A stretch of 64,000 bases of DNA. Source: Oscillibacter valericigenes. GTDB lineage: Bacteria; Bacillota; Clostridia; Oscillospirales; Oscillospiraceae. Shown piece by piece: positions 1-64,000 of this stretch; within the stretch, counting starts at the first letter, position 1; each line of letters begins with the position of its first letter. The stretch lies in the NCBI RefSeq assembly GCF_021531435.1, contig NZ_JAFBIS010000005.1:1-64000 (forward strand), read 5' to 3'. The notes beneath the pieces were generated by a model. The model was not told the origin of the DNA, did no database searches, and saw only the letters and a program-made list of their open reading frames with translations. Position numbers and translations under genes: made by a program.

Positions 1-80
1 TAGCAAACAAGTTTTACCGGCGAAAGCACACGGGTTTCATAACCCCGTCGGTGCCTTTCGCAGAAAGGCGGATTATACGG

Positions 81-494
81 ATGAAAAAGTACCTGAATAT
101 CGCTTTTGCCTATGCCATTGCCGCTATGGTGGGCGGCGTCTTTTACCGGGAATTCACCAAGTACAGCGGCTTCACCGGCGTGACGGCGCTGGGTAAGGTC
201 CACGCCCATCTGTTCCTGCTGGGAATGCTGGTGTTCCTGGTGGTTGCGCTGTACGGCGCCCATAATGACCTTGGAAAGCTCAAGACCTTCCGGGCATTCC
301 TCTGGACCTATAACATCGGCATTCCGATGACGGCTATCATGCTGGTGGTACGCGGCGTGGCCCAGGTGCGGGGACTGGCTCTGTCCGCCGCCGCGAATGC
401 CTCTATTTCCGGGATTGCGGGCATCGGCCATATTTTGACCGGAGCCGGTATCATTTTGCTGCTGCTGTCCTTCAAAAAGCTGGCAAAGAACTGA
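81..494 (+). CDS. DUF2871-like small membrane protein
   Basis: This encodes a protein of about 137 residues made almost entirely of hydrophobic segments, with roughly four membrane spans. The HAHLFLLGM stretch after the first span and the charged GAHNDLGKLK loop resemble the DUF2871 family, whose function is unknown. I chose the ATG at 81 because it has an AGAAAGGCGG ribosome site upstream; an in-frame start at 51 would add ten residues that do not look like a membrane-protein N terminus. The gene stands alone with no close partner in the window. The family assignment is from memory of the pattern and is moderately sure; membrane location is well supported. Confidence 0.7.
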   Translation: MKKYLNIAFAYAIAAMVGGVFYREFTKYSGFTGVTALGKVHAHLFLLGMLVFLVVALYGAHNDLGKLKTFRAFLWTYNIGIPMTAIMLVVRGVAQVRGLALSAAANASISGIAGIGHILTGAGIILLLLSFKKLAKN

Positions 495-710
495 AAACGG
501 ACTTATGAACATGCCCTCTGTTTTCCGCGTCAAAAGCGCATCCTGCCGGCGCTGCCGGGTGCGTAGGGCTGATTGCGGGCTTTCGCGCTGCCAGACTCGG
601 CATCCTCTCTTATGATAAGCTTTCCCAAATCAAGGCGATCCATATCCATTTGCCCTGCGCTGCTCTCTGGGCGTTTCATTTCTGACCGTGCGATACTATT
701 GGAGGTTCGT

Positions 711-1394
711 TTACGGATTAAAAATCCGCTGCATACCGACTACATAGCCATTTTGGATCGTGATAGTTGTATTATTGGGGATGAAATGATATTCAATTCC
801 TGCGTTATCTGTCAGGAAGTCGCCGGGATAATATGTGCGGGGGCCTTTTTCCAGATCAGAGGAATCCACAAATTCGAAATCAGGAGAAACAGGCAGGGTC
901 ACTTCTCCCAGCTCATAGTATTGTTTCATGTCGTCAAAACCATCTGCGTAGAACACGGTATCATCATCCGTGACCAACTCGTAACCTCCGTTTTCCAGAC
1001 CGCCGTTGATGACAACCACGCCGTTTTCGGTGCGCTCCAGGGATGAGACTTTCACATCCTGCCGGCAGATCGTGATATGATCCCCTGCTTTCAATGTGCT
1101 GATGTCCACCATGTCATAGAGATCGTAAGTATATACTTTTACATGCAGCTGCATAGCGCCTGTATCATCGACAAAGGCATCCCCTTGGTCAAAGGATACC
1201 GCCACTGTGCAATCCTCCAGATGGTCCAGGTCGATTGATGCGGGCAGAGGAGATACGGCGAGAGCTTCCGAAGCGGATCCCTCATTAGATGCTTCCGGCT
1301 CGGCCGGAGTGTTTTCCGGCTGACTGCTGGAGCAGCCAGTCAATGCAGCAAGGGCAATTGCCAGCGCACAAGCCACAAAATATTTGCTTTTCAT
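711..1394 (-). CDS. predicted lipoprotein of unknown function
   Basis: The 227-residue product begins with a short charged tip, a hydrophobic stretch and a lipobox (LTGC, Cys21), so it should be a lipid-anchored extracytoplasmic protein. A Ser/Glu/Ala-rich linker of about 25 residues follows, as in many Gram-positive lipoproteins, and the remainder is an acidic, beta-rich domain that I do not recognise. GGAGG lies seven bases upstream of the ATG. It is transcribed away from the regulator gene at 1588. I see no enzymatic motif, so a binding or structural role in the cell envelope is as far as the sequence goes. Confidence 0.75.
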   Translation of the reverse strand: MKSKYFVACALAIALAALTGCSSSQPENTPAEPEASNEGSASEALAVSPLPASIDLDHLEDCTVAVSFDQGDAFVDDTGAMQLHVKVYTYDLYDMVDISTLKAGDHITICRQDVKVSSLERTENGVVVINGGLENGGYELVTDDDTVFYADGFDDMKQYYELGEVTLPVSPDFEFVDSSDLEKGPRTYYPGDFLTDNAGIEYHFIPNNTTITIQNGYVVGMQRIFNP

Positions 1395-1587
1395 AAATTA
1401 GCCTCCATTGCGATTCAATATGGCCTTTAGCGGTCTCGTTTATATAGACGGTGTACAGCGAAAAAAGGTTTCCTGTTCATGGAAAATGATTCTGCCCCGG
1501 CAGTTCTGTGGAAATGGAATGAATTCATGGACACCGCGTCATGCGTATGGTAGAATACGGACCATGGAGTATATGCGGAGGCGGGAT

Positions 1588-2097
1588 ATGGGAAAGAAAT
1601 CAACAAAAGAAAATAAGACCAAGTATCATCTTGTGAGAGAAGAACTCGGATGGTCCAGAGAGTATGCAAGCGAACAGATGGGCATGATTACACCCGAACG
1701 GCTGGAGCGTATTGAAAATGAGAAAGTGACGCCGGACCCCAAGGAGATCCTTGTGATGGCCGAAACGTATGGGAGACCCTCTCTCTGCAATTACTACTGC
1801 TCTCAAAAATGTCCGATTGGCCAGCAGTACGTTCCTGAGATTGAAATTAAAGAACTCTCTTCTATCGTCCTTGAGATGCTTGCCTCCCTGAATTCTGTCA
1901 ATAAGCGGAAGGATCGACTCATCGAAATCACTGCGGATGGCAAGATTGATAAAGATGAAATGGATGATTTCATCTTTATACAGGAAGAACTGGAGAGGAT
2001 CTCGATCACGGTAGAGACGCTGCAGCTCTGGTCAGAGAAGATGCTGGCGAACGGTGTGATCGACGCCGAGGCCTATCATGCCAGGAAACGCAAATGA
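1588..2097 (+). CDS. Xre-type helix-turn-helix regulator
   Basis: The 169-residue product has an N-terminal helix-turn-helix of the Xre/Cro type (residues about 12-45, with the pattern REELGWSREYASEQMG followed by a recognition helix), then a Cys-containing segment (CNYYCSQKCPIG) that could bind a metal, and a mostly helical C-terminal half. This arrangement of HTH plus CxxxC-like cluster is common in small Clostridia regulators found beside membrane-protein genes. The ATG at 1588 is preceded by GGAGGCGGG, better than the upstream in-frame starts. A terminator-like hairpin follows. Likely targets are the downstream membrane genes, but that is inference from position only. Confidence 0.7.
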   Translation: MGKKSTKENKTKYHLVREELGWSREYASEQMGMITPERLERIENEKVTPDPKEILVMAETYGRPSLCNYYCSQKCPIGQQYVPEIEIKELSSIVLEMLASLNSVNKRKDRLIEITADGKIDKDEMDDFIFIQEELERISITVETLQLWSEKMLANGVIDAEAYHARKRK

Positions 2098-2105
2098 ATT
2101 CGGCA

Positions 2106-2142
2106 GGCAGCGCATTGAACGGACGATGCGCTGCCTTATTTT
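2106..2142 (+). terminator. rho-independent terminator after the HTH gene
   Basis: A perfect 10-bp stem (GGCAGCGCAT / ATGCGCTGCC) with a 10-base loop is followed by TTATTTT, immediately after the stop codon of the HTH regulator. Confidence 0.75.
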
Positions 2143-2262
2143 GCAGATTTCGCGAAAATAGCAAGTCCTATTTTGCGGGATTCATCATTTATTGCGGAAG
2201 ACTCCTGGCCTACAATGAAAACACAAACAAGAGGTCGTACATCAGCGAGGAAGGTGGTTTTG

Positions 2263-2406
2263 ATGACGGTGTGCGAAAGAGTTCTTGCAATCAGGCTTTT
2301 GGAACAGCAGGAGAAGAAACCTGAGTACTTTGAAAAGCTTGGAGTTCAGGCCAACATGAATGAGGCGGAATCTGCCATTACTGAAAGGAGAAAACAAGTT
2401 GTTTGA
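2263..2406 (+). CDS. small conserved-looking protein (47 aa)
   Basis: A 47-residue reading frame starts at an ATG preceded by GGAAGGTGG. The peptide is highly charged and helical (it contains RLLEQQEKKPEYFEKL) and has no membrane segment. Its stop codon overlaps the start of the next small gene by eight bases, which suggests translational coupling and argues that both are real. I do not recognise a family; the overlap and ribosome sites are the main support. Confidence 0.5.
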   Translation: MTVCERVLAIRLLEQQEKKPEYFEKLGVQANMNEAESAITERRKQVV

Positions 2407-2623
2407 ATTATTCGTAATCATCCTGTTTTGCTGGCTTGCCTTTAAAGCAATCGGGCTTGCACTGTCGCTCACGTGGGGAGCCGCGAAAATCCTGGCATCA
2501 CTTCTCTTTGTGATCGCCGTGCCGGTGCTCTTTGTGTGCCTGCTGTTTGCGGGCGGTTTGGTCTTACTGCTCCCCTTGGCCTTGATCGGTGGCGCGGTTG
2601 CGGTCTTGAAAGTATGTGCGTAA
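2399..2623 (+). CDS. small two-span membrane protein
   Basis: The likely start is the TTG at 2399, because AAAGGAG sits nine bases upstream; an ATG at 2360 would add thirteen unlikely residues. The product of about 74 residues is nearly all hydrophobic, with two or three membrane spans and only a few charged residues. It overlaps the preceding 47-residue gene and is followed by two hairpins. Function unknown; similar small membrane proteins often accompany phage-shock or stress genes, but nothing here proves such a role. Confidence 0.55.
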   Translation: MFELFVIILFCWLAFKAIGLALSLTWGAAKILASLLFVIAVPVLFVCLLFAGGLVLLLPLALIGGAVAVLKVCA

Positions 2624-2689
2624 ATTCATATTGGAGTTATGGAGGGAACAATAAGGATATTCCCAATATTTCCGCCAATTGATAAATCG

Positions 2690-2730
2690 AGGCCTGATCT
2701 TGAGGGAACACACAAGGTCAGGCCTTTCCT
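2690..2730 (+). terminator. terminator-like hairpin
   Basis: Two arms, AGGCCTGATCTT and AAGGTCAGGCCT, pair around a 12-base loop and are followed by TTCCTG. It closes the small-gene group. Confidence 0.55.
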
Positions 2731-2766
2731 GTATCCGCCATAGCAGGAAAAGGTCGAGGAATCAAT

Positions 2767-2807
2767 CAAAGTGTGATGCGGACTCCGGAGGCCACATCAC
2801 ACCTTGA
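2767..2807. repeat. inverted repeat in an otherwise empty intergenic stretch
   Basis: TCAAAGTGTGATG and CATCACACCTTGA form a near-perfect 13-bp stem around a 15-base loop that itself contains CGGACTCCGG. With no following T-run it may be an operator or an RNA structure. The 2624-2948 stretch holds this hairpin and the preceding terminator but no gene I can support. Confidence 0.45.
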
Positions 2808-2948
2808 TACTGTACATTCAATTGACCTTATTTTGCAGTATTCGGAAGATCAGCAGGTCGCATTCCGCAGAAGTGGTTATTTATCTGTATGAAAATATCG
2901 TCTATAATGGAAGCAGAAACCTGAAAAAGAGATAAGGGGGAGATATAA

Positions 2949-3809
2949 ATGCTGTCTGCGAAACATGCCAAGCTGACAAGAAATATCCTGATTTTGGCGC
3001 TCATAGGCGTATTCTCGTTTTTTGTCCTTACAGCGTGGCTTCCGGAAACGAAATTCATCGGGAATTCCATCGAAAGCGTGGAGGAAAGCAGTAATACCGT
3101 GATGAGGTTTTCGGCCGCGACCCTTTCGACGTCTCTGGCGATTTCAGCGCTGCCGGATGACTTTGCAACGCCGTTAGCTGATACCTTGGCGGATATGAAC
3201 ATCTATTTTGTGGGCATTCTTGTGATCCTGTTTCTGGAAAAGATCATGATCCAGTACGGAGTCAAGCTTGTATTTGCAGTCGTCATCCCAGTGGCGTGTG
3301 TTATGGGAATCCTGTCCGTGGGGTTCAAAAAGGACCTCTTGAAAGGCCTGGCAATCAGACTGTCCATTCTGGGCCTTGCTGTGGCCCTTGTAGTTCCGTG
3401 CAGTACGCATATTACGAACTATGTTGCCGAAGATCTGACCGCATATGTCGAGAGCACGATCGCGGACACGGAAGACGGCGCTGATAAGCTCAACGAAGCT
3501 ATGGAGGGCGGCACGGAGGAAAAGACAATTTTTGAAAAGCTCTCTGATCTGTTCCAAACGGCGATCAATGATGTTTCTAATCTGATGCTCCGCTTCCAGA
3601 ATACCATTCGCAAGTGCATGAATTCCATTGCGATCTTGATCCTGACGAATTGCCTGATGCCGCTGATCAACTTCTTTGTGCTCAAATGGATACTGAAAGA
3701 AACTTTCCACATCGCAATTCCCATGCCGCAGACACGGAGTCGCCGCCGTTCTGATTCCGACTCTGGTTCTGATGCAGCCGGAACTGAGCTTGTTGCCGCG
3801 GGAGAGTGA
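2949..3809 (+). CDS. multi-span membrane protein of unknown function
   Basis: The 286-residue product has a first membrane span at about residues 12-30, a soluble stretch, three to four more spans between about 85 and 165, a helical polar region (about 170-215), one further span and an Arg/Ser-rich tail. The polar region between spans could be a coiled coil. A GGGGGAGA ribosome site lies upstream of the ATG, and TATAAT occurs about 45 bases before it. The following gene begins four bases after the stop codon, so the two are very likely co-transcribed. I do not recognise the family. Confidence 0.6.
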   Translation: MLSAKHAKLTRNILILALIGVFSFFVLTAWLPETKFIGNSIESVEESSNTVMRFSAATLSTSLAISALPDDFATPLADTLADMNIYFVGILVILFLEKIMIQYGVKLVFAVVIPVACVMGILSVGFKKDLLKGLAIRLSILGLAVALVVPCSTHITNYVAEDLTAYVESTIADTEDGADKLNEAMEGGTEEKTIFEKLSDLFQTAINDVSNLMLRFQNTIRKCMNSIAILILTNCLMPLINFFVLKWILKETFHIAIPMPQTRSRRRSDSDSGSDAAGTELVAAGE

Positions 3810-3813
3810 GGTT

Positions 3814-4530
3814 ATGAAGATATTGGAATTTTTCAAAGACAAGCAGAAACGGGCGAATCTCTGCATTTGGGTCCTAGCCGCACTGATCGGCGGCGTTGTT
3901 ATCTGGGGATGCAATCGCGGCACAAACCCCTTACATATGAATGTGTCGGATGGCATACAGCAGATCGATCTGGATACGATCTATCTTGAAGCCAGCGGCG
4001 TAGAAGTCAACTTCTCTGATGTCATTCTCTCCGACCACAATGAGACGCGGAAATTAATTGTCAGTACACAGAGGGGAAAGGTTACCACGGAACTGACGGA
4101 CCGCCTCATCAAGCAGCTTGACTTCGATTTTCTAAAAAAGACGCAGAGTGTGTCTTATACCGGAACAGGCTACTTCGTTGTGGACCTGGATAACCTCACA
4201 GCAGCCAATATCATAGAAGACAAGGATAAGAAGACCGTTACGATCAGAATTGGCCACGCTTATTTGCAGGCCATAGAGATCGATCCGAACGACATCATCA
4301 TTGATGAAGTTAAGGAGGGGCTGCTGGCGCGTGGAGATATTGAACTGACAGTGGCGGACTACAATGCCATTGAGAATGACCTTCGCACCCGGCTGGAAGC
4401 GAAATTCGATACAGTGGCGAACGGTCAGCGAGCAGATGACCTTGCGATCAGGATGGTGAAAGAAGTCTACGAGCCGATCGTCAAAGCCATTGACCGTCGA
4501 TATGATGTGATTGTTGAATTCAAATCATAG
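3814..4530 (+). CDS. DUF4230-like membrane-anchored protein
   Basis: The 238-residue protein has a single N-terminal membrane span (about residues 15-33) and an extracytoplasmic domain whose pattern GYFVVDLDNL, then KTVTIRIGHAYLQAIEID, resembles DUF4230 proteins, a family of unknown function with a beta-rich domain. I placed the start at the ATG at 3814, four bases after the upstream stop, with GAGTGAGG as ribosome site. It probably works with the preceding membrane protein. An IS256 element sits exactly at the end of this gene: the last base of the TAG stop is the first base of the target duplication, so the coding sequence is untouched. Confidence 0.65.
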   Translation: MKILEFFKDKQKRANLCIWVLAALIGGVVIWGCNRGTNPLHMNVSDGIQQIDLDTIYLEASGVEVNFSDVILSDHNETRKLIVSTQRGKVTTELTDRLIKQLDFDFLKKTQSVSYTGTGYFVVDLDNLTAANIIEDKDKKTVTIRIGHAYLQAIEIDPNDIIIDEVKEGLLARGDIELTVADYNAIENDLRTRLEAKFDTVANGQRADDLAIRMVKEVYEPIVKAIDRRYDVIVEFKS

Positions 4531-4537
4531 ATTATGT

Positions 4538-6040
4538 GGCCCAACGTAAAATTTTGTGTAAGCGTTTTTCGACAAAAGTCAAGAATGGCGCTGGAAAGCA
4601 GGGCTGATTCTGGCCTGAACTCCTTGTTTTTCGAAAGCCATGGCAGTCAGAACGGTATGCGCGCCGCTCCGGCGTGAATGCCGGTCTGGCCGCCGTGGCA
4701 TACTAGGACAAGGGAGTCAGCCTACGGCCCGGTCGGCGAACATGATCTCCAGTTGGCTCAGCACCAGATTCCAGTTCTGGTATCTGGCGTGCCAGTGCTT
4801 CACGATGCGCTGAGAGGCCAGATACAGCATCCGGCGCAGGGAGTCGTCGTTCGTGAAGGAAGGCTTGTTCTTTGTGATCTGCCGGAACTGGCGATTCAGG
4901 CCCTCGATGATGTTCGTCGTGTATATGATTTTCCGAATCTCAACGGGGTATTCAAAGAACGTGCTTAAAACCGGCCAGTTTTCCTCCCAGCTTTTCACGC
5001 AGGAGGGGTACTGCCTGCGCCAGGTCTCCGCAAAGGCCTGCAGGTTTTTCTCGGCTTCTTCCAGGGTAACGGCACTGTAGATCTTCTTAAGATCCGCAAC
5101 GACTTTCTTGATGTCCTTGTAGCTGACATATCTGGTGGAACTGCGCACCTGGTGGACGATGCAGCGCTGCAGCCGGCTTTTCGGGAATACAGCCTCGATA
5201 GCCTGCATCATCCCACACAGGCCGTCCGTGCAGAACAGATATACATCCAAAACACCCCTGCTTTTGAGGTCATTCAACACATTCAGCCAGAATTTGCTGT
5301 TTTCATGCTCCCCGATCCAGACGCCCAGGATGTCCTTCCTGCCATCCATGGTGACGCCCAGGACCACATAGGCAGCCTTGGTCACATACCGCCGATCCTC
5401 CCGCACTTTGTAGTGAATGGCATCCATGAACACGAAAGGATACACCGGCTCCAGCGGGCGATTCTGCCAGGCTGTGACCTCCGGCATGATCTTTTCACTG
5501 ATCTTCGTTACCAGCTCCGGAGAGATATCCACGCCGTACAGTTCCTTGATCTGCTCGGCGATATCCCGTTGGCTCATGCCGCAGGCGTACAGCGCCAGAA
5601 TCTTATCCTCCATCCCGTCCGCATTCCGGTCATACTTGCCGATGATCTTGGGCTCGAAGGAGCCGTTCCGGTCCCGGGGAACCTTGATGTCCACCTCACC
5701 CAGCTGGGTCTTGACGGTCTTCTTCGTGTAGCCGTTGCGGTAGTTTCTCGGGGTTCCCTCCGGCGCGTCCGAGCGCTCGCAACGCTCTCGACCAAGCTCC
5801 TCGTCCATCTCCACTTCCATGGCGGTCTGGATGACGTCCCGGAACATTTCCTTCATGGCCTCCATGATCTCCGTCGTACTGGTAAAGTGCTGGCTCTGAA
5901 CGTATTCCTTCAATAAATCCTGTGGTACTGACTGCATAATCTTCGTCTCCTCGTCTTGAATGTTTGATCTCATTCTTGACTTAGTCGAAGATTTTCATAC
6001 TGTCGAGGTTCGTCGATTACACAGAATTTTCGGCGGTCTC
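4538..6040 (-). mobile_element. intact IS256-family insertion sequence (1503 bp)
   Basis: The element is bounded by imperfect 27-bp terminal inverted repeats (4538-4564 and 6014-6040) sharing the AAAATT-x-TGTGTAA-x-CG core. Both sides carry the 8-bp direct repeat GATTATGT (4530-4537 and 6041-6048), the typical target duplication of IS256. It contains one full-length transposase gene, so it looks recently inserted and potentially active. Removing it with one repeat copy restores a continuous sequence after the DUF4230-like gene. Confidence 0.93.
4717..5937 (-). CDS. IS256-family transposase
   Basis: The product of 406 residues is the usual length for IS256 transposases (mutator-type DDE enzymes). 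The acidic residues of the catalytic triad are visible in FMDAIHYKV, FCTDGLCGM and TTNIIEGLNRQFR, and the characteristic IVHQVR motif lies between the second and third. An N-terminal region rich in charged helices probably binds the terminal repeats. I chose the ATG at 5937, which has a GAGGAGACG ribosome site; an upstream in-frame ATG at 5973 would add twelve residues. There is no frameshift or internal stop. Confidence 0.95.
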   Translation of the reverse strand: MQSVPQDLLKEYVQSQHFTSTTEIMEAMKEMFRDVIQTAMEVEMDEELGRERCERSDAPEGTPRNYRNGYTKKTVKTQLGEVDIKVPRDRNGSFEPKIIGKYDRNADGMEDKILALYACGMSQRDIAEQIKELYGVDISPELVTKISEKIMPEVTAWQNRPLEPVYPFVFMDAIHYKVREDRRYVTKAAYVVLGVTMDGRKDILGVWIGEHENSKFWLNVLNDLKSRGVLDVYLFCTDGLCGMMQAIEAVFPKSRLQRCIVHQVRSSTRYVSYKDIKKVVADLKKIYSAVTLEEAEKNLQAFAETWRRQYPSCVKSWEENWPVLSTFFEYPVEIRKIIYTTNIIEGLNRQFRQITKNKPSFTNDDSLRRMLYLASQRIVKHWHARYQNWNLVLSQLEIMFADRAVG

Positions 6041-6110
6041 GATTATGTCATCATGTAACCACAATATGATGGTTTGATTGCTCCGCAAATGATAAGTTCC
6101 CGTGAAATGG

Positions 6111-6161
6111 AAAACGCTTCCTCCAAGCCGGTGATTCACCGGCTTGGAGGGAAGCGTTTTT
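6111..6161. terminator. strong bidirectional terminator
   Basis: Arms AAAACGCTTCCTCCAAGCCGG and the matching CCGGCTTGGAGGGAAGCGTTTTT form a stem of about twenty pairs with a tiny loop and T-runs on both strands. It separates the IS256 flank from the Lrp gene. Confidence 0.85.
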
Positions 6162-6294
6162 GACGTTTTTGTTCTTCAATTATCGCAGGCCGCTCAGCAC
6201 CGCGCCAACATCGGCGTCGAGCAGAATGGACTGCGTTTCCAGTCCCAGGGAGGCGGATACAGCAAAGCAGAAACCTGCACACAGCAAATACTGC

Positions 6295-6753
6295 TCAGAG
6301 GCGCAGGCCCTTAATATCCTTGATCCGGGATAAAATGATGTTGCACCCGCAGCTGACCACGCCGGGCAGCGGGTCGATGACCTCCCGAATCAGTTTTTCC
6401 ATTTCCTCACTGGAAGCAGCCACCGCGTGAACATGGAGCTTGTTTTTTCCCGTCACCCGGTAGACCTGCGTGATGATCTCGTTCTGCTTTAATATCTCTG
6501 TGACTTCAGCCAGCGTGTCCGGCAAGGTCTCAATCTCAAAATAACAGGACACCGCACCGCTGATCTTCTGGGGGTTGATAATGGTGGTGTATTCCTCAAT
6601 GATGCCCCGCTGCTCCAAAGCCTGGATGCGGGCTTTCACCGCCACCCGGGAGATCCCCACCTCCTGCCCGATGTCCGAATAGGAGATCCGGGCGTTTTTG
6701 ATCAGCAGCCGGACAATTTTCTGGTCCAACGCGTCCAAGCCTTCCAGAAACAT
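6295..6753 (-). CDS. Lrp/AsnC-family transcriptional regulator
   Basis: The 152-residue product has the family layout: an N-terminal winged helix-turn-helix (residues about 5-60, with LDALDQKIVRLL and the SYSDIGQEVGISRVAVKARI helix pair) and a C-terminal ligand-binding ASNC/RAM domain (about 70-145). Such proteins form octamers and sense amino acids. It is divergent from the MATE exporter at 6898, with 144 bases between the two starts, so it probably controls that gene and itself. The ATG has GAAAGAGGG upstream. The ligand cannot be read from the sequence. Confidence 0.92.
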   Translation of the reverse strand: MFLEGLDALDQKIVRLLIKNARISYSDIGQEVGISRVAVKARIQALEQRGIIEEYTTIINPQKISGAVSCYFEIETLPDTLAEVTEILKQNEIITQVYRVTGKNKLHVHAVAASSEEMEKLIREVIDPLPGVVSCGCNIILSRIKDIKGLRL

Positions 6754-6824
6754 ATTGAAGACCCTCTTTCCTGTATCATTTCAGCCCCATCATACCAGCT
6801 ATTGCACGAAATGTAAATAAAAGA

Positions 6825-6853
6825 TTGACTTTAGAAAAAAGGATCACTATAAT
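6825..6853 (+). promoter_or_regulatory. sigma-A promoter of the MATE gene
   Basis: TTGACT and TATAAT are separated by exactly 17 bases, about 45 bases before the MATE start codon. Confidence 0.85.
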
Positions 6854-6897
6854 GATTACGAAACGTAAGTTTAAAATTTCCTTTCGGAGGCACAGAG

Positions 6898-8247
6898 ATG
6901 AAGAGAGATTTGACGCAAGGACCGGTCATGCGCTCTATGCTGCTTTTCGCGGTCCCCATGATTTTGGGAAACCTGCTGCAGCAATGCTATAATATCGCGG
7001 ACACACTGATCGTGGGGCAGTTCCTGGGAAAGAACGCTCTGGCCGCTGTGGGCTCATCCTTTACGCTGATGACCTTTCTGACTTCCATCCTGCTGGGACT
7101 CTGCATGGGCAGCGGCGCGCTGTTTTCCATTCGGTTTGGGCAGCGGGACGAGGCCGGTCTGCGGGAAGCGGTGTGCGCATCCTTCGTGCTGATCGCATCC
7201 GCGACCCTCCTGCTGAGCGGAGCTGCCTTTGCCTGCCTGGACTTTCTCCGGGTCTTTCTCCGTGTGCCGGCAGAGGTGTGGGGGTTCATGCGGGAATACC
7301 TGTCCGTCATCTTCTGCGGCATCGCCGCCACCTTCCTGTACAATTATTTCGCATCACTTCTGCGGGCGCTGGGTAATTCCGTGGTGCCGCTGATATTCCT
7401 GGCAGTCTCCACCGTGCTGAATATCGCCCTGGACCTGTGGTTTGTCCTGGGATTGAAGCGGGGCGTGACAGGAGCGGCGGAGGCCACGGTGATCGCCCAG
7501 TACGTCTCCGGAATCGGGATCGCCGTGTACACCTGGTTTCGCTGTCCCCAGTTCCGGACTGGCCCACGGGCCATCAGCTGGAGCTGTGTCCGGGAGATCG
7601 CCTCTTTTTCCATCCTGACCTGCGTTCAGCAGTCTGTGATGAACCTCGGGATCCTGATGGTACAGGGACTGGTCAACAGCTTTGGCGCCACGGTCATGGC
7701 CGCCTTCGCGGCGGCGGTGAAGATCGACGCCTTCGCCTATATGCCTGTGCAGGACTTCGGCAACGCCTTTTCCACCTTTATCGCCCAGAACTACGGGGCA
7801 CAGAAGGAGACGCGCATCCGTGCCGGACTGAAGGGCGCGGTGGGAGCGTCCATGCTGTTTTGCGTGGCGGTATCCGCCCTGGTGTGCTGTTTTGCCCATC
7901 CGCTGATGGCGATGTTTGTGGGGGAAGGAGAGGCCGAGATCGTCCAGGAGGGCATCCGCTACCTGCGCATTGAGGGTGCGTTTTACTGCGGGATCGGCTG
8001 CCTGTTTCTGCTGTACGGCCTGTATCGGGCGCTGGGAAAGCCGGGGATGTCCGTGGTCCTCACCGTCATTTCCCTGGGCACCCGCGTGGCGCTGGCCTAC
8101 ATACTGTCGGCTATTCCTGCCATTGGCGTGATCGGCATTTGGTGGTCGGTGCCCATCGGCTGGGCCCTGGCTGACGTCGTTGGCATCCTTTATTACATAC
8201 TCCGAAAAGGACAGATACTTACCTGGAAAAACCAAACTTCAATATAG
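6898..8247 (+). CDS. MATE-family multidrug/metabolite exporter
   Basis: The 449-residue protein has twelve predicted membrane spans in two related halves and the family signature in its first helix (MILGNLLQQCYNIADTLIVG). The MepA/NorM-like branch exports cationic drugs or metabolites, driven by a Na+ or H+ gradient. It has a CGGAGG ribosome site and its own promoter, and a terminator hairpin follows. The divergent Lrp-type regulator suggests control by an amino acid or related metabolite, so the natural substrate may be such a compound rather than a drug; that is inference. Confidence 0.93.
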   Translation: MKRDLTQGPVMRSMLLFAVPMILGNLLQQCYNIADTLIVGQFLGKNALAAVGSSFTLMTFLTSILLGLCMGSGALFSIRFGQRDEAGLREAVCASFVLIASATLLLSGAAFACLDFLRVFLRVPAEVWGFMREYLSVIFCGIAATFLYNYFASLLRALGNSVVPLIFLAVSTVLNIALDLWFVLGLKRGVTGAAEATVIAQYVSGIGIAVYTWFRCPQFRTGPRAISWSCVREIASFSILTCVQQSVMNLGILMVQGLVNSFGATVMAAFAAAVKIDAFAYMPVQDFGNAFSTFIAQNYGAQKETRIRAGLKGAVGASMLFCVAVSALVCCFAHPLMAMFVGEGEAEIVQEGIRYLRIEGAFYCGIGCLFLLYGLYRALGKPGMSVVLTVISLGTRVALAYILSAIPAIGVIGIWWSVPIGWALADVVGILYYILRKGQILTWKNQTSI

Positions 8248-8283
8248 TCTGCAGGACATTCAAGCCCCGCCGCCCGGACCAGC

Positions 8284-8318
8284 GAAAGTCCCGAAGCCGC
8301 AGCGGTTTCGGGACTTTC
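8284..8318 (+). terminator. terminator after the MATE gene
   Basis: GAAAGTCCCGAAGCCGC pairs with GCGGTTTCGGGACTTTC (17 bp with one G-T pair) across a single-base spacer in the written sequence, which would open to a small loop. Confidence 0.75.
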
Positions 8319-8522
8319 CGTTGAGAATGTACTTTCATGGACAAGGAGGGGAGCAAACATTCCTGCCCTTGTTTTTTGCCCTCCATATGATATAATTTTT
8401 CATAGCATGAACCAATCAATACCCGGCATTTTAGGAAACGGACAGAATTTCAGGAAGCTGTCCGATCTGTTCCGGTTCCGCTTTCGGGGGAAATAACGAT
8501 GTGAGGGGATATCTTTTTGCTG

Positions 8523-8551
8523 TTGGCAAGAACCGTGATATCTGCTATAAA
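8523..8551 (+). promoter_or_regulatory. probable promoter of the serine dehydratase gene
   Basis: TTGGCA and TATAAA are 17 bases apart. The start codon is about 140 bases downstream, leaving an untranslated leader in which I recognise no known riboswitch. The motif GATATC(T) occurs three times around the promoter (8509, 8537, 8555) and may be an operator. The 8319-8691 gap contains no gene I can support. Confidence 0.55.
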
Positions 8552-8691
8552 ATAGATATCAGGACACCAGCAACCGCTGTCAGCGGACGGCAAACCACAG
8601 GATACAGCGCGTCTGAACAAAAAAATAAAAAAGGAGGGAACGGCAGCTTCTCCCTGTCCGGGTAACATTCGGAGGGAGTATCCCTGCCTGC

Positions 8692-9906
8692 ATGATGAAA
8701 TCGATCCGTGATATTTATAAAGTCGGCAAAGGGCCTTCCAGTTCCCACACCATGGGCCCCGCAAAAGCCGCTTCGGACTTCCGGAAGGAAACGCCGGAAG
8801 CTGACGCCTACCGTGTCACCCTCTACGGCTCCCTCTCCAAGACGGGCAGGGGACACGGGACCGACCGGGCTGTTATGGAGACCCTCGCGCCCATCCCGAC
8901 GGAGGTGATTTTTGCCCAGGAGACACCGGAAGACATTCAGCACCCTAACACGCTGGACCTCGTTGCGCTGAAAGATGGCCGGGAGATCGCCAGGCAGCGG
9001 GTCCGCAGCATCGGCGGCGGCGATATTATGGTCGAAGGCCGTTCTGCCCCGGGGCAGAGTGAGGAGACGTATCTGGAGAACTCCTTTGCCGAGATCAAGC
9101 AGTTTTGCGAGTTCCGGTACATCAGCCTCATCGACTATGTGGAGCTCAATGAGGGCAGGGATATTTGGGACTATCTGCTGGGCATCTGGGAGGTCATGAA
9201 GCGCTCCGTTCAGGAGGGGCTTTCCACCACCGGCGAACTGCCCGGCGGCCTTCATATCGACCGCAAGGCCAAGTCGATCTACGACCACATCCTCGTCAAC
9301 AAGCACCCGGAAGTCGTGGAATGTCAGCTGGTCTGCTCCTATGCCTATGCCGTCTCGGAGCAGAACGCCGACAACGGCACCATCGTCACTGCGCCGACCT
9401 GCGGCTCCTGCGGTGTGCTTCCGGCGGTGCTTTACTACATCAAAGACAAGCGGAACCTCAGCGACATGGACATTGCCCACGCCCTGGGCGTGGCGGGCAT
9501 TTTCGGTGAGCTTGCCAAGCGCAATGCCTCTGTCTCCGGCGCGGAGTGCGGCTGCCAGGCGGAGATCGGCGTCGCCTGTGCCATGGCCGCTGCAGCCCTG
9601 GGGCAGGTGTTTGGCTACTCCATCAAAAAAATCGAGTATGCCGCCGAGGTCGCCCTGGAACATCACCTGGGGCTGACCTGCGATCCAATTTGCGGCCTGG
9701 TGCAGATCCCCTGCATCGAACGGAACGCCGTTGCCGCCATGCGGGCCCTCAATTCCGCCAATCTTGCCTACTTCCTGGCGGACACCAGAAGGATCAGCTA
9801 TGACATGGTGGTCAAAACCATGTACGAAACGGGCGTCAACATGAACCGCGGATACCGTGAGACCTCGGAGGGCGGCCTGGCCAGGCTCTATTCCCGCCGC
9901 GGCTGA
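8692..9906 (+). CDS. sdaA: L-serine dehydratase, iron-sulfur type, single chain
   Basis: This enzyme deaminates L-serine to pyruvate and ammonia using a [4Fe-4S] cluster. The 404-residue chain fuses the beta-type N-terminal domain (with KGPSSSHTMGP) to the catalytic alpha domain. Cysteines for the cluster are visible in TCGSCGVLP, AECGCQAEIG and CDPICGLVQIPC. The start is the ATG at 8692 or the adjacent one at 8695; GGAGGGAG lies upstream. It stands alone between two terminators. Serine deamination feeding pyruvate is a normal energy route in amino-acid-fermenting Clostridia. Confidence 0.95.
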   Translation: MMKSIRDIYKVGKGPSSSHTMGPAKAASDFRKETPEADAYRVTLYGSLSKTGRGHGTDRAVMETLAPIPTEVIFAQETPEDIQHPNTLDLVALKDGREIARQRVRSIGGGDIMVEGRSAPGQSEETYLENSFAEIKQFCEFRYISLIDYVELNEGRDIWDYLLGIWEVMKRSVQEGLSTTGELPGGLHIDRKAKSIYDHILVNKHPEVVECQLVCSYAYAVSEQNADNGTIVTAPTCGSCGVLPAVLYYIKDKRNLSDMDIAHALGVAGIFGELAKRNASVSGAECGCQAEIGVACAMAAAALGQVFGYSIKKIEYAAEVALEHHLGLTCDPICGLVQIPCIERNAVAAMRALNSANLAYFLADTRRISYDMVVKTMYETGVNMNRGYRETSEGGLARLYSRRG

Positions 9907-9960
9907 CCTCCCTGCGCCGATCACGCGGAAAACACGCGATGGGTTGATACACCGGCAGAA

Positions 9961-10000
9961 ACGCAGGGCATTTCTTCCGAGCGGCTGAAATGCCCTGCGT
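9961..10000 (+). terminator. hairpin after sdaA
   Basis: A perfect 14-bp stem (ACGCAGGGCATTTC and its complement) with a 12-base loop, 54 bases after the sdaA stop. It lacks a clear T-run, but a second hairpin with T-run follows at 10034. Confidence 0.65.
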
Positions 10001-10033
10001 TCGGATCGGGACTTCGTTTGCTTCCGTCTGTAC

Positions 10034-10061
10034 AAAAAATTTCCATCATGGAAATTTTTTT
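10034..10061. terminator. AT-rich palindrome with T-run
   Basis: AAAAAATTTCCAT and ATGGAAATTTTTTT form a 12-13 bp self-complementary element ending in seven T residues, between sdaA and the tRNA genes. Confidence 0.55.
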
Positions 10062-10153
10062 GTGAAAGGCTTTTGGAAATCTTGTTGACAAACCTCCGGC
10101 GTATATGGTATCATATCCAAGTGCTTGAGATTCGGGCACTCCTGCCGCTTTAT

Positions 10154-10241
10154 GGAGAGATGTCCGAGCGGTTGAAGGAACCGGTCTTGAAAACCGGCAA
10201 CGCGAAAGCGTTCGTGGGTTCGAATCCCACTCTCTCCGCCA
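10154..10241 (+). tRNA. tRNA-Ser (anticodon TGA)
   Basis: The acceptor arms GGAGAGA and TCTCTCC pair, the anticodon loop reads CTTGAAA (anticodon TGA, reading UCA codons), the T arm carries GTTCGAATC, and a long variable arm marks a class II tRNA. The CCA end is encoded. Confidence 0.97.
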
Positions 10242-10256
10242 ATTTTATATCGATCT

Positions 10257-10349
10257 GCGGAAGTACCCAAGAGGCCGAAGGGGCTCCCCTGCTAAGGGAG
10301 TAGGCTGGCTAAAACCGGCGCGAGGGTTCAAATCCCTCCTTCCGCGCCA
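10257..10349 (+). tRNA. tRNA-Ser (anticodon GCT); integration target
   Basis: Acceptor arms GCGGAAG and CTTCCGC pair, the anticodon loop reads CTGCTAA (GCT, reading AGC/AGU), there is a long variable arm, and CCA is encoded. The last 23 bases, including CCA, are part of the direct repeat that bounds the integrative element, so the element regenerates an intact tRNA on insertion. Confidence 0.97.
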
Positions 10350-10350
10350 C
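10327..10350 (+). other. attL: 24-bp core in the 3' end of tRNA-Ser(GCT)
   Basis: The 24 bases here (starting TTCAAATCCC and ending CCGCGCCAC) recur identically at 24807-24830. This is the classical tRNA 3'-end attachment site used by tyrosine integrases; the integrase gene begins reading toward it less than 200 bases away. Confidence 0.93.
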
Positions 10351-10390
10351 GAAAAGTCGTTCTATTTGTTATGAATAGGACGGCTTTTCT
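10351..10390 (+). terminator. element-borne terminator just after the tRNA
   Basis: GAAAAGTCGTTCTATT and AATAGGACGGCTTTTC form a stem with three G-T or mismatched positions. It would replace the chromosomal tRNA terminator, which has been displaced to 24830. Confidence 0.6.
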
Positions 10391-10448
10391 GCATATATAG
10401 CAATGTTTTCTTGTGAATAGTTGCGTTTTCCTTTTCTTTGATTTTGCA

Positions 10449-10486
10449 TTACCCCTATCTTTACCCCAAACAGCTAAAAATACCCC
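10449..10486. promoter_or_regulatory. putative integrase arm-type sites, left end
   Basis: Three ACCCC motifs (TTACCCC at 10449, TTTACCCC at 10460, ATACCCC at 10480) and the word ACAGCT lie just inside attL. The same motifs recur just inside the right end (24679 and 24691, also with ACAGCT), as expected for integrase N-terminal-domain binding sites. Confidence 0.5.
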
Positions 10487-10511
10487 GCCAGATAGTCAAA
10501 TCCGGCGGGGT
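10481..10511 (-). terminator. integrase gene terminator
   Basis: CCCCGCC and GGCGGGG pair around a loop; on the leftward strand the hairpin is followed by TATTTTTAG, directly after the integrase stop codon. Confidence 0.65.
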
Positions 10512-10515
10512 TGCT

Positions 10516-11697
10516 TCATGCCTTTTTGGCGGTCAAGTTGTCATAGTAACTCTGCATCCGGGAGGCGGTGTCCTTCTTCATCTGGTCGCTGCTGTGCGCA
10601 TAGACATTCAACGTAAAACTGGCGGTAGCATGGCCCAACAAATCCTGAACGCTCTTTATATCGGCCCCGGAAGCAATGGCAACGGTGGCGGCTGTGTGCC
10701 GGAGATCGTGCGGCCTTGCGTCCGGCCTGCCGATGCTGGCAGCGATTTTCTTAAAATGACCGTAGAAGGTCGATATGGCAAGGTGCCCGCCCATTTCATC
10801 CGTGAATACCAGATTATACGGGTTGCTCCACAGCTCACCGGCAGCGAGGCGGTTTTCTGCTTGCCGTTTCCGCTCTGCCCGCAAATACTGAAACGCAATT
10901 TCCGGCGGCTCAATCTGCCGGGGCTTTCCGCTCTTTGTGCTGGGTGCAATGTAGTATTTAGCGCCCTTCTTTTTCTCCTTCTGGAGCTGCTGGCTGATGG
11001 TGATCCGCCGCGCTTCAAAGTCCACCTGTGACCACGACAGGCCCAGGCACTCACCTTCCCTGAGGCCAGCGAACAGACACAGCGCATATGCGTTCTCCAT
11101 AGGGTGTCCGGCAATGGCTTTCAGGAACAGCGGGATTTCTGCATCTGTCAGCGGCTTGATTTCCTTTTGCGTGGCCTTTGGAAGCTCCGCCGCGTCACAC
11201 GGGTTTACCTGTATCATGCCCTGCTTCTGGGCCACGGAAAACGCTTTGTGCAGGATCGCGGCAACGTTCTTCACTGTCTTTGGGGACAACCCGGCGGCGG
11301 TCATGCCGTTGTATAGCTTCTGAACGTGGACGCCCTTCACGGCTTGCACCTTCAGCGCACCGATGGCCGGTTTAATGTGGTTCTTGATTGCCACCTCATA
11401 ACTGCTGTATGTCAGCGGCTTCACCTTGACGGCACAGAAAGTTTTCATCCATTCATCGAGCCATTCGGAGACCGTGGTTTTGTCTGGGGCCTGATAGGTT
11501 CCGGCGTCAACGGCTCTTTGGATGGCGGTCATTTTCTTTCTGACCTCCGCCTGAGTTTTCCCGTAAACACTTTTGCGATCCGGCTTTCCTGTGCCGGGAT
11601 TGGTGCCAATGGTGATTCGGGCCTCCCACGTACCATCCGACCTCTGCCGGATGCTCCCGGCGCCCTGTGCGGCTCTGGTGTTTGATTTTCTTGGCAT
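10516..11697 (-). CDS. int: tyrosine recombinase / integrase
   Basis: The 393-residue product is a phage-type integrase. An N-terminal arm-binding domain (residues about 12-65, AGSIRQRSDGTWEARITI) is followed by a SAM-like core-binding domain (about 75-165) and the catalytic domain. Catalytic residues are in place: Arg213 (GLREGE), His330 and Arg333 (HDLRHT), His356 (LLGHA) and the nucleophile Tyr366 (NVYAHS). The ATG at 11697 has GGAGG upstream; an earlier in-frame start would add 53 unlikely residues. Its place beside attL and the repeat in tRNA-Ser identify it as the recombinase that moves this element. Confidence 0.96.
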   Translation of the reverse strand: MPRKSNTRAAQGAGSIRQRSDGTWEARITIGTNPGTGKPDRKSVYGKTQAEVRKKMTAIQRAVDAGTYQAPDKTTVSEWLDEWMKTFCAVKVKPLTYSSYEVAIKNHIKPAIGALKVQAVKGVHVQKLYNGMTAAGLSPKTVKNVAAILHKAFSVAQKQGMIQVNPCDAAELPKATQKEIKPLTDAEIPLFLKAIAGHPMENAYALCLFAGLREGECLGLSWSQVDFEARRITISQQLQKEKKKGAKYYIAPSTKSGKPRQIEPPEIAFQYLRAERKRQAENRLAAGELWSNPYNLVFTDEMGGHLAISTFYGHFKKIAASIGRPDARPHDLRHTAATVAIASGADIKSVQDLLGHATASFTLNVYAHSSDQMKKDTASRMQSYYDNLTAKKA

Positions 11698-11827
11698 TGA
11701 AATTCCTCCAATTTTCATATATGATAGGAGGGCAGTAGGCCGTTCAAGTTTACTGCCCCTATAGCCGTCCCTGGTATTGCGAGTACCGGGGGCGGTTTTA
11801 TTTATGCTATTCGGGTTCCACGTTCTT

Positions 11828-12472
11828 TCAACTTTCTGTCCGCTGTTTGTATTCATTCAAAAGGCTATCAGCAATAACGCGATTCCACTTTTCGGAAGCT
11901 TCATCAACCATGCATATTTCTGAGAACAACTCTCGCGCTATCATCGTTACCCTGTCCAAGTCATGTCTCAGTAAGTCACTGCCGGAAATCGAACGCTCAG
12001 TCAAAGTGCACCTTTTTTCTTTTCCAATATTTCCGCTTTCGGCGGCGGTACGAACAGCAATAGATTCATCGTGCAAAACCCATAACTGATACAACAGTGT
12101 TTCAAAATTGCTGTGGAGAATCATCCCGTTAAGGGGGAGCATTCGGTTATGGTCTTTATATAGGCTATCCAATTTTGCAGCAGCTTTTTGGGAAACACCA
12201 ATATAATTTGCTACGTCGCGCATCTTCGCATTTTGTTCCAAAGATGCGCCTAATAAATAGTCAGTAGTAACGTTGAGTGCCTTTGCCAAAGCTACAATAA
12301 TTTCAAAGCTGTCTGGCTGTCGTGATCCACCCTCATATTTTCTGATTGTCTGCTCTTCCAGCCCAACAATTTCTGCAAGTTGCGCCTGAGTATACTGCCC
12401 TCTCCTAGCTTCTGCCAGTCTTTGAGAAAACCCATCTATTGGATTTTTGCCTTTTGATTTGCGCCCAGCCAT
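11828..12472 (-). CDS. CI-like phage repressor (Xre HTH)
   Basis: The 214-residue protein has an N-terminal Cro/CI helix-turn-helix (residues about 17-70, with YTQAQLAEIVGLEEQTIRKYEGG) followed by a second short HTH-like stretch (MRDVANYIGVSQKAAAKL) and a helical C-terminal domain without the Ser-Lys protease motif of LexA-type repressors. It is divergent from the early genes and flanked by a pair of matching operators, so it is the likely maintenance repressor. Lack of a visible self-cleavage domain suggests release by an antirepressor or partner rather than by RecA. GGAGGTCTGTT precedes the ATG at 12472. Confidence 0.85.
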   Translation of the reverse strand: MAGRKSKGKNPIDGFSQRLAEARRGQYTQAQLAEIVGLEEQTIRKYEGGSRQPDSFEIIVALAKALNVTTDYLLGASLEQNAKMRDVANYIGVSQKAAAKLDSLYKDHNRMLPLNGMILHSNFETLLYQLWVLHDESIAVRTAAESGNIGKEKRCTLTERSISGSDLLRHDLDRVTMIARELFSEICMVDEASEKWNRVIADSLLNEYKQRTES

Positions 12473-12487
12473 AACAGACCTCCATTT

Positions 12488-12501
12488 ATACAATTTGGGA
12501 C
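12488..12501. promoter_or_regulatory. repressor operator, left half-site pair
   Basis: ATACAATTTGGGAC here is matched 13 of 14 bases by the reverse complement of GTCCCATATTGTAT at 12541-12554. The two sites face each other across the divergent promoter region. Confidence 0.6.
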
Positions 12502-12540
12502 GGTAGAAAGTTTTATAGTTGATATTCCACATATAAAACA

Positions 12541-12554
12541 GTCCCATATTGTAT
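12541..12554. promoter_or_regulatory. repressor operator, right half-site pair
   Basis: GTCCCATATTGTAT is the inverted partner of the site at 12488. A -10 box for the rightward early promoter (TATAAT, 12579-12584) lies 25 bases further on. Confidence 0.6.
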
Positions 12555-12634
12555 CTCATTAAAATTCATTTTGTAATCTATAATAAGAGCATAGCACAAC
12601 AACATGCTTTTGGCAATAGAAAGGAGAGGCGATT

Positions 12635-12811
12635 TTGAAAAACATGGATATTCGTTTGGCCGCCGCTAGTTCAGGCGTAAAGCTGTGGCAGATTGCAGAT
12701 GCCCTCGGTATGACAGACGGTAACTTTTCCAGAAAACTGCGAAAAGAACTGCCGCAGGAAGAAAAGGCGAAGATATTTGCAATCATTGAGAAAATTCCCA
12801 TGGAGGGTTGA
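12635..12811 (+). CDS. small HTH protein of phage type (58 aa)
   Basis: A 58-residue frame starts at TTG with AAAGGAGAGG upstream. The peptide contains the pattern KLWQIADALGMTDGNFSRKLRKEL, a short helix-turn-helix common as the first early gene in Clostridia prophages and integrative elements. It ends in GGAGGG, which serves as ribosome site for the next gene. It may act as a Cro-like regulator or accessory of the excisionase. Confidence 0.8.
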   Translation: MKNMDIRLAAASSGVKLWQIADALGMTDGNFSRKLRKELPQEEKAKIFAIIEKIPMEG

Positions 12812-12813
12812 CG

Positions 12814-12996
12814 ATGAGCGTGAAGTTAGCATACTCGCTGACTGAGACAGCAGCGGTTTTGGGAGTAAGCCGTCCGACAGTGTATGCGCTGATAAAACAG
12901 CCAGGATTCCCGGTTTTTCAGATTGGAAGCCGAAAGCTCGTTTCGGTTGACGGATTGCGGGAATGGGTGCTCAAAGAGGCTGGGCGGAATGATTGA
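12814..12996 (+). CDS. excisionase-like MerR/HTH_17 protein
   Basis: The 60-residue product has the helix-turn-helix layout of helix_turn_helix_17 / excisionase proteins (YSLTETAAVLGVSRPTVYALIKQ, then a wing with FPVFQIGSRKLVSVDGLREWV). Such proteins bend attachment-site DNA and direct integrase toward excision, or act as regulators. The ATG is seven bases after GGAGG. Its stop overlaps the primase start, so it is co-translated with the replication genes. Whether it is Xis or a regulator cannot be decided here. Confidence 0.8.
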   Translation: MSVKLAYSLTETAAVLGVSRPTVYALIKQPGFPVFQIGSRKLVSVDGLREWVLKEAGRND

Positions 12997-13570
12997 TTTC
13001 AGAACGATCCGCTCACGGATTACAGCACAGGACGCAGCGAAGTTCTACGGAGCAGAATTTGACCGCCGCGGCTGGGCACTTTGTCCCTTTCATGGGGACA
13101 GTCACCCATCCATCAGCTTCAAGAACGGGCGCTTTCGGTGTTGGTCCTGCGGTGCAAGCGGTGATGCGCTGGATTATACGGCAAGGTTGTTCGACCTGGA
13201 CAGTGTGCAAGCCGCTCATAAGCTGGACGCTGATTTTGGACTTGGCCTTTCTTCGGGTTGCAACAATTCCGCAGAGGCACAGCAGAAAGAGGATCATAGG
13301 AAGGCAATAGCGGCAGCTCATCAGCGATTTGAGACATGGCGCGAACAGGCCATGAACAAACTCAATGAAATTTTTCGCATAGCTCACACAGCATTGAAAC
13401 GCTTGCCGGAACCACTTTCGGAGCGGGAGTGCCTTGCGCTTAGGTATCAGGCAAGAGCGGAATACTTGTCGGGGGTGCTGGAGGATGGTACTCCAGAAGA
13501 ACAGGCACAGCTATACAGAGAACGGAAGGAGATGGAGAAGTGGACAGAGCAAATTTTGAAAGGCTCATGA
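12989..13570 (+). CDS. CHC2 zinc-finger primase-type protein
   Basis: The 193-residue protein starts with a CHC2 zinc-binding domain (CPFHGDSHPSISF, then FRCWSCGASGDALDY), which in DnaG recognises template DNA. It stops before any TOPRIM catalytic domain; the C-terminal half is charged and helical. It overlaps both neighbours (excisionase-like upstream, SF3 helicase downstream), and its last 31 bases overlap the helicase start. Priming would therefore need the downstream helicase protein or a host primase. This split zinc finger / SF3 helicase pair is common in Firmicutes satellites and conjugative elements. Confidence 0.85.
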   Translation: MIDFRTIRSRITAQDAAKFYGAEFDRRGWALCPFHGDSHPSISFKNGRFRCWSCGASGDALDYTARLFDLDSVQAAHKLDADFGLGLSSGCNNSAEAQQKEDHRKAIAAAHQRFETWREQAMNKLNEIFRIAHTALKRLPEPLSERECLALRYQARAEYLSGVLEDGTPEEQAQLYRERKEMEKWTEQILKGS

Positions 13571-15042
13571 ACGAGGGTGCCTTTGAATCAAAAACAGAAT
13601 CGTCCACTGTGCGTCCGTCCGACTTCTCCGACGCCGGCAATGCAGAAGTGTTCACACAAGCACACAAGGGCAATCTGATTTTCACAGATGCGCTTGGCTG
13701 GCTGTGCTGGAACGGGACAGTATGGGAACGCGGAGACCATAAGGCGGAATCGCTTGCTATGGAATTTACAGGCAAGATGCTGGAGGAAGCCAAGCGGGAA
13801 TATGCCGCCGCACTACATAACCAAGCCGATGTCAAAGCGCAGGCCGCAGAAGGAACAGCTACAAAGCAGGATGTAGCAGACGCAAGAGAATCCGTTCGGA
13901 CAGCGTCAGATTATCTTGCCCATGCGAAACAGTCCCGCAGTGCTTTCCGGCTGAAAGCGATGCTTACACTCGCAAAGCCTGCCCTTGTTATCAAAGCGGA
14001 CAAGCTGGACGGCAATTCTGCCGAACTAAATACACCCGCCGGAATCGTCGACCTGAATACAGGAAGCATCCGGAAACATGACAGAACCGCATATTGCACA
14101 AAAATTACATCCGCCGCTCCCGGTAGTGCCGGAGCGGCTATGTGGATGGACTTCCTAGAAACCATTACAGGTGGGGACAGCAGCCTCATAGGCTTTTTGC
14201 AGTTGGTGGCCGGAATGGCCCTGCATGGCAAAGTGTACCATGAGGGTTTGATCCTCGCTTACGGTTCTGGTCGTAACGGAAAATCTACATATTTCAATGG
14301 TTTGCTTGCTGTCCTTGGTGACTATGCCGGTACCATTGATGTATCAGTTCTGACTACGGACAGACAGAACAGGGGCGCAGCTCTCGCAACACTTAGAGGC
14401 AAGCGTCTGGTTGTAGCTGGTGAGCTGGAAGAAGGAAAGCGGCTTTCTGTATCCACACTTAAGCAAATCACATCGACAGACGCGATCTCGATCGAGGAGA
14501 AGTACAAGCAACCTGAGACGGTCACACCAACGCACAGTCTTGTCCTTTTCACTAACCATCTTCCACGTGTTGGCAGTATGGACAACGGAACGTGGAGACG
14601 TTTACAGGTTGTTCCATTCAACGCCAGTATACCGGAAAAGTCTACGATTGCGAACTTTGGAGATGTCCTTGCAAGAGAAGCCGGGCCCGCTATTTTGGCA
14701 TGGGCCATCCAAGGAGCTGTCAACTTTGCTCGGAATGGGTACAAGTTGGATATTCCCGCCGCCGTTGAGGAAGTGACGGACGAATACCGCAAGCGGGAGA
14801 ACTGGCTTGACAACTTCATTGAGGAGTGCTGTGTGCGAGAACCAGATGCACGTGCCGGCGCCGCGGAACTGTATGGAACCTATAAAGAGTGGTCAGCTCA
14901 GAACGGGGACTATACGCGCAGGTTGAACGACTTCAATACTGCCATGGAATCTGCAGGCTATGAGAAACGCACCCCAAAGGGGAAAAAGGTTTGGATAGGA
15001 ATCCGGGTGGACAACAGAGCAAGATATTCCCAAGTTTTGTAA
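13540..15042 (+). CDS. SF3 helicase (D5/P4 alpha-type replication protein)
   Basis: The 500-residue protein has a D5_N-like region (about residues 120-235) and a superfamily 3 ATPase with Walker A GSGRNGKST at 242-250, a Walker B region around RLVVAGELEE (about 292-301), and the sensor-like LVLFTNHLPRV. The C terminus has the winged-helix-like part seen in phage/plasmid primases of the P4 family. It should unwind the element's origin. The start is GTG at 13540 with AAGGAG upstream. A cluster of seven GGGTTGCG repeats lies directly after the gene and is a natural candidate for its binding site. Confidence 0.92.
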   Translation: MDRANFERLMNEGAFESKTESSTVRPSDFSDAGNAEVFTQAHKGNLIFTDALGWLCWNGTVWERGDHKAESLAMEFTGKMLEEAKREYAAALHNQADVKAQAAEGTATKQDVADARESVRTASDYLAHAKQSRSAFRLKAMLTLAKPALVIKADKLDGNSAELNTPAGIVDLNTGSIRKHDRTAYCTKITSAAPGSAGAAMWMDFLETITGGDSSLIGFLQLVAGMALHGKVYHEGLILAYGSGRNGKSTYFNGLLAVLGDYAGTIDVSVLTTDRQNRGAALATLRGKRLVVAGELEEGKRLSVSTLKQITSTDAISIEEKYKQPETVTPTHSLVLFTNHLPRVGSMDNGTWRRLQVVPFNASIPEKSTIANFGDVLAREAGPAILAWAIQGAVNFARNGYKLDIPAAVEEVTDEYRKRENWLDNFIEECCVREPDARAGAAELYGTYKEWSAQNGDYTRRLNDFNTAMESAGYEKRTPKGKKVWIGIRVDNRARYSQVL

Positions 15043-15045
15043 AAT

Positions 15046-15221
15046 GGGTTGCGATACTGGGTTGCGGGTTGCGGTTTTTTCCTATTGTTTAAGGTATAAC
15101 GGAAAAATTAAACCCTATATAGGAAGTTATGTTCCAGCCGCAACCCACCGCAACCCGATTCCCTGAAACCATTGCGACGCAAGGCTTTAATGGTTTTTGA
15201 TGTCGCAACCCACCGCAACCC
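15046..15221. repeat. iteron cluster, putative replication origin
   Basis: The 8-mer GGGTTGCG occurs three times on the + strand (15046, 15059, 15066) and four times on the - strand (15139, 15149, 15204, 15214). The inverted copies come as two pairs with 10-bp spacing. An AT-rich stretch of about 55 bases (15075-15130) separates the two orientations. Lying right after an SF3 replication helicase gene, this resembles the ori/crr arrangement of P4-type satellites. Confidence 0.65.
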
Positions 15222-15243
15222 TGAAACGGCAAAGGAGGCAGAA

Positions 15244-15873
15244 ATGGGGCTGAAATCACAGAAAAAAGGAGCGGCTGGAGAGCGGGAACTTGCAGACTGC
15301 CTCCGCCGCGCTGGCTACCCCGTTTCGTGGGGCGGAAATAAGACATTCGGGGCTGTTCCTGATGTGTCCGGCCTACCCGGCATTCACGTTGAGTGCAAGA
15401 GAGTGGAAGCACTGAACGTGACAAGGGCCATGGAGCAAGCGGAGCGGGATGCTGACCGATTCCGGGACGGTGCCCCCGCCGTGTTCCACCGAAAAAATAA
15501 AAGCCCATGGCTTGTTACCATGCGGCTTTCTGACTGGCTCCACCTATATGCTTCGGCACTTACCCAAGATCATGATCATGACGCGCGCACGCGTTTTTTT
15601 ACATACGACCCTACAAGCGATTTGGAGAAAGGAGCCCACATGGAACAAAGCTATTGGGAAACCGAAAACCCCGTAGAAGTAGACACCGGCAGAAATGTTT
15701 TGAGGTACTTCCCGGAAGCGCGTAAGCTGCACATCAGCAAAAATGGCTGGACGGACAAAAGGACCGGCGAACACAAGATGGGGAAAACCGTCGCGCTTGA
15801 CCTGGATGCCGTCGCATCTACCCCCGCCGCGATTTCTATTCTAAAACAGGTTGTGAAGAGCCTGGAGAAATAA
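15244..15873 (+). CDS. PDDEXK endonuclease-like protein with fused C-terminal domain
   Basis: The N-terminal 110 residues carry a PD-(D/E)XK nuclease core of the phage/Holliday-resolvase-like type: Glu14 (GERELAD), Asp40 (VPDVSG), then Glu50 and Lys52 (VECKR). From Met133 the chain becomes a different, lysine-rich domain (LHISKNGWTDKRTGEHKMGKT). That Met codon (15640) is preceded by GAGAAAGGAG, a full ribosome site, so the 77-residue C-terminal part may also be made on its own. In reading frame the two are continuous. The start ATG has AAAGGAGG upstream. Likely role: processing of element DNA. Confidence 0.75.
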   Translation: MGLKSQKKGAAGERELADCLRRAGYPVSWGGNKTFGAVPDVSGLPGIHVECKRVEALNVTRAMEQAERDADRFRDGAPAVFHRKNKSPWLVTMRLSDWLHLYASALTQDHDHDARTRFFTYDPTSDLEKGAHMEQSYWETENPVEVDTGRNVLRYFPEARKLHISKNGWTDKRTGEHKMGKTVALDLDAVASTPAAISILKQVVKSLEK

Positions 15874-15894
15874 AGAACGAAAAGGAGAAAAGCT

Positions 15895-16086
15895 ATGTAC
15901 TACACAAAGACTACCATCGGAAGCACTACCATTGAGACCGAGATCAACGATGAAAGCGTGTTCACCCGCTGCCCCTGCTGTGGCCGGGAAATGCGCGTTG
16001 ACCTCCAAGAGCTGTTTGCCGCCGGTGACTTTGACCTGTGCGGCACTACCATCCTCTGTCCCGCGTGCACCCAGAAGGAGGCGTGA
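15895..16086 (+). CDS. small zinc-ribbon protein
   Basis: The 63-residue product contains TRCPCCGREM and TILCPACTQ, two CxxC knuckles about 30 residues apart, which should bind one zinc ion. AAAGGAG precedes the ATG. Small zinc ribbons of this kind are frequent in phage early operons as DNA- or protein-binding accessories; no specific role can be given. Confidence 0.7.
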   Translation: MYYTKTTIGSTTIETEINDESVFTRCPCCGREMRVDLQELFAAGDFDLCGTTILCPACTQKEA

Positions 16087-16089
16087 CCA

Positions 16090-16266
16090 ATGCCCAGAAA
16101 GAAAGCAGAGCCGTCGGCTACACCGGCATTGGAGGCGAAGGAGACCATCACATTATCTGTAGAGGTCAGCAGATCGCTCTATGCGCAAATCTGTGCGGCC
16201 GCAAAATACTGTGGATTCGAAGACATTAACGAATGGTTGATGGAATCCATTCTGGATAGAGTGTGA
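16090..16266 (+). CDS. small ribbon-helix-helix-like protein (58 aa)
   Basis: A 58-residue frame starts three bases after the zinc-ribbon stop, with AAGGAGG upstream. After a Lys/Pro-rich tip it shows ITLSVEVSRSLYAQI, a beta strand followed by helices, as in Arc/CopG-type repressors, and ends with NEWLMESILDRV. Its end is eleven bases from the giant gene, which it might regulate. It is too short to be sure. Confidence 0.6.
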   Translation: MPRKKAEPSATPALEAKETITLSVEVSRSLYAQICAAAKYCGFEDINEWLMESILDRV

Positions 16267-16277
16267 GGAGGACTATT

Positions 16278-19200
16278 ATGGCAGTGAAAAAGCCAGACCT
16301 TATCAACGGTGACGCACAGTCCCGTGTGGTTAAGCAGATCGCGTCTGAAAGCAGGAACGCGGCGAAAAAGCCTGACCTTATCGGAAAAGACAATACGGTC
16401 GAATCTGTCAGTGTCAGCAAGCCGCTGTATGCCCAGCGCCCCACGGACAACGTGTGGGCGCAGAGGGCATATGACAATCAGGTGAAGAACGCACAGCTGA
16501 CAGCGGAGACGCCGGATACTGACCCGGAAACGGCATGGAAGCGGGGACGGCTCACGGGCGTTACCCGTGTAGCTGCCGCCTCCACTGCGGCCGGCAGTGT
16601 TGACTTCGTGGGCCTTCTGCTGGATTCCGTGCGCAACCTAAATCAGAAAGCACAGGAGCAGAACCAGAAAATCAAGACGGCGCAGGAGAACATTGCCCGG
16701 TACACGGAAATGATGAACCAGCCCGGCGCGGACAAGGCACAGCTCCAGCGTTGGATCGATTCCAACCAGAGAACCATTGACGCCGCCCAGAGCACCCTTG
16801 ACACCTGGAACAAGCCCACGGATAAGGCTGTCAGCAGTATTTACGGCACGGCGGACAAGCTGGCGGACGTCAGCAATCAGGAGATCACATCCGCAAAGCA
16901 GGGCCTCGGCAAAGCCGGTCAGCTGGCGGTGGATGTGGGTGTGGCCGGATTGCAGATGGCGGGGGACGCTGTGACCGGCGGCCTCCCGGCAATGTTCGTC
17001 CGGGCGACCGGCGGCGCGGCGCAGGAGGCACGGCAAAGCGGCGCTTCCATTGACCAGCAGCTCATTTACGGCCTTGGGAGCGGTGCGCTGTCTGTTGCCA
17101 CGGAGAAAATCGCAAACGTGGCGGCGCCCTTCAAGGCGGTGTTCGGCGAGGGACTTGCCAACAAAGCGGCCGGGAAACTGATCGCGAAGTTCGGCGAGAA
17201 TCAGGCGGTACAGATCATGAGCCGCCTTGCCGGGACAGCAGGCGGCAAGGCTGTGCTGTCCGCCATTTCCGAGGGCGGCGAGGAAGTCCTTGAGGACTTG
17301 GTGCAGCCCTATCTGAAGCGGGCTACCTACGACAAGAACGCAACCTTCAATGCGCAGGAGGCAGGGCATGACTTCCTGATTGGCGCTCTGCTTGGCGGTC
17401 TTGGTTCTGGCGTGGAAGTCGCAGCAAACACAGTAAATGGCTTTTCTGGCGATATTATGATGCAGGAAGCGCAAAGGCTGTTTGGAAATAATAATCCCCC
17501 TGCGCAGGGCACCGGATATGCGGCCACCGAAATGGGTCGTCCGGATACCCCTCTGGGCGTTTCAGCCACGCAGGAGGATACTTCCAGTGTAGCACCTTCC
17601 AAAGGAAATGCAAGCGTGAAAATGGACCCGCTTCTGGAATTGCTGACCGGTGGGAAGCGTGTTGATCAGACGAAACTGACCAATGAGCAGTTCGCCACCC
17701 TTGCGGAACGTGGAGACATCGGCATGGACGCAGGCGGAAAGGTGTACCAGGTGGACCCTGCGCAGCACATTGACCGCCGGACAGCGGACAGCGTGAGTAG
17801 CCGAAACATGAACGCTTTCCAGTTTGACCACCCGGAGCTGCACAGCTATTACCGGCAGGCGGCGGAGGCTCTGATCGCAGATGCGGACCTGTCTCTGCAA
17901 TTTCCCATGAGCCGCAGCTATGAGCGCACCATGCAGGGGAACAAGGTCAACCAAAGCGTACAGGCGTCCGCGCACCTGCGGCAGGCAATGGACGAGACCG
18001 GGCTTTCCCGGGCTGAGATCATCGACGCCGCACAGCGCATTGTCCACGACCAGGGGCAGGAGAACGTCAATGCCGCAAAGCAGGTGGAAATTATCCTGGA
18101 TTCCATGCTCACCAACGGATGGTCTACCATGATGGGAGATACCGTTGGGCCAAATCAGGCGTATATCGACGCAAAGAGCAGCATTGCTGGCAGCCAGCCC
18201 ACCATTCAGAGCGGTGAGGGGCTTCCCATGATGGACGACGGGCTGGGTGCTAAAACAAGCCAGTTCAAAAGAGGGCAAAGAGTATCTGATGCAAAGAGTG
18301 TCTATGATGAAACAGACAACGCCACGGACGAGCAAAGGCGTTATGATACCACATCGGACGCTGAACGCCTGAACACTGCCAGAGAGCGTTTACAGGTGGA
18401 CTATGACGGCGAAAAGCAGTATCTGAAGAATGCTGCGGAATGGAACGATGAAGATTACGCCGTTGCAAAGCTTATCCAATCCGATATCCGGAAGCAGGCA
18501 CAGGCAAGCGGAGATTTTACGGAGTTCCGGGAGTGGAGCCGAAATATCCAGAAGCACGCAAGCGCTTTCGGCCAAAATCTTCAATCTATGAAAATGTGGA
18601 CAAAGCAGAGCGCAGACAAAGCAGTTGGTGATGCTGCATCCGTTCTGGACGCCGCGAAAGAGAAAGAGGCTTCCGCACCTGTAAGAGGAAAGGCGAGAAT
18701 CACGGATGATGTGATCAACAGCGCTCTCGGTTCCGTCGCAGAATTCGGTGCCAGAGCAGAAAATCTAGCGGGTGCAAGTGATGCCGCTGGCCTTTACAAC
18801 CTTGTGATCGAGCTTGCCAACTACCGTGGATATAAGCCTTCCAAGTCCATACAGAAAGCGTTGAAGGGATGCACGGTAGAGCAGCTCACAGACATTGCAT
18901 GGTCTGAAATTTCCGGCATTTCTATTGACGCAATCCCGCCGTCCGCCGGCCAGTACATCAGCACATATCAGTACCTCTCTCACCTGCTGAACGCCAAAAC
19001 GCTCCTGAGGAACGTAACAGCAAACAGCGTGTTCTCTCCCATTGAGAGCGCATTTACAAACAATATTGCCTCTATCGTGGACAGACTGGCCGCTTCTGTT
19101 GTGGGTGGGTATCATGGTATCAGCACAGCGCAGGCCCGGACTGTCGGCATGGAGAAGGGGCCATTCTCTAAGGCCGGATGGAAGGGCAGCGTTGAGGGGG

Positions 19201-21332
19201 CGAAGCAGTCCGCGATTGATGTTGCACTGGACATCAACCGCGGCAATAGCCAAAATAAATATGAGGCCGGCACCAACCGCACGTTCAAGAGGCACAAGAC
19301 CGGCGACCCGCTTCTGGATGCGATCCTCAACACTGGGAACAACCTGGAAGGTGCCCTTGGCTACGGACTGAACACTACTGACGAGTTCCAGAAGGGCGGC
19401 ACGGAAGCAACGGTGCGGGAGAGCCTGAAAGGTATCCTGAACACCGAGGGCAGCAGAGTGACGCCGGAGATGGCTGACCAGTTCGTGAAGAATGAGCAGC
19501 TTTACAGGTCCTTCCAACGTGATACCGCAATCGGAAATCTGCTACAGGCATCCAAAGACTACCTGAACATTATCGGTTTCGGTACTTCCAACGGAAAAAC
19601 CAAGAATGTTGCGGGACACACTTTTGCTGTCAAAGACTTTGGCCTGGGTGACTTCATCAATAAATACTCCAAAGTGCCTGGTGCGCTGGTGACCACCGCC
19701 GCAGAGTATACAGACCTGGGATACGCAAAGGCAATCTACAACCTGGGCGCGATGGCCTACACAAACGCACAGGTTAAGAGTGGGCGCGGGGATGCGCAGG
19801 TGGGCGGTCATTACGGCGCTTACTCCGGGATGACCAACGCGGAAGCGGCAGTCTATTCCCAGAGGGCCTTTGCACAGAATATCGCCAGAGTTTTGACCGG
19901 AAAGGGGCTGATGCTGGCCTGTGCCAGCCTTGCCAAAATGGGTATCCTGCACTTTACAGGTGACGATGATAGGGATGAAGCCACGGTAAAAGCTGCGCAG
20001 GGGCTATCCGGGTTGCAAATCAATTTGTCCGCACTTGGCCGGCTGGTTGACGGCGGGGACGGGAGTATGCAGGATGGGGATGTCATGCTGGACGCTTCCA
20101 GCCTTGAACCTGTGAATGCATTGATGGAGGGCGGCGCCAGAATGGCGGAGCTGGAGGACGACGCTGATTACAGCGCAAAAATGGACATCCTCACTGATAC
20201 CATTGTCAACAGCTTTGCGGACCTGAGCATGATGCAGAGTGCAAAGGATGTACAAAATGCTGTCACCTATAAGCGTGACGATGAGACATGGGGAGACGTT
20301 GGAAAGGATGCACTCATGGAGATCCTACTGGGCGGTGCAAGCGGCTTTGTTCCTGGTCCCGTTCGGCAGGCTGCCAACTACACTGATGAATATTACCGGG
20401 ACACTTCCAGCGATACGCAAACCGGCAAGATCAAGAACTCCCTGATTTCTTCCGTTCCGGGTATGCGCGAAACGCTCCCGGAACGTGTGACCCCTCTTGG
20501 AGAAAAGCGAGAAAAGACAACGGACGGAGGCTTGGACTTCTTTACGTCCTTTATCTCCCCGTTCAATGTCACGAAATACAAGCAGTCTGATGTGGTGGAC
20601 GCTATGAACGAGACGGGCGTATACGCTCCTCGCTCCGCACCCAAAAAGGTGACAGCGGATGGCAGAACCGTTGAACTGAGCGCCGAACAGCAGAGGAAGT
20701 ACCAGACCGATAGAGGTGCGCAGCTTGTGCTCACGGTCACTGATATGCTTGGGAACGCACAGTACAAGCGGGCCGGGGAGACCCAGAAAGAGGAATTGAT
20801 GGCGGACGCCAGAGATTATGCCAACTCCATTGCGAAAGCGAACGTTATGGGTAAGGGCAGCGCTCCCCAGTGGGTGCAAAAAACGATGGATGCACAGCGA
20901 ACCACTGGCCTATCCGCAGCTACCGTAATCGTCTACCGTGATATGCTCTCCAGAGCGAAGGACAAGGGCAAGAAAACGGCGGATGCGAACAGCTCCGTTC
21001 GTGATGCAATCAGAAAGGATACCACATTGAGTGCGGCCCAGAAGGCCGCGCTGGATGATATCGTGATTTCCGATGGTGTGTATATCGCAAAGGACCTCAA
21101 AGTGGACTACACGAACGGCGAGACCTTCGTTATCAGTCAGATGTCCGACGGCGCTCAGAAACGGTACAATAGCATCAAGAACCAATTCGGCATGGACGCT
21201 GAAACGTACAGTAAAGCATGGTCCATTTACCAGAACGACGATCTCAAAGCAGACCAGAAGCGGAAGCAGCTATCCGCACTCGGATACAATGGTTCCGCGC
21301 TCTATAAGGCTCTCGGTCAAAAGCTGGAGTAG
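16278..21332 (+). CDS. giant phage-type protein (1684 aa), function unknown
   Basis: The protein takes up a third of the element. The N-terminal region has Ala/Gly-rich amphipathic stretches (residues about 95-115 and 210-250, AVDVGVAGLQMAGDAV) and a coiled coil (about 125-180). A region with SYERTMQGNKVNQSVQASAHLR (about 550-570) and long helical segments follow; a helical domain with YQYLSHLLNAKTLLRNVTANS lies near 905. The organisation resembles large polyvalent or DNA-ejection-type virion proteins of Firmicutes phages. No kinase, nuclease or protease motif is visible. The ATG at 16278 has GAGGAGG upstream. No structural phage gene accompanies it. Confidence 0.6.
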   Translation: MAVKKPDLINGDAQSRVVKQIASESRNAAKKPDLIGKDNTVESVSVSKPLYAQRPTDNVWAQRAYDNQVKNAQLTAETPDTDPETAWKRGRLTGVTRVAAASTAAGSVDFVGLLLDSVRNLNQKAQEQNQKIKTAQENIARYTEMMNQPGADKAQLQRWIDSNQRTIDAAQSTLDTWNKPTDKAVSSIYGTADKLADVSNQEITSAKQGLGKAGQLAVDVGVAGLQMAGDAVTGGLPAMFVRATGGAAQEARQSGASIDQQLIYGLGSGALSVATEKIANVAAPFKAVFGEGLANKAAGKLIAKFGENQAVQIMSRLAGTAGGKAVLSAISEGGEEVLEDLVQPYLKRATYDKNATFNAQEAGHDFLIGALLGGLGSGVEVAANTVNGFSGDIMMQEAQRLFGNNNPPAQGTGYAATEMGRPDTPLGVSATQEDTSSVAPSKGNASVKMDPLLELLTGGKRVDQTKLTNEQFATLAERGDIGMDAGGKVYQVDPAQHIDRRTADSVSSRNMNAFQFDHPELHSYYRQAAEALIADADLSLQFPMSRSYERTMQGNKVNQSVQASAHLRQAMDETGLSRAEIIDAAQRIVHDQGQENVNAAKQVEIILDSMLTNGWSTMMGDTVGPNQAYIDAKSSIAGSQPTIQSGEGLPMMDDGLGAKTSQFKRGQRVSDAKSVYDETDNATDEQRRYDTTSDAERLNTARERLQVDYDGEKQYLKNAAEWNDEDYAVAKLIQSDIRKQAQASGDFTEFREWSRNIQKHASAFGQNLQSMKMWTKQSADKAVGDAASVLDAAKEKEASAPVRGKARITDDVINSALGSVAEFGARAENLAGASDAAGLYNLVIELANYRGYKPSKSIQKALKGCTVEQLTDIAWSEISGISIDAIPPSAGQYISTYQYLSHLLNAKTLLRNVTANSVFSPIESAFTNNIASIVDRLAASVVGGYHGISTAQARTVGMEKGPFSKAGWKGSVEGAKQSAIDVALDINRGNSQNKYEAGTNRTFKRHKTGDPLLDAILNTGNNLEGALGYGLNTTDEFQKGGTEATVRESLKGILNTEGSRVTPEMADQFVKNEQLYRSFQRDTAIGNLLQASKDYLNIIGFGTSNGKTKNVAGHTFAVKDFGLGDFINKYSKVPGALVTTAAEYTDLGYAKAIYNLGAMAYTNAQVKSGRGDAQVGGHYGAYSGMTNAEAAVYSQRAFAQNIARVLTGKGLMLACASLAKMGILHFTGDDDRDEATVKAAQGLSGLQINLSALGRLVDGGDGSMQDGDVMLDASSLEPVNALMEGGARMAELEDDADYSAKMDILTDTIVNSFADLSMMQSAKDVQNAVTYKRDDETWGDVGKDALMEILLGGASGFVPGPVRQAANYTDEYYRDTSSDTQTGKIKNSLISSVPGMRETLPERVTPLGEKREKTTDGGLDFFTSFISPFNVTKYKQSDVVDAMNETGVYAPRSAPKKVTADGRTVELSAEQQRKYQTDRGAQLVLTVTDMLGNAQYKRAGETQKEELMADARDYANSIAKANVMGKGSAPQWVQKTMDAQRTTGLSAATVIVYRDMLSRAKDKGKKTADANSSVRDAIRKDTTLSAAQKAALDDIVISDGVYIAKDLKVDYTNGETFVISQMSDGAQKRYNSIKNQFGMDAETYSKAWSIYQNDDLKADQKRKQLSALGYNGSALYKALGQKLE

Positions 21333-21340
21333 AGCTTTAG

Positions 21341-21840
21341 AATTTTTGACCCAGAAAGAGAAAATAGTACCCCCCCTGTTTTTCCGGGCCCCCACACATT
21401 CCAAATAGAAAGACACAGAAAGGAATCGTGGTGACCGCACAAGCGCGTCCTGTGCAATCCGAGGGTAATTCCATGGGTGCACAGGAAAACACCGCACAGG
21501 GCGTTTCTGGCGCGAACAATTATCGTACACATCAGGTAATAAAAATGGACCTGACCCCTGCGGAGGCCAGCTTGGTAGGTCCAGCACCTACGGCTTCCTC
21601 CGAGACGTCAAGTCCGGTTGAGGGTACGCGTCCCCTCAATGCGGAGGACATATCAGCTTCTTTCCAAAGGGGTACAATTCCCCCAGGCGATGGCTGACGA
21701 TATCCTCGTTAAAAACAGTGTACCACAGGAAGAGACGGAACGCAACAGAGGGCCTATGAAGTATTGATGGCACTTCATAAAATTTTGACCCGGAAAGAGA
21801 AAAGGGTGCCCCCTGTTTTTCCGTTACCCCCATAGAAAGG
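21341..21840. repeat. imperfect direct repeat pair of about 60 bp
   Basis: The segment at 21341-21410 and the one at 21781-21840 share the order TTGACCC, GAAAGAGAAAA, CCCCCTGTTTTTCCG, then a run of C and TAGAAAG. A third partial copy (CCCGTTTTTCCGCTACCCCC) is at 22006-22026. Between them I see only one weak small frame. The stretch 21333-22280 is otherwise without a convincing gene. Confidence 0.5.
21428..21697 (+). CDS. doubtful small ORF between two repeats
   Basis: An 89-residue frame begins at GTG with AGAAAGGAATC upstream. The peptide is rich in Ser, Thr, Pro and Ala, has no recognisable motif and no hydrophobic segment. It lies between the two copies of the 60-bp repeat, and its 3' end is not coupled to anything. 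It may be a real small gene or a chance frame in a non-coding spacer. Confidence 0.3.
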   Translation: MVTAQARPVQSEGNSMGAQENTAQGVSGANNYRTHQVIKMDLTPAEASLVGPAPTASSETSSPVEGTRPLNAEDISASFQRGTIPPGDG

Positions 21841-21869
21841 ATGTTCCAATACGGAGCATCCTTTCTTTG
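21834..21869 (+). terminator. hairpin after second repeat copy
   Basis: GAAAGGATG pairs with CATCCTTTC around a 13-base loop, followed by TTTGTT. Confidence 0.6.
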
Positions 21870-21871
21870 TT

Positions 21872-21937
21872 GTGCAGGCCGGATTCGTTGATGATGGTCA
21901 TCTCCTGGTCGCCGCCCAGGGTGGGAATCAGATTCCA
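21872..21937 (-). pseudogene. remnant of a Bro-N antirepressor gene
   Basis: Leftward translation gives 22 codons with LGGDQEMTIINESGL, which matches the conserved DxQ-MTIINESGLY core of Bro-N/KilA-type phage antirepressors. The frame is closed by a stop right before it and runs into the hairpin after it, so only a fragment remains. It marks the region as decayed phage-regulatory DNA. Confidence 0.6.
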
Positions 21938-22280
21938 TCCCTATGTGTGGGAAATGGCAACAGGGGATGTGGGGCAATACTCTCTCCCCGTTCCCTGAAC
22001 CACCCGCCCGTTTTTCCGCTACCCCCCCTTGCTAGTCAGAGATACCATGCATCCCCGGATCACCACCAGACCAGCAGCACCCAGGCCCCCGGCGCGGGTT
22101 CCTTTATTGCGTGCCGTACTGGACATATCATAAATCGCCAAATAAGCCCCTACAAGCGCTTCCTCACGCTTCCGGGTATTCGGATACCCCACAAGCATAG
22201 AAACGCTCACAGCGCAAGCAAAAGGCCGAGGCAACCGCCCCGGCCATCTCTATTGTATTGTATATGAGCGTGACCAACCT

Positions 22281-22484
22281 TTAAGGGTGCCCATCCTCAC
22301 CGGTTCCCTTGTCTCGCTCCATCTGGTTTTCTATGGCCCTACTAATAAAGCCGTTCACACTCTCGCCCTGGCTCTCTGCGTGTGCCTTGATAATGTCCTT
22401 CTGGCCCTTGGGGAGTACCAGATTAACGCGATCATACGCCTTTGCTATATATTTATTTTGTGCCTTTGTGCTGGCTTTTCCCAT
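22281..22484 (-). CDS. Arc/CopG-type ribbon-helix-helix protein
   Basis: The 67-residue product has the ribbon-helix-helix pattern: a strand with YDRVNLVLPKG, a helix (KDIIKAHAESQ) and a second helix (SVNGFISRAIENQM). Such dimers bind palindromic operators in tandem. The ATG at 22484 has AAAGGAG upstream. Its promoter region contains three near-identical 16-bp palindromes, so it very likely regulates itself and the divergent operon of small genes that starts at 22785. Confidence 0.88.
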   Translation of the reverse strand: MGKASTKAQNKYIAKAYDRVNLVLPKGQKDIIKAHAESQGESVNGFISRAIENQMERDKGTGEDGHP

Positions 22485-22520
22485 AATATCACTCCTTTGC
22501 TCAAGTATATCAATTATATA

Positions 22521-22603
22521 ATAGTTACGCAACTATATAATTTGCACAAATATAGTTGCACAACTATGTGCAATATCCCATCTTGATATAGTTGCGCAAC
22601 GAT
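22521..22603. promoter_or_regulatory. three palindromic operators, consensus ATAGTTGCGCAACTAT
   Basis: Copies are at 22521-22536 (one central change), 22552-22567 (one change) and 22588-22603 (one change), spaced 31 and 36 bp start to start. The third overlaps a TTGATA (22584) / TATGAT (22606) promoter with a 16-bp spacer reading right. They lie directly upstream of the ribbon-helix-helix gene and are the obvious binding sites of its product. Confidence 0.75.
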
Positions 22604-22784
22604 GTTATGATGTAATCACAGCAAGGGAACAAACGAAAACAGTTCAGACACCGGCAATCGTTGAAGCCTAACACCGAGATCGCGGATAAGGGCGGAACGG
22701 TATAGGGAATGGGAAGCAGATGAGGCCACAGCCCTAACGACCACCGCCGCCGGGGTTCCCCAAAATAACAAGGAGGATGTACAA

Positions 22785-23054
22785 ATGAGCATCAACGAAA
22801 TGGAAGCAAAGGCACGGGAGCTGCGCCAGCTCCAAGCCCTGATTGATGAAGCGCAGGCAGAGGCGGAAGCCCTGAAGGACGCCATCAAGGCCGCTATGGG
22901 TGATTCCGAGAGCATCCAGGCCGGTGAGTATAAGATCACCTGGAAGGATGTCACTTCCTCCCGCATCGACACCGCCGCCCTGAAAAAGGCCCTGCCGGAC
23001 GTAGCGGAGCGCTTCACCAAGGAAACCACCGTGCGCCGCTTCACCGTAGCATGA
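22785..23054 (+). CDS. small phage-type protein with coiled-coil start
   Basis: The 89-residue product starts with a charged coiled coil (MEAKARELRQLQALIDEAQ) and ends in a small domain with EYKITWKDVTSSRIDTAALKK and RRFTVA. This pattern is common in Clostridia prophage early operons, where the function is unknown. AAGGAGG lies upstream. It is the first gene of the operon controlled by the three palindromes; about 180 bases of leader precede it and contain no frame I can support. Confidence 0.75.
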   Translation: MSINEMEAKARELRQLQALIDEAQAEAEALKDAIKAAMGDSESIQAGEYKITWKDVTSSRIDTAALKKALPDVAERFTKETTVRRFTVA

Positions 23055-23063
23055 AAAAGGCCC

Positions 23064-23149
23064 CTTGCATCACCGCCGACCAAAGCCGGATGCAAGAGAC
23101 CCAACCAAAACCCACAGGGGACTTGGTACAGATAGTTTATCAAGTCCCC
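23064..23149 (+). repeat. two stem-loops between small genes
   Basis: CTTGCATC (23064) pairs with GATGCAAG (23089), and GGGGACTTG (23117) pairs with CAAGTCCCC (23141). The second lies just before the next ribosome site without a T-run, so it could affect mRNA stability or translation. Confidence 0.5.
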
Positions 23150-23175
23150 GCCTAAAAATCAAGGAGGATTTGATT

Positions 23176-23649
23176 ATGAACAGAAACGAATACATCCAGC
23201 AGAGAGCGGCCATTGACGAGGCAGCAAAGCAGATTGCCATGGACCTGATTCACGATCAGTTCCCGGATGTGGAGTGGACGCCCACCGGCAAGTGCAAGCT
23301 CTGGCAGAATGGCACCCTTGCCAGACTTCACCCGGAGTATGACGAGAACGCCCCTGCTGCTTTTGGCCTTTTCGAGGTTAACTTCCTCACCGGCTCCGTG
23401 CTGTATATTGGCCCTGACTTCTCCAAGATGACCGACGCCGCGCTGAACAATCCCACTTCCTACACCGTGGAGCAGCGCGGGGAGACCGTGGTGTTTACGA
23501 TCTGGCGCGGAAGCGAAGCCGCTGTAATGCGGTTCGAGAACGGGGAGCATACCGGGAACATTGCTTTCCGGGCCATCCAGGAGGACGAGCAGGGGGCCTT
23601 TATCAAGCTGGGACAGAAGAAAGTCCGCCGGGAAGCGGAGGGCGCATGA
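23176..23649 (+). CDS. hypothetical protein of the element
   Basis: The 157-residue product starts at ATG with AAGGAGG upstream. It is acidic, with a helical start (EYIQQRAAIDEAAKQIA) and a beta-rich middle (VEWTPTGKCKLWQNGTLARLH). I do not recognise a family. It is co-directional with its neighbours, and its last four bases overlap the start of the 29-residue membrane peptide. Confidence 0.65.
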   Translation: MNRNEYIQQRAAIDEAAKQIAMDLIHDQFPDVEWTPTGKCKLWQNGTLARLHPEYDENAPAAFGLFEVNFLTGSVLYIGPDFSKMTDAALNNPTSYTVEQRGETVVFTIWRGSEAAVMRFENGEHTGNIAFRAIQEDEQGAFIKLGQKKVRREAEGA

Positions 23650-23735
23650 GCGCCCCCGCCCTGGCCCTGGTGGTGATTGGCGCCGCCACCGTGACAAGCT
23701 GGCTGTTCCGCATCGTTGACGCCATCGATAAATAA
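23646..23735 (+). CDS. single-span membrane peptide (29 aa)
   Basis: The start overlaps the previous stop as ATGA. The peptide is one hydrophobic helix (ALALVVIGAATVTSWLF) followed by a short charged tail. Size and coupling recall small membrane toxins or phage accessory peptides, but no partner antitoxin is evident. Confidence 0.5.
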   Translation: MSAPALALVVIGAATVTSWLFRIVDAIDK

Positions 23736-23759
23736 GGTACCTGAAAGGAGAAAATCGAA

Positions 23760-24008
23760 TTGAATAAAGTTGATATGTTCGAGGTTGAATGCACCCTTAA
23801 TGGAGCACTGGCCGTCATGCAATTAGCCATTGACCGAATGGCTGGTGACATTGCAGAGTGCAAAACCGCTGACAAAGAGGACAAAGGCGCATGTGCAAAT
23901 GCAATCGTGGTTGCGGCCGAGAACATCTATTGTCCCGCCCTTGATTCCGTTTTTGCATCGCTTCGGGATCTTCAAGATAGGATCAGCGAGAACAATTCGA
24001 ACCGATAA
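23760..24008 (+). CDS. hypothetical small protein (TTG start)
   Basis: The 82-residue product begins at TTG with GAAAGGAG upstream and is predicted to be all-helical with an acidic, Cys-containing middle (AGDIAECKTADKEDKG). It is co-directional with the surrounding small genes. No family recognised. Confidence 0.6.
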   Translation: MNKVDMFEVECTLNGALAVMQLAIDRMAGDIAECKTADKEDKGACANAIVVAAENIYCPALDSVFASLRDLQDRISENNSNR

Positions 24009-24022
24009 AGAGGAGATTAGAT

Positions 24023-24244
24023 ATGGGAATGTCTGAAATTAATGAAAAACTTGCGGAATTACGGGAAGGAATGGCCCGTGCAGCCGCCATCCTGGACAGC
24101 ATCGTAATTACCATGCAGGAGGTTGGGGCAGGTCCTAACTCTGAAACCGCTATTTTGGGCGTCATGGACTACCTGGACCGCATGAGCGATGATATGGACG
24201 CTGTAAATTGCGCCCTGAGAGAACAGAACCAGAAAACAGCGTAA
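24023..24244 (+). CDS. hypothetical small helical protein
   Basis: The 73-residue product starts at ATG with AAAGAGGAG upstream and looks like a helical hairpin (SEINEKLAELREGMARAAAIL, then MDYLDRMSDDMDAVN). It ends the run of small genes; an AT-rich stretch follows. No family recognised. Confidence 0.6.
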   Translation: MGMSEINEKLAELREGMARAAAILDSIVITMQEVGAGPNSETAILGVMDYLDRMSDDMDAVNCALREQNQKTA

Positions 24245-24384
24245 TATATTATTATATCGCCAAAAAAAGTTGCGATAAATCGCTTATGCACTGGCCTTTT
24301 CCATGCATACGTGCGATTATAATTTACACAACTCATTTTGCAAGCGTGAGCTGTGCTGTACTGTGAACGACCATAAAAGCAGAA

Positions 24385-24648
24385 ATGCCGTCATACGCAA
24401 GTACGTGTGTGGCGGTGTTTCTGCGTAAGATTGGAGGTGATACAATAGAACACCCAGCATACAGGGACAACCTGGAACAGATTCTGAAATTCACCGGAGG
24501 GAAACAGGTTTTGACGGTATCCCAGGTCCGTGAATTCACAGGAATGGTTGACAGCCGCACCATCCGGAGGCATTTCCCCATCATGAAGGGGGGCTACATC
24601 AGCGCCGCCACCCTGGCCCGCTGTCTGTGCGGAAGTATCGAAAAGTGA
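24385..24648 (+). CDS. small DNA-binding-like protein near attR
   Basis: The clearly coding part begins at about codon 21 (ATAGAACACC, directly after a GGAGGTGAT ribosome site); the only in-frame ATG is twenty codons upstream and sits inside a stem-loop (CAGAAATGCCG with CGGTGTTTCTG). The true start may therefore be the ATA at 24445, a rare choice. The product contains VLTVSQVREFTGMVDSRTIRRHFP, a helix-turn-helix-like pattern, and lies next to attR, so it may be a recombination directionality factor. The start is uncertain. Confidence 0.5.
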   Translation: MPSYASTCVAVFLRKIGGDTIEHPAYRDNLEQILKFTGGKQVLTVSQVREFTGMVDSRTIRRHFPIMKGGYISAATLARCLCGSIEK

Positions 24649-24678
24649 CCTGTAAGAGGAAGAACAGGGGTCCTCATT

Positions 24679-24698
24679 TTTACCCCAACTTTTACCCC
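24679..24698. promoter_or_regulatory. putative integrase arm-type sites, right end
   Basis: TTTACCCC occurs twice (24679 and 24691), followed by ACAGCT, matching the motif set at 10449-10486 inside the left end. Further TTTTAC words continue to about 24785. Confidence 0.5.
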
Positions 24699-24806
24699 TT
24701 ACAGCTTTTTCAACGTTTTACGGCATTTTACAGATAATCCACGAAGGCGTTGAAAACACTACTTTTCTTTAACCGTATTTTACAGCATTTTTCGCATCGT
24801 TTAAAA

Positions 24807-24830
24807 TTCAAATCCCTCCTTCCGCGCCAC
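24807..24830 (+). other. attR: 24-bp copy of the tRNA-Ser 3' end
   Basis: Identical over 24 bases to 10327-10350. Upstream bases differ from the tRNA, so only the 3' segment is duplicated, as expected at the distal end of an integrated element. Confidence 0.93.
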
Positions 24831-24874
24831 GTCGTCGCGGACTGCATATCGTTCGCGACGACGTTTTCTTTTTC
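24830..24874 (+). terminator. displaced native tRNA terminator
   Basis: CGTCGTCGCG and CGCGACGACG form a perfect 10-bp stem followed by TTTTCTTTTTC. It begins at the last base of attR, so before insertion it would have followed tRNA-Ser(GCT) directly. Confidence 0.8.
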
Positions 24875-24981
24875 AAAGCAAACGTCATCTCTCACGCATT
24901 CCGTCGCTCCTCCTTTCCAAATCACAACCGCTCCGCTGGGTTGTGATTTGGGTCAGGAAACGAAAATATCCGGAGTAAAAT

Positions 24982-25013
24982 GCAAAAAGGACACCTGCCG
25001 GTGTCCTTTTTGC
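24982..25013. terminator. terminator of the zinc-binding lipoprotein gene
   Basis: GCAAAAAGGACACC and GGTGTCCTTTTTGC make a perfect 14-bp stem with a four-base loop, six bases from the stop codon of the leftward gene. Confidence 0.85.
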
Positions 25014-25019
25014 GATTTA

Positions 25020-25997
25020 TTATCCCATATAGGTTTGCAGTGTTTGCAGATTTTTCTCCATCAGCGACAGGTAGGTGGCGCCGCCCTCCAAGTCCTGGCG
25101 GGAGACATTGTGGCAGGAGTGGAACATGGCCGTCTCCGTGCCCGCTGCCTCGGCGATGCTGTCGGCAACTAAATGGTTGGAGAACTCAATATACCACACC
25201 ACCGGGAGTTGTTCCTGGCGCACTTTTTCCGTCAGAAAGGCGATGGTGGCCGCCGACGGCTCCGTCTGGGTGCCGCAGCCGGGGAAGGCCGCGTAATATT
25301 CCACGCCGTAGGCCGCCGCGAAGTAGCGGAGAGGGAAGCGGTCGCCAAACACCATGGGGCCCCGGTCCGCCGCAAAAAAGTCCTCGAATTCCCGGTCCAG
25401 AGCGTCCAGCTGCTCCGCGTAGCCCTCGGCGGCGGCCCGGTAGGAAGCCCCGTTGGTTTTGTCCATTGCAGCCAACCGCTCCCCGACGATCCGGGTGATG
25501 GCGGCGGCGTTGGCCGGATCGGTCCAGACGTGCTCGTCCAGGCCCGTCACCTCGCCCTCGCCGTGGTCGTGGTGCCCCTCCTCATCGTCATGGCCGTGCT
25601 CATGGTCATGGCCGATCTCGGCCTGCATGCCCTCCACAAGTTCTTCTTCCAGCAGGGGAACGCAGTCGATCATGCGGAGCTGTTCTCCCCGTGGCTCGAT
25701 GGCGGAGAGGATGGTCTCCACCCAGGTATCCGACTCGCCGCCCAGATAGATGAACAGGTCGCAGTCCTGCACCGCCAGAATATCCGCCGGAGTGGGCTCG
25801 TAAGAGTGACTTTCCGTACCCGGTGGAAGCAGCAGCTCCACATCCGCCAGCCCTCCGGCGGCGGCCCGGGCAAAGTCATAGGCCGGGAATACAGTGGTCA
25901 CGATTTTCAAGCGGCCGGATTCCGGCTCCGGGGCCGCCTGGCCGCAGGCGGTCAGCAGCAGGCAGATGGACAGCAGCAGGGGCAGCGGTTTTTTCAC
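25020..25997 (-). CDS. zinc (metal) ABC transporter substrate-binding lipoprotein
   Basis: The 325-residue product is a cluster A-I metal-binding protein of the ZnuA/AdcA type. It has a signal peptide with lipobox LTAC (Cys18), His at SHSYEPTPAD, a long His/Asp/Glu-rich loop (HDHEHGHDDEEGHHDHGEG) and DEHVWTDP, and a later Asp/Glu-rich site. The start is GTG at 25997 with AAGGAG upstream. The His-rich loop and the Fur/Zur-like box at its promoter point to zinc. No ATPase or permease gene is adjacent, so it must work with a transporter encoded elsewhere. Confidence 0.9.
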   Translation of the reverse strand: MKKPLPLLLSICLLLTACGQAAPEPESGRLKIVTTVFPAYDFARAAAGGLADVELLLPPGTESHSYEPTPADILAVQDCDLFIYLGGESDTWVETILSAIEPRGEQLRMIDCVPLLEEELVEGMQAEIGHDHEHGHDDEEGHHDHGEGEVTGLDEHVWTDPANAAAITRIVGERLAAMDKTNGASYRAAAEGYAEQLDALDREFEDFFAADRGPMVFGDRFPLRYFAAAYGVEYYAAFPGCGTQTEPSAATIAFLTEKVRQEQLPVVWYIEFSNHLVADSIAEAAGTETAMFHSCHNVSRQDLEGGATYLSLMEKNLQTLQTYMG

Positions 25998-26018
25998 AGG
26001 GGTTCGCTCCTTCAATTT

Positions 26019-26068
26019 GAGAATGATTTTCGGTTTTCCATCATACCACGCCCAACCGGAAAATGCAA
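26019..26068 (-). promoter_or_regulatory. promoter with Fur/Zur-like box
   Basis: On the leftward strand TTGCAT (26063-26068) and TATGAT (26040-26045) are 17 bases apart. GAAAATCATTCTC (26019-26031), a 6-1-6 near-palindrome of the Fur/Zur/PerR type, covers the expected start of transcription, which suits repression by zinc-loaded Zur. Confidence 0.6.
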
Positions 26069-26085
26069 GAGCCGCAAATGAGGAC

Positions 26086-26101
26086 TTCACAAATCTGTGA
26101 A
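26086..26101. promoter_or_regulatory. palindrome upstream of the HdeD-like gene
   Basis: TTCACA-4-TGTGAA is a perfect 6-bp inverted repeat just before TATACT (26107-26112), a likely -10 box. It may be an operator for the rightward gene. Confidence 0.5.
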
Positions 26102-26147
26102 AACGTGTATACTAAGGGCAGGATGTGTTGAAATGGAGGGAATATCC

Positions 26148-26756
26148 ATGAGTGATTTGCTGAAACGGATGAAAACCAACGCCTTGCTGTCCGCTGCGCT
26201 GTATGCCCTGCTGGGTCTGGTGCTGCTGCTCTGGCCGGAGCTTTCCACCAGCGTGCTGTGCTTTGCGCTGGGGCTGATCCTGCTGCTGTGCGGGCTGGGA
26301 GATGTGATCGAGTTCCTGCGCCACCGGGACGGCAGCCTGTACGCCGCCCTGCACCTCGGCGTAGGCGTGATCCTGGCTGCGGTGGGCCTTTGGCTGATGT
26401 CCCAGCCCACGCTGGTGACGGTGGTCATTCCCCGCATCGTGGGTGTGCTGATCTGCTTCCACGGCTTCAGCGACGTGAGCGATGCCATGACCATTCGGAA
26501 AAACGGCTCGTCCCGCTGGACGGCAGCTGGGCTTTTGGGCCTGGTAACGCTGGTGCTGGGCGTCGTTCTGGTCATCTGCCCCTTTAAGGCTTTTACCACG
26601 GTGGTGCGTCTGCTGGGTGCCTTCCTGCTGTATGACGGCATCAGCGACCTTTGGATCACCGGACAGGTGAGCAAGGCCGTCCGCCAGGCGGAAAAGGACT
26701 CCAACGCCAAGCGGGACGCGGTGGATGTGGAATACCGGGACGTGAAGGACGAATAA
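26148..26756 (+). CDS. HdeD / DUF308 family membrane protein
   Basis: The 202-residue product has six short membrane spans arranged as three repeated pairs with the DUF308 pattern (LLLWPELSTSVLCFALGLILLLCG, repeated with RIVGVLICFHGFSD and LLGAFLLYDGISDL), then a charged cytoplasmic tail (QAEKDSNAKRDAVDVEYRDVKDE). HdeD proteins are linked to acid or envelope stress in E. coli, but the biochemical role is unknown. GGAGGG precedes the ATG. A strong bidirectional terminator separates it from pepD. Confidence 0.85.
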   Translation: MSDLLKRMKTNALLSAALYALLGLVLLLWPELSTSVLCFALGLILLLCGLGDVIEFLRHRDGSLYAALHLGVGVILAAVGLWLMSQPTLVTVVIPRIVGVLICFHGFSDVSDAMTIRKNGSSRWTAAGLLGLVTLVLGVVLVICPFKAFTTVVRLLGAFLLYDGISDLWITGQVSKAVRQAEKDSNAKRDAVDVEYRDVKDE

Positions 26757-26757
26757 A

Positions 26758-26797
26758 TAAAAAACAGGAGCGGCGTGAGCCGCTCCTGTTTTTTATT
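26758..26797. terminator. bidirectional terminator
   Basis: AAAACAGGAGCGGC and GCCGCTCCTGTTTT pair around GTGA, with A and T runs on either side, between two converging genes. Confidence 0.9.
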
Positions 26798-28232
26798 TGG
26801 ACCGTTTCAGCACTTCCAGCACGAAGGCCCAGACCCGTTGGACGGAGGCCACGCTCATCCGCTCCCGGGGGGTGTGGATCTCCTCCAGGTCCGGCCCGAT
26901 GGACACGCAGTCCAGATCCGGCAGCTTGCCGCACAGCAGGCCGCACTCTACGCCGGCGTGGATGGCCTCGATTTTGGGCTCGCGGCCGTACTGCTCCCGG
27001 AAAACCTCCGTCATCCGCTCCCGCAGGGCGGAATCCGGCCGATACTCCCAGGCGGGGTAGTCACCGGAGATGTCCACCGTACCGTCCAAGGCCTCTGTCA
27101 GGCACCGCAGGCGGTCGTGGAGCATATCCTTTTGGCTGGCGACCGAGCTGCGGACGCAGAAGGCCGTGCTGATCTCGCCGGCCTCCGTTTTCAAAATGCC
27201 CAGATTCAAAGAGGTTTGCACCAACCCTTCAATCTCCCGGCTCATCTCCTGGACACCGTTGGGGGCGCAGGTCAGAAGGCACAGCGCCCGCCGGGTGGGA
27301 TCCCCGTCCATGGGCAATTCCGCTGTTTCCGCGTCGGCCACCGATGCCTCCAGCGCCGGGTCCGTGACCCGGTATTCTTTTTTCAGCTGTGCCGCCAGCG
27401 CTGCGAAAGCGGTCCGGGCCGCGTCCGCGTCCGACACCACTGCCACGGCCTCCGCCGCCACGGGGATCGCGTTGTCCTTGGCACCGCCGGAGGCGGATAC
27501 CAGCCGCAGCTCCGTCGCCGCTGCCATCGCCCGCAGCAGGCGGCCCAGCAGCATGTCGGCGTTGGCCCGGCCCTTGTGAATCTCGGCCCCGGAATGGCCG
27601 CCGGTGAGACCGGAGACCGTCAGATGCAGGGCTGTTCCCGCAAAGGGCGCGCGGGTCACAGGGAGGGTGCATTTCGTCAGGCTGCCGCCGGCGCAGCCCA
27701 CGGTGAAGACGCCTTCCGCCTCGGAATCCAGATTGATGAGCTGCCGACCCTTGAGGGGGGAGACGTCCAGCGCCGCCGCGCCCAGCATTCCGATCTCCTC
27801 GTCGGTGGTCAGCACCACCTCCAGCCGGGGGTGGGGGATGGACGCGTCGTCCAGGATGGCCAGCGCCATGGCCGCGGCGATGCCGTCGTCGCCGCCCAGG
27901 GTGGTGCCCCGGGCGAAGACGGTATCGCCCTCCACCGCCAGGTCAAGGCCCTCCCGCTCCATGTCCTTAGGACAGCCGGGTTCCTTTTCACATACCATGT
28001 CCAGGTGTCCCTGGAGGATGACAGGCTCCGCCGCCTCATAGCCGGGGGTGGCCTCCTGGATCAGGATGACGTTGTTGGCGCTGTCCTGATACCACTCCAG
28101 GCCCCGTTCCCGGGCAAAATTCACGCACCAATCGCTGATGGCTTTCGTGTTCCGGGAGCCGTGGGGGATGGCGCAGATCTGCTCAAAATATCGGAAGACC
28201 TTTTTCGGCTCCAGTTGGTCCAGTACGGACAT
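26793..28232 (-). CDS. pepD: aminoacyl-histidine dipeptidase, M20 family
   Basis: The 479-residue product is a PepD-type cytosolic dinuclear zinc dipeptidase (Xaa-His dipeptides and broader). Metal ligands are visible: His in QGHLDMVCEK with its Asp, Asp in TTLGGDDGIA, Glu pair in TTDEEIGMLG, and the later His in GVECGLL context (IHAGVECG). The inserted lid domain lies between the two halves of the catalytic domain. I chose the ATG at 28232, eight bases after AAAGGAG. It is probably monocistronic and serves peptide nutrition. Confidence 0.93.
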   Translation of the reverse strand: MSVLDQLEPKKVFRYFEQICAIPHGSRNTKAISDWCVNFARERGLEWYQDSANNVILIQEATPGYEAAEPVILQGHLDMVCEKEPGCPKDMEREGLDLAVEGDTVFARGTTLGGDDGIAAAMALAILDDASIPHPRLEVVLTTDEEIGMLGAAALDVSPLKGRQLINLDSEAEGVFTVGCAGGSLTKCTLPVTRAPFAGTALHLTVSGLTGGHSGAEIHKGRANADMLLGRLLRAMAAATELRLVSASGGAKDNAIPVAAEAVAVVSDADAARTAFAALAAQLKKEYRVTDPALEASVADAETAELPMDGDPTRRALCLLTCAPNGVQEMSREIEGLVQTSLNLGILKTEAGEISTAFCVRSSVASQKDMLHDRLRCLTEALDGTVDISGDYPAWEYRPDSALRERMTEVFREQYGREPKIEAIHAGVECGLLCGKLPDLDCVSIGPDLEEIHTPRERMSVASVQRVWAFVLEVLKRSK

Positions 28233-28339
28233 ATCAGTCACTCCTTTGCCGCTGCATCGGTATACGGTAAGAGTATACCGCAGGATGGGCGCTTCATGCG
28301 CGGCCCTTTGCGTAAAATGTCAGATGGGGGAAAGCGGGC

Positions 28340-29887
28340 TCACGCGAGGTAGGGCGCGGCAATGCGCTCCACGCCCTCCGGCTCCGCCTGCCGCCAGGCG
28401 AAGAAGTCCCTGCCGCTGGCCGCAACGGTTTTGCCCAGTTCCACCAGGAATGCCGGGATGTCTGCCTCCAGCATCACACCCAGCTCCCGGCCCATGGCCT
28501 CCTGGCCCTGGCGCGCCTCGCCGCCCAGGAAGAAGGTAAAGGCCGCCTGGGGCTTGCCGTCTACCAGCTTGGAAGCGCCCCGGAAGCCCATGGCCCCGGT
28601 CTGGTGGGTGCCGCAGGAGGAGGGGCAGCCGGAGATGTGAATGCGGGGCAGGGCGCCGTCGGGCAGTTTGGCCTCCCGTACCGCCGCCACGCAGGAGCGC
28701 AGCAGGCCCTGGGAATCCCGAGTGCCCACCTGGCAGGTCTGGCCGCCGATGCAGCTGACGGAGGTTTCAAAGACGCTCTCGGCGCCGCAGGCCGTCAGGG
28801 CCAGCACTTTCTCCGCCTCACTGCCGGTGAGGTTGATGATGAACGCGGTCTCGTCGGGACTCAGCCGCATCTCCGCCTCGGGGATGTCCGCCAGGGCGTC
28901 GCTGAGAGCGCACAGGGTCTCCAGCTCCGGCTGGCCGCCGATGGGGTGCCACTCCACGGTGTACAGGCCCTCCTGCTTCTGGGGGATGACACGGGGGCCG
29001 CCCACCACTACGCCGTCGCCGGACTTGGTGACGGGGCGGGGTTCCACAGCCAGGTTCAGGTCCTCACCGGAGGCCAGCACCTCCGCCAGCTTCTCGTTGT
29101 AGGCTTTCGCGTAGCCCTCGGGGCCGCCGCAGATGTCCTGCATATAGCGGGTGCGGGCCTTGCCCCGGTTCTCATAGTTGCCGTAGGCCCGGAAGGTCAG
29201 CCACATGGCCTTGATATAGTAGAGAATTTTGCCCGGCTCCACCGCCTCGGCCACCTTTACGCCGAAGCGGGGGTTGTTGCCAAGGCCCCCGGCGCTGTAC
29301 ACGTCGAATTTCCCGTCAGGCCGGGCCACGAAGCCCAGGTCCCGGTAGGTGGCGTGGGTCACGTTGGCGGGGGAGTTGGAGAAGCCCACCTTCAGCTTCC
29401 GGGGCATCTTCTCCGCCTTGATGAAGTGCATGAGGTAGTCCCCGGCGGCCTCCGCCCAGGGCAGCACGTCAAAATACTCACCCTGCTCCACGCCGGAGAG
29501 GGGAGAGCACATCACGTTCCGGGGGAAGTCCCCGCCGCCGCCCATGGTGACGATGCCCGCGTCCAGGGCTTTTTCCATGATGTCGCAGACATCGTCCTGC
29601 TGCAGATCGTGGAGCTGAATGGTCTGGCAGGTGGTGAAATGGGCCCGGGGCACGTCATGCTCCCGGATGGCCCTGACGGTGAACGCCAGCTTTTCCTTCG
29701 TCACCCGTCCGGCGGTCATCCGCAGGCGAAGCATACTGGCCTGACCGCCCTTCTGGGCGTAGCTGCCGTACAGCCCGGAAAAGCCCTTATAGGCGGCCTT
29801 GTCCAGCTCTCCGGCGTAAAACGCGGCGGTCTTGGCCCGGAATTCCGGCATGTCCTGTTTCCAGCTCTGAGGATCGATGGTATGCAT
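28340..29887 (-). CDS. nitrite/sulfite reductase-family hemoprotein
   Basis: The 515-residue protein belongs to the siroheme- and [4Fe-4S]-containing nitrite/sulfite reductases. The cluster/siroheme motif is present as CIGGQTC (Cx5C) and, about 38 residues on, CPSSC (Cx3C). Two ferredoxin-like half-repeats and siroheme-binding Arg/Lys residues (FTTCQTIQLHDLQ; FPRNVMCSP) fit the family. It could reduce nitrite or sulfite to ammonia or sulfide with ferredoxin; which one cannot be told from sequence. It is divergent from etfB. The leftward promoter TTGCGC / TAAAAT (29976 and 29953) has a 17-base spacer. Confidence 0.9.
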   Translation of the reverse strand: MHTIDPQSWKQDMPEFRAKTAAFYAGELDKAAYKGFSGLYGSYAQKGGQASMLRLRMTAGRVTKEKLAFTVRAIREHDVPRAHFTTCQTIQLHDLQQDDVCDIMEKALDAGIVTMGGGGDFPRNVMCSPLSGVEQGEYFDVLPWAEAAGDYLMHFIKAEKMPRKLKVGFSNSPANVTHATYRDLGFVARPDGKFDVYSAGGLGNNPRFGVKVAEAVEPGKILYYIKAMWLTFRAYGNYENRGKARTRYMQDICGGPEGYAKAYNEKLAEVLASGEDLNLAVEPRPVTKSGDGVVVGGPRVIPQKQEGLYTVEWHPIGGQPELETLCALSDALADIPEAEMRLSPDETAFIINLTGSEAEKVLALTACGAESVFETSVSCIGGQTCQVGTRDSQGLLRSCVAAVREAKLPDGALPRIHISGCPSSCGTHQTGAMGFRGASKLVDGKPQAAFTFFLGGEARQGQEAMGRELGVMLEADIPAFLVELGKTVAASGRDFFAWRQAEPEGVERIAAPYLA

Positions 29888-29952
29888 AGGAGCGTCTCCT
29901 CTCTGTCTCTCCGAATATTTTTATGTGGTCACTGTGCCGTTTATCGCGAAAT

Positions 29953-29981
29953 ATTTTATCACACCCTGTTTTCCCGCGCAA
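29953..29981 (-). promoter_or_regulatory. probable promoter of the nitrite/sulfite reductase gene
   Basis: Leftward TTGCGC (29976-29981) and TAAAAT (29953-29958), 17 bases apart, about 65 bases before the start codon. Confidence 0.5.
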
Positions 29982-30036
29982 CCCATGCCCGGAAAAATGG
30001 CCTGTCACAAAATTCCAACAGATTTTGACAAAAGTC

Positions 30037-30065
30037 TGGACATTTTTCAACCGAGATGTTATACT
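30037..30065 (+). promoter_or_regulatory. promoter of the etf operon
   Basis: TGGACA (30037-30042) and TATACT (30060-30065), 17-base spacer, one mismatch to consensus in each box. Confidence 0.65.
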
Positions 30066-30098
30066 GCTTTAAAGCACGAAACATGGCGCTTTAAAGCG
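30065..30098. promoter_or_regulatory. two tandem CTTTAAAG palindromes (operators)
   Basis: TGCTTTAAAGCA (30065-30076) and CGCTTTAAAGCG (30087-30098) are both perfect 12-bp palindromes with centres 22 bp apart, two helical turns. They overlap the -10/start region of the etf promoter, a position for a repressor that binds as two dimers on one face of the DNA. Confidence 0.7.
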
Positions 30099-30137
30099 TT
30101 AAAACAACGCTGCCGGATATCTGAAAGGTATGATGCA

Positions 30138-30926
30138 ATGAAGATCATCGTGTGTATGAAGCAGGTCCCTTTGAGCTCCAAGGTGGAGATCGACGAGGAG
30201 ACCGGAAACCTCAAGCGGATGGGAGCTGCCACCCGCACCAATCCCTTTGACCTGTTTGCCCTGGAGTGCGCCCTGCGCATCCGGGACCAGATCGGCGGCA
30301 CCGTCACGGTGCTGACCATGGGCCCCCAGCAGACGGAGACCATGATCCGGGACGCCTACATGATGGGCGCGGATGACGCCGTTATCCTCTCCGACCGCAA
30401 ATTCGCCGGGTCGGATGTGCTGGCGACCTCTTATACGCTCTCCCGGGGCATCCGGCTGCTGGGCGGCGCGGACCTCATCATCTGCGGCCGCCAGACCACC
30501 GACGGCGACACCGCCCAGATCGGCCCCGCCATCGCGGAGCACCTCCACCTGCCCCATGCCGCCTGGGTCAACGCCATCACCGACGTCAATGAAAAGCGCA
30601 TCCAGGTTCGGCAGGACCTGGCCAGCGTGTTCCAGATCAGCGAGATGAAGTATCCCTGCCTCATCACGGTGGACAAGGATATTTGCGTGCCCCGGCTGCC
30701 CTCCTACCGCCGCAAGGCGGAGGCCGCCGCTAAGCCGATTCGAATGGTTTCCTGTCAAGACCTCCCGGACCCTGACATGACCCGCTTCGGTCTGGTGGGC
30801 TCTCCTACCACGGTGGAGCGCATCTTCCCGCCTCCCGCCGGCGCCGGCAGCGTCACCCTGGAGGGTACCGCCGCCGAGAAGGCCGGCCAGCTCTTTGACC
30901 TGTTGGCCGCCGCCAAGTACTTCTGA
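30138..30926 (+). CDS. etfB: electron transfer flavoprotein beta subunit (bifurcating type)
   Basis: The 262-residue EtfB starts with MKIIVCMKQVP and carries TDGDTAQIGP at residues 121-130, the signature of FAD-containing, electron-bifurcating Etfs. It pairs with the next gene product to pass electrons from a flavin dehydrogenase to NAD+ and ferredoxin. The ATG has GAAAGG upstream. The gene order etfB-etfA-FAD dehydrogenase matches the lactate dehydrogenase/Etf complex of Acetobacterium woodii (LctBCD). The natural substrate here might be lactate or another 2-hydroxyacid. Confidence 0.95.
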   Translation: MKIIVCMKQVPLSSKVEIDEETGNLKRMGAATRTNPFDLFALECALRIRDQIGGTVTVLTMGPQQTETMIRDAYMMGADDAVILSDRKFAGSDVLATSYTLSRGIRLLGGADLIICGRQTTDGDTAQIGPAIAEHLHLPHAAWVNAITDVNEKRIQVRQDLASVFQISEMKYPCLITVDKDICVPRLPSYRRKAEAAAKPIRMVSCQDLPDPDMTRFGLVGSPTTVERIFPPPAGAGSVTLEGTAAEKAGQLFDLLAAAKYF

Positions 30927-30937
30927 GGAGGGGCAGG

Positions 30938-32131
30938 ATGGAATTTCTGAAATTTGACATGTCCCGCTGTGACCTCTGCGGGCAATGCATTGAAAAATGC
31001 CCCTTCGGGGCGCTCCAGATGGAGAAGGACGGCATCACCGCCAACGAAAAGTGCCGGATGTGCTCCGTCTGCGTCAAGACCTGCCCCCAGCGGGCCATCC
31101 GGTTCGAGCAGGTGGCCAAGTCTTTCGACAAGGAGAAGTGGAGGGACATCTTGGTCTATGCCGAGCAGGAAAACGGCGCCGTGCACCCAGTGGTCTACGA
31201 ACTCATCGGTGAGGCCCGGAAGCTGGCCGCCAACGTGGGCTACGATGTGAACTGCGTCATGGTGGGCGGCGCCGGAACGAAAGAAAACGCGGAAAAGCTG
31301 CTGCCCTACGGCGTGAAAGAGGTGTTCGTCTACGAGCATCCCGGCTTTGAGGGCTTCAAGGCCGACTGCTACTCCGACGCCGTGGCGGACTGCATCTCCG
31401 CCATTTCCCCCTCCTGCGTGCTCATCGGCGCCACGGCCTGCGGCCGCTCCCTGGCGCCCCGGCTCTCCACTCGGTTCCACACCGGCCTGACCGCCGACTG
31501 CACGGAGCTCCAGATGAAGGACAACACCGACCTGGTTCAAATTCGTCCCGCCTTCGGCGGCAACATCATGGCCCAGATCGTCATTTCCAACTCCCGGCCC
31601 CAGTTCGCCACCGTCCGCTACAAGGTGATGGACAAGGCGAAAAAGGTGCCTGATCCCACCGGGAAGGTCACCGTCTGCGACGCCACGGAGCTGATGGTCC
31701 GCTCCGGCATCTCCATCGTGGAGCGGGCCGCCATTACCCGGACGAAGTCCATCGAGGAAGAGGATGTGCTGGTGGTGGCCGGACGGGGCGTCAAGACCGC
31801 CAAGGATGTGGAGATAGTGCGGGAGCTGGCAACCCTCCTGGGCGGACAGCTCTGCTTCACCCGTCCCATGGTGGAGGGCGGCTTCGGCGACGCCGCCCAC
31901 CAGATCGGTCTCTCCGGCCGGACGGTCAAGCCCAAGCTCATCATCACCTGCGGCGTCTCCGGCGCGGTGCAGTTTACCGCCTGCATGAATACCGCCCAGA
32001 CCATCGTGGCCATCAACACCGATCCGGAGGCCCAGATCTTCCGCATCGCCCACTACCGCATCGTGGACGACCTGTACCAGGTGGTCCCGGAGCTCATCGC
32101 CCGCATCAAGGCAGCAAAGGAGGCTGAGTGA
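30938..32131 (+). CDS. etfA: electron transfer flavoprotein alpha subunit with ferredoxin domain
   Basis: The 397-residue protein has an N-terminal 2[4Fe-4S] ferredoxin-like domain with two Cx2Cx2Cx3C motifs (CDLCGQCIEKC and CRMCSVCVKTC), then the EtfA domain; the FAD-binding C-terminal part has VVAGRGVK and GLSGRTVKP...TCGVSGAVQF. The ferredoxin domain is typical of Etfs in confurcating lactate dehydrogenases. It begins 11 bases after etfB and ends one base before the dehydrogenase start, so the three are translated together. Confidence 0.95.
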   Translation: MEFLKFDMSRCDLCGQCIEKCPFGALQMEKDGITANEKCRMCSVCVKTCPQRAIRFEQVAKSFDKEKWRDILVYAEQENGAVHPVVYELIGEARKLAANVGYDVNCVMVGGAGTKENAEKLLPYGVKEVFVYEHPGFEGFKADCYSDAVADCISAISPSCVLIGATACGRSLAPRLSTRFHTGLTADCTELQMKDNTDLVQIRPAFGGNIMAQIVISNSRPQFATVRYKVMDKAKKVPDPTGKVTVCDATELMVRSGISIVERAAITRTKSIEEEDVLVVAGRGVKTAKDVEIVRELATLLGGQLCFTRPMVEGGFGDAAHQIGLSGRTVKPKLIITCGVSGAVQFTACMNTAQTIVAINTDPEAQIFRIAHYRIVDDLYQVVPELIARIKAAKEAE

Positions 32132-32132
32132 T

Positions 32133-33548
32133 ATGCCTTATCCCTATAAGAAAATGGACGAGCAGGATTTCGCGTACATCCGCTCAGTCACCGACCCCTC
32201 CCGCGTCTGGGTAGGGGAGGCCATCGCCAAGGAGTTTTACCACGACGAGATGCCGGAGTACGGCGTGTTCCCGCCGGAGCTGTACGTGGAGGTCCTGACG
32301 AAGGAAGAGGTCTCCGCCATTATGAAGTACGCCTACGGGCAGAACATCCCCGTGGTGGCCCGGGGCGCGGGCACGGGTCTGGCCGGCGGTGCAAACTGCA
32401 AATACGGCGGCATCATGCTGTCCCTGATGAAGATGAACAAGATCTTCCCGGTGGACACCCAGAACATGACCGTCACCGCCCAGCCCGGCGCCCTCATTTC
32501 CGAGGTGGCCGCGGCAGCGGCGGAAGTGGGCTTGTTCTATCCTCCCGACCCCGGCGAAAAGACCGCCTCCATCGGCGGCTCCATCATCACCAACGCCGGC
32601 GGCATGCGGGCGGTGCGCTACGGTGTGACCCGGGATTACGTCCGCTGCATCGAGGCCGTTATGCCCAACGGCGACATCGTCCATTTCTCCTCCAACGTGG
32701 TGAAAAACACCACCGGCTTTGACGTGAAGGACCTGGTGGTGGGCTCCGAGGGCATCCTGTGCGTCTGCACGGAGGTGACGCTGAAGCTGATCCCCGCCCC
32801 CAACTGCACCTGCACCCTGGTCATCCCCTTTGACAGCCTGGAGAAGTGCATCGACTGCGTACCCGTGCTGCTGCGCCTGCCCTTCGTGCCTACCGCCGTG
32901 GAGTTCCTGGAGCGGGAGCTCATCGACATCGTGGAGCGGAACCTCCACAAGCTGCTGCCGGTCCGGGAGGGCGCCGCTGTCCTCATCGTTATGTATGACG
33001 CATCCTCCCGGGAGGAGCTGACCCAGTGCTGTGACGCCGCCGCAGCCGCCGCTCTGGAGGCCGGGGCCCTGGACGTGGCCCTGGCGGACACGCCGGAGCG
33101 CATCGGCTCCGTCTGGTCCGTCCGCGCCGCCATTCTGGAGGGCATGAAAGCCGACTCCGTGGGCCAGGAGGAGTGCGACGTGGTGGTGCCCCGGTCCAGG
33201 ATCGCGGAGTTCGTGAAGGCCGCCAAGAGCATCTGCCTGTCCCATGGCGTGGTGGTGGAGCCCTGCGGCCACGCCGGTGACGGCAACATTCACACCGAGA
33301 TGCTGCGTCAGCCCGGCATGACTGATGAGGAGTGGAAATCCGCCACCCACGCCTGCCTTGTGGAACTGTACGCCAAGAGCAAGGAGCTGGGCGGCCAGCT
33401 TTCCGGCGAGCACGGCATTGGCAATGGCCGTCTGGAATTCCTGAAGCCCTTCATCGGCGATGAGATGTACCAGCTCTACCGAAATATCAAGCTGGCCTTC
33501 GACCCCAAGCTGATTCTGAACCCCGGCAAGATGATCACTTTTGACTGA
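32133..33548 (+). CDS. FAD-linked 2-hydroxyacid dehydrogenase (GlcD/LctD type)
   Basis: The 471-residue protein has an FAD_binding_4 domain (VVARGAGTGLAGGA at about 72-85; PPDPGEKTASIGGSIITNAGG) and a C-terminal FAD-oxidase cap with EPCGHAGDGNIHTE and GEHGIGNGR, the metal- and substrate-binding motifs of D-lactate/glycolate dehydrogenases. With the ferredoxin-fused EtfA and bifurcating EtfB it likely oxidises D-lactate or a related hydroxyacid, with electrons going to NAD+ at the expense of ferredoxin. Substrate cannot be set from sequence; the neighbouring dehydratase and transporter hint at a sugar-acid-derived hydroxyacid. Confidence 0.93.
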   Translation: MPYPYKKMDEQDFAYIRSVTDPSRVWVGEAIAKEFYHDEMPEYGVFPPELYVEVLTKEEVSAIMKYAYGQNIPVVARGAGTGLAGGANCKYGGIMLSLMKMNKIFPVDTQNMTVTAQPGALISEVAAAAAEVGLFYPPDPGEKTASIGGSIITNAGGMRAVRYGVTRDYVRCIEAVMPNGDIVHFSSNVVKNTTGFDVKDLVVGSEGILCVCTEVTLKLIPAPNCTCTLVIPFDSLEKCIDCVPVLLRLPFVPTAVEFLERELIDIVERNLHKLLPVREGAAVLIVMYDASSREELTQCCDAAAAAALEAGALDVALADTPERIGSVWSVRAAILEGMKADSVGQEECDVVVPRSRIAEFVKAAKSICLSHGVVVEPCGHAGDGNIHTEMLRQPGMTDEEWKSATHACLVELYAKSKELGGQLSGEHGIGNGRLEFLKPFIGDEMYQLYRNIKLAFDPKLILNPGKMITFD

Positions 33549-33616
33549 GGATTTTCTCCCTCTGGGAAAATCAATATACCGGCACATTTGAGAATAGAGA
33601 AAGAGGTATCCGCACT

Positions 33617-34786
33617 ATGGTAGACAAGAACAAAATGCCCCTGGCAGTGGGCGTGGCTTTCGTGGCCTTCACCACCCAATTCGGCGGCGGCTTCGCCTCC
33701 GGCGCACAGATCTACTCCTACTTCATCAACTACGGTATCTGGGGACTGTTCCTGCCCCTGCTGTCCCAGTTCCTGCTGGCCTTCTTCTTCTGGTACGGCC
33801 TGCGCTACGCGTTCCTGCACAAGACCTACGACTACCGCGCCTTTGGCGACAGCTTCTACGGCAAGTACAAGGTGCTGTTCTCCAACCTGTATGAGATCAC
33901 CTACCTGATCCTGATCGCCACCGCCACCTCCGCGGCCTTCGCCACCGGCGGCTCCACCCTGAACAGCCTGTTCGGTATTCCCTACTGGCTGTGCACCCTG
34001 GTGGTGGGCGCGTTCATCTTCATCATCTCCCTGTACGGCACCAACATCGTGCGGAAATGCGCCTCCACGCTGTCTGTGCTCATCATCATCGGCCTGGTGG
34101 TGGTGCTGGTTCCCAACATCATCGTCCAGTTCGGCACCATCACCGAGTCCATCGGCCGGATGGCCGCCGGCGAGCTGCCCGTCAGCTCCAGCGAGAGCGG
34201 ACTGTTCGGCGCCGCATTGAAGAGCGCCATCCTGTATTTTGCGTTCCAGCTGCCCTCCATCGGACTGATGTACCAGCACACCGAGCCTCTGACGGACGTC
34301 AAGCAGGTGGACCGTGCCGCCCTGTACATGTTCCTGTGCAACTTCATCGCCATGATGCTCTCCATCATCGGCATGCTGGCCATCGCCTTCAAGCCGGAGC
34401 TGGAAGGCGCCTCCGTTCCCATGCTGGTGTTCGTGCAGAACGGCGTGGGCGCCGGTATCCTGACGCCCATCATCTCCATCCTCATCATCCTGGGCGCCGT
34501 GTCCACCGGCGTGAACATGATCGCCGGTATCGTCACCCGCACCGTCAACGCCGTGGAGCGCCGTATGGACGAGAGCAAGCGGGCCCAGGGCCACATGATC
34601 CGCGCCGCCATTGCCGCGCTGGTGTTCACCGTCGGCGTTTGGGCCATTTCCCAGGTGGGCCTCATGGCCATCGTCAAGAGGGGCTATGCGTATCTCGGCT
34701 ACGCCGGCTTCATCTCCGTGATGATCCCCTTCGTGCTGTCCATGCTGCACGTCGGACCCTTCGGCAAGGTGGAGCAGAAGCAGTAA
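33617..34786 (+). CDS. YkvI-like membrane transporter
   Basis: The 389-residue protein has about ten to eleven membrane spans, starting with AFVAFTTQFGGGFASGAQIYSYF, the conserved first helix of YkvI-type proteins with a LeuT-like fold. Their substrate is unknown. Its position after the FAD dehydrogenase suggests import of the 2-hydroxyacid or dihydroxyacid used by the neighbouring enzymes. A run-on from the upstream operon is likely, as only 68 bases separate them and AGAAAGAGG lies just upstream of the start. Confidence 0.8.
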   Translation: MVDKNKMPLAVGVAFVAFTTQFGGGFASGAQIYSYFINYGIWGLFLPLLSQFLLAFFFWYGLRYAFLHKTYDYRAFGDSFYGKYKVLFSNLYEITYLILIATATSAAFATGGSTLNSLFGIPYWLCTLVVGAFIFIISLYGTNIVRKCASTLSVLIIIGLVVVLVPNIIVQFGTITESIGRMAAGELPVSSSESGLFGAALKSAILYFAFQLPSIGLMYQHTEPLTDVKQVDRAALYMFLCNFIAMMLSIIGMLAIAFKPELEGASVPMLVFVQNGVGAGILTPIISILIILGAVSTGVNMIAGIVTRTVNAVERRMDESKRAQGHMIRAAIAALVFTVGVWAISQVGLMAIVKRGYAYLGYAGFISVMIPFVLSMLHVGPFGKVEQKQ

Positions 34787-34806
34787 GCTTTTTCGCCTGA
34801 ACTGTT

Positions 34807-34837
34807 ACACGGCGCAGGGACACCCCCTGCGCCGTGT
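34807..34837 (+). terminator. terminator after the transporter gene
   Basis: ACACGGCGCAGGG and CCCTGCGCCGTGT pair with a short loop, 20 bases after the stop. Confidence 0.75.
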
Positions 34838-34947
34838 CAGCTTGTCGAAAATGATTTTCGACAAGCTGCTGCAAGTTTTTCTGAGCTTTTCAAACTCAGA
34901 AAAACTTATGATTAAAAACGAAAGACACCCCTCCTGGGTTTCTTTCG
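34838..34947. repeat. three consecutive perfect or near-perfect hairpins
   Basis: AGCTTGTCGAAAAT with ATTTTCGACAAGCT (34839-34867), AAGTTTTTCTGAG with CTCAGAAAAACTT (34874-34908), and CGAAAGACACCC with GGGTTTCTTTCG (34919-34947) follow each other with six and ten bases between them. They fill most of the gap before the dehydratase gene. Confidence 0.6.
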
Positions 34948-35097
34948 TAACTTTCTTCCTTCCCGTTGTGCAAGGCTTCCGAATTTATCGACGATCTGAA
35001 ATTTCAAATCTGAAAGGGAAGTGTTTATCCATGCAAAAGAAATTCCAAAGCGGCACCTTTATGCCGGACAGCATGATCTCCTGCCGCACCCTATATA

Positions 35098-36724
35098 GGG
35101 TCTACTGAATGGCTGGAACATTTGGAAATCTCGGAAAAATGACCAGCTCGCCGAGGTCAAAATCGTAGTCCAGAGCCCAACCGCAGTCAGGCGCAAAAAG
35201 GAGACGTAGTTTGCGCTCCATATTTGCGGCAAAGAAGCCCATCGCAATTGAGGTCATGGAAGTGTCGGGCAAACGAGTCATGACCCGGTCCAAGCTATAT
35301 CGGCGCTTGACGACACCAAATGTTCCCTCAATCACGACGCGGTCGCAGCCATCCTGGTAGATCTGTTTGCTTTCTGCCTGCTTCTCCTCTGCCGACTTCC
35401 GTCCCAGCCTGGGACCTGAAAGACGGATCCCCAGCGAGGTGCACCAAAGCCGATTTTCTCTGCCGGGATAAGCCCGGTCTGCCAGAATCGTCTTTGGATA
35501 GAAGCCAAAGGTCTCCTTATATTCCTCAACGACCTGCTGCAGACTTCTGCTCTCAGAGTAGTTGTTCCAGTCAGCCTTCATCAGGAAAGCGTAACCACCC
35601 ACAAGACCTACTATGACTTTGGCACCAAACTCAGTAGGACATCCCGCTTTACCGCGCACAATAGGGCGAACGTGCGGCTGATTGATGCTGACGATGCGGT
35701 CTTCTATCTGATGACTCTTCCGCACATACATGTCCCACTGTTGGCGGCAGAGTTCCTGGATCACCAACAGCTTCCTGTAAAGGTCATCCCCCAACAGCGA
35801 TAAGGACACGCCGTGGGCCACCATCTTCTCGATGTAGCCGATATCCCTCTGGATATATTGCAAATTCCCGCGGAGAACCATCCGCGTTTCTCGTACAGTA
35901 TGGGTGCGCTTCTTGGTGTATGCCAAATATCTTTCCCGAGCCTGCTGGCGATAGGTCCGGGGCTTCTCGGGGTACAGATCACGGGCGGAAGGATACAGCA
36001 AATCGATCATCTTTTCTACCAGCTCCCGGGCGTGGTTCAGCAGCCCGACATCCGTCGGATAATGAATATCTGCCGGACAGCAGGTCGCGTCAAGAATCAG
36101 CGTTCCACGGTTCTCAGATTCTTCTGTCGGCTGTGCCGAGAGAGTGTCCTCACGGTCTTCCTGATTTACGGAATCATCTTCCTCGGGGTTATCCATGCTG
36201 GCAACTGCTTCTGGCGCAAAAACCAGATCATTGATCCGTTGAATCATCTCAGGAGAAATACGCTTCCTGAAATGTGTCATCATGGATGCGTCGAAGGGCG
36301 AGTCCATGGTGTAGCACTCAAATCCGCAGAAGTACTGCAGATACGGGTTCTCCTGGATATTTCGTCTGGTCTGTTCATCTGTGTAGCCTTCCTCGGCCTG
36401 GATGTACAGTGCCCCGAAGGCCAGGCGAGATGGAATGGCCACCTGGCCCTCACTGCTTTTGAAATGTTCCTGATACTCCCGGTCAATCTCTTCCCAAGGG
36501 AACTTCTTGCTGAGGATTACCCACCGGTTATCCTCACGCAATGTGACCCCAAAGGGCATCTCCACCTTAAGCTGGTCATAATCTTCGTGCCGATACATCT
36601 TCATCACCTGCAAACTTTTTCTTTCAAACTTCTGAATCCCTTTGCAGATATTTTACCGTATTACCCCTGTTTTTCCTAGTATTTTCAATGGTTTCCGAGC
36701 TTTTTCCCACTGTTCAGTAAGCAC
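35098..36724 (-). mobile_element. IS1182/IS5-superfamily insertion sequence (1627 bp)
   Basis: Direct repeats TATATA flank it (35092-35097 and 36725-36730). The ends are related inverted repeats: GGGTCTACTGAATGG inside the left end and, on the other strand, GTGCTTACTGAACAG inside the right end, sharing TACTGAA. It carries one intact transposase gene reading leftward and interrupts the dehydratase gene after codon 22. Confidence 0.9.
35102..36604 (-). CDS. IS1182/IS5-type transposase
   Basis: The 500-residue transposase has an N-terminal DUF772-type domain (PSRLAFGALYIQAEEGYTD, MTHFRKRI) and an RNase H-like catalytic domain with Asp in TLILDATCCPADI, Asp in ILADRAYPGREN and Glu in VVIEGTFGVVKRRY. 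The ATG at 36604 was preferred over an upstream TTG. The insert between the first and second acidic residue is long, as usual in this group. The exact IS family (IS1182 versus IS5) needs comparison with ISfinder. Confidence 0.9.
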   Translation of the reverse strand: MKMYRHEDYDQLKVEMPFGVTLREDNRWVILSKKFPWEEIDREYQEHFKSSEGQVAIPSRLAFGALYIQAEEGYTDEQTRRNIQENPYLQYFCGFECYTMDSPFDASMMTHFRKRISPEMIQRINDLVFAPEAVASMDNPEEDDSVNQEDREDTLSAQPTEESENRGTLILDATCCPADIHYPTDVGLLNHARELVEKMIDLLYPSARDLYPEKPRTYRQQARERYLAYTKKRTHTVRETRMVLRGNLQYIQRDIGYIEKMVAHGVSLSLLGDDLYRKLLVIQELCRQQWDMYVRKSHQIEDRIVSINQPHVRPIVRGKAGCPTEFGAKVIVGLVGGYAFLMKADWNNYSESRSLQQVVEEYKETFGFYPKTILADRAYPGRENRLWCTSLGIRLSGPRLGRKSAEEKQAESKQIYQDGCDRVVIEGTFGVVKRRYSLDRVMTRLPDTSMTSIAMGFFAANMERKLRLLFAPDCGWALDYDFDLGELVIFPRFPNVPAIQ

Positions 36725-38351
36725 TATATAAGGCCAACGGTTTCTCCGACGACGATTTCTCCCGCCCCGTCATCGGCATCTGCGATTCCTTCACGGACAT
36801 CGTGCCCGGTCACAAAAACCTGCGGGAGCTGAGCGAGCAGGTGAAATACGGCGTCTACCGGGCAGGGGGCACCCCGGTGGAGTTCGGCTGCATCGCCGTC
36901 TGCGACGGCGTCTGCACCACCCACAGCGGTTCCCGTTACTCGCTGCCCTCCCGGGAGATCGTGGCGGACGGCATCGAGATCATGGCCCGTGCCCACCGGC
37001 TGGACGGCCTGGTGCTGGTGGGCTCCTGCGACAAGACGGTGCCCGGCATGCTGATGGCCGCCGCCCGGCTGGACATTCCCTGTATCTTCCTGGCAGGCGG
37101 CTGTATGCTGGGCGGCCCCTCCTTCGGCGGAAAGCGGAAGTCGGATTCCACCTCCTCGGAGGAGGCCTACGGCATGTACCAGGCCGGCAAGGTGTCCCGG
37201 GAGGAGGTGCTGGAGCTGACGGACGCCTGCTGTCCCACCATCGGCTCCTGCCAGCACATGGCCACCGCCAACTCCATGTGCTGCATGGCGGAGGCCATGG
37301 GCATGAGTCTGCCCGGCTCTGCCGCCATCCCCGCTGTCTACAACGCCCGCACCCGTGCCGCCCTGGAGACCGGCGAGACCATCGTGGAGATGGTCCGAAA
37401 CGGCCTCACCGCCCGGGACATCATCACGGAGGAGTCCATCCGCAACGCCATTATGGTGCTGCTGGCGACAGGCGGCTCTACCAACTGCGTCATCCACACC
37501 TGCGCCATCGCCCATGAGATCGGCATTCCCGCCAAGACCGTCATGGGCTGGTTCGAGGAGTACGGCACCACAGTTCCGTTGATCTGCCGCATCAACCCGG
37601 CCTCCAAGGACTACGACGCCGAGGATTTCTACCAGGCGGGCGGCATCCCGGAGGTGCAGCGGCAGCTGGCGTTCATTCTGTACAACGACTGCATGAGCGT
37701 CACGGGCCGCACGGTGGGGGAGAACGCGGCAAACTGCCGCAGCCTGTATCCGAAAAACCCGGAGGTCATCACCTCCCTGGACAAGCCCTTTTCCACACTG
37801 GCGGGCCTTGCCATCATGCACGGCAACCTGGCTCCGGACACCGCCGTGGCGAAACCCGCCGCCATCGCCCCGGAAGTCCGGCACTTTGAGGGCACCGCCA
37901 TCTGCTTCTCCGGCGAGGACGAGGCCAACGAAGCCATCGGCAAACAGCTGGTGAAGCCCGGCCATGTGGTGGTCATCCGCTACGCCGGTCCCAAGGGCGC
38001 CCCCGGTATGCCGGAGATGTTCAAGCCCATGAAGCTGCTGTACGGCCAGGGGCTGAACAAGTGCACCGCCCTCATCACCGACGGCCGCTTCTCCGGCACC
38101 AACAACGGCTGCTTCGTGGGGCATATCTCCCCGGAGGCCGCCTCCGGCGGTCCCATTGCCCTGATCGAGGACGGGGACAAAATCGTCATCGACGTGGTGG
38201 AGAGGAGCATCGACCTGCTGGTCTCCGACGAGGAATTGGCCCGCCGCCGGGAGGCTTTCCACTATACGCCTGCCCCGGTGGACGGCTATCTGTCCCGCTA
38301 CGCCCGGGACGCCAGAAGCGCCGACCAGGGCGGCATTCTGGAATAACCGGC

Positions 38352-38394
38352 AAAAGGCTCCGCCGCGGAATTGCTTCCGCGGCGGAGCCTTTTT
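38352..38394. terminator. strong terminator between convergent genes
   Basis: AAAAGGCTCCGCCGCGGAA and TTCCGCGGCGGAGCCTTTT pair perfectly around TTGC, flanked by A and T runs. It serves the dehydratase gene and the leftward nitrilase-family gene. Confidence 0.9.
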
Positions 38395-38411
38395 GAGAGG
38401 GGAAAAGGGGA

Positions 38412-39188
38412 TCAAAGTGTTAACCAGGGGCGGGAGATGCGCGTCTGCCGGGCTTCCTCCAGCGGCACATCCAGAAGGTACAGCTCATCTTCGCCGCCGG
38501 CCTTGAACTGCAGACCGCCGTCGGGAGCGGCCAGCAGGGACTGGCCCGCAAAGGCCAGCTCGCCCTCCGGACCGACCCGGTTGCACATGGCTGTGAACAC
38601 CGTGTTTTGAAAAGCCTGCACCTGAACCTCCCATTCAAAAAGCTCCAGCGGCTCGCCCAGAATGTTGGCGGTGGGGATGATGACCAGCTCCGCGCCCTGC
38701 TTTGCGCAGGAGCGGATACCGTCCGGCAGGTGGCGGTCAAAGCAGATCACGACACCGATTTTTCCGAAGGGGGTGTCGTAGACCTTGAAGCCGTCGTCGG
38801 AGGGGGTGTAGTAATCCTGCTCGTAGAAAAACTTGGCCTGGGCGATGTGCACCATTTTGGAGATGCCCAAAATCTCACCGTCAGAACCGATCATCAGGGA
38901 GGCGTCGTAGCGGTTCTTTCCCTGTTTCAGGTACACGTTGGGGCTTGCGTGGATGCGGAATTTCCGGCAGGCATCCCGGATAGCGGTGATCTCCGGCCCG
39001 TCGGCGGCCATGGCCCACCGCTCCGCGTCTGCTTTTTCATATTGAGGAAAGAAAGGGGAGAGCTGCACCTCCGGGAAAAAGATGAGGTCGGCGCCGCCCT
39101 TTTCGGCCTGCTCTATGAGGCGGAGCGTTTTCTCCAGGTTTTCTTCCACGGATGTACCCATCCGCATCTGCGCCATGGCCAGCTTCAT
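38412..39188 (-). CDS. carbon-nitrogen hydrolase (nitrilase superfamily)
   Basis: The 258-residue product has the catalytic triad of the superfamily: Glu40 (FFPEVQ), Lys111 (ISKMVH) and Cys149 (VICFDRH). The family splits amides or nitriles; length and motifs are closest to N-carbamoyl amidase or omega-amidase-like members. It starts 12 bases after the metY stop on the same strand, so it is the second gene of that operon. An omega-amidase role, removing 2-ketoglutaramate or ketosuccinamate-type products of methionine salvage, would fit a sulfur-amino-acid operon, but this is only inference. Confidence 0.88.
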   Translation of the reverse strand: MKLAMAQMRMGTSVEENLEKTLRLIEQAEKGGADLIFFPEVQLSPFFPQYEKADAERWAMAADGPEITAIRDACRKFRIHASPNVYLKQGKNRYDASLMIGSDGEILGISKMVHIAQAKFFYEQDYYTPSDDGFKVYDTPFGKIGVVICFDRHLPDGIRSCAKQGAELVIIPTANILGEPLELFEWEVQVQAFQNTVFTAMCNRVGPEGELAFAGQSLLAAPDGGLQFKAGGEDELYLLDVPLEEARQTRISRPWLTL

Positions 39189-39200
39189 AAGCGCCTCCTG

Positions 39201-40484
39201 TTATCTGACAGCGGCGAAGCCCTTCTCCAGATCGGCGATGATATCGTCGATGTGCTCGGTGCCGATGGAGAGGCGAATGGTGTTGGGCTTGATGCCCTGG
39301 TCCAGCAGCTCCTCGGGGGAGAGCTGGGAGTGGGTGGTGGTAGCCGGGTGGATGACCAGAGACTTCACGTCGGCCACGTTGGCCAGCAGGGAGAAGATCT
39401 CCAGATTGTCGATGAACTTGTGGGCCTCCTCCTGGCCGCCCTTGATTTCGAAGGTGAAGATGGACGCACCGCCGTTGGGGAAATACTTCTCGTACAGGGC
39501 GTGGTCGGGATGGTCGGGCAGGCTGGGGTGGTTGACGTGCTCCACTTGAGGGTGCTTTGCCAGGAACTCCACTACCTTCTTGGTGTTCTCGGCATGGCGG
39601 TCCAGGCGCAGAGAGAGGGTCTCCACGCCCTGGAGCAGCAGGAAAGCGTTGAAGGGAGAGATGGTGGCGCCGGTATCCCGCAGGAGGATAGCCCGGATGT
39701 AGGTGACGAACGCGGCGGGGCCGGCGGCGTCCACGAAGGAAACACCGTGGTAGCTGGGATTGGGAGCGGCGATGGGGGCATACTTGCCGCTGGCCTTCCA
39801 GTCGAACTTGCCGCTGTCCACGATGATGCCGCCCAGGGTGGTGCCGTGGCCGCCGATGAACTTGGTGGCGGAGTGGACAACGATGTCGGCGCCGTGCTCG
39901 ATGGGCCGGATCAGGTAGGGGGTGCCGAAGGTGTTGTCGATGACCAGGGGCAGGCCGTGCTTGTGGGCAATAGCGGCGATGGCGTCGATGTCGGGGATGT
40001 CACTGTTGGGGTTGCCCAGGGTCTCCAGGTAGATGGCCTTGGTGTTGGGCTGGATGGCGTTTTCCACTTCTGCCAGGTCATGGGCGTTGACGAAAGTGGT
40101 GGTGACGCCAAACTGGGGCAGGGTGTGGGCCAGCAGGTTGAAGCTGCCGCCGTAGATGGTCTTCTGGACCACGATGTGGTCGCCTGCCTGGGCCAGGGCC
40201 TGAATGGTGTAGGTGATGGCCGCCGCGCCGGAGGCCAGGGCCAGGGCCGCTACGCCGCCCTCCAGGGCCGCGATGCGCTTTTCCAGCACATCCTGGGTGG
40301 AATTGGTCAGGCGGCCGTAGATGTTGCCTGCATCGGCAAGGCCGAACCGGGCGGCGGCGTGGGCGGAGTTGCGGAACACGTAGGAAGTGGTCTGGTAGAT
40401 GGGCACTGCACGGGAATCGGTGGCGGGGTCGGGCTGTTCCTGACCGACGTGGAGCTGCAAAGTTTCAAATTTATAGTTACTCAT
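39201..40484 (-). CDS. metY: O-acetylhomoserine aminocarboxypropyltransferase / cysteine synthase type PLP enzyme
   Basis: The 427-residue enzyme makes homocysteine from O-acetylhomoserine and sulfide (direct sulfhydrylation). It is a Cys/Met-metabolism PLP protein with the cofactor lysine in HSATKFIGGHG, the pyrophosphate-contact GRLTNSTQ region, and TIYGGSFNLLAH. The ATG at 40484 has AAAGAGG upstream; an in-frame start six codons earlier is less likely. It heads an operon with the nitrilase-family gene and is preceded by a 258-base leader with a peptide frame and a terminator, so its transcription is probably regulated by attenuation. Confidence 0.95.
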   Translation of the reverse strand: MSNYKFETLQLHVGQEQPDPATDSRAVPIYQTTSYVFRNSAHAAARFGLADAGNIYGRLTNSTQDVLEKRIAALEGGVAALALASGAAAITYTIQALAQAGDHIVVQKTIYGGSFNLLAHTLPQFGVTTTFVNAHDLAEVENAIQPNTKAIYLETLGNPNSDIPDIDAIAAIAHKHGLPLVIDNTFGTPYLIRPIEHGADIVVHSATKFIGGHGTTLGGIIVDSGKFDWKASGKYAPIAAPNPSYHGVSFVDAAGPAAFVTYIRAILLRDTGATISPFNAFLLLQGVETLSLRLDRHAENTKKVVEFLAKHPQVEHVNHPSLPDHPDHALYEKYFPNGGASIFTFEIKGGQEEAHKFIDNLEIFSLLANVADVKSLVIHPATTTHSQLSPEELLDQGIKPNTIRLSIGTEHIDDIIADLEKGFAAVR

Positions 40485-40519
40485 AATATGTACCTCTTTC
40501 ACTTTTTAATTTGGATACG

Positions 40520-40548
40520 AAAAAAGCCGGGGCAAACTTTGCTCCCGG
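40520..40548 (-). terminator. leader terminator of the metY attenuator
   Basis: On the leftward strand CCGGGAGCAAA pairs with TTTGCCCCGG, followed at once by CTTTTTT, 35 bases before the metY start. It sits inside the transcription unit, so it must be a regulated terminator. Confidence 0.8.
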
Positions 40549-40707
40549 ACTGCGTATGGCCAAATTGAGGTCCACCCATGAAATACTCAGTGGACAGTGG
40601 GCGCGTCGAAACGCCCGGCCATATCAACAGTCCGGGAGTACAGCATTCGACCACAGCGGAAATTGCTGCGCAGCAGGCGGTTCAGAGTCTTCTGCATGGA
40701 TATGGCC
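40542..40707 (-). promoter_or_regulatory. metY attenuator: three mutually exclusive pairing segments
   Basis: Segment 1 (40699-40707, GGCCATATC in the RNA) covers the start region of the leader peptide. Segment 2 (40617-40638) begins CTCCCGGACTG and ends GATATGGCC. Segment 3 (40542-40561) begins GGCCATA and ends CAGTCCGGGAG. Segment 1 pairs with the end of segment 2 (9 bp). Segment 2 pairs with segment 3 over 11 plus 6 bp, and that would consume the 5' arm of the terminator. This is the logic of an attenuator. Confidence 0.7.
40587..40697 (-). CDS. leader peptide of the metY operon (36 aa)
   Basis: A 36-residue frame starts at ATG with GAGAGGGGG eight to twelve bases upstream, lies wholly in the metY leader, and contains FRCGRMLYSRTVDMAGRF: a Cys codon at position 15 and Met codons at 18 and 26. 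The Cys15 and Met18 codons lie just before segment 2 of the attenuator, where a stalled ribosome would change folding. I do not know a described family for this peptide. Confidence 0.6.
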   Translation of the reverse strand: MQKTLNRLLRSNFRCGRMLYSRTVDMAGRFDAPTVH

Positions 40708-40719
40708 CCCTCTCTTTAA

Positions 40720-40741
40720 ACCAATCATACTTGTTGGTTGA
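40720..40741. promoter_or_regulatory. AACCAA-TTGGTT inverted repeat near the metY transcription start
   Basis: On the leftward strand AACCAA and TTGGTT pair across nine bases, just downstream of the -10 box. It may be an operator or the first stem of the leader RNA. Confidence 0.45.
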
Positions 40742-40748
40742 TGGGGAT

Positions 40749-40777
40749 AATATAACACTTCCGCTCCGGCCTGTCAA
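40749..40777 (-). promoter_or_regulatory. promoter of the metY operon
   Basis: Leftward TTGACA (40772-40777) and TATATT (40749-40754) are 17 bases apart. Confidence 0.85.
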
Positions 40778-40870
40778 GTAAAAATTTGCATAATCAGACA
40801 AAATTTATCCTGGAATTTTCAGAACCGGATGTGCCAATAATCGGCTTAAATCGGAAAAGTCCTGCAATTC

Positions 40871-40898
40871 TTGACAGTTTGCCGGATCGTAGTATAAT
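40871..40898 (+). promoter_or_regulatory. promoter of the coiled-coil gene
   Basis: TTGACA and TATAAT with a 16-base spacer, about 85 bases upstream of the start codon. Confidence 0.85.
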
Positions 40899-40981
40899 AA
40901 AGTGCATAAAAAAGGCAGTATGCCCCACGCTGTCATTCCGGCGGGGATCATTCGATACACCGATTCAGAGGAGCGAGTCAT

Positions 40982-41959
40982 ATGAAAAAAGCATTGTTTG
41001 GCTATGATATCAAAGAGGCTGATGCCGCTCTGGACGAGCTGACGAGCCGAAACTATGCATTGGGTCAGCGGAATGACCGTTTGGTCAGCAGCCTGAAAGA
41101 AATGCAGGCACAGCTGGAGGAGGCGCAGCAGGCCGCGGCGCGTGCAACAGATGTCGAGAACACGGACAGCTACCGAAGCCTGCAGGAAAAACTGGAAGAA
41201 GCGGAGAAGAAGCTGGCAGAGAGCACTGCGGAAAACGGCCAGCTGAAGGAGACGGCTGAACAGGCCAATCAGCAGTTGAACGCCGCGCAGGAAGAAGCAC
41301 GGCAGGCGAAAGCGGAGCTTGAGCGCCTGAAACTGGAAATGGCAGATCGGGAGGAAGAGCCTGCGCCCCAGAGCGGGGAGCTGGAAGAACTGCGGGCCGC
41401 TGTTTCCAGCCTGAAAGAGAAGAACGAGGAGCGGGACAGTCAGCTTGCGCAACTTCAGGCGGAAAACGATCAGCTGAGAAGCAGCGCCGCTGATGCGCAG
41501 GACGAGATCAGCAGGCTCCGTCAGGAGAGGGAGGTATCCGGCTCCGCGGAATATCAGGCCGTACTGCGCCAGATGTGCATAGATGTAGAGCGGTCCAAAA
41601 AGCGCGTGGGTGACCGCATGAACGGCGAGATCGATAGTTTCGCAGGAAATATGGCGAATGCGGAAAACGGCTTTACACAGCTGATCGAAGAACTGGAAAG
41701 CGCCCGCGCCCAGGCACAGAGCGCCTTTGAAGCGGATGTGCAGAAGCTGATGGAACGTTTCCGCTGTCTCAGCGAGTACTGTGACAGGATCACGGCGCAG
41801 ATGAAGATGAAGACGCAGGACCGGGAAGCCTTTACCGACGAAATGCGGCAGATCGTGGATGAGATGCAGTCTGAGGTGATGATCTCCAAGGGCTCCTCCG
41901 AAGAGTCTCCGGCTTTGACGGTGGTGGGTAAAGACATCCGTCCTTTTAAGCGGGCCTGA
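40982..41959 (+). CDS. DivIVA-like coiled-coil protein
   Basis: The 325-residue protein starts with KKALFGYDIKEADAALDELTSRN, which resembles the membrane-curvature-binding N terminus of DivIVA/GpsB/SepIVA proteins, and then is a long coiled coil (about residues 30-185, rich in Glu, Gln, Ala and Lys). A second helical region lies at 190-300. Such proteins organise cell-pole or septum machinery. AGAGGAG precedes the ATG, and promoter and terminator make it a single-gene unit. The DivIVA relation is by pattern only. Confidence 0.7.
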   Translation: MKKALFGYDIKEADAALDELTSRNYALGQRNDRLVSSLKEMQAQLEEAQQAAARATDVENTDSYRSLQEKLEEAEKKLAESTAENGQLKETAEQANQQLNAAQEEARQAKAELERLKLEMADREEEPAPQSGELEELRAAVSSLKEKNEERDSQLAQLQAENDQLRSSAADAQDEISRLRQEREVSGSAEYQAVLRQMCIDVERSKKRVGDRMNGEIDSFAGNMANAENGFTQLIEELESARAQAQSAFEADVQKLMERFRCLSEYCDRITAQMKMKTQDREAFTDEMRQIVDEMQSEVMISKGSSEESPALTVVGKDIRPFKRA

Positions 41960-41993
41960 GTTTTCCACTGTCAATCGTTTCATAATAAGTTAT

Positions 41994-42030
41994 GGAGAAC
42001 TGCCGGAAACAGCAGTTCCCCATATTTTTT
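41994..42030 (+). terminator. terminator of the coiled-coil gene
   Basis: GGAGAACTGC and GCAGTTCCCC pair around an eight-base loop, followed by ATATTTTTT. Confidence 0.8.
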
Positions 42031-42132
42031 GACGAAAATTTTGCGATTTCTCATTTTGCAGGCGCAATATGCAGCAGGGGAGATGGGACTGATGATGCTG
42101 CTCCACCATGCGGGAAGCTGAATATCCGGGCG

Positions 42133-43521
42133 TCAGTTCTGGATAAAGGAGTAAATGATCTGGCTGTCATCGATGATCTCCATGTCCATATCCATCGCCA
42201 GCCGCACACTGTCGCTGCCGTCGTAGCTCTTGATGGAAATTCCAACGGAGAGACCGTCCCGGATGTTATCAAGAAACGGGACTTTTGTGACAGTTGTGAT
42301 CGTTTCCCCGGGAACAAGCTGTGATAATTTCAGGTCAAGCGTTTCCCAGTAGACCAGCGTGCCGCTGGAATCAAAGATCTTGATCATAACAGGCCAATCC
42401 CAGTACAGCGGCGCGCTGCCGTCATTTTCCCAGTCCAGCTGAATGTCGATGGAATCATCGGAAAAGGAAAATGTCGTTGAGAGCCTGGATACGTAGTATT
42501 TGTATCCGATGCGGCGCAGGACTGCTTCGTAGGCGGACGCGTATTCCTCCTGATCCGGGATGTGGGGGCCGACAAATGTCAGGTGGCAGTCCTCGACCTG
42601 GCGAAGGAGAGAGGGCAGTTCCTCGTTAAACAGGCGTTCCGGGTCGATCCCGCTTGTGATCTCTCCGCCGGCCGGGGCGGTTTTCCAGAAGGAGGGGTAC
42701 GGCAAAATGTCGATCGTGCCTGCGGCGGCGTCCTGGCTGCCGCCTGTTTTTGTCCACTCCAGCCATGTGTCTGTCTGCTCCTGGTCGCCGATCACATCGT
42801 TGTAGATGCCCAGCTTGGCATCCACGGCATGGATGTAGCTCCTGCGCATAAGGAAGCGCACATTTTGGAAATGCTCCGTGTAGGCGAGAATATAGTCCCA
42901 GCAGGTTTCCGCCGAAGGCATCAGGGAATTGCCGCTGCTGTCCTGCACATGCCATTCACCCCAATGACCGAGACTGCCCAATTCGACATAGGCCGCGAAA
43001 TCATCCTGATTGAAGTAATCGGCCAGAGCGGAAACGGCCATTGCGTGCCGCGAAATAAAGAACTCATTTTCGTAGTTCGGCGAATAACCGGACCCGCTGC
43101 TCCCGGTATAGTACGTGCCGTCTCCGGTGGCCTCCAGCAGCCATTGCGGAATGTCCGCATGGCCGGCCTCGCCCGGATCGTCACAGATAAACCGGATCAC
43201 CGCGTGCTTGCCCTCTGCTTTCCACAGGGGGATATGGAAATTGGACTCCAGAAATGCGGTGTTGTACTGCCCCATCTCAGGTTCCCAGTCCGCCCAGCGC
43301 AGCTTGATGAAAACCAGATCGGTATCCGCGCATTTTTCCAGATCTTGCGCATAAGGCGCATATCCCATCAAAGGATTTGCCACAATGCCTTTATCCGGCG
43401 TAAAGCCTACCTCGTCGTTCAAATGGTAGCGTTTGAGCATGTAGAAGAGAAGCCCGATAATAGCGGCGGCCAGCAGGAGCAGGACGATGTAGTCGGCGCG
43501 GTTGCTTTTCTTTTTAGCCAT
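42133..43521 (-). CDS. membrane-anchored DUF4832-like (glycoside-hydrolase-like) protein
   Basis: The 462-residue product has a Lys/Arg tip and one membrane span (about residues 10-27), placing the rest outside the cell. The outer part begins KGIVANPLMGYAPYAQ and has VFIKLRWADWEPEMGQYN and ELGSLGHWGEWHVQ, patterns of DUF4832/DUF4874 proteins with a TIM-barrel fold like glycoside hydrolases, and a beta-sandwich C terminus. It is the last gene of the pel operon, overlapping the DUF4956 gene by eight bases. It might trim or bind the Pel polymer; acidic residues in WADWEPE and HWGEWH are candidates for catalysis. Confidence 0.8.
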   Translation of the reverse strand: MAKKKSNRADYIVLLLLAAAIIGLLFYMLKRYHLNDEVGFTPDKGIVANPLMGYAPYAQDLEKCADTDLVFIKLRWADWEPEMGQYNTAFLESNFHIPLWKAEGKHAVIRFICDDPGEAGHADIPQWLLEATGDGTYYTGSSGSGYSPNYENEFFISRHAMAVSALADYFNQDDFAAYVELGSLGHWGEWHVQDSSGNSLMPSAETCWDYILAYTEHFQNVRFLMRRSYIHAVDAKLGIYNDVIGDQEQTDTWLEWTKTGGSQDAAAGTIDILPYPSFWKTAPAGGEITSGIDPERLFNEELPSLLRQVEDCHLTFVGPHIPDQEEYASAYEAVLRRIGYKYYVSRLSTTFSFSDDSIDIQLDWENDGSAPLYWDWPVMIKIFDSSGTLVYWETLDLKLSQLVPGETITTVTKVPFLDNIRDGLSVGISIKSYDGSDSVRLAMDMDMEIIDDSQIIYSFIQN

Positions 43522-44197
43522 TATACTCTCCGTTGTACTGGATGAGGTTGACGTCCTTGACGCCTTCGATCTCATTGATCTTATCCATAAACGCTGTGCC
43601 GTGCTTGTCGTAGATCAGCTCCAGCGTCAGTTCACAGGTGGAGCCGCGCATGGTCTTGCTCTTGATTTGATAGTGGAAGCGGCTCAGGCTGCGAAGGATC
43701 TCGTCGTCCGCCGTATCGCCTTCATAATGGATCACCAGAATGTAGATGACGCCCTGCTTACGCTTGTGGTAAAAGACGTAGACGATGCCGATCATCACGA
43801 TCATGGTCAGGGCGGCCAGCACGTAAAGCCCCGCGGCCAATGTGATGCCCACGGAGATCGACCAGAACAAATACAGCAGGTCCATGGGGTCTTTGATGGC
43901 CGTGCGGTAACGGACGATGGAGAGGGCGCCGACCATACCGAGAGAGATCACGATGTTGCTGCTGATCGCAAGGGTCAGCATACATGTCAGCACCGTCATT
44001 CCAATCAGAGTGACCGCGAAGGACGCGGAATAGACGACGCCGCCGTAGTAATGGCCGTAGACCTTATAGATCACGATGCCCAACAGCACGGCCGCGGCCA
44101 TGGCGATGACCGCTGTGATGACAAAGTCCACGGTGATCCCGCCGCTGGCGGCAAAGGACTCCCACACCGTTTTCTTAAAATAATCCTTGATAGACAT
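43514..44197 (-). CDS. DUF4956 membrane protein
   Basis: The 227-residue product has four membrane spans in its first 140 residues, with the family hallmark GMVGALSIVRYRTAIKDPMDLLYLFWSI, followed by a ferredoxin-like cytoplasmic domain of about 85 residues. DUF4956 genes are commonly found next to VTC-domain and CotH genes, but their role is unknown. The ATG at 44197 has GGGAGG upstream and lies inside the end of the VTC gene (23-base overlap). Confidence 0.88.
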   Translation of the reverse strand: MSIKDYFKKTVWESFAASGGITVDFVITAVIAMAAAVLLGIVIYKVYGHYYGGVVYSASFAVTLIGMTVLTCMLTLAISSNIVISLGMVGALSIVRYRTAIKDPMDLLYLFWSISVGITLAAGLYVLAALTMIVMIGIVYVFYHKRKQGVIYILVIHYEGDTADDEILRSLSRFHYQIKSKTMRGSTCELTLELIYDKHGTAFMDKINEIEGVKDVNLIQYNGEYNG

Positions 44198-44948
44198 TTC
44201 TCTGTTTCCTCCCGCTGATATATGTTTTGGAGATCCCTGCCGTGGGATCGGTAAGGTGATGGGCCGCCTCATAGCATTGCGTGTACTTTGAAAACGCGGA
44301 GAATTCCTGACCATCCAGAGGCAGGAGCGTTTTGACCATCTGCGGCAGAAACGAGGTATACTTGACTTCCAGGACCAGCTTGCCCGGCTCTATGGCCGGA
44401 AGCGTGGGAAGCTCCGCGTCAAAAATGTCAAAGGAGCCTATGGCGGCCCGGACATTTTTATCGAAGGTGATGCGGACTGTGCCGGCATCCAGGGTCAGCG
44501 GCGTTCGCTCATAGTCTGCGATCACCTTGGGGCGGAGGAGATGTGCCATGTATTCATAATAGAATTCTCCGCAGAGGTTTTCTTCTCTTTCCAGAAGAAA
44601 TTTGCAGTCTCCGTCAAGGATCTTCTGAAATTCCCCTCTGGTCAGCAAGGCGGATTCTTTGTAGATATAGCTGCCGTTTTTTGTTTTCCGTTCAAGGCTG
44701 ATGCGGCTGTCGCTGCAATTATAGACCCTGATGCGCCATTTCTGACGGAAGTTCACGCCCGTGATCTTTTCCCGGTAGGCGGAGTCGTTCATATCGTCAA
44801 AGTAAAGGCTTCGGATCATATATTCTCCGCCTGCCGCGTTCCGGTCAAGGGACAGGAACGGACTCAGACGCCGCTGAAGCAGTTCCGCTTCCGGATAGGA
44901 AACCAGGTATTTCCACTCATGGCGGAAAACTTTCTTTTTTTCGGACAT
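44175..44948 (-). CDS. VTC-domain protein (polyphosphate-polymerase-like)
   Basis: The 257-residue protein is a single VTC tunnel domain. The basic and acidic residues lining the tunnel are seen in HEWKYLVS, WRIRVYN, SLERKTKN, LRPKVIADYERTPL, RITFDKN and LEVKYTSFLP. In yeast Vtc4 the domain makes polyphosphate from ATP; in bacteria it occurs with CotH and DUF4956 genes. No membrane span is present, so it is cytosolic. Its start ATG lies two bases from the stop of the second CotH gene. Polyphosphate synthesis or another nucleotide-dependent reaction is plausible but unproven here. Confidence 0.88.
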   Translation of the reverse strand: MSEKKKVFRHEWKYLVSYPEAELLQRRLSPFLSLDRNAAGGEYMIRSLYFDDMNDSAYREKITGVNFRQKWRIRVYNCSDSRISLERKTKNGSYIYKESALLTRGEFQKILDGDCKFLLEREENLCGEFYYEYMAHLLRPKVIADYERTPLTLDAGTVRITFDKNVRAAIGSFDIFDAELPTLPAIEPGKLVLEVKYTSFLPQMVKTLLPLDGQEFSAFSKYTQCYEAAHHLTDPTAGISKTYISGRKQRNVYQGLF

Positions 44949-44949
44949 C

Positions 44950-46752
44950 TCATTCACCTTCGTTGAAGTAGGAGGCATGGACAGAGCCGTCAGGCAGCAC
45001 ATAGAAGCACAGGACGCCATGGAGCGTTGTTTTGACTTCAGTGGAATAGGTCTCGTAAGCGATCTGGCTCCTGCCGTCCGCGGTTTGCGCTGTGACGGAA
45101 AGGAAATACTGCCCGGCGGGAAGCTGGCCGATCACCCATTCGGTGGACTTGCGGCCGGAAGCAGTGAGAAGCGGCGTCTCAAAGTCCCAGGAATCATCCA
45201 GCGCGATGTCATATGCGACATCCATGCCGCGGGAGGCGTCTTCCCAGGAAAGCCGGAGACTGCCGTCCGCCTGTTTTTCCGGTTCAAGGATGTGGAAGGG
45301 GGCGGGTAGCTCAAGGCTGTCATAGTAGGCATAATAGTTTCTTGTGATCTGCTCATAGATACCCGCCGCGAGGGTATCATACTGCGGCGGGGTCACCCGG
45401 GCGAAGGTCTTGTCTGGCAGGCTGTAAACATATTGCTTTGCCAGCGAGGTGAGTCTGGACACGGCGGAGGATACGGCGGACTCGGTCAGATATGTTTTGT
45501 ACAGGTCATCCACCGCCGTGCTGAGACTGGCGATGCAGGCGTCATCTCCCAGCATTCTGGAAAACAGGACGTTGTCATAGAAGCTGAAAATTCCGGTGTC
45601 CCAGGCCGCCGACTGGCCGGGATTCCGCATTTCCTCGTAATCGTCCCGGAGCGCACCGTCGTTGTCCCAGGAGATGAAATAAAACTTGTCGGAACCCGTG
45701 GGACTGTACAGGTAGTAGTTTTCCGTCGAGGCGTTCTTGTTTCCGACCAGGATGTTGAAGGCAAGCCAGTTGAACAGGTTGTCCCTGTCAAAATAGGTAT
45801 TGATGACATCCTGAATGGGGACATTGGGGTCGTTGACGGCATTGAGCATTGCCAGCAGTTGGGAATGGTCGTTACCGCCCTTGATCTCCAGAAGCGATTC
45901 AAACGCGTCCTCCCGGAACTGGGAAGAAGTGGAAAGAGTGATGACATCTTCGTGGCGGGCAAAATCAAAATCGTCGGCTTTGTAGATCGCACCGTCATCA
46001 TCCAGATGGCGGTTTTTAAAGTAGGTCTTGTTGATGGGCTCCACCATCGTGTACAGGCCATAGTCCTCATAAAGCGTGTCCACGCCGGAAGTCGTGTCCT
46101 TCACATAGAGGTGAACGAGCCGCGTCCTTGTGCTCAGCAGGGACGGTATACCCTGCATCAGTTCGTAGCACAGCTTGTTTGTGATGCGCAGCGGATCGGT
46201 AAAGCTCTTGGAGAGGACCACGGTTTTCAGTCCGTCCAGCGAGCCCTTGCCGTCCTTGATGGAGACGCGGTAGCTCTTTTGCTGGCGCGCGGAGGCGTTT
46301 TCCCCCTGCAGCCGGACAACGGCGTTGGCGGTCAGCTCCCCGTATCCGAAAGAGCCTTCGGAAGGCGCGGTTTCGTCGCCCAGCTGAAACACAGCCTCAC
46401 ATTGATACGGGGCTGGTCCCTGTTCGTTCAAAGGGATGGAGTTGATCTCCGTCCAGGTGTGGTCGGTGCCGTCGGCTTCGTTGCCCAGCCCCACAGCCAG
46501 GTATACGACTGTGACGCCGTCATCCGATTCCCCATAGAGGTCACCGGCGTCGGAGACGGAGATTTTGGAAGTATCCGTTTTCTCATAAGTCTCCTCCGGC
46601 GACAGGATACCGCTGAAGGCGCCCTCTGACTGAAAACCACACCCGGCCAGCAGCAGGCAGAGCAGGACCGGCAGCGCCTTCCAGACGGAACGCGCCGGCG
46701 GGTGCTGTGTCTTTTTCCGCTTTTGTCCGGCGGTATATCTTATATTTCTCAT
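44950..46752 (-). CDS. CotH-like lipoprotein (second copy)
   Basis: The 600-residue protein has a long Arg/Lys-rich tip, a hydrophobic stretch and lipobox LLAGC (Cys38), then a CotH kinase-like domain (about residues 60-470) with RVSIKDGKG, LVHLYVKDTTSG, YGLYTMVEPIN and YFISWDNDGALR, and a C-terminal fibronectin-like beta domain (about 495-570). CotH proteins are atypical protein kinases of spore coats and cell surfaces. Its first codon overlaps the stop of the first copy. The two copies share domain layout and many motifs, so they arose by duplication. Confidence 0.88.
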   Translation of the reverse strand: MRNIRYTAGQKRKKTQHPPARSVWKALPVLLCLLLAGCGFQSEGAFSGILSPEETYEKTDTSKISVSDAGDLYGESDDGVTVVYLAVGLGNEADGTDHTWTEINSIPLNEQGPAPYQCEAVFQLGDETAPSEGSFGYGELTANAVVRLQGENASARQQKSYRVSIKDGKGSLDGLKTVVLSKSFTDPLRITNKLCYELMQGIPSLLSTRTRLVHLYVKDTTSGVDTLYEDYGLYTMVEPINKTYFKNRHLDDDGAIYKADDFDFARHEDVITLSTSSQFREDAFESLLEIKGGNDHSQLLAMLNAVNDPNVPIQDVINTYFDRDNLFNWLAFNILVGNKNASTENYYLYSPTGSDKFYFISWDNDGALRDDYEEMRNPGQSAAWDTGIFSFYDNVLFSRMLGDDACIASLSTAVDDLYKTYLTESAVSSAVSRLTSLAKQYVYSLPDKTFARVTPPQYDTLAAGIYEQITRNYYAYYDSLELPAPFHILEPEKQADGSLRLSWEDASRGMDVAYDIALDDSWDFETPLLTASGRKSTEWVIGQLPAGQYFLSVTAQTADGRSQIAYETYSTEVKTTLHGVLCFYVLPDGSVHASYFNEGE

Positions 46753-48509
46753 TACACATCCTCCCCGATGTAGACGGATATGGTCCCATCCGGCTCCACC
46801 GTAAAGACATAGCAGCCATAGATTTTTCCGATGTCTGGAATACTGTAAAAGTCAAAGCAGTCGATCGTGTGGCCGGACTCATTGGTTGCCGTGACCTTCA
46901 GATAATAGGTCCCCGGCTCCAGAAGACCCACCTTGGCATAGGGGATGGTCAGGCCGGAGTCCTGGGACAGGATATTTCGGAACCAGTAGTCGGTGGCCAG
47001 CTGATAGGCGTAGGTCACAGACTCGCCCCGGATGTCGTAGGAAGTGCCCCAGGAGAAAACGATGCTGTCCTCATGGTGTTCCGGGACATTGACAAAGAAC
47101 GGCCACGGACAAGCCAAACTGTCCAGGTAATATTCGTAATTGATCTGTATTTCCGACGAGAGCATACTGACGTATCTGTCGTATTCCGTCGGGGTCAGCT
47201 GGCTGATGTTGTTGCTGAATGCATTGTTGAAAGCGTCGTATTTCACGACCTTGCTGTAAGCGGCGGCACGTTCCGCGATTTTGTCGGGGTTCAGCGCATG
47301 CTCCATCAGGTCGTGGATGGCGTCATCAAGCTGCTGACGGTAGCACGCTTCCTTCATCATCCGCTGAAAGAGCACCAGTAAGACATATTGGGTCAGTCCG
47401 CGTTCCCAGGAAAGGCCTTCGAGATATCCGACTTTTTCATAGTAATTCCTTCGGAATGATGCGTCCATATCCCAGGAGATGAAGTACCACTTTTGGGAAT
47501 TCTGCGGACTATAAATATATGCGTTTCTCGCACCGGAGTCGTAGTTGCCAATCAGAATTTGAAAAGCCATCCAATAGCACAGGTTTTCCGCGTCAAAGTT
47601 TTCCTCTATGATCTCCGTAATGGGGATGCTGTAATTCTGCAGCCTGGTCAGCATGTCCCGCAGATCAGAATGGTCATCGCTGCCCTTGATCTCCAGATAG
47701 GTTTCAAAGGCATCCTCGTCGTAGTCGTCTCCGACGGCCATGATCTCGTCGTAATCATACCATTCAAACATATTGATCTTGTACAGCTTGCCACGGTCAT
47801 CCAGACCGTGGTTTTTCAGATAGGTCCGGTTGATCTGCTCCACCATGGTGTAAAGACCGTAATCCACATAGTTCCCGGAGCTGCCCGCCGTTGTGTCCTT
47901 CACATAGAGATGGACGAACTGGGTCCGGGCGCTGAGAAGCTGAGGAATATCCGTCAGCAGGTCGTAGCACATCTTATTCAGAAAGCGGTAGGGATCGCTG
48001 ACATGCTTGTTCAACGCCAACGTCCGCTGGCCGTTGTATTCCTCCTTGCCGGCCTTGATACGGATCTTGTAGTTTTTGGAATCGTACCGGGAGGATGTCT
48101 GGCCCCGGACCTGCACGGTCACATTCGGCACAGTCTCTCCGTAGCCGTAGCTGCCCTCGCCGAGGCCATTTCCATCATCAATTTGGAGGATGCCCTCTAC
48201 CTTGTAGCGGTCGATACCCAGGTCATCATAGTAATAAGTGGAGTGGGCGTTGACCTCCGACCAGGTGTGGTCGGAGCTGTCAGCCGCGTTTCCCGTGGAT
48301 ACGGTGAGATACATACTGATGACGGAGGTGGGGTCATGCCCCTCGTACAGCGCGTCATTGTCGTGGATGTTTCCCTCCGACGGCGTCTCTTTGGGAACTG
48401 CCTGGACCGCGGAGACCTCCGGCGCTTCCGGCGCGGCGGAGTTTGCGGCGCAGCCCGACAGTATCAGGGCAGCCAGCAAAAGGGCGGTTATCTTTTTCAG
48501 TCGCTTCAT
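46752..48509 (-). CDS. CotH-like lipoprotein (first copy)
   Basis: The 585-residue protein has a signal peptide with lipobox LSGC (Cys20), a CotH kinase-like domain with KNYKIRIKAG (Lys-rich nucleotide contact), FVHLYVKDTTAG, YGLYTMVEQIN and WYFISWDMDASFRRN (Asp pair likely binding metal), and a C-terminal beta domain. It is lipid-anchored outside the membrane, where ATP is scarce, so substrate and phosphate donor are open questions. The start overlaps the pelG stop as ATGA, so expression is coupled to Pel secretion. Confidence 0.88.
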   Translation of the reverse strand: MKRLKKITALLLAALILSGCAANSAAPEAPEVSAVQAVPKETPSEGNIHDNDALYEGHDPTSVISMYLTVSTGNAADSSDHTWSEVNAHSTYYYDDLGIDRYKVEGILQIDDGNGLGEGSYGYGETVPNVTVQVRGQTSSRYDSKNYKIRIKAGKEEYNGQRTLALNKHVSDPYRFLNKMCYDLLTDIPQLLSARTQFVHLYVKDTTAGSSGNYVDYGLYTMVEQINRTYLKNHGLDDRGKLYKINMFEWYDYDEIMAVGDDYDEDAFETYLEIKGSDDHSDLRDMLTRLQNYSIPITEIIEENFDAENLCYWMAFQILIGNYDSGARNAYIYSPQNSQKWYFISWDMDASFRRNYYEKVGYLEGLSWERGLTQYVLLVLFQRMMKEACYRQQLDDAIHDLMEHALNPDKIAERAAAYSKVVKYDAFNNAFSNNISQLTPTEYDRYVSMLSSEIQINYEYYLDSLACPWPFFVNVPEHHEDSIVFSWGTSYDIRGESVTYAYQLATDYWFRNILSQDSGLTIPYAKVGLLEPGTYYLKVTATNESGHTIDCFDFYSIPDIGKIYGCYVFTVEPDGTISVYIGEDV

Positions 48510-50029
48510 GGGACGATCCCCTTATCTTCCGCAAATTGCTGCACTCTTTCCTGAAGGCGCCTCTGCCGCTCCGCTTCCTTGCGTTCCTGGCGCTGGTCCA
48601 GCTTCACGGCAATGAAAACAAGGGGCCCTTTCTCTTTGCGCGGGAGGATGCTTTGCTTTGCCAGCAGATAGTAAGGCAGTTTTTTCGTGCGGTGCCCCAG
48701 GCCGATGACAGATACGACATAGAACACGATGGCTCCGGCGAAAAAGCCGACGCCGTAATAATTCCAGCTTCCATATAGGATCTGCCAGATGGTGGCGGCG
48801 GTGGAGATCACGCCGAAGAGGGACGCTCCGATCACGGCGGAGGTATAATCCTCGAAGTACAGCAGGATCAGCATCATGGAATTTGCGATGGCATAAGTTC
48901 CGTAGCCTATGCAAAGGAAACGGAAGATATCAGAGGAAAGCGCGGAGAAGCCCAGCGGCAGCGCCTCCAGCACCGGCGGGGCAATGACGATAAAAAGGAT
49001 CGTCGTAAAGAGCTGCTTGTGTCCCGCGTAGCCAAGCTCCTGCCGGAGAACGGCCAGCATCTCATCCTCCGCCTGTTTGATGTCTTTGATGGAACCACGG
49101 TCATTGAAAAGACCGTAATAGTTCCGGTACTTGGGATAAAACCGGACTTCCACCGATGTGATAAAGTTGATCGTCGTGATCAAAAGGCTGAAAAAGGCAA
49201 AGAGGGCGGGGACATCGTACTGGGGCGCACCGTAAAAAAGACCCTCCACCTGTACTTTCAGCGGCCCGAAATACATGATGATCATATGGGAGAACAGGCC
49301 GATGTTCAGCATGCCGCCGGTTATGACCAGAGGCCGGTACCTGTCCATCCACGCAAGAAAGGAGAAATTGCTGCCCTTTTGCGTGGGAAAGTCATCCAGC
49401 AATACGTTCAGATACCTGCACATCAGCAGGCCGTATGCGGCGATGATCGCAAGCATGAAGACCTCGATGCTGACAAAGCCCAGGAGGATCGCGATCAGGA
49501 CCAGAAGAAAGCCCACCATCAGCGAAATGCAGAAGGACAGCACGATGGCTTTATAGTCCTTGACAGCGGTCAGGTAGATCATTTCGTTCCAGACAACGAT
49601 CAGCACCAGCGAATACCACAGGCAGAGGAGCTGGTAAAGCAGGGAGACCCCGGAAAAGTGCAGAAAAATTCCGTAAAATACGGTGCAGATCGCCAGCATG
49701 ATAGCGGTGGAGCCATAGAAGGAAGGAATGACCTTTTCGTTTTTCTCCTCGTAGAGCATATCGGATACGAAGCGGGTCACGCCCATGTTGAACCAGCTTG
49801 TGATGGTCAGGGAGGCCAGCAGGCTGTATGTGAGCATGCAGTTCAGCAGCTCTCTGGAATGGCTGTCCATGCCGCCGATCCGGGCGGCAAAGGAGACGCT
49901 GCCCAGAAGGGCAATGCCCAGGAGCATGGGCCCTGTTGAGATGATCCCCGCATAGCCGTACGCCCGGCAGAGGTTGAAAATACCTTTTTTGTCAAATAGT
50001 TTTCTCAGACTGAATCCGATTCCTGCCAT
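48506..50029 (-). CDS. pelG: PelG, Pel exopolysaccharide membrane transporter
   Basis: The 507-residue protein has about twelve membrane spans and begins MAGIGFSLRKLFDKKGIF, the typical start of PelG, a member of the polysaccharide flippase superfamily. With PelD, PelE and PelF it forms the inner-membrane synthase complex that moves the partly acetylated GalNAc-rich polymer across the membrane. It overlaps the end of pelF by 25 bases and ends in a charged cytoplasmic tail of about 60 residues (RKEKG...QERKEAERQRR). Confidence 0.95.
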   Translation of the reverse strand: MAGIGFSLRKLFDKKGIFNLCRAYGYAGIISTGPMLLGIALLGSVSFAARIGGMDSHSRELLNCMLTYSLLASLTITSWFNMGVTRFVSDMLYEEKNEKVIPSFYGSTAIMLAICTVFYGIFLHFSGVSLLYQLLCLWYSLVLIVVWNEMIYLTAVKDYKAIVLSFCISLMVGFLLVLIAILLGFVSIEVFMLAIIAAYGLLMCRYLNVLLDDFPTQKGSNFSFLAWMDRYRPLVITGGMLNIGLFSHMIIMYFGPLKVQVEGLFYGAPQYDVPALFAFFSLLITTINFITSVEVRFYPKYRNYYGLFNDRGSIKDIKQAEDEMLAVLRQELGYAGHKQLFTTILFIVIAPPVLEALPLGFSALSSDIFRFLCIGYGTYAIANSMMLILLYFEDYTSAVIGASLFGVISTAATIWQILYGSWNYYGVGFFAGAIVFYVVSVIGLGHRTKKLPYYLLAKQSILPRKEKGPLVFIAVKLDQRQERKEAERQRRLQERVQQFAEDKGIVP

Positions 50030-51432
50030 CTCTTAAAAACCTCGTCATATACTTCCAAATAGCGGCGGATCATATCCTCATGGAGAAAATACTTCTCTAC
50101 CCGCTTTCTGCCGATGATACCCATTTTCCGCCGTTCCACGGGATGCTGGCACATCCGCGCCATGGCGTCCGACATGGCCTGCACGTGGATGGGAGGCACA
50201 CAGTACCCCGCGGAGCCGAGGTCGTCATCTTCGGCGACCTTGTTGATCAATTCCTTGCAGCAGCCTACGTCTGTGGTGATGACGGGGCAGCCGGCGGCAA
50301 AGCTCTCCAGGACAGAGAGCGGCATTCCCTCTGAAATAGAGGAAAGCATGGTGAAATCGAACTTTCCCAGCCACTCGGTCACGTTGACCGTGCCCAGAAA
50401 GGTGATGTCCGGGACCTGGAGCTGCGCGATCAGATCATAGCATTCCTGGGCGTATTCCTTGTCGTCCTCCGGGCCGGCGATATAGAGCCGGGCGTTTGGA
50501 ACTCTGGCCTTCAGGTCAGCAAACGCGTAAATCATGGTTTTCACATCTTTGATCGGCGCGATGCGCAGCACCGCACCAATATCCACATATCCGTTATCCG
50601 GTTTGGGGGGAATCTTACAAAACCGCTCGTAGTGGATACCGTTTCCGATGTAGGTGCATTTATCGGGGTCGCAGCCCATGTCGATCTGCGTGTGCATGGC
50701 GCCGCTGAAAAGACTGGTGATCATGGACGCTTTTTCATAGGCACCGTCTGACAGCATATAGAAAAACCGGACCCAAAACTTTTTGAAAGCCGGATTGACC
50801 CATTTGGCGCGGATAATTTCCTCCTCCCGCTCACGGGTGTAAATGCCGTGCTCGGTGATGAGATACGGCACGTGATAGGTGTAGCTTCCCAGCCGGGCGA
50901 GGATCCCGCTGTATCCGGTGGCAATGGCGTGGTAAACATCGGCCTTAGGGATCTCGGAGGATAAAAGATGGAGCACCGGCAGGAACATGGAACGGATCGT
51001 GTGGAAAAGGTCGGAGAAGGCTGTGTAAGGATACTCCGTTTCGCAAAGATGCATCAGAATGTCCAGAAAAGTCTCGCTTTGCAGGAAAGAGACCGGCGCG
51101 ATGCGTTTTTGCGCGTACATTTCGAACAGGACTTCCCAATGCGGATTTTTGCAGTTGATCAAATCATAGAGGACCTGGGTCTCTTCGGGAGTGAAATTGT
51201 ATTTTTGGGGAGCGTTGACCAGCTTCAGGGCGTCGCCGAGGAAGATCTCTTTTACTTCCACCACATTGTCGGGCAGCGTATACTTGAACTGCCCCTGGCT
51301 GTCAGAGGACGCGCCGATGGCCCATACAACGAATTCGTGCTGGGGCATGGCCTGGATGTATTGATGGATCCAGGAGGACACACCGCCGGTCACATAGGGG
51401 TAGCACCCCTCCAGTATTACGCAGATTCTCAT
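50005..51432 (-). CDS. pelF: PelF glycosyltransferase (GT4 family)
   Basis: The 475-residue enzyme is a GT-B fold glycosyltransferase that uses UDP-GalNAc/UDP-GlcNAc for Pel polymerisation. Diagnostic parts are the start MRICVILEGCYPYVTGGVSSWIH, TEHGIYTREREEEI, GAVLRIAPIKDVKTMI, and the nucleotide-binding ExFSxxE-like SSISEGMPLSVLESF. The ATG has AAAGGATC upstream. The gene lies between the deacetylase and pelG genes, as in Bacillus pel operons. Confidence 0.96.
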   Translation of the reverse strand: MRICVILEGCYPYVTGGVSSWIHQYIQAMPQHEFVVWAIGASSDSQGQFKYTLPDNVVEVKEIFLGDALKLVNAPQKYNFTPEETQVLYDLINCKNPHWEVLFEMYAQKRIAPVSFLQSETFLDILMHLCETEYPYTAFSDLFHTIRSMFLPVLHLLSSEIPKADVYHAIATGYSGILARLGSYTYHVPYLITEHGIYTREREEEIIRAKWVNPAFKKFWVRFFYMLSDGAYEKASMITSLFSGAMHTQIDMGCDPDKCTYIGNGIHYERFCKIPPKPDNGYVDIGAVLRIAPIKDVKTMIYAFADLKARVPNARLYIAGPEDDKEYAQECYDLIAQLQVPDITFLGTVNVTEWLGKFDFTMLSSISEGMPLSVLESFAAGCPVITTDVGCCKELINKVAEDDDLGSAGYCVPPIHVQAMSDAMARMCQHPVERRKMGIIGRKRVEKYFLHEDMIRRYLEVYDEVFKRWQESDSV

Positions 51433-51453
51433 GGTACGATCCTTTACCTGCCT

Positions 51454-53313
51454 TTAAGACAACTGAATATCGACCTCATCTGAAGTCGCGCGGATCAGAT
51501 AGAGCGTGCCGTCAAGCTGTGTGAGCTCGCCGCCGGCAACGGATGCGATACCGCGTCCGTCGTTGATCCGCAGCATGAACCACGCCTCGTCATAGAAATT
51601 TGCCAGTTCCAGATGGATGCTGTTTTCGGTCCTGGTCTGGACCATATCGACATAGTCGTATCGCTGGACGGCGGCGGCGATCTCCGAGCCGGTCATGGAG
51701 CGGATGGACGGAACGGACGAATACAGCCAGTCCACATAGTCGGACAGGTTGGAGAACATGTTCGCCCAGCCCATCTCAGCGCCGCGGTCCTCATCCAGGA
51801 CGTCGTCGGGGTGCTGGAAGTGGGAACTCACCAGATGGAAATTCAGTTCCGAAAGAGCCACGAGGCGTGTATAGTCGTCCAGAATATAGCCTGCGATCAC
51901 GCGGGGGGTACTGATGATGCCGTTATCCTCCACCTGGTACTCCTGGTAATAGGCCAGCTCGCCCGGAAGATAGACGGAGGCGATGGCCTTGATGTCGGGG
52001 AATTCAGAGGCCAGCATTCCAATCCCGTCTCCTGAGATGATGTTGGACGGCGGCACATACACCTGGAAGGTGCGGTCCGGGTACAGGCTTGAGCAGAAGC
52101 CCTTCAGCTCCTTGACCGAATTCAGCATAGCCTGGTAGCTGGGCCATTGGCGGTAGCTGTCAAAAAGCCCCATATAGTCGAAGTTTTCCAAAACGAGAGG
52201 CATGTGGTTGAAGCCGTGGAAGCCGATCTCGCCTCCCGCGTCCAGAAGCATGTTGCCAAAGTACTGATAGCGTTCCGTATCCGTGTTTCTCTTAAACGTA
52301 CCGGACACCTGATCCGAATACTCCTCAATGACCATGCCGGTATATTTGATGCCGTATTTTTCGGCCAGGTTATAGATGTCCGTCCACCATACGGACGTAT
52401 AGAAATCCTTGATGCTGAGGTGATAATCCCGCTCAATATATTCGGCATAGCCGTTGGGGACGGGAGAGGGGAAGTCGTCGATGTAAAAGGCGGAGGCGTT
52501 GATCACGGGATAGACGCACGCGGAATCCAGCAGGCTGTACGCGGCACAGTGAATGCCGCGGTAGCCTTTTTCCAGAAAACCGAGATTGTCGACAACGACG
52601 GTTCCGAGCTCTGCGTTCCGGCGCCAGATAATGGGGACAGGGTATTCTCCCGATGACTGTGCAAACACCTCACAGTCATCCTCCAGATAGACGCTCATGG
52701 AGGAGTCGTAAGCGTCGGTGACCACAAAATCACGGGATGCGCCGCCAAGCATGAAGTCCTTTGAAAAATGGAGGCTTTCAACCGTTGTATAGCTGCTGCC
52801 GCAGTCCCGGATACCGAGTATATCGAACAAACTGCAAAAGCTGCCGCTGAGTTCCGGCGGATATAGGATCATCAGATTTCCGCCGGCCTTGACCCAGGTC
52901 TTGATGCTGCCGAGCAGGTCCCCCAGATACTGGTAGTGGGTCACGGAAAGGACCAGATAACCATAGCTGCCCAGAGAGTTCTCCTCAACATCCCCGCACT
53001 CCAGCGTATCGAAAGGGACCTTCATCTGGGAGAGGATCGCGGACATTTCCTCCAAGCCCACGGTGCCCATCTCATCGTCTTCATAGATCAACAGGCAGGC
53101 GGCAGCCTTCACGGGATGCACGGTCTCCTGCTTTCCGACAGACAGCAGTTCCAGACTGGGGTCCTGGGACGTATATGTGACGTTTTTGGCCACTGCGATC
53201 AACACGAGCATCAGCAGGCACATTACGAGAGCGGTTGGCAGCATATTGAAAAAAGTGCCGCCGGACCGGGCCTCGCCGGGTGTGAAATTGTCTTTTTTTC
53301 GCCTCATAGCCAT
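51454..53313 (-). CDS. pelA: PelA-type polysaccharide deacetylase (DUF2194-like)
   Basis: The 619-residue protein has one membrane span (about residues 23-43), an outer regulatory-like domain (about 65-260) and a polysaccharide deacetylase domain. The metal/catalytic residues are Asp279-Asp280 (FYIDDFPSP), His366 and His370 (GFHGFNHMP), and a later His in SSHFQHPDD. This corresponds to the deacetylase half of P. aeruginosa PelA, which makes the polymer cationic; the glycoside hydrolase half of PelA is absent. In Bacillus, PelA is likewise deacetylase-only. Confidence 0.9.
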   Translation of the reverse strand: MAMRRKKDNFTPGEARSGGTFFNMLPTALVMCLLMLVLIAVAKNVTYTSQDPSLELLSVGKQETVHPVKAAACLLIYEDDEMGTVGLEEMSAILSQMKVPFDTLECGDVEENSLGSYGYLVLSVTHYQYLGDLLGSIKTWVKAGGNLMILYPPELSGSFCSLFDILGIRDCGSSYTTVESLHFSKDFMLGGASRDFVVTDAYDSSMSVYLEDDCEVFAQSSGEYPVPIIWRRNAELGTVVVDNLGFLEKGYRGIHCAAYSLLDSACVYPVINASAFYIDDFPSPVPNGYAEYIERDYHLSIKDFYTSVWWTDIYNLAEKYGIKYTGMVIEEYSDQVSGTFKRNTDTERYQYFGNMLLDAGGEIGFHGFNHMPLVLENFDYMGLFDSYRQWPSYQAMLNSVKELKGFCSSLYPDRTFQVYVPPSNIISGDGIGMLASEFPDIKAIASVYLPGELAYYQEYQVEDNGIISTPRVIAGYILDDYTRLVALSELNFHLVSSHFQHPDDVLDEDRGAEMGWANMFSNLSDYVDWLYSSVPSIRSMTGSEIAAAVQRYDYVDMVQTRTENSIHLELANFYDEAWFMLRINDGRGIASVAGGELTQLDGTLYLIRATSDEVDIQLS

Positions 53314-53339
53314 GGCAGTTGTACCTTTTCAGACAAGTT

Positions 53340-54353
53340 TTAAGAACGCCAGAATTCAATTTCCCCACGCCCATCAGAGGATAGATAGACGCTCCTCTGG
53401 TCGATCAGCTTGATGACATCCGTCACGCCTTCCCGGTTCTTTCGGATCGCGTGATATTTCAGAAGATAGAGATAGCCCTGCTCGTTTTCCGGCCGGAAGG
53501 CGATCATCTTTTCCGCATCGGTCCGCAGATCCTCCAGATTTTGAAGGAGCATATCCGCGTCTGCTTTTTTGATCCACAGGGAAAGGCTGTCCTCGTTTTT
53601 CGCGAGGCGCTTTTTCAATACATCCACATATTTGCGGAGCTGGGCATCCCGCCGGCTGCCCTCCAGCAGGCCGCTGGACAGATACTGCTCCAAAAGATTC
53701 TGATACTTTCGGATCAGGACTTCGTCATCCGGGTCGTCCATCAGCTCTTTGCTGAGGGCCTGGAACTTCAGATCGAACTCCTTCTGGATCTCCACAAGTG
53801 CCGTGACCGCGTAGTGGACGACTTCGGGGTCATCATTGGATCTGGCTTCGGAAAGCTGCAGAATATAGCCGCTGGGGTTGGTGTAGAGGACGTCCATGAT
53901 CAGTTCCCGCTTGGTATGGGAATCGTTGATGAGGAGCGCCTCCTGAATGGGAACGACCTTATCCTGCATATCGTCTTCGTCGATCTCGACCCGGCTGTTC
54001 AGGTCATAGAGCGTTTCTTTCATCATTACCCGCTGCGTGCCGGGATCGTTCACAACAAATGCCTCGGAAAGAGGCACGACCTCATTGGTGTTTTCGCTGT
54101 CCTCCAGGAGGATGCTGCGGCGCACATTGTCGTCGACCTGAAGGCGGGGCAGCCCCAGCTCTTTGGCCTGCCGCTCCGTTTTGCGGTAAACATGAGAACG
54201 CAGGAGCAGGCTCGCAAGTCCGAAAACAGGCACGAACAGCGCGACAAAAATATCAATATATGGGTTTTTCAGGATATTGAGGTATGCCAAAATGAAGCAG
54301 ACCAGACATACCAAAAGATGTATCATTAAAAAAATGAATAAGATCGTGTTCAT
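53340..54353 (-). CDS. pelE: PelE-like membrane/TPR protein
   Basis: The product of about 337 residues has two N-terminal membrane spans (about residues 1-50), then an acidic region with repeated VVPxxEAFVVND / VVPIQEALLIND segments and TPR-like helices in the last 150 residues. This matches PelE, the scaffold of the Pel synthase complex. The ATG at 54353 starts five bases after the pelD stop; a TTG nine bases earlier is an alternative. The repeat segments (residues about 85 and 130) are a feature I do not know from other PelE proteins. Confidence 0.85.
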   Translation of the reverse strand: MNTILFIFLMIHLLVCLVCFILAYLNILKNPYIDIFVALFVPVFGLASLLLRSHVYRKTERQAKELGLPRLQVDDNVRRSILLEDSENTNEVVPLSEAFVVNDPGTQRVMMKETLYDLNSRVEIDEDDMQDKVVPIQEALLINDSHTKRELIMDVLYTNPSGYILQLSEARSNDDPEVVHYAVTALVEIQKEFDLKFQALSKELMDDPDDEVLIRKYQNLLEQYLSSGLLEGSRRDAQLRKYVDVLKKRLAKNEDSLSLWIKKADADMLLQNLEDLRTDAEKMIAFRPENEQGYLYLLKYHAIRKNREGVTDVIKLIDQRSVYLSSDGRGEIEFWRS

Positions 54354-54358
54354 ATCCC

Positions 54359-56713
54359 TCAATTACCGCTAATGATCTCATATTTGAGCCCTTTTTTGTC
54401 AAGCCGCTCACCGACGATGCTGATCGCTTTCCGGTTCGTCTGCGTCAGGACCAGGAACAGGGAGCCATCATCATCCGCACCGACGATGTCGTTGTTCCGC
54501 ACCAGGCCTTTCAGGGAAGAGGAGATGTACTCCTTGTCTTTGGAATCGAACCGGATCAGCGCGTAGCTGGACAGGCCGGCCTCCGCCAGATTCTTCTGAG
54601 CATTCAGGATTTCTGTAAAGTAAGACGGGATGACGATCGGGGTGCCGGGATAATATTTCTCCTGCTCGATGGCCTGCTGATACTCCAGGGCGCGAATGAA
54701 GGAGAGCTTGATCAGGCTGCAGAGAATGCTGAACAGATTCATGTAATACAGGCTCATCTGTTCGGGGGTGGCATGATAGACAAAGATCAGCAAACTGACT
54801 GTATCCTTTTCGCAGATGCCGTAGGCATACATCGGCAGGTCGGGGAGCAGGTCGGTATTTTTCCAGGTGTTTCCCGCAAGGACCGTATCATATACGGGAC
54901 GAACGGACGCGATCTCAAGAGATTTTGGCAGGTCTGTCAGAATATCTCCAGAACTTGCGGCCAGACGGCCGTATTTCTGCCAGCTGTCAACAGTGTAAAT
55001 GGCAATGGAGTGATTCTTTAAGATCCCCTCCATGGTCTGGATGCTGTTCATGAAAATTTCCTGGGGGAGGACGCTGTCCAGCTTTCTGACAGCCTGGAAA
55101 ATAACGCCGAAGGAGTCCTTGTATCCCAGGATCTGCCGCTTATATTCGCTTTTGTTCTCCACCGCGCCGTGATAGACGTCGTTCAGGAACAAGTATTTGT
55201 CCCGCAGAAGGTCGTTTTCCTTTTTCAAAAACTCGTTTTTCTGCCGGTGTACCGTGCTGATGTAGCCGGTAATGGAGCCTGTGATCAGATAGATCACGAA
55301 CGGCAGCCAGTTTTCGATGTTGTAAAAGAGCATGGTGCCGTTGACGCCGATGCTTCTGTATCCGAAAAACAGGGCGATGCCCGCCAGGATACCTGCCAGG
55401 ATGCCTGTCATCGTTCCGTAGGTGGTGCCCATAATGAGGACATAGAACAGGCGGATGTCAACATATTTGAAATAAACGGAGGACGCCGTTTTGCGCACCA
55501 GAAACTCAGCGACCAGGAAAAATACGATCAACTCAATGTATCCGACGGCATTTGTCAGGATCTTGTCACGGATCTTCTGCACAAGCGCTTTTGCCCAGGA
55601 ATTCTTTTGGGCGTTTTTCTTATAGGCAAAAAACGCGTCCGCAAAGGTGCTCAGCACATTGTCCATGGGGATAAAGCCGTATTTCTTCTTCAGTTCAATG
55701 CTGTAACTCTGAACGGAGATGAAATTCACCTTATCCTCATACTCAATGACGGTATCCGGGTTGATCTTCAAAATCTCGTTCTCCAGATCCCACCAGGTAT
55801 AATGGTAGCCGCTGGCAACGCTGTATGTAGCGGTGCTGTCGGAACTTTCCTCACTGATGTCCAGGAGCAGTTCCATGAGATCGGAAGCGGAGAGAAAATC
55901 AATTTTGTTCTCGGGGCGGTACGGGAATACCATCTTTTCCCCATGGAGCATATTGGAGAAGATCTGGCCGAGAAAATTGGAATCGTTCAGCTCCGAGGCG
56001 ATGTAAGGCGTCCGCAGGATGATCGTTTTGATGCCGTGGCTCTTTGTGCAGTAGCGAACAAAATTTTCCAGCTGCGCAACGGCGAAGGCCTCTCCGGAGG
56101 CGTAAGCCCGGCCCACGACCTGCCCCATGATGTCATACTTGGGCTGAAAGTTGAGGCTTGCGATGGAGGTGACCACGATGAGCTTGGAGACTACGTTTTT
56201 GACACAGGCGTCAACGATGTTATCCAGAATTTTCATCTCATCGTGCAGGCCGTCCTGACCGTCGGCGTATCCGCTGATATACCAGACCGCGTCGATCTCA
56301 AACGCGTCAAAAAGCTGATGGAATTTTTCCTCGGTGGGAATGGTATCGTAGTAATGCACCCTTCGGCTGGAACGGCCCGGCGCACAGCCTTTCCCGGCGA
56401 TCACAAGGTTATAGGTATCCGCGGCCTTTTGGATGGCTTCCTCGGAAAGCAGGGAAATATTGCCGCAGATCATGGCGCAGGAAACCTGGATCTTGTTTGC
56501 CGCCTCCTCGCGGGCCACGGCTTCGGCATAGGGGATCGCGTCTTCGGCATAGATGCTGTCTTCCAGCTGGAAAGGATCGGCAGCAGGCGCCGGACGGATC
56601 ACGAAACGCTCCTGGGAATCGCCCCTTGGTTCCGATGCTGCCGCGGCGGAATCGGCCATATCGCTTTTGTTTTCAGAGAATGTGTCCTTCTCTGTTAAGA
56701 TCTCGTCTGCCAC
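54359..56713 (-). CDS. pelD: PelD with N-terminal epimerase-like domain
   Basis: The 784-residue protein has an NAD-dependent epimerase-like domain (about residues 75-335), four membrane spans (about 395-490), a GAF domain (about 520-655) and a degenerate GGDEF domain at the C terminus. RNND at 739-742 is an RxxD site in the position used by PelD to bind c-di-GMP, so this is the likely receptor that turns on Pel polymerisation. P. aeruginosa PelD lacks the epimerase domain. The start is GTG with CGGAG upstream. The epimerase part has lost the clear Tyr-x3-Lys pair, so it may be structural. Confidence 0.9.
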   Translation of the reverse strand: MADEILTEKDTFSENKSDMADSAAAASEPRGDSQERFVIRPAPAADPFQLEDSIYAEDAIPYAEAVAREEAANKIQVSCAMICGNISLLSEEAIQKAADTYNLVIAGKGCAPGRSSRRVHYYDTIPTEEKFHQLFDAFEIDAVWYISGYADGQDGLHDEMKILDNIVDACVKNVVSKLIVVTSIASLNFQPKYDIMGQVVGRAYASGEAFAVAQLENFVRYCTKSHGIKTIILRTPYIASELNDSNFLGQIFSNMLHGEKMVFPYRPENKIDFLSASDLMELLLDISEESSDSTATYSVASGYHYTWWDLENEILKINPDTVIEYEDKVNFISVQSYSIELKKKYGFIPMDNVLSTFADAFFAYKKNAQKNSWAKALVQKIRDKILTNAVGYIELIVFFLVAEFLVRKTASSVYFKYVDIRLFYVLIMGTTYGTMTGILAGILAGIALFFGYRSIGVNGTMLFYNIENWLPFVIYLITGSITGYISTVHRQKNEFLKKENDLLRDKYLFLNDVYHGAVENKSEYKRQILGYKDSFGVIFQAVRKLDSVLPQEIFMNSIQTMEGILKNHSIAIYTVDSWQKYGRLAASSGDILTDLPKSLEIASVRPVYDTVLAGNTWKNTDLLPDLPMYAYGICEKDTVSLLIFVYHATPEQMSLYYMNLFSILCSLIKLSFIRALEYQQAIEQEKYYPGTPIVIPSYFTEILNAQKNLAEAGLSSYALIRFDSKDKEYISSSLKGLVRNNDIVGADDDGSLFLVLTQTNRKAISIVGERLDKKGLKYEIISGN

Positions 56714-56725
56714 AATATCACTCCG

Positions 56726-57925
56726 TTAAATTACATTGGACTCCAGAATACGCTCTGCAATGGGCAGGAATTTGTCCAGCAGCTCCGGGTCGAACTGACG
56801 GCCCCTTCCGGACTGGAGCTCCTGCAAAATATCTTTTGCCATCATTTTGTTTCGGTACACGCGGGAGGAATTCATGGCGTCAAAAGCGTCCGTGATGCCG
56901 ATGATCCGCGCCTCAAGGGGGATCTGGGAGCCTTTCAGACCATAAGGGTATCCGGTCCCGTCATACCGCTCATGGTGGCTGATCGCGCCGATGGAGGCAT
57001 TGGGGAGCAGGGTGAGATCCTTTAGGATCTCTCCGCCGATCACGGTGTGCTGCTTGATGGCCTCATATTCTTCGTCGGTCAGGGATGAATGCTTGTTCAG
57101 AATGGAATCGCTGACGCCGATTTTCCCGATGTCGTGGAGCAGGGCGATGTTGTATAGCCGCTCCAGCCTGCGGGAGTCCCAGCCCAGTTCCGTTGCCAGC
57201 ATGACGGAGTATTCCGCGACGCGGGAGGAGTGCCGCTTGGTATAAGTATCTCTGGCGTCCACGGCATTGCTGATGGAGAGGATCGTCTGTGTGGTCATGG
57301 CCATCAGCTTGTCATGCTCCGCGTTGACCGCCTTTTCCAGCGTCTGCGCGTTTTGACTTTTAACCAGCAGCTGTTTGTGCTGGAAGTAGCTGTATGCGAA
57401 GAACGCGGCGTATACAATTGCATAGAGAATCGGGTAAAATATCCGCATTTCCGCCGGATAACCGGAAGGGACCCTGTCAAACAGGGGAGAATAGAACAGA
57501 ACGATGAAATAGAGGACAAGAAGGCCGCTGATCATGGAGCCGTATTTGATCCCGCACAGACTGATGGTGACGGTAGGAATGAACAGGATCAGCATCATGG
57601 ACAGGATATGGCTGGAGGCCCAAATGGTGGAGCATACGGCGATCCCAACTAAAATAACGCAGAATATGATGGACGCGGTCCCCTGCCTGAACAGCCGCTT
57701 GCCAAAGAACGCGCCGGCGGCGCAGAGAAGGGAAAGAGCCAGAAGGAGGATGCCGTCGATGTCCCGGACTTTCCAGAAGCTGTATGCACTGAGCAGGAAA
57801 AAGAAACACGACAGGATCAGACAGCCGACAGCTCTTGCCCTGGATAATGCCCCGTTGATCCGGCTCTTCGGCGGTTTTGTGTTGATCGTCCTCAAAATGG
57901 CCAGAAGCTTAAATTTCATATCCAT
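56726..57925 (-). CDS. HD-GYP domain protein (c-di-GMP phosphodiesterase-like)
   Basis: The 399-residue protein has about six membrane spans (residues 30-190) and a cytoplasmic HD-GYP domain with LLHDIGKIGVSDSILNK and HHERYDGTGYP, the metal-binding and GYP motifs. HD-GYP enzymes degrade c-di-GMP. It is the first gene after the c-di-GMP riboswitch and 12 bases before pelD, so it forms a feedback unit with the pel genes. The ATG at 57925 has GGGAGAA upstream. Confidence 0.93.
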   Translation of the reverse strand: MDMKFKLLAILRTINTKPPKSRINGALSRARAVGCLILSCFFFLLSAYSFWKVRDIDGILLLALSLLCAAGAFFGKRLFRQGTASIIFCVILVGIAVCSTIWASSHILSMMLILFIPTVTISLCGIKYGSMISGLLVLYFIVLFYSPLFDRVPSGYPAEMRIFYPILYAIVYAAFFAYSYFQHKQLLVKSQNAQTLEKAVNAEHDKLMAMTTQTILSISNAVDARDTYTKRHSSRVAEYSVMLATELGWDSRRLERLYNIALLHDIGKIGVSDSILNKHSSLTDEEYEAIKQHTVIGGEILKDLTLLPNASIGAISHHERYDGTGYPYGLKGSQIPLEARIIGITDAFDAMNSSRVYRNKMMAKDILQELQSGRGRQFDPELLDKFLPIAERILESNVI

Positions 57926-57947
57926 CTGACATTCTCCCAATTCCCAT

Positions 57948-57988
57948 AAAAAAAGCCGCCCTTGTCTGATGCATACAGACAATGCGGC
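57948..57988 (-). terminator. riboswitch-controlled terminator
   Basis: In the RNA GCCGC-ATTGTCTG pairs with CAGACAAG-GGCGGC around TATGCAT, followed by seven U residues. Its 5' arm (GCCGC) overlaps the 3' end of the aptamer. Confidence 0.88.
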
Positions 57989-58055
57989 AGCTGGCTGGCG
58001 ATAAAGCCCCTGTAGCTTTGCGTCCCCACCTCACGATGGGTTTGCTCTTCCCAAT
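57984..58055 (-). promoter_or_regulatory. c-di-GMP-I (GEMM) riboswitch aptamer
   Basis: The leftward RNA contains the conserved GEMM-I sequence order: GCAAACC (58045-58039), a short hairpin, GGTGGGGACGCAAAGC, ACAGGGGC and the closing CCAGC-CAGCTGCC. This is the same order as in the Vibrio Vc2 aptamer, including the GGGACGCAAAGC core that contacts c-di-GMP. Promoter, aptamer, terminator and gene follow each other in the normal arrangement. Confidence 0.93.
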
Positions 58056-58067
58056 AAATTCTAGCTG

Positions 58068-58096
58068 ATTATAGCACGAAGCGGACGGTTTTGCAA
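58068..58096 (-). promoter_or_regulatory. promoter of the HD-GYP/pel operon
   Basis: Leftward TTGCAA (58091-58096) and TATAAT (58068-58073), 17-base spacer, upstream of the riboswitch. Confidence 0.85.
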
Positions 58097-58153
58097 CAGA
58101 AAGATTGCTTTTCTGACACGATAAGCGCTATATTCATGCGCCTGCGTGCGCGG

Positions 58154-58184
58154 GGCCCGCCGGGGACACTGGTCCCGGCGGGCC
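58154..58184 (-). terminator. terminator of the nucleoside kinase gene
   Basis: GGCCCGCCGGGGAC and GTCCCGGCGGGCC pair around a short loop, about 35 bases after the kinase stop. Confidence 0.75.
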
Positions 58185-58219
58185 TTGACCGGCTATGGCG
58201 GCTTCCGGCGAAAGCGCGG

Positions 58220-59890
58220 TCAGGTTTTGTAGCAGCCTCCGCCGACGAACTCCCGCATCAGGGAGGTCTTGGGCACGTCGTCCGCGGGAAGCGGCAGGAA
58301 GTAGTTCAGGAATTTCAGCAGGCGCTTGGCCTCCACGTATTCCTCACAGTCCTTGGGGACGCCGAAGAGCAGCGGCTCTACGTAGGGCTTCAGCAGGGCG
58401 GTCTCGTAGATCAGCGCCGAGTTGAAAATTTTATCCGCGCTGTCCTGATAGGGGAAGATGTTGTTCTCCTCACCCTTCCGGACGGAGGGCCACATCCGGA
58501 TAGTGGCCTGGGCGCTGTATCCCCGGGTCCTGGCGTCCCGTTCGATCCGCCGCAGCAGCCGGGCGTCGGTGGTGGGGATGCGGTTGTGGTCATCGATGTT
58601 CAGCGTCGTCAGGCAGCTGATGTAAATTTTGTACTTGCTCTCCTTGGGCAGCGCGTAGGAGAACTGGTCGTTCAGGCAGTGGATGCCCTCGATGACCAGC
58701 ACATCCTGCTCACCCAGCGTCAGGTAGTCGCCGTTGTACTCCCGGACGCCCTTTTTGAAGTTGAACTGGGGAATTTCCACCGTCTCGCCGTTCAAAAGCC
58801 GGGTCATATCCGTGTTGAACTGCTGGATGTCCATGGCGCCGAGGCACTCAAAATCGTACTGGCCGTTCTGGTCCCGGGGCGTCTCGGAGCGGTTTTTGAA
58901 ATAATTGTCGGTGGCAATGGGATGGGGGCGCATCCCGCAGGCTATGAGCTGGGTGGACAGCCGGTGGGAGAAGGTCGTCTTGCCGGAAGAGGAGGGGCCC
59001 GCGATCATGACGAAGCGGACGCCTTTCCGGTTCGCGATCTCCTCGGCGATGTCGCCGATCTGCTTTTCCATCATGGACTCATGGGCCAGGATCATCTGGG
59101 TGGCGTTGCCGCCGGAGATCGTGTCGTTCATCTCCGCCACATTGGAGATGTGCAGGGCTTCGGACCGCTGGGTGGCGTCGTGGAGCGCCTGAAACACCTT
59201 GATGGAGGGCTTGAACTCGCCCAGGTGGTCCGGATCTTTCTGGTCCGGCAGCCGCAGGACGAAGCCGTCCGCGAACAGCTCCAGGCCGAAGCATTTCACA
59301 TAGCCCGCGTCCGGGACCATGTAGCCGTAAAAGTAGTCGGAAAATCCGTCCAGCGTGTAGATGTTGACGTGGGAATTGATGCGGTAGCTGAGCAGGCGGG
59401 CCTTGTCGTGCATCTGCGTCTTCTGGAAGAGCTCCACGGCGTCATCGGTGTTGACGGACTTCTTTTGAATGGGAACCGCCTGTTCCGCCAGCTCCCGCAT
59501 GCGGCCCTCCACCCGGTCCAGCAGCGCCTGGTCCAGCGTGAAGGCGCCCTTGGCACGGATGAACAGCCCGTGGCTGATGGAATACTCCACGGTGATGCGC
59601 TCCACGTTTTCACGGCCCGCCACATCGTGGAAGGCTTTCAGCATCAAAAAGACCGCGCTGCGCTCGTAGGTCTGCATCCCCGGCTTATCCTGGGCTGTGA
59701 GCATTTTGAGGGTGCAGTTCCGGTCCAGGGTCTTATGCAGCTCACAGAGCTTCCCGTCCCGGCTGACCAGCAGGATGTCATACGGATACGCTTTCTGAAA
59801 ATCCGCGGCGATCACCCGGTATGGCGTCCCGAAGGGGTATGTATGCTTCGACCCATTCACGGTTACTTGCATCATTTTCGTGTTTTCCAT
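58220..59890 (-). CDS. nucleoside kinase with N-terminal TGS domain (uridine kinase-like)
   Basis: The 556-residue protein combines an N-terminal TGS/ThrRS-like region (residues about 5-70 and SAD-like to 200) with a C-terminal P-loop uridine-kinase domain: Walker A GPSSSGKTT (about 288-296), substrate loop ATDNYFKNR, and LVIEGIHCLN. Such TGS-kinase fusions are widespread in Clostridia and are annotated as nucleoside kinase or phosphoribulokinase-like; the substrate is not settled. The ATG at 59890 has GAGGGGG upstream. Confidence 0.92.
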   Translation of the reverse strand: MENTKMMQVTVNGSKHTYPFGTPYRVIAADFQKAYPYDILLVSRDGKLCELHKTLDRNCTLKMLTAQDKPGMQTYERSAVFLMLKAFHDVAGRENVERITVEYSISHGLFIRAKGAFTLDQALLDRVEGRMRELAEQAVPIQKKSVNTDDAVELFQKTQMHDKARLLSYRINSHVNIYTLDGFSDYFYGYMVPDAGYVKCFGLELFADGFVLRLPDQKDPDHLGEFKPSIKVFQALHDATQRSEALHISNVAEMNDTISGGNATQMILAHESMMEKQIGDIAEEIANRKGVRFVMIAGPSSSGKTTFSHRLSTQLIACGMRPHPIATDNYFKNRSETPRDQNGQYDFECLGAMDIQQFNTDMTRLLNGETVEIPQFNFKKGVREYNGDYLTLGEQDVLVIEGIHCLNDQFSYALPKESKYKIYISCLTTLNIDDHNRIPTTDARLLRRIERDARTRGYSAQATIRMWPSVRKGEENNIFPYQDSADKIFNSALIYETALLKPYVEPLLFGVPKDCEEYVEAKRLLKFLNYFLPLPADDVPKTSLMREFVGGGCYKT

Positions 59891-59927
59891 AAGATCCCCC
59901 TCAATTCTTTGTGTTTCCCGTATGACT

Positions 59928-59956
59928 ATCATAATCTATTTGCGCCATTTTGCCAA
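59928..59956 (-). promoter_or_regulatory. promoter of the nucleoside kinase gene
   Basis: Leftward TTGGCA (59951-59956) and TATGAT (59928-59933), 17-base spacer. Confidence 0.75.
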
Positions 59957-60097
59957 CAGGCAGCCGGCATCAAATGTCTGTTTTTATCGCTTGCGATCTA
60001 TTATAATAGTTGACATAAAAAATAGCAAGGAATTTGCGGGCATGAACCGGCTCAGGAAAAAGTATCCGTTATTTTGACGGTTTAAAGTGATACACAC

Positions 60098-60126
60098 TTG
60101 AAATGCGGAGCGGATATTTGTATAAT
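60098..60126 (+). promoter_or_regulatory. promoter of the cyclase-family operon
   Basis: TTGAAA (60098-60103) and TATAAT (60121-60126), 17-base spacer, about 95 bases before the start codon. Confidence 0.8.
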
Positions 60127-60221
60127 ACACTCCATAGGTATGCCGCACGGCGGCAGCCTGTGAGAGAAAAGATGGGAACAGACACATCTTTGGGATATAT
60201 CGTTTAAAGGAGGATACAGTT

Positions 60222-60992
60222 ATGGCAAATCTGACTCTGTGGGACCAGTTGAAGGAGTGGAAGTCCCCGAAGTACAAATGGGTGGACCTGACCCATGAGC
60301 TGAGCCCGGAGACCCCGCACTGGTATGGCTTCAAGCCCCTGGAGGCCACCAAGCTGTTCGACTATGTGGAGGGCACCCCCGACGACATGATGGCCCCCAT
60401 GCGCTGCTTCCAGATCAGTGTGGCCAGCCAGTACGGAACCCACGTGGATGTGCCCCGCCACTTCTGGGGGGATGGCCGCGCCATGAACGACATTACTGTT
60501 CAGGAGATGGTGTATCCTCTGGTGGTCATTGACAAGTCCAAGGAGTGCGCTGAGAATCCCGACTTTATGCTGACGGTGGATGACATCAAGGCATGGGAGG
60601 CTGAGTACGGCAAGATCCCCGAGGGCGCTTTCGTGGCTTTCCGGTCCGATTGGCACAAGAAGGCCAACCTGGACAACCCCGACGAGAACGGCGTGCCCCA
60701 CTATCCCGGCTGGGACAAGGCCGCCATCCAGTGGCTGGTGGAGGAGCGGAACATCGGCGCCATCGGCCATGAGCCCGCCGACACCGACCCCGGCTTCGTC
60801 ACCACCAAGGAGGGCGCGTATCCCTATCCCGGCGAGCAGTACATCCTGGAGGTGGACCGCATCCAGATCGAGGTCATGCGGAATCTGGACCAGGTGCCCC
60901 CCGTGGGCAGCATCATCGTCTGCGCCTTCCCCAAGATGAAGGACGGCGTGGGCTTCTCCGCCAGATGCTTTGCCATCTGCCCTGCTGAATAA
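60222..60992 (+). CDS. cyclase-family metal hydrolase (KynB / isatin hydrolase-like)
   Basis: The 256-residue protein belongs to the cyclase family (PF04199), which opens amides or lactone-like rings using a divalent metal. The metal motif reads SQYGTHVDVPRHFW: the usual HxGTHxDxP starts with Gln here in place of the first His, while the other ligands are present. AAAGGAGG lies upstream. It heads a rightward cluster with an AhpD-like protein and an Old Yellow Enzyme, which suggests degradation of a cyclic or unsaturated carbonyl compound. Confidence 0.88.
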   Translation: MANLTLWDQLKEWKSPKYKWVDLTHELSPETPHWYGFKPLEATKLFDYVEGTPDDMMAPMRCFQISVASQYGTHVDVPRHFWGDGRAMNDITVQEMVYPLVVIDKSKECAENPDFMLTVDDIKAWEAEYGKIPEGAFVAFRSDWHKKANLDNPDENGVPHYPGWDKAAIQWLVEERNIGAIGHEPADTDPGFVTTKEGAYPYPGEQYILEVDRIQIEVMRNLDQVPPVGSIIVCAFPKMKDGVGFSARCFAICPAE

Positions 60993-61075
60993 TTTCTGCA
61001 TCCAACGGCGGGCGCGGCAACCATCTGCCGCGCCCGCCAATCACACATTTCATACTATTACAGGAGGAATTAACT

Positions 61076-61684
61076 ATGGCACTGGAATTTGATGAACAGC
61101 TCTCCCGCCTGGAAAAGCCCAGCCGTGACGAGATGACCAACAAGGAGTACGAGGTATTCAACCAGAACGTGGAGTCCATGGAGAAGAACTGGGGCTTTAT
61201 CAACAACCTCTTCAAGGTCCTGCCCCTGAACGCCTCCCAGTACATCGGCTTCCTGAATTTCAAGGGCTCTCTGTTCAACCCCGAGACCTGCTTCCTCACC
61301 AACGCCGACAAGGAGATGATCGGCGTGGTGGTGTCCTCCGTCAATTGCTGCTCCTACTGCCTCACCACCCACGGCGACGCGCTGCGGGGCTACACCAAGA
61401 ATCCTATCCTGGTGGACAAGCTGAGCTACAACTTCCGCTCCGCCAAGGATATGCTGACGGAGAAGCAGTACGCCCTGTGTGAGTACGCCTGGTACGTCAC
61501 CAAGCACGCCGACGAGATCGGGGAGGACCAGATCGAAAAGCTCCGGGCCGTGGGCTTCAACGACCATGAGATCCTGGAGGCCGCTTTTGTAGCCGGTTTC
61601 TTCAACTACACCAACCGCTGGGTCTCCACCATCGCCCCCGTTGCCAACCCCGGCCATTTCAGCCACAACCGCAACTTTGACTAA
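61076..61684 (+). CDS. AhpD-like / carboxymuconolactone decarboxylase-family protein
   Basis: The 202-residue all-helical protein has the AhpD-type motif CCSYCLTTHG (Cys-x2-Cys-x3-His), characteristic of peroxidase-related members of the family. Cysteines of this motif can act as a thiol-disulfide pair with peroxides. Its placement between a cyclase and an ene-reductase suggests a role in the same catabolic step, perhaps ring isomerisation or protection from peroxide by-products. AGGAGGAA precedes the ATG. Confidence 0.88.
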   Translation: MALEFDEQLSRLEKPSRDEMTNKEYEVFNQNVESMEKNWGFINNLFKVLPLNASQYIGFLNFKGSLFNPETCFLTNADKEMIGVVVSSVNCCSYCLTTHGDALRGYTKNPILVDKLSYNFRSAKDMLTEKQYALCEYAWYVTKHADEIGEDQIEKLRAVGFNDHEILEAAFVAGFFNYTNRWVSTIAPVANPGHFSHNRNFD

Positions 61685-61693
61685 GGGTGCGCC

Positions 61694-63643
61694 ATGGCAT
61701 ACGAAAAGCTGTTTACCCCGGGCCGCATCGGTCCGCTGACCATCCGGAACCGGGCGGTCATGTCCCCCATGGGCACGGACTTCGCCGACACCAACGGCAA
61801 CGCCAGCCCCCGGCTCATCGCCTACTACGCCGAGCGGGCCAAGGGCGGCGTCGGCCTTATCATCAATGAGTACACCGGCGTGGACGACGTGGACTCCATC
61901 CCCACCCAGCACAACCTGCGGATGGCCCAGGACTACAACGTCAAGGCCGCCGAGGAGCTGACGGAGACGGTCCACATGTACGGCGCGAAGATTTTCGCTC
62001 AGCTCCACCACGGCGGCGCCACCTCCAAGAGCGCTTTCACCGGCCGCCAGAACCTGAGCCCCAGCGGTATCCCCATGACCCCTGCCGGGGAGGTCCCCCG
62101 GGAGATGACCCTGGAGGACATCAAGCGGGTGCAGGACAAGTTCATCGCCGCCGCCGTCCGCTGCAAGAAGGCGGGCTATGACGGCGTGGAGCTCCACGCC
62201 GCCCACGGATACCTGATGACCCAGTTCCTCAGCGAGTACTATAACCGCCGCACCGATCAATACGGCGGCTCTCTGGAGAACCGCTGCCGCTTCATCGACG
62301 AGGTCATCGCGGGCATCCGGGCCAAGCTGGGGAACTACCCCATCTCCGTCCGCATCTGCGGCGACGAGATGACGGACCACCCCGGCTTCTGGAACCTGGA
62401 GGGCGGCCTGGCCATCGCCAAGCACCTAGAGGCACAGGGCATCGACTGCATCAACATCTCCAACGGCAGCTCCTGGAACGGCAACGCCAACTGCGAGCCT
62501 TTCTCCTATACCCCCGGCTGGAAGAAGCACGTTGCCAAGGCCTTCAAGGAGGCGCTGTCCATCCCCGTCATCGCTACCAACACCATCAAGGACCCGGACT
62601 TCGCCGAGCAGCTGCTGGAGGAGGGCGTCAGCGACTTTGTGGCTCTGGGCCGCAGCCAGTTCGCGGACCCCGAGTTCATGAACAAGGCAAAAGCGGGCCA
62701 TCCGGAAAAAATCCGGAACTGCATCGCCTGCATGTACTGCCGGGAGCGGCTGCTGGGCAATGCCATGCCCGTCCAGTGCTCCCTGAACCCCCGGCTGGGC
62801 CGGGAGTACCGCTACCGCTGGCAGGACCTGCAGAAGAACGGCAATGGCCGCAGTGTGGTCGTCGTGGGCGGCGGCCCCGGCGGTCTGGAATGCGCTATTA
62901 TTCTGGCGAAGCGTGGCTTCGCGGTCACGCTGCTGGAAAAGGGCGACGCCCTGGGCGGCACTCTGAACATCGCCAAGCTGCCTCCCTTCAAGGCCAATCT
63001 CCAGGGCACCATCGACGTGCTGGCTTTGGAAGCCCGGGAAGCCGGCGTGGACATCCGGCTGAATACCGAGGCCACCCCGGAACTGGTCAAGTCCATGGCC
63101 CCTGTGGGCGTGTTCCTGGCGGTGGGCGCGCCTCCTGTGGTGCCGAAGTCCATCCCCGGCGTCGAAAAGGCGGTGCTGGCGGAGGACGTCATCCTGGGCA
63201 AGGCGAAATGTGAGGGAGATGTGGCCCTCATCGGCACAGGTCTCACCGGCCTGGAGTGCGCCGAGATGATTTTGGAGCAGGGCCACAAGCTGACCATGGT
63301 GGAGATGAACCCCACTGTGGGCCAGGGCATCTACAATGTGGTGTTCAATGACATTATGAGCCGCATCACGCCCCACAGCCCCACCATCCTCACCAGCCAC
63401 CAGCTCACAGCTGTCACTGACAGCGGCGCGGAGGTGAAGGATCTGGCCACCGGCGAGACTAAGACCGTCCCCGCTGGGACGGTGGTCCTGGCGCTGGGCA
63501 CCCGGAACCAGGCGCCCCTGGCAGCGGAGTTCGAGGCCGCGGGCCTGCCTGCTGTTCTGGTGGGCAGCGCCGAGACGCCGGGCCGCATCGCGGGCGCCAT
63601 CCGCGGCGGTTTTGAGCAGGCCTGGATATTTGACGCGGAATAA
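61694..63643 (+). CDS. NADH:flavin oxidoreductase (2,4-dienoyl-CoA reductase-type ene-reductase)
   Basis: The 649-residue enzyme has an FMN-binding Old Yellow Enzyme barrel (residues about 5-340; HHGGATSK, HAAHGYLMTQFLS, RTDQYGGSLENR) joined to FAD/NAD(P)-binding domains (VVVVGGGPGGLECA; LIGTGLTGLECAEM). The linker cluster motif reads CIACMYC, then Cys after twelve residues; the usual spacing is Cx2Cx3C, so it is one residue shorter. Such enzymes reduce activated C=C bonds of dienoyl-CoA, aromatics or steroids. The ATG is nine bases after the AhpD-like gene, showing coupling. Confidence 0.93.
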   Translation: MAYEKLFTPGRIGPLTIRNRAVMSPMGTDFADTNGNASPRLIAYYAERAKGGVGLIINEYTGVDDVDSIPTQHNLRMAQDYNVKAAEELTETVHMYGAKIFAQLHHGGATSKSAFTGRQNLSPSGIPMTPAGEVPREMTLEDIKRVQDKFIAAAVRCKKAGYDGVELHAAHGYLMTQFLSEYYNRRTDQYGGSLENRCRFIDEVIAGIRAKLGNYPISVRICGDEMTDHPGFWNLEGGLAIAKHLEAQGIDCINISNGSSWNGNANCEPFSYTPGWKKHVAKAFKEALSIPVIATNTIKDPDFAEQLLEEGVSDFVALGRSQFADPEFMNKAKAGHPEKIRNCIACMYCRERLLGNAMPVQCSLNPRLGREYRYRWQDLQKNGNGRSVVVVGGGPGGLECAIILAKRGFAVTLLEKGDALGGTLNIAKLPPFKANLQGTIDVLALEAREAGVDIRLNTEATPELVKSMAPVGVFLAVGAPPVVPKSIPGVEKAVLAEDVILGKAKCEGDVALIGTGLTGLECAEMILEQGHKLTMVEMNPTVGQGIYNVVFNDIMSRITPHSPTILTSHQLTAVTDSGAEVKDLATGETKTVPAGTVVLALGTRNQAPLAAEFEAAGLPAVLVGSAETPGRIAGAIRGGFEQAWIFDAE

Positions 63644-63645
63644 CA

Positions 63646-63683
63646 TAAAAACGGCTGGAAGCCAATGCTTCCAGCCGTTTTTA
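63646..63683. terminator. bidirectional terminator
   Basis: AAAACGGCTGGAAGC and GCTTCCAGCCGTTTT pair around CAAT between two converging genes. Confidence 0.88.
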
Positions 63684-63688
63684 TGTAC

Positions 63689-64000
63689 TCAGCAGCCGAT
63701 CAGGGGATTCACATCGCCCTCCGGCGGCACGATGCAAAGGCCCATCAGCTCGCCGTCCCCGGTGTTGCCGAAGTTGTGGCGCATCCCGGCGGGGATGTGG
63801 ACCCAGGTGCCGAACTCCAGAGGCACCCGCTCCTTGTCGATGAGGAAATAGCCTTCGCCCTTGATGCACACGAACCAGTGGGGCCAGGGGTGGGAGTGGA
63901 TGCTGCTCTCCGCGCCGGGCTCCAGCGTGAACAGCCGCATCACGTAGTCATCCCAGAAACGGCCGTCGGGGCCAAAGACGATCTTCTTGGTGGAATTTTC
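63689..64000 (-). CDS. cupin-domain protein, partial at window edge
   Basis: The frame continues through the window end (ENSTKKIVFGPDGRFWDDYV lies upstream of the first internal Met), so the 5' part is missing. The visible 103 residues form a small cupin barrel with HSHPWPHWFVCIKGEGYF and HIPAGMRHNFGN, giving the His residues and Glu-like positions of a metal site. Small cupins often act as sugar isomerases, dioxygenases or binding proteins; its relation to the convergent cyclase/OYE cluster is unclear. Confidence 0.85.
   Translation of the reverse strand, partial: ENSTKKIVFGPDGRFWDDYVMRLFTLEPGAESSIHSHPWPHWFVCIKGEGYFLIDKERVPLEFGTWVHIPAGMRHNFGNTGDGELMGLCIVPPEGDVNPLIGC

Follow-up and report, generated by a model that had tools for sequence, protein, structure and literature searches.

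The window, the whole stretch of DNA analysed here, comprises positions 1 to 64,000 of contig NZ_JAFBIS010000005.1 of Oscillibacter valericigenes (assembly GCF_021531435.1). Open reading frames, combined with Pfam and NCBIfam searches, delineated an operon of 11 genes on its minus strand (57925-42133), in the order HD-GYP, pelD, pelE, pelADA, pelF, pelG, two cotH genes, VTC, DUF4956 and DUF4832. The first product (56726..57925) has a hydrophobic, membrane N-terminal part and an HD_5 domain (Pfam, 7.9e-37) with intact HD-GYP motifs (HDIGKIG at 264, HHERYDGTGYP at 317); its closest PDB chain is 4mcw. The pelD-E-ADA-F-G core follows, in order and on the same strand. PelD (54359..56713) combines an N-terminal SDR/epimerase-like domain (Pfam Epimerase, 1.6e-5, residues 125-297), whose customary Y-x-x-x-K motif seems, on visual inspection, to be changed, with a degenerate GGDEF-like C-terminal end bearing RNND (RxxD); this end was called by eye, no Pfam GGDEF match being obtained, and a phmmer search of PelD against the PDB returned no match. 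PelE (53340..54362), with two N-terminal hydrophobic stretches, has no match in Pfam and was assigned only by its position and by weak homology to the Streptococcus intermedius gene in the same place (32% identity over 205 residues, 6e-32). PelADA, a polysaccharide deacetylase (51454..53313; Pfam DUF2194, 4.4e-151), has as its best structural relative PDB 9zau (E 1.7e-59), an entry titled putative membrane protein which we take to be the Bacillus cereus PelADA structure. PelF, a GT4 glycosyltransferase (50005..51432; NCBIfam NF038011, 3.3e-106), and the exporter PelG (48506..50029; Pfam PF16933, 1.1e-123) complete the core.

Contiguous with the core and downstream of it lie the genes of two CotH kinase-fold lipoproteins, CotH1 adjoining PelG (46752..48509) and CotH2 (44950..46752), with Pfam CotH E-values of 1.3e-58 and 6.3e-55 for the two copies, followed by a putative VTC-domain polyphosphate polymerase (44175..44948; Pfam VTC, 5.1e-39), a DUF4956 protein with membrane helices and a C-terminal ACT/MgtC-C-like domain (43514..44197; Pfam, 5.2e-11), and a DUF4832 protein with an N-terminal membrane anchor (42133..43521; Pfam, 1.2e-13). 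The starts of these last three genes were revised from 45020, 44314 and 43575, respectively. A previous sequence-only reading had placed the Pel core and these additional genes at 42133..57925, and the Pfam and NCBIfam calls agree with it for all but PelE; absent from that reading were the HD-GYP first gene, inside its coordinates, and the riboswitch at 58056-57983, outside them.

The tight stop/start junctions claimed in the same reading were also recovered. As judged from ORF ends, six of the ten junctions overlap (five with an alternative PelE start): PelD-PelE by 4 nt with a TTG start (a gap of 5 if ATG is used), PelF-PelG by 25 nt, PelG-CotH1 by 4 nt (ATGA), CotH1-CotH2 by 1 nt, VTC-DUF4956 by 23 nt and DUF4956-DUF4832 by 8 nt. 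The remaining genes are separated by 12 nt (HD-GYP-PelD), 21 nt (PelADA-PelF), 1 nt (CotH2-VTC) and 26 nt (PelE-PelADA), the last being the largest gap of the operon. Because pelG and cotH1 overlap by 4 nt, there is no room for a separate promoter between them, and the nearest upstream promoter-like site on the minus strand is a 9/12 match inside pelG, of a kind occurring at chance frequency. Promoter-like sites showed no excess in the region (7, compared to a shuffle mean of 11.1). Terminator-like sites numbered 28, compared to 14.3 in shuffles, nearly all of them intragenic or on the opposite strand; a terminator-like hairpin of 15 pairs with a weak T-rich tail, detected by consensus scan only, lies 3' of the last gene (41991..42024, minus strand).

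Upstream of the operon, the top-scoring minus-strand promoter-like site (58068..58096; TTGCAA-17-TATAAT with TG before the -10, a consensus match only) ends 11 nt before a c-di-GMP-I (GEMM-I) riboswitch aptamer (57983..58056, minus strand; Rfam RF01051, 59.8 bits against a gathering cut-off of 35, E 3.5e-9). The aptamer is full length (model positions 1-87), and was the single RF01051 match found in the genome, with 150 of 201 first-look candidates scored. A Rho-independent terminator (57955..57988, minus strand, with coordinates read manually off the fold; folding energy -19.2 kcal/mol, z -4.34) has its 5' arm, GCCGC, within the aptamer 3' end, and is followed by 7 U. By our own reading of the Rfam alignment, the terminator-competing segment contains the position of C92, a ligand contact in the Vc2 riboswitch (PMC4744006). 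Riboswitches were assigned to loci by coordinates, other coordinate overlaps being dismissed on reading the sequence. Among 85 genomes searched, including those of 70 of the 80 named loci described below and covering L093 and L134 (stricter filters were applied to 50 of the 85), nine carry the switch in front of pel, all nine above the Rfam cut-off within the loci, and 76 have no c-di-GMP-I riboswitch before pel; eight further named loci, scanned as loci only and most of them short, gave no RF01051 match. The nine switches differ in sequence, but all share the layout in which the terminator is built from the aptamer 3' end, and an ON switch is therefore predicted.

Control of the operon by c-di-GMP, as proposed in the sequence-only reading, is supported by this riboswitch, by the PelD RxxD site and by the HD-GYP gene. 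Pel of B. cereus is under c-di-GMP control through PelD. The RxxD site is kept in 76 of 82 aligned PelD sequences, five being gapped and one altered, the latter (KKTT) from S. intermedius. The genome holds 11 GGDEF matches, all above cut-off. An intact RxxD site together with an HD-GYP phosphodiesterase encoded by the first gene implies that c-di-GMP signalling here may be subject to a self-limiting feedback. Of the 80 named loci, only 6 were seen to have an HD-GYP gene next to pel, and in 76 of the 85 genomes no such riboswitch precedes pel; the front end of the operon is therefore not general.

The association of the added genes with Pel was examined in 92 other Pel loci, excluding the window itself: 78 named loci, taken from the 80 that most resemble this PelG among at least 560, after removal of the duplicates L093 and L134 from counts and trees, and a class sample of 14. 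Contig ends cut 14 of the 92; of the 78 assessable loci, 69 have the CotH, VTC and DUF4956 triple, 8 lack it and 1 has only part of it, a figure biased to relatives since the named loci were chosen by PelG similarity. In the class sample alone, the triple occurred in 7 of 11 assessable loci and was missing from 4, with 3 of the 14 cut. Linkage of the triple to Pel, over the 78 loci, is close to all-or-none, which suggests that the three genes act together; the view that the added genes belong with Pel held, and relatives lacking them are the minority. In L100, L106, L107 and L141, counted as cut, DUF4832 directly follows PelG.

All trees were of the quick kind, without bootstrap, and long branches were flagged. 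The Pel-linked VTC-DUF4956 pairs group on the tree apart from 20 of 22 non-Pel pairs, with 2 changes between Pel and non-Pel states compared to 19.8 after shuffling, and their distances track those of PelG (68 loci, Mantel r 0.86, permutation maximum 0.30). The 26 non-Pel pairs were hand-picked, mostly the strongest DUF4956 matches plus genomes of the same order; four (L045, L048, L058 and L064) failed the length filter of the tree. All 26 share the two-gene core with the operon described here, but their partner is mostly the carbohydrate-binding Cthe_2159 rather than CotH: among 31 scanned neighbouring ORFs, picked by position and strand from 98 listed, 19 were Cthe_2159 and 3 CotH. The consensus start of these Cthe_2159 or CotH neighbours, MKK...C, suggests that they are secreted.

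On the PelG tree, PelG and CotH form one ORF in 15 loci and separate genes in 62. The fused state changes 5 times, at least 4 of these forced by starred branches, compared to 13.9 changes in shuffles. In all 15 fusions a hydrophobic helix with a lipobox lies 3' of the PelG part, and within the linker (columns 453 to 575) the lipobox Cys514 is the sole invariant column; the predicted PelG-CotH structure has low confidence across this linker. The fusions predict that CotH acts at PelG; from the invariant lipobox, either cleavage or lipid anchoring is expected between the two. The separate proteins of the window also carry a lipobox after a hydrophobic stretch (LSGC in CotH1, LAGC in CotH2). Among the 81 separate CotH ORFs, taken as the longest frames and in some cases therefore starting too far upstream, only 48 have a lipobox-like motif near the start; anchoring by lipid is thus not a general feature.

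CotH1 has the CotH fold and both active-site Asp residues, and is a putative kinase; CotH2 has an Asn at the position equivalent to D228 of Bacillus subtilis CotH and an Asp at the second position, corresponding to D251, presumably the other active-site Asp of that enzyme. The substitution D228Q inactivates B. subtilis CotH (PMC7821199). At least one CotH copy with both Asp residues was present in all 73 loci having a readable site, and in the 23 two-copy loci the first Asp is kept in 22 of the PelG-proximal and 14 of the distal copies.

In the VTC family, 90 of 90 members have the same residues at the K-x-R-x-R, E-x-K-x-K, Y-x-R, R and E-x-K positions. These residues line up with yeast Vtc4 in a weak pairwise alignment (E 0.039), and we therefore assume that the invariant K, R and E correspond to its tunnel and metal positions. 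R264, R266 and E426 of Vtc4 are named in a study of the yeast complex, in which polyphosphate synthesis is coupled to membrane translocation (PMC9911596). The protein described here shares the VTC domain by Pfam and has no SPX domain by the same search. A fold search with DUF4956 returned regulatory ACT domains and the MgtC C-terminal domain, and no match to Vtc1 among the best 50 rows; as the matches are confined to about 80 ACT-like columns, they offer no hint of a channel in the membrane part. The DUF4832 protein, for which phmmer against the PDB found nothing convincing, is 33% identical to the S. intermedius product at the SIR_1591 position, reported as an active hydrolase (PMC12345266), and is probably a Pel glycoside hydrolase.

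The union of Pel and the cassette had been put forward as an apparently distinct system, putatively for exopolysaccharide modification or surface phosphorylation; the novelty of the union is ruled out, as it was described in 2020 (PMC7112168) and the four accessory genes were deleted in S. intermedius in 2025 (PMC12345266). In streptococci and clostridia, Whitfield et al. reported the accessory genes directly adjoining pelDEADAFG (PMC7112168), with the core order, the downstream accessory genes and the epimerase-like PelD N-terminus found here; a link between that PelD domain and the cassette is also in print. In contrast to that operon, the one described here is led by a riboswitch and an HD-GYP gene and has two cotH genes; the word riboswitch is absent from the main text of PMC7112168. 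The pelDEADAFG operon of B. cereus has the core biosynthetic genes in common with ours, but is described as neighbouring divergently oriented galE and pelAH, and no cotH cassette is mentioned for it in the accessible text of the same paper. The SIR_1591-1594 cluster of S. intermedius has the same genes in the same order; measured against the ATCC 27335 locus (L120), identities are 38% for CotH1, 56% for VTC, 53% for DUF4956, 33% for DUF4832 and 52% for PelF. Unlike the operon here, L120 has KKTT in place of RxxD in PelD, a single CotH and, under the stricter filters, no RF01051 match in its genome. In S. intermedius, deletion of CotH lowered both Pel and aggregation, deletion of DUF4956 raised Pel and lowered aggregation, the VTC mutant retained aggregation, changes being reported for the CotH and DUF4956 mutants only, and the hydrolase mutant had no phenotype in the sections available (PMC12345266). 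As far as the available sections of the 2020 and 2025 papers go, neither settled what cotH-VTC-DUF4956 do in Pel operons. Operons for Pel that are led by a riboswitch, or in which PelG is fused to CotH, were not found among the matches listed in the literature searched, nor were the PelD-RxxD/HD-GYP feedback or the Pel-linked VTC-DUF4956 clade, and a term search of PMC13254593 found none of CotH, riboswitch, polyphosphate or lipoprotein. The riboswitch at the operon front and the PelG-CotH fusion in relatives thus look new.

From the gene content and order, the aptamer, its overlap with the terminator, the intact motifs, the linkage and the PelG-CotH fusions of relatives, all read from sequence, we consider it probable that this is a clostridial-type Pel operon with two-level c-di-GMP gating, whose CotH, VTC and DUF4956 proteins act at the export site; the direction of the switch, the feedback and all phosphate chemistry of CotH and VTC are what we infer. 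The riboswitch, predicting when the operon is on, would be a transcriptional ON switch: the ligand would hold the aptamer 3' end, blocking the terminator, and the approximately 16-kb mRNA would be made only at high c-di-GMP. PelD, upon binding c-di-GMP at RxxD, would activate PelF for polymerisation and PelG for export; the polymer, expected to be a GalNAc/GalN Pel, would be deacetylated by PelADA and trimmed by the DUF4832 hydrolase, and the HD-GYP phosphodiesterase, as the first product, would lower c-di-GMP and so limit the burst. The CotH1-CotH2-VTC-DUF4956 cassette would work at the same export site, VTC making cytosolic polyphosphate, DUF4956 controlling or passaging it, and lipid-anchored CotH beside PelG phosphorylating either the polymer as it emerges or surface proteins. 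Against this scheme stand the riboswitch-less majority, the scarcity of HD-GYP genes beside pel, the eight cassette-less loci, the Asp loss in CotH2, the separate CotH ORFs that lack a lipobox-like motif, the S. intermedius results for the VTC and hydrolase deletions, and an OFF-type class I switch, Cd1.

One possible, if less probable, alternative is that CotH is a protein kinase which tunes Pel output via Pel proteins (PelADA, PelD or others), VTC-DUF4956 being a separate intracellular control of phosphate or polyphosphate and the polymer remaining unphosphorylated. Regulation by protein phosphorylation was proposed by Whitfield et al. (PMC7112168), deletion of CotH or DUF4956 alters the amount of Pel (PMC12345266), and the ACT and MgtC matches of DUF4956, over about 80 residues, are to regulatory domains. 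However, both CotH proteins here have an N-terminal signal/lipobox and the fusions place a hydrophobic helix and lipobox after PelG, so that the kinase domain should be outside, and the non-Pel pairs adjoin apparently secreted Cthe_2159 or CotH proteins (19 and 3 of 31). We regard as unlikely a scenario in which VTC-DUF4956 exports polyphosphate as a polyanion cross-linking the cationic, partly deacetylated Pel, with CotH anchoring or handling the polyphosphate: the invariant catalytic-type VTC residues, the coupling of synthesis to translocation in yeast (PMC9911596) and the lowered aggregation despite increased Pel in the DUF4956 mutant (PMC12345266) are in its favour, but no aggregation effect is reported for the S. 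intermedius VTC deletion in the available text of that paper, and DUF4956 was predicted only as a monomer (pTM 0.59). Quite unlikely, in our view, is a stronger form of the export-site scheme, in which PelG-CotH would be a coupled export-and-phosphorylation machine pulsed by the riboswitch and HD-GYP: in several lineages a single polypeptide would be cut at its internal lipobox, freeing a lipoprotein kinase at the exporter mouth, and VTC-DUF4956 would pass polyphosphate through the membrane as phosphate donor, yielding phosphorylated or polyphosphate-loaded Pel. It is very unlikely that the riboswitch is instead an OFF switch, with pel transcribed at low c-di-GMP and PelD a second, opposite check; Cd1, upstream of the Clostridioides difficile flagellar genes, is an OFF switch (PMC4744006), but all nine pel-fronting switches have the terminator in direct competition with the aptamer 3' strand, and OFF logic would require an antiterminator. 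That the added genes are passengers, merely co-transcribed, is already disfavoured and highly improbable: in favour of this view, the genes are missing from eight assessable Pel loci, a shared operon is by itself no proof of joint function, and for two of the four published deletions no effect is reported, but the near all-or-none linkage, the separate clade, the tree congruence, the repeated PelG-CotH fusion and the CotH and DUF4956 deletion phenotypes in S. intermedius (PMC12345266) all speak against it. The operon described here offers a non-streptococcal setting with intact c-di-GMP control, where loss of VTC could produce a phenotype such as has not been reported from S. intermedius.

The proposition that CotH stands beside VTC-DUF4956 only in the presence of Pel was refuted by three non-Pel loci (L051, L066 and L069), whereas the authors of PMC12345266, in the text available, did not find the arrangement outside Pel. 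In L051, CotH and VTC-DUF4956 occur in the same order. In NELoc-2 of Clostridium perfringens, CotH and VTC genes also lie close to a family 2 glycosyltransferase (PMC2879425), and the 'tubulin' gene of that locus may be DUF4956. The idea of an associated DivIVA-like gene is based on three loci. Aptamer-like matches elsewhere in the locus, excluded from the pel-fronting count, were seen in L133, L143, L146 and L148; that of L143 precedes a minus-strand DUF4832 gene.

Eleven minus-strand genes, spanning 57925 to 42133, were found in the order HD-GYP, pelD, pelE, pelADA, pelF, pelG, cotH1, cotH2, VTC, DUF4956 and DUF4832, the widest gap between neighbours being 26 nt; the starts of three genes were shortened relative to the longest ORF (VTC, 44948; DUF4956, 44197; DUF4832, 43521). 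The sequence-only reading had thus described the cluster correctly. Its further claim, that the union of a Pel operon with these accessory genes was new, does not stand, because they had already been described in one study (PMC7112168) and deleted in another (PMC12345266). According to the text available of Whitfield et al. 2020 (PMC7112168), streptococci and clostridia carry cotH, a poly-phosphate polymerase gene, DUF4956 and DUF4832 contiguous with pelDEADAFG, and an epimerase-like domain of PelD is also described there; the 2025 Streptococcus intermedius study (PMC12345266), as far as its available text extends, reports deletions of all four accessory genes. The window locus is a genuine, well-formed operon of this published type. 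Two features, the riboswitch/HD-GYP front end and a PelG-CotH fusion with a conserved lipobox, are apparently undescribed in the literature reached by our searches, and through them the role of the accessory genes becomes testable.

Upstream of the operon, on the minus strand at 58056-57983, lies a c-di-GMP-I riboswitch (Rfam, 59.8 bits), the sole match to this family found in the 2.8-Mb genome, in which 11 GGDEF matches were each over the cut-off; the motifs of the HD-GYP protein are intact. By consensus matching, a promoter-like site with an extended -10, of a kind not above chance, was placed 11 nt before the riboswitch, and a terminator-like hairpin 3' of the last operon gene.

A riboswitch search of 85 genomes (the window's own, 20, 50 with stricter filters, and 14) yielded a pel-fronting aptamer in nine, each over the Rfam cut-off in its locus. 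The switch is followed by HD-GYP and then pelD in the window and L071 (Oscillibacter sp., the nearest relative), by pelD directly in comparison loci L072, L093/L034, L096 and L099, by a DivIVA-like gene and then HD-GYP in L103 and L114, and by a small ORF and then pelD in L040. Of the 80 named loci, which are the best 80 of at least 560 by similarity to the window PelG, 6 have an HD-GYP gene beside pel. In all nine aptamers the best stem preceding a run of at least five T, searched from 30 nt before the aptamer end onwards, has its 5' arm inside the aptamer 3' end, the stem sequences differing. As the 3' strand bears the ligand contact C92 (PMC4744006, in the part available; its position in the present aptamers was placed by our own reading), binding and termination would be mutually exclusive, and the pel-fronting riboswitch should be an ON switch. 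Another aptamer-like c-di-GMP-I match (L143:16641-16723, minus strand) directly precedes a separate minus-strand DUF4832 hydrolase gene. A DivIVA-like coiled-coil gene, its product starting MKKALFGY, is also found in the window (40982-41959, plus strand), convergent with the operon end; those first after the riboswitch (L103:851-1783 and L114:285-1190) both start MKKSFWGY, and this gene is possibly a further Pel component.

Of the 391 class genomes, 15 had a PelG match over the cut-off, O. valericigenes among them; the 2 other family members and 15 other order members sampled had none. The window was compared with 92 Pel loci (14 from the class sample and 78 named, duplicates removed), 14 of them cut by contig ends. 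CotH, VTC and DUF4956 occurred together in 69 of the 78 assessable loci (7/11 in the class sample alone); eight had none of the three, and one had VTC and DUF4956 alone. DUF4956 itself is widespread (196/391 class genomes at E 0.001), and VTC adjoined it in all 26 sampled non-Pel loci. Of 31 ORFs scanned next to non-Pel pairs, 19 matched Cthe_2159 and three matched CotH (in L051, L066 and L069). In a concatenated VTC-DUF4956 tree (68 Pel rows, 22 non-Pel rows), all but two of the 22 non-Pel pairs are parted from the Pel-linked pairs by a long branch (1.85, SH-aLRT 100), the two exceptions, L069 and L070, lying on the Pel side. Across 68 loci, VTC-DUF4956 distances track PelG distances (Mantel r 0.86, maximum 0.30 in 2000 permutations), a pattern that joint inheritance, either vertical or en bloc, would produce.

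The L070 pair (8943-10344, plus strand) is of Pel type; its genome has no PelG match, a PAS-domain gene and a gene for a LysR regulator lie beside it, and the pair is perhaps a remnant. The carbohydrate-binding protein Cthe_2159 often adjoins non-Pel pairs in Clostridia (L047, L048, L049, L054, L060, L064, L067, L068 and others), which suggests that the pairing of a polyphosphate enzyme with a secreted surface protein is a more widespread theme. In six Pel loci (L072, L076, L080, L081, L083 and L104) a tandem pair of DUF2194 (PelADA-like) genes was seen between pelE and pelF.

Unlike the window, in which pelG and cotH1 are separate genes overlapping by ATGA, 15 named loci carry a single PelG-CotH ORF of 1033-1101 codons. 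Seven belong to Lachnospiraceae or similar genomes, one of them the complete genome of Claveliimonas bilis, and eight to Paenibacillus or Brevibacillus (L072, L076, L078, L081, L087, L095, L104, L135, L136, L138, L139, L140, L145, L146 and L150 in all). On the PelG tree the 15 fused and 62 separate loci require 5 changes, of which starred branches force at least 4, compared with 13.9 under shuffling. All 15 fusions retain an L/V-x-G/A-C box at the joint, and its Cys514 is the sole invariant alignment column from 453 to 575; in the predicted Claveliimonas model, of low confidence in this region, a helix (489-512) directly precedes the cysteine and a disordered linker follows. The fused ORF possibly encodes a membrane polyprotein that signal peptidase II processes. 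Either it is cut in this manner or CotH is left tethered, and both alternatives would place CotH at the exporter. Among separate CotH ORFs only 48 of 81 have a lipobox-like motif within the first 110 residues, a count that argues against lipid anchoring in every case.

D228 of B. subtilis CotH and D251, which we take to be the second active-site aspartate, correspond to residues 224 and 247 of the B. cereus chain, with a spacing of 23 in both (counted by hand). The D228Q variant is inactive according to the available part of PMC7821199. Each of the 73 loci in which the site could be read has at least one CotH with both aspartates. Where two copies were readable (23 loci), the first aspartate was kept in 22 of the PelG-proximal and 14 of the distal copies; window CotH1 has both, CotH2 has Asn at the first position, and CotH2 of L071 still has Asp there. 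VTC residues aligned with the Vtc4 tunnel were invariant (90/90), the pairwise Vtc4 alignment itself being weak (E 0.039). The predicted DUF4956 fold, made up of membrane helices and a C-terminal alpha-beta domain, has matches in ACT domains and in the C-terminal domain of MgtC. Of the 82 aligned PelD rows, 76 retain RxxD, the c-di-GMP site; KKTT replaces it in S. intermedius, and a gap in the remaining five (L036, L037, L116, L123 and L127) may reflect loss or a split ORF.

In the mechanism that we propose, high c-di-GMP would open pel transcription and activate PelD; Pel would be made, exported by PelG and deacetylated, with CotH acting at the PelG exit and VTC-DUF4956 forming its phosphate side, and the HD-GYP enzyme would afterwards lower c-di-GMP. 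The analysis shows the gene content, the linkage, the fusions and the motifs; the direction of the switch, the feedback and the phosphate chemistry are what we infer. In the text available of PMC12345266, the S. intermedius CotH mutant showed reduced Pel and aggregation, the DUF4956 mutant increased Pel and reduced aggregation, and the DUF4832 protein was an active glycoside hydrolase; the VTC and hydrolase mutants retained aggregation, with no change reported there. This lack of a reported effect of VTC deletion is the strongest argument against the phosphate part.

Elsewhere in the window, a transposase-like gene, named by eye from its translation, lies about 5.5 kb past the operon 3' end (35102-36613, minus strand). 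A 1689-codon ORF (16263-21332, plus strand) with no Pfam match at 0.01 reads like a large phage or mobile-element protein. Upstream of the operon, a row of cyclase, carboxymuconolactone decarboxylase and FMN/FAD oxidoreductase genes (60222-63643, plus strand) may form a cluster for the degradation of aromatic or enoate compounds.
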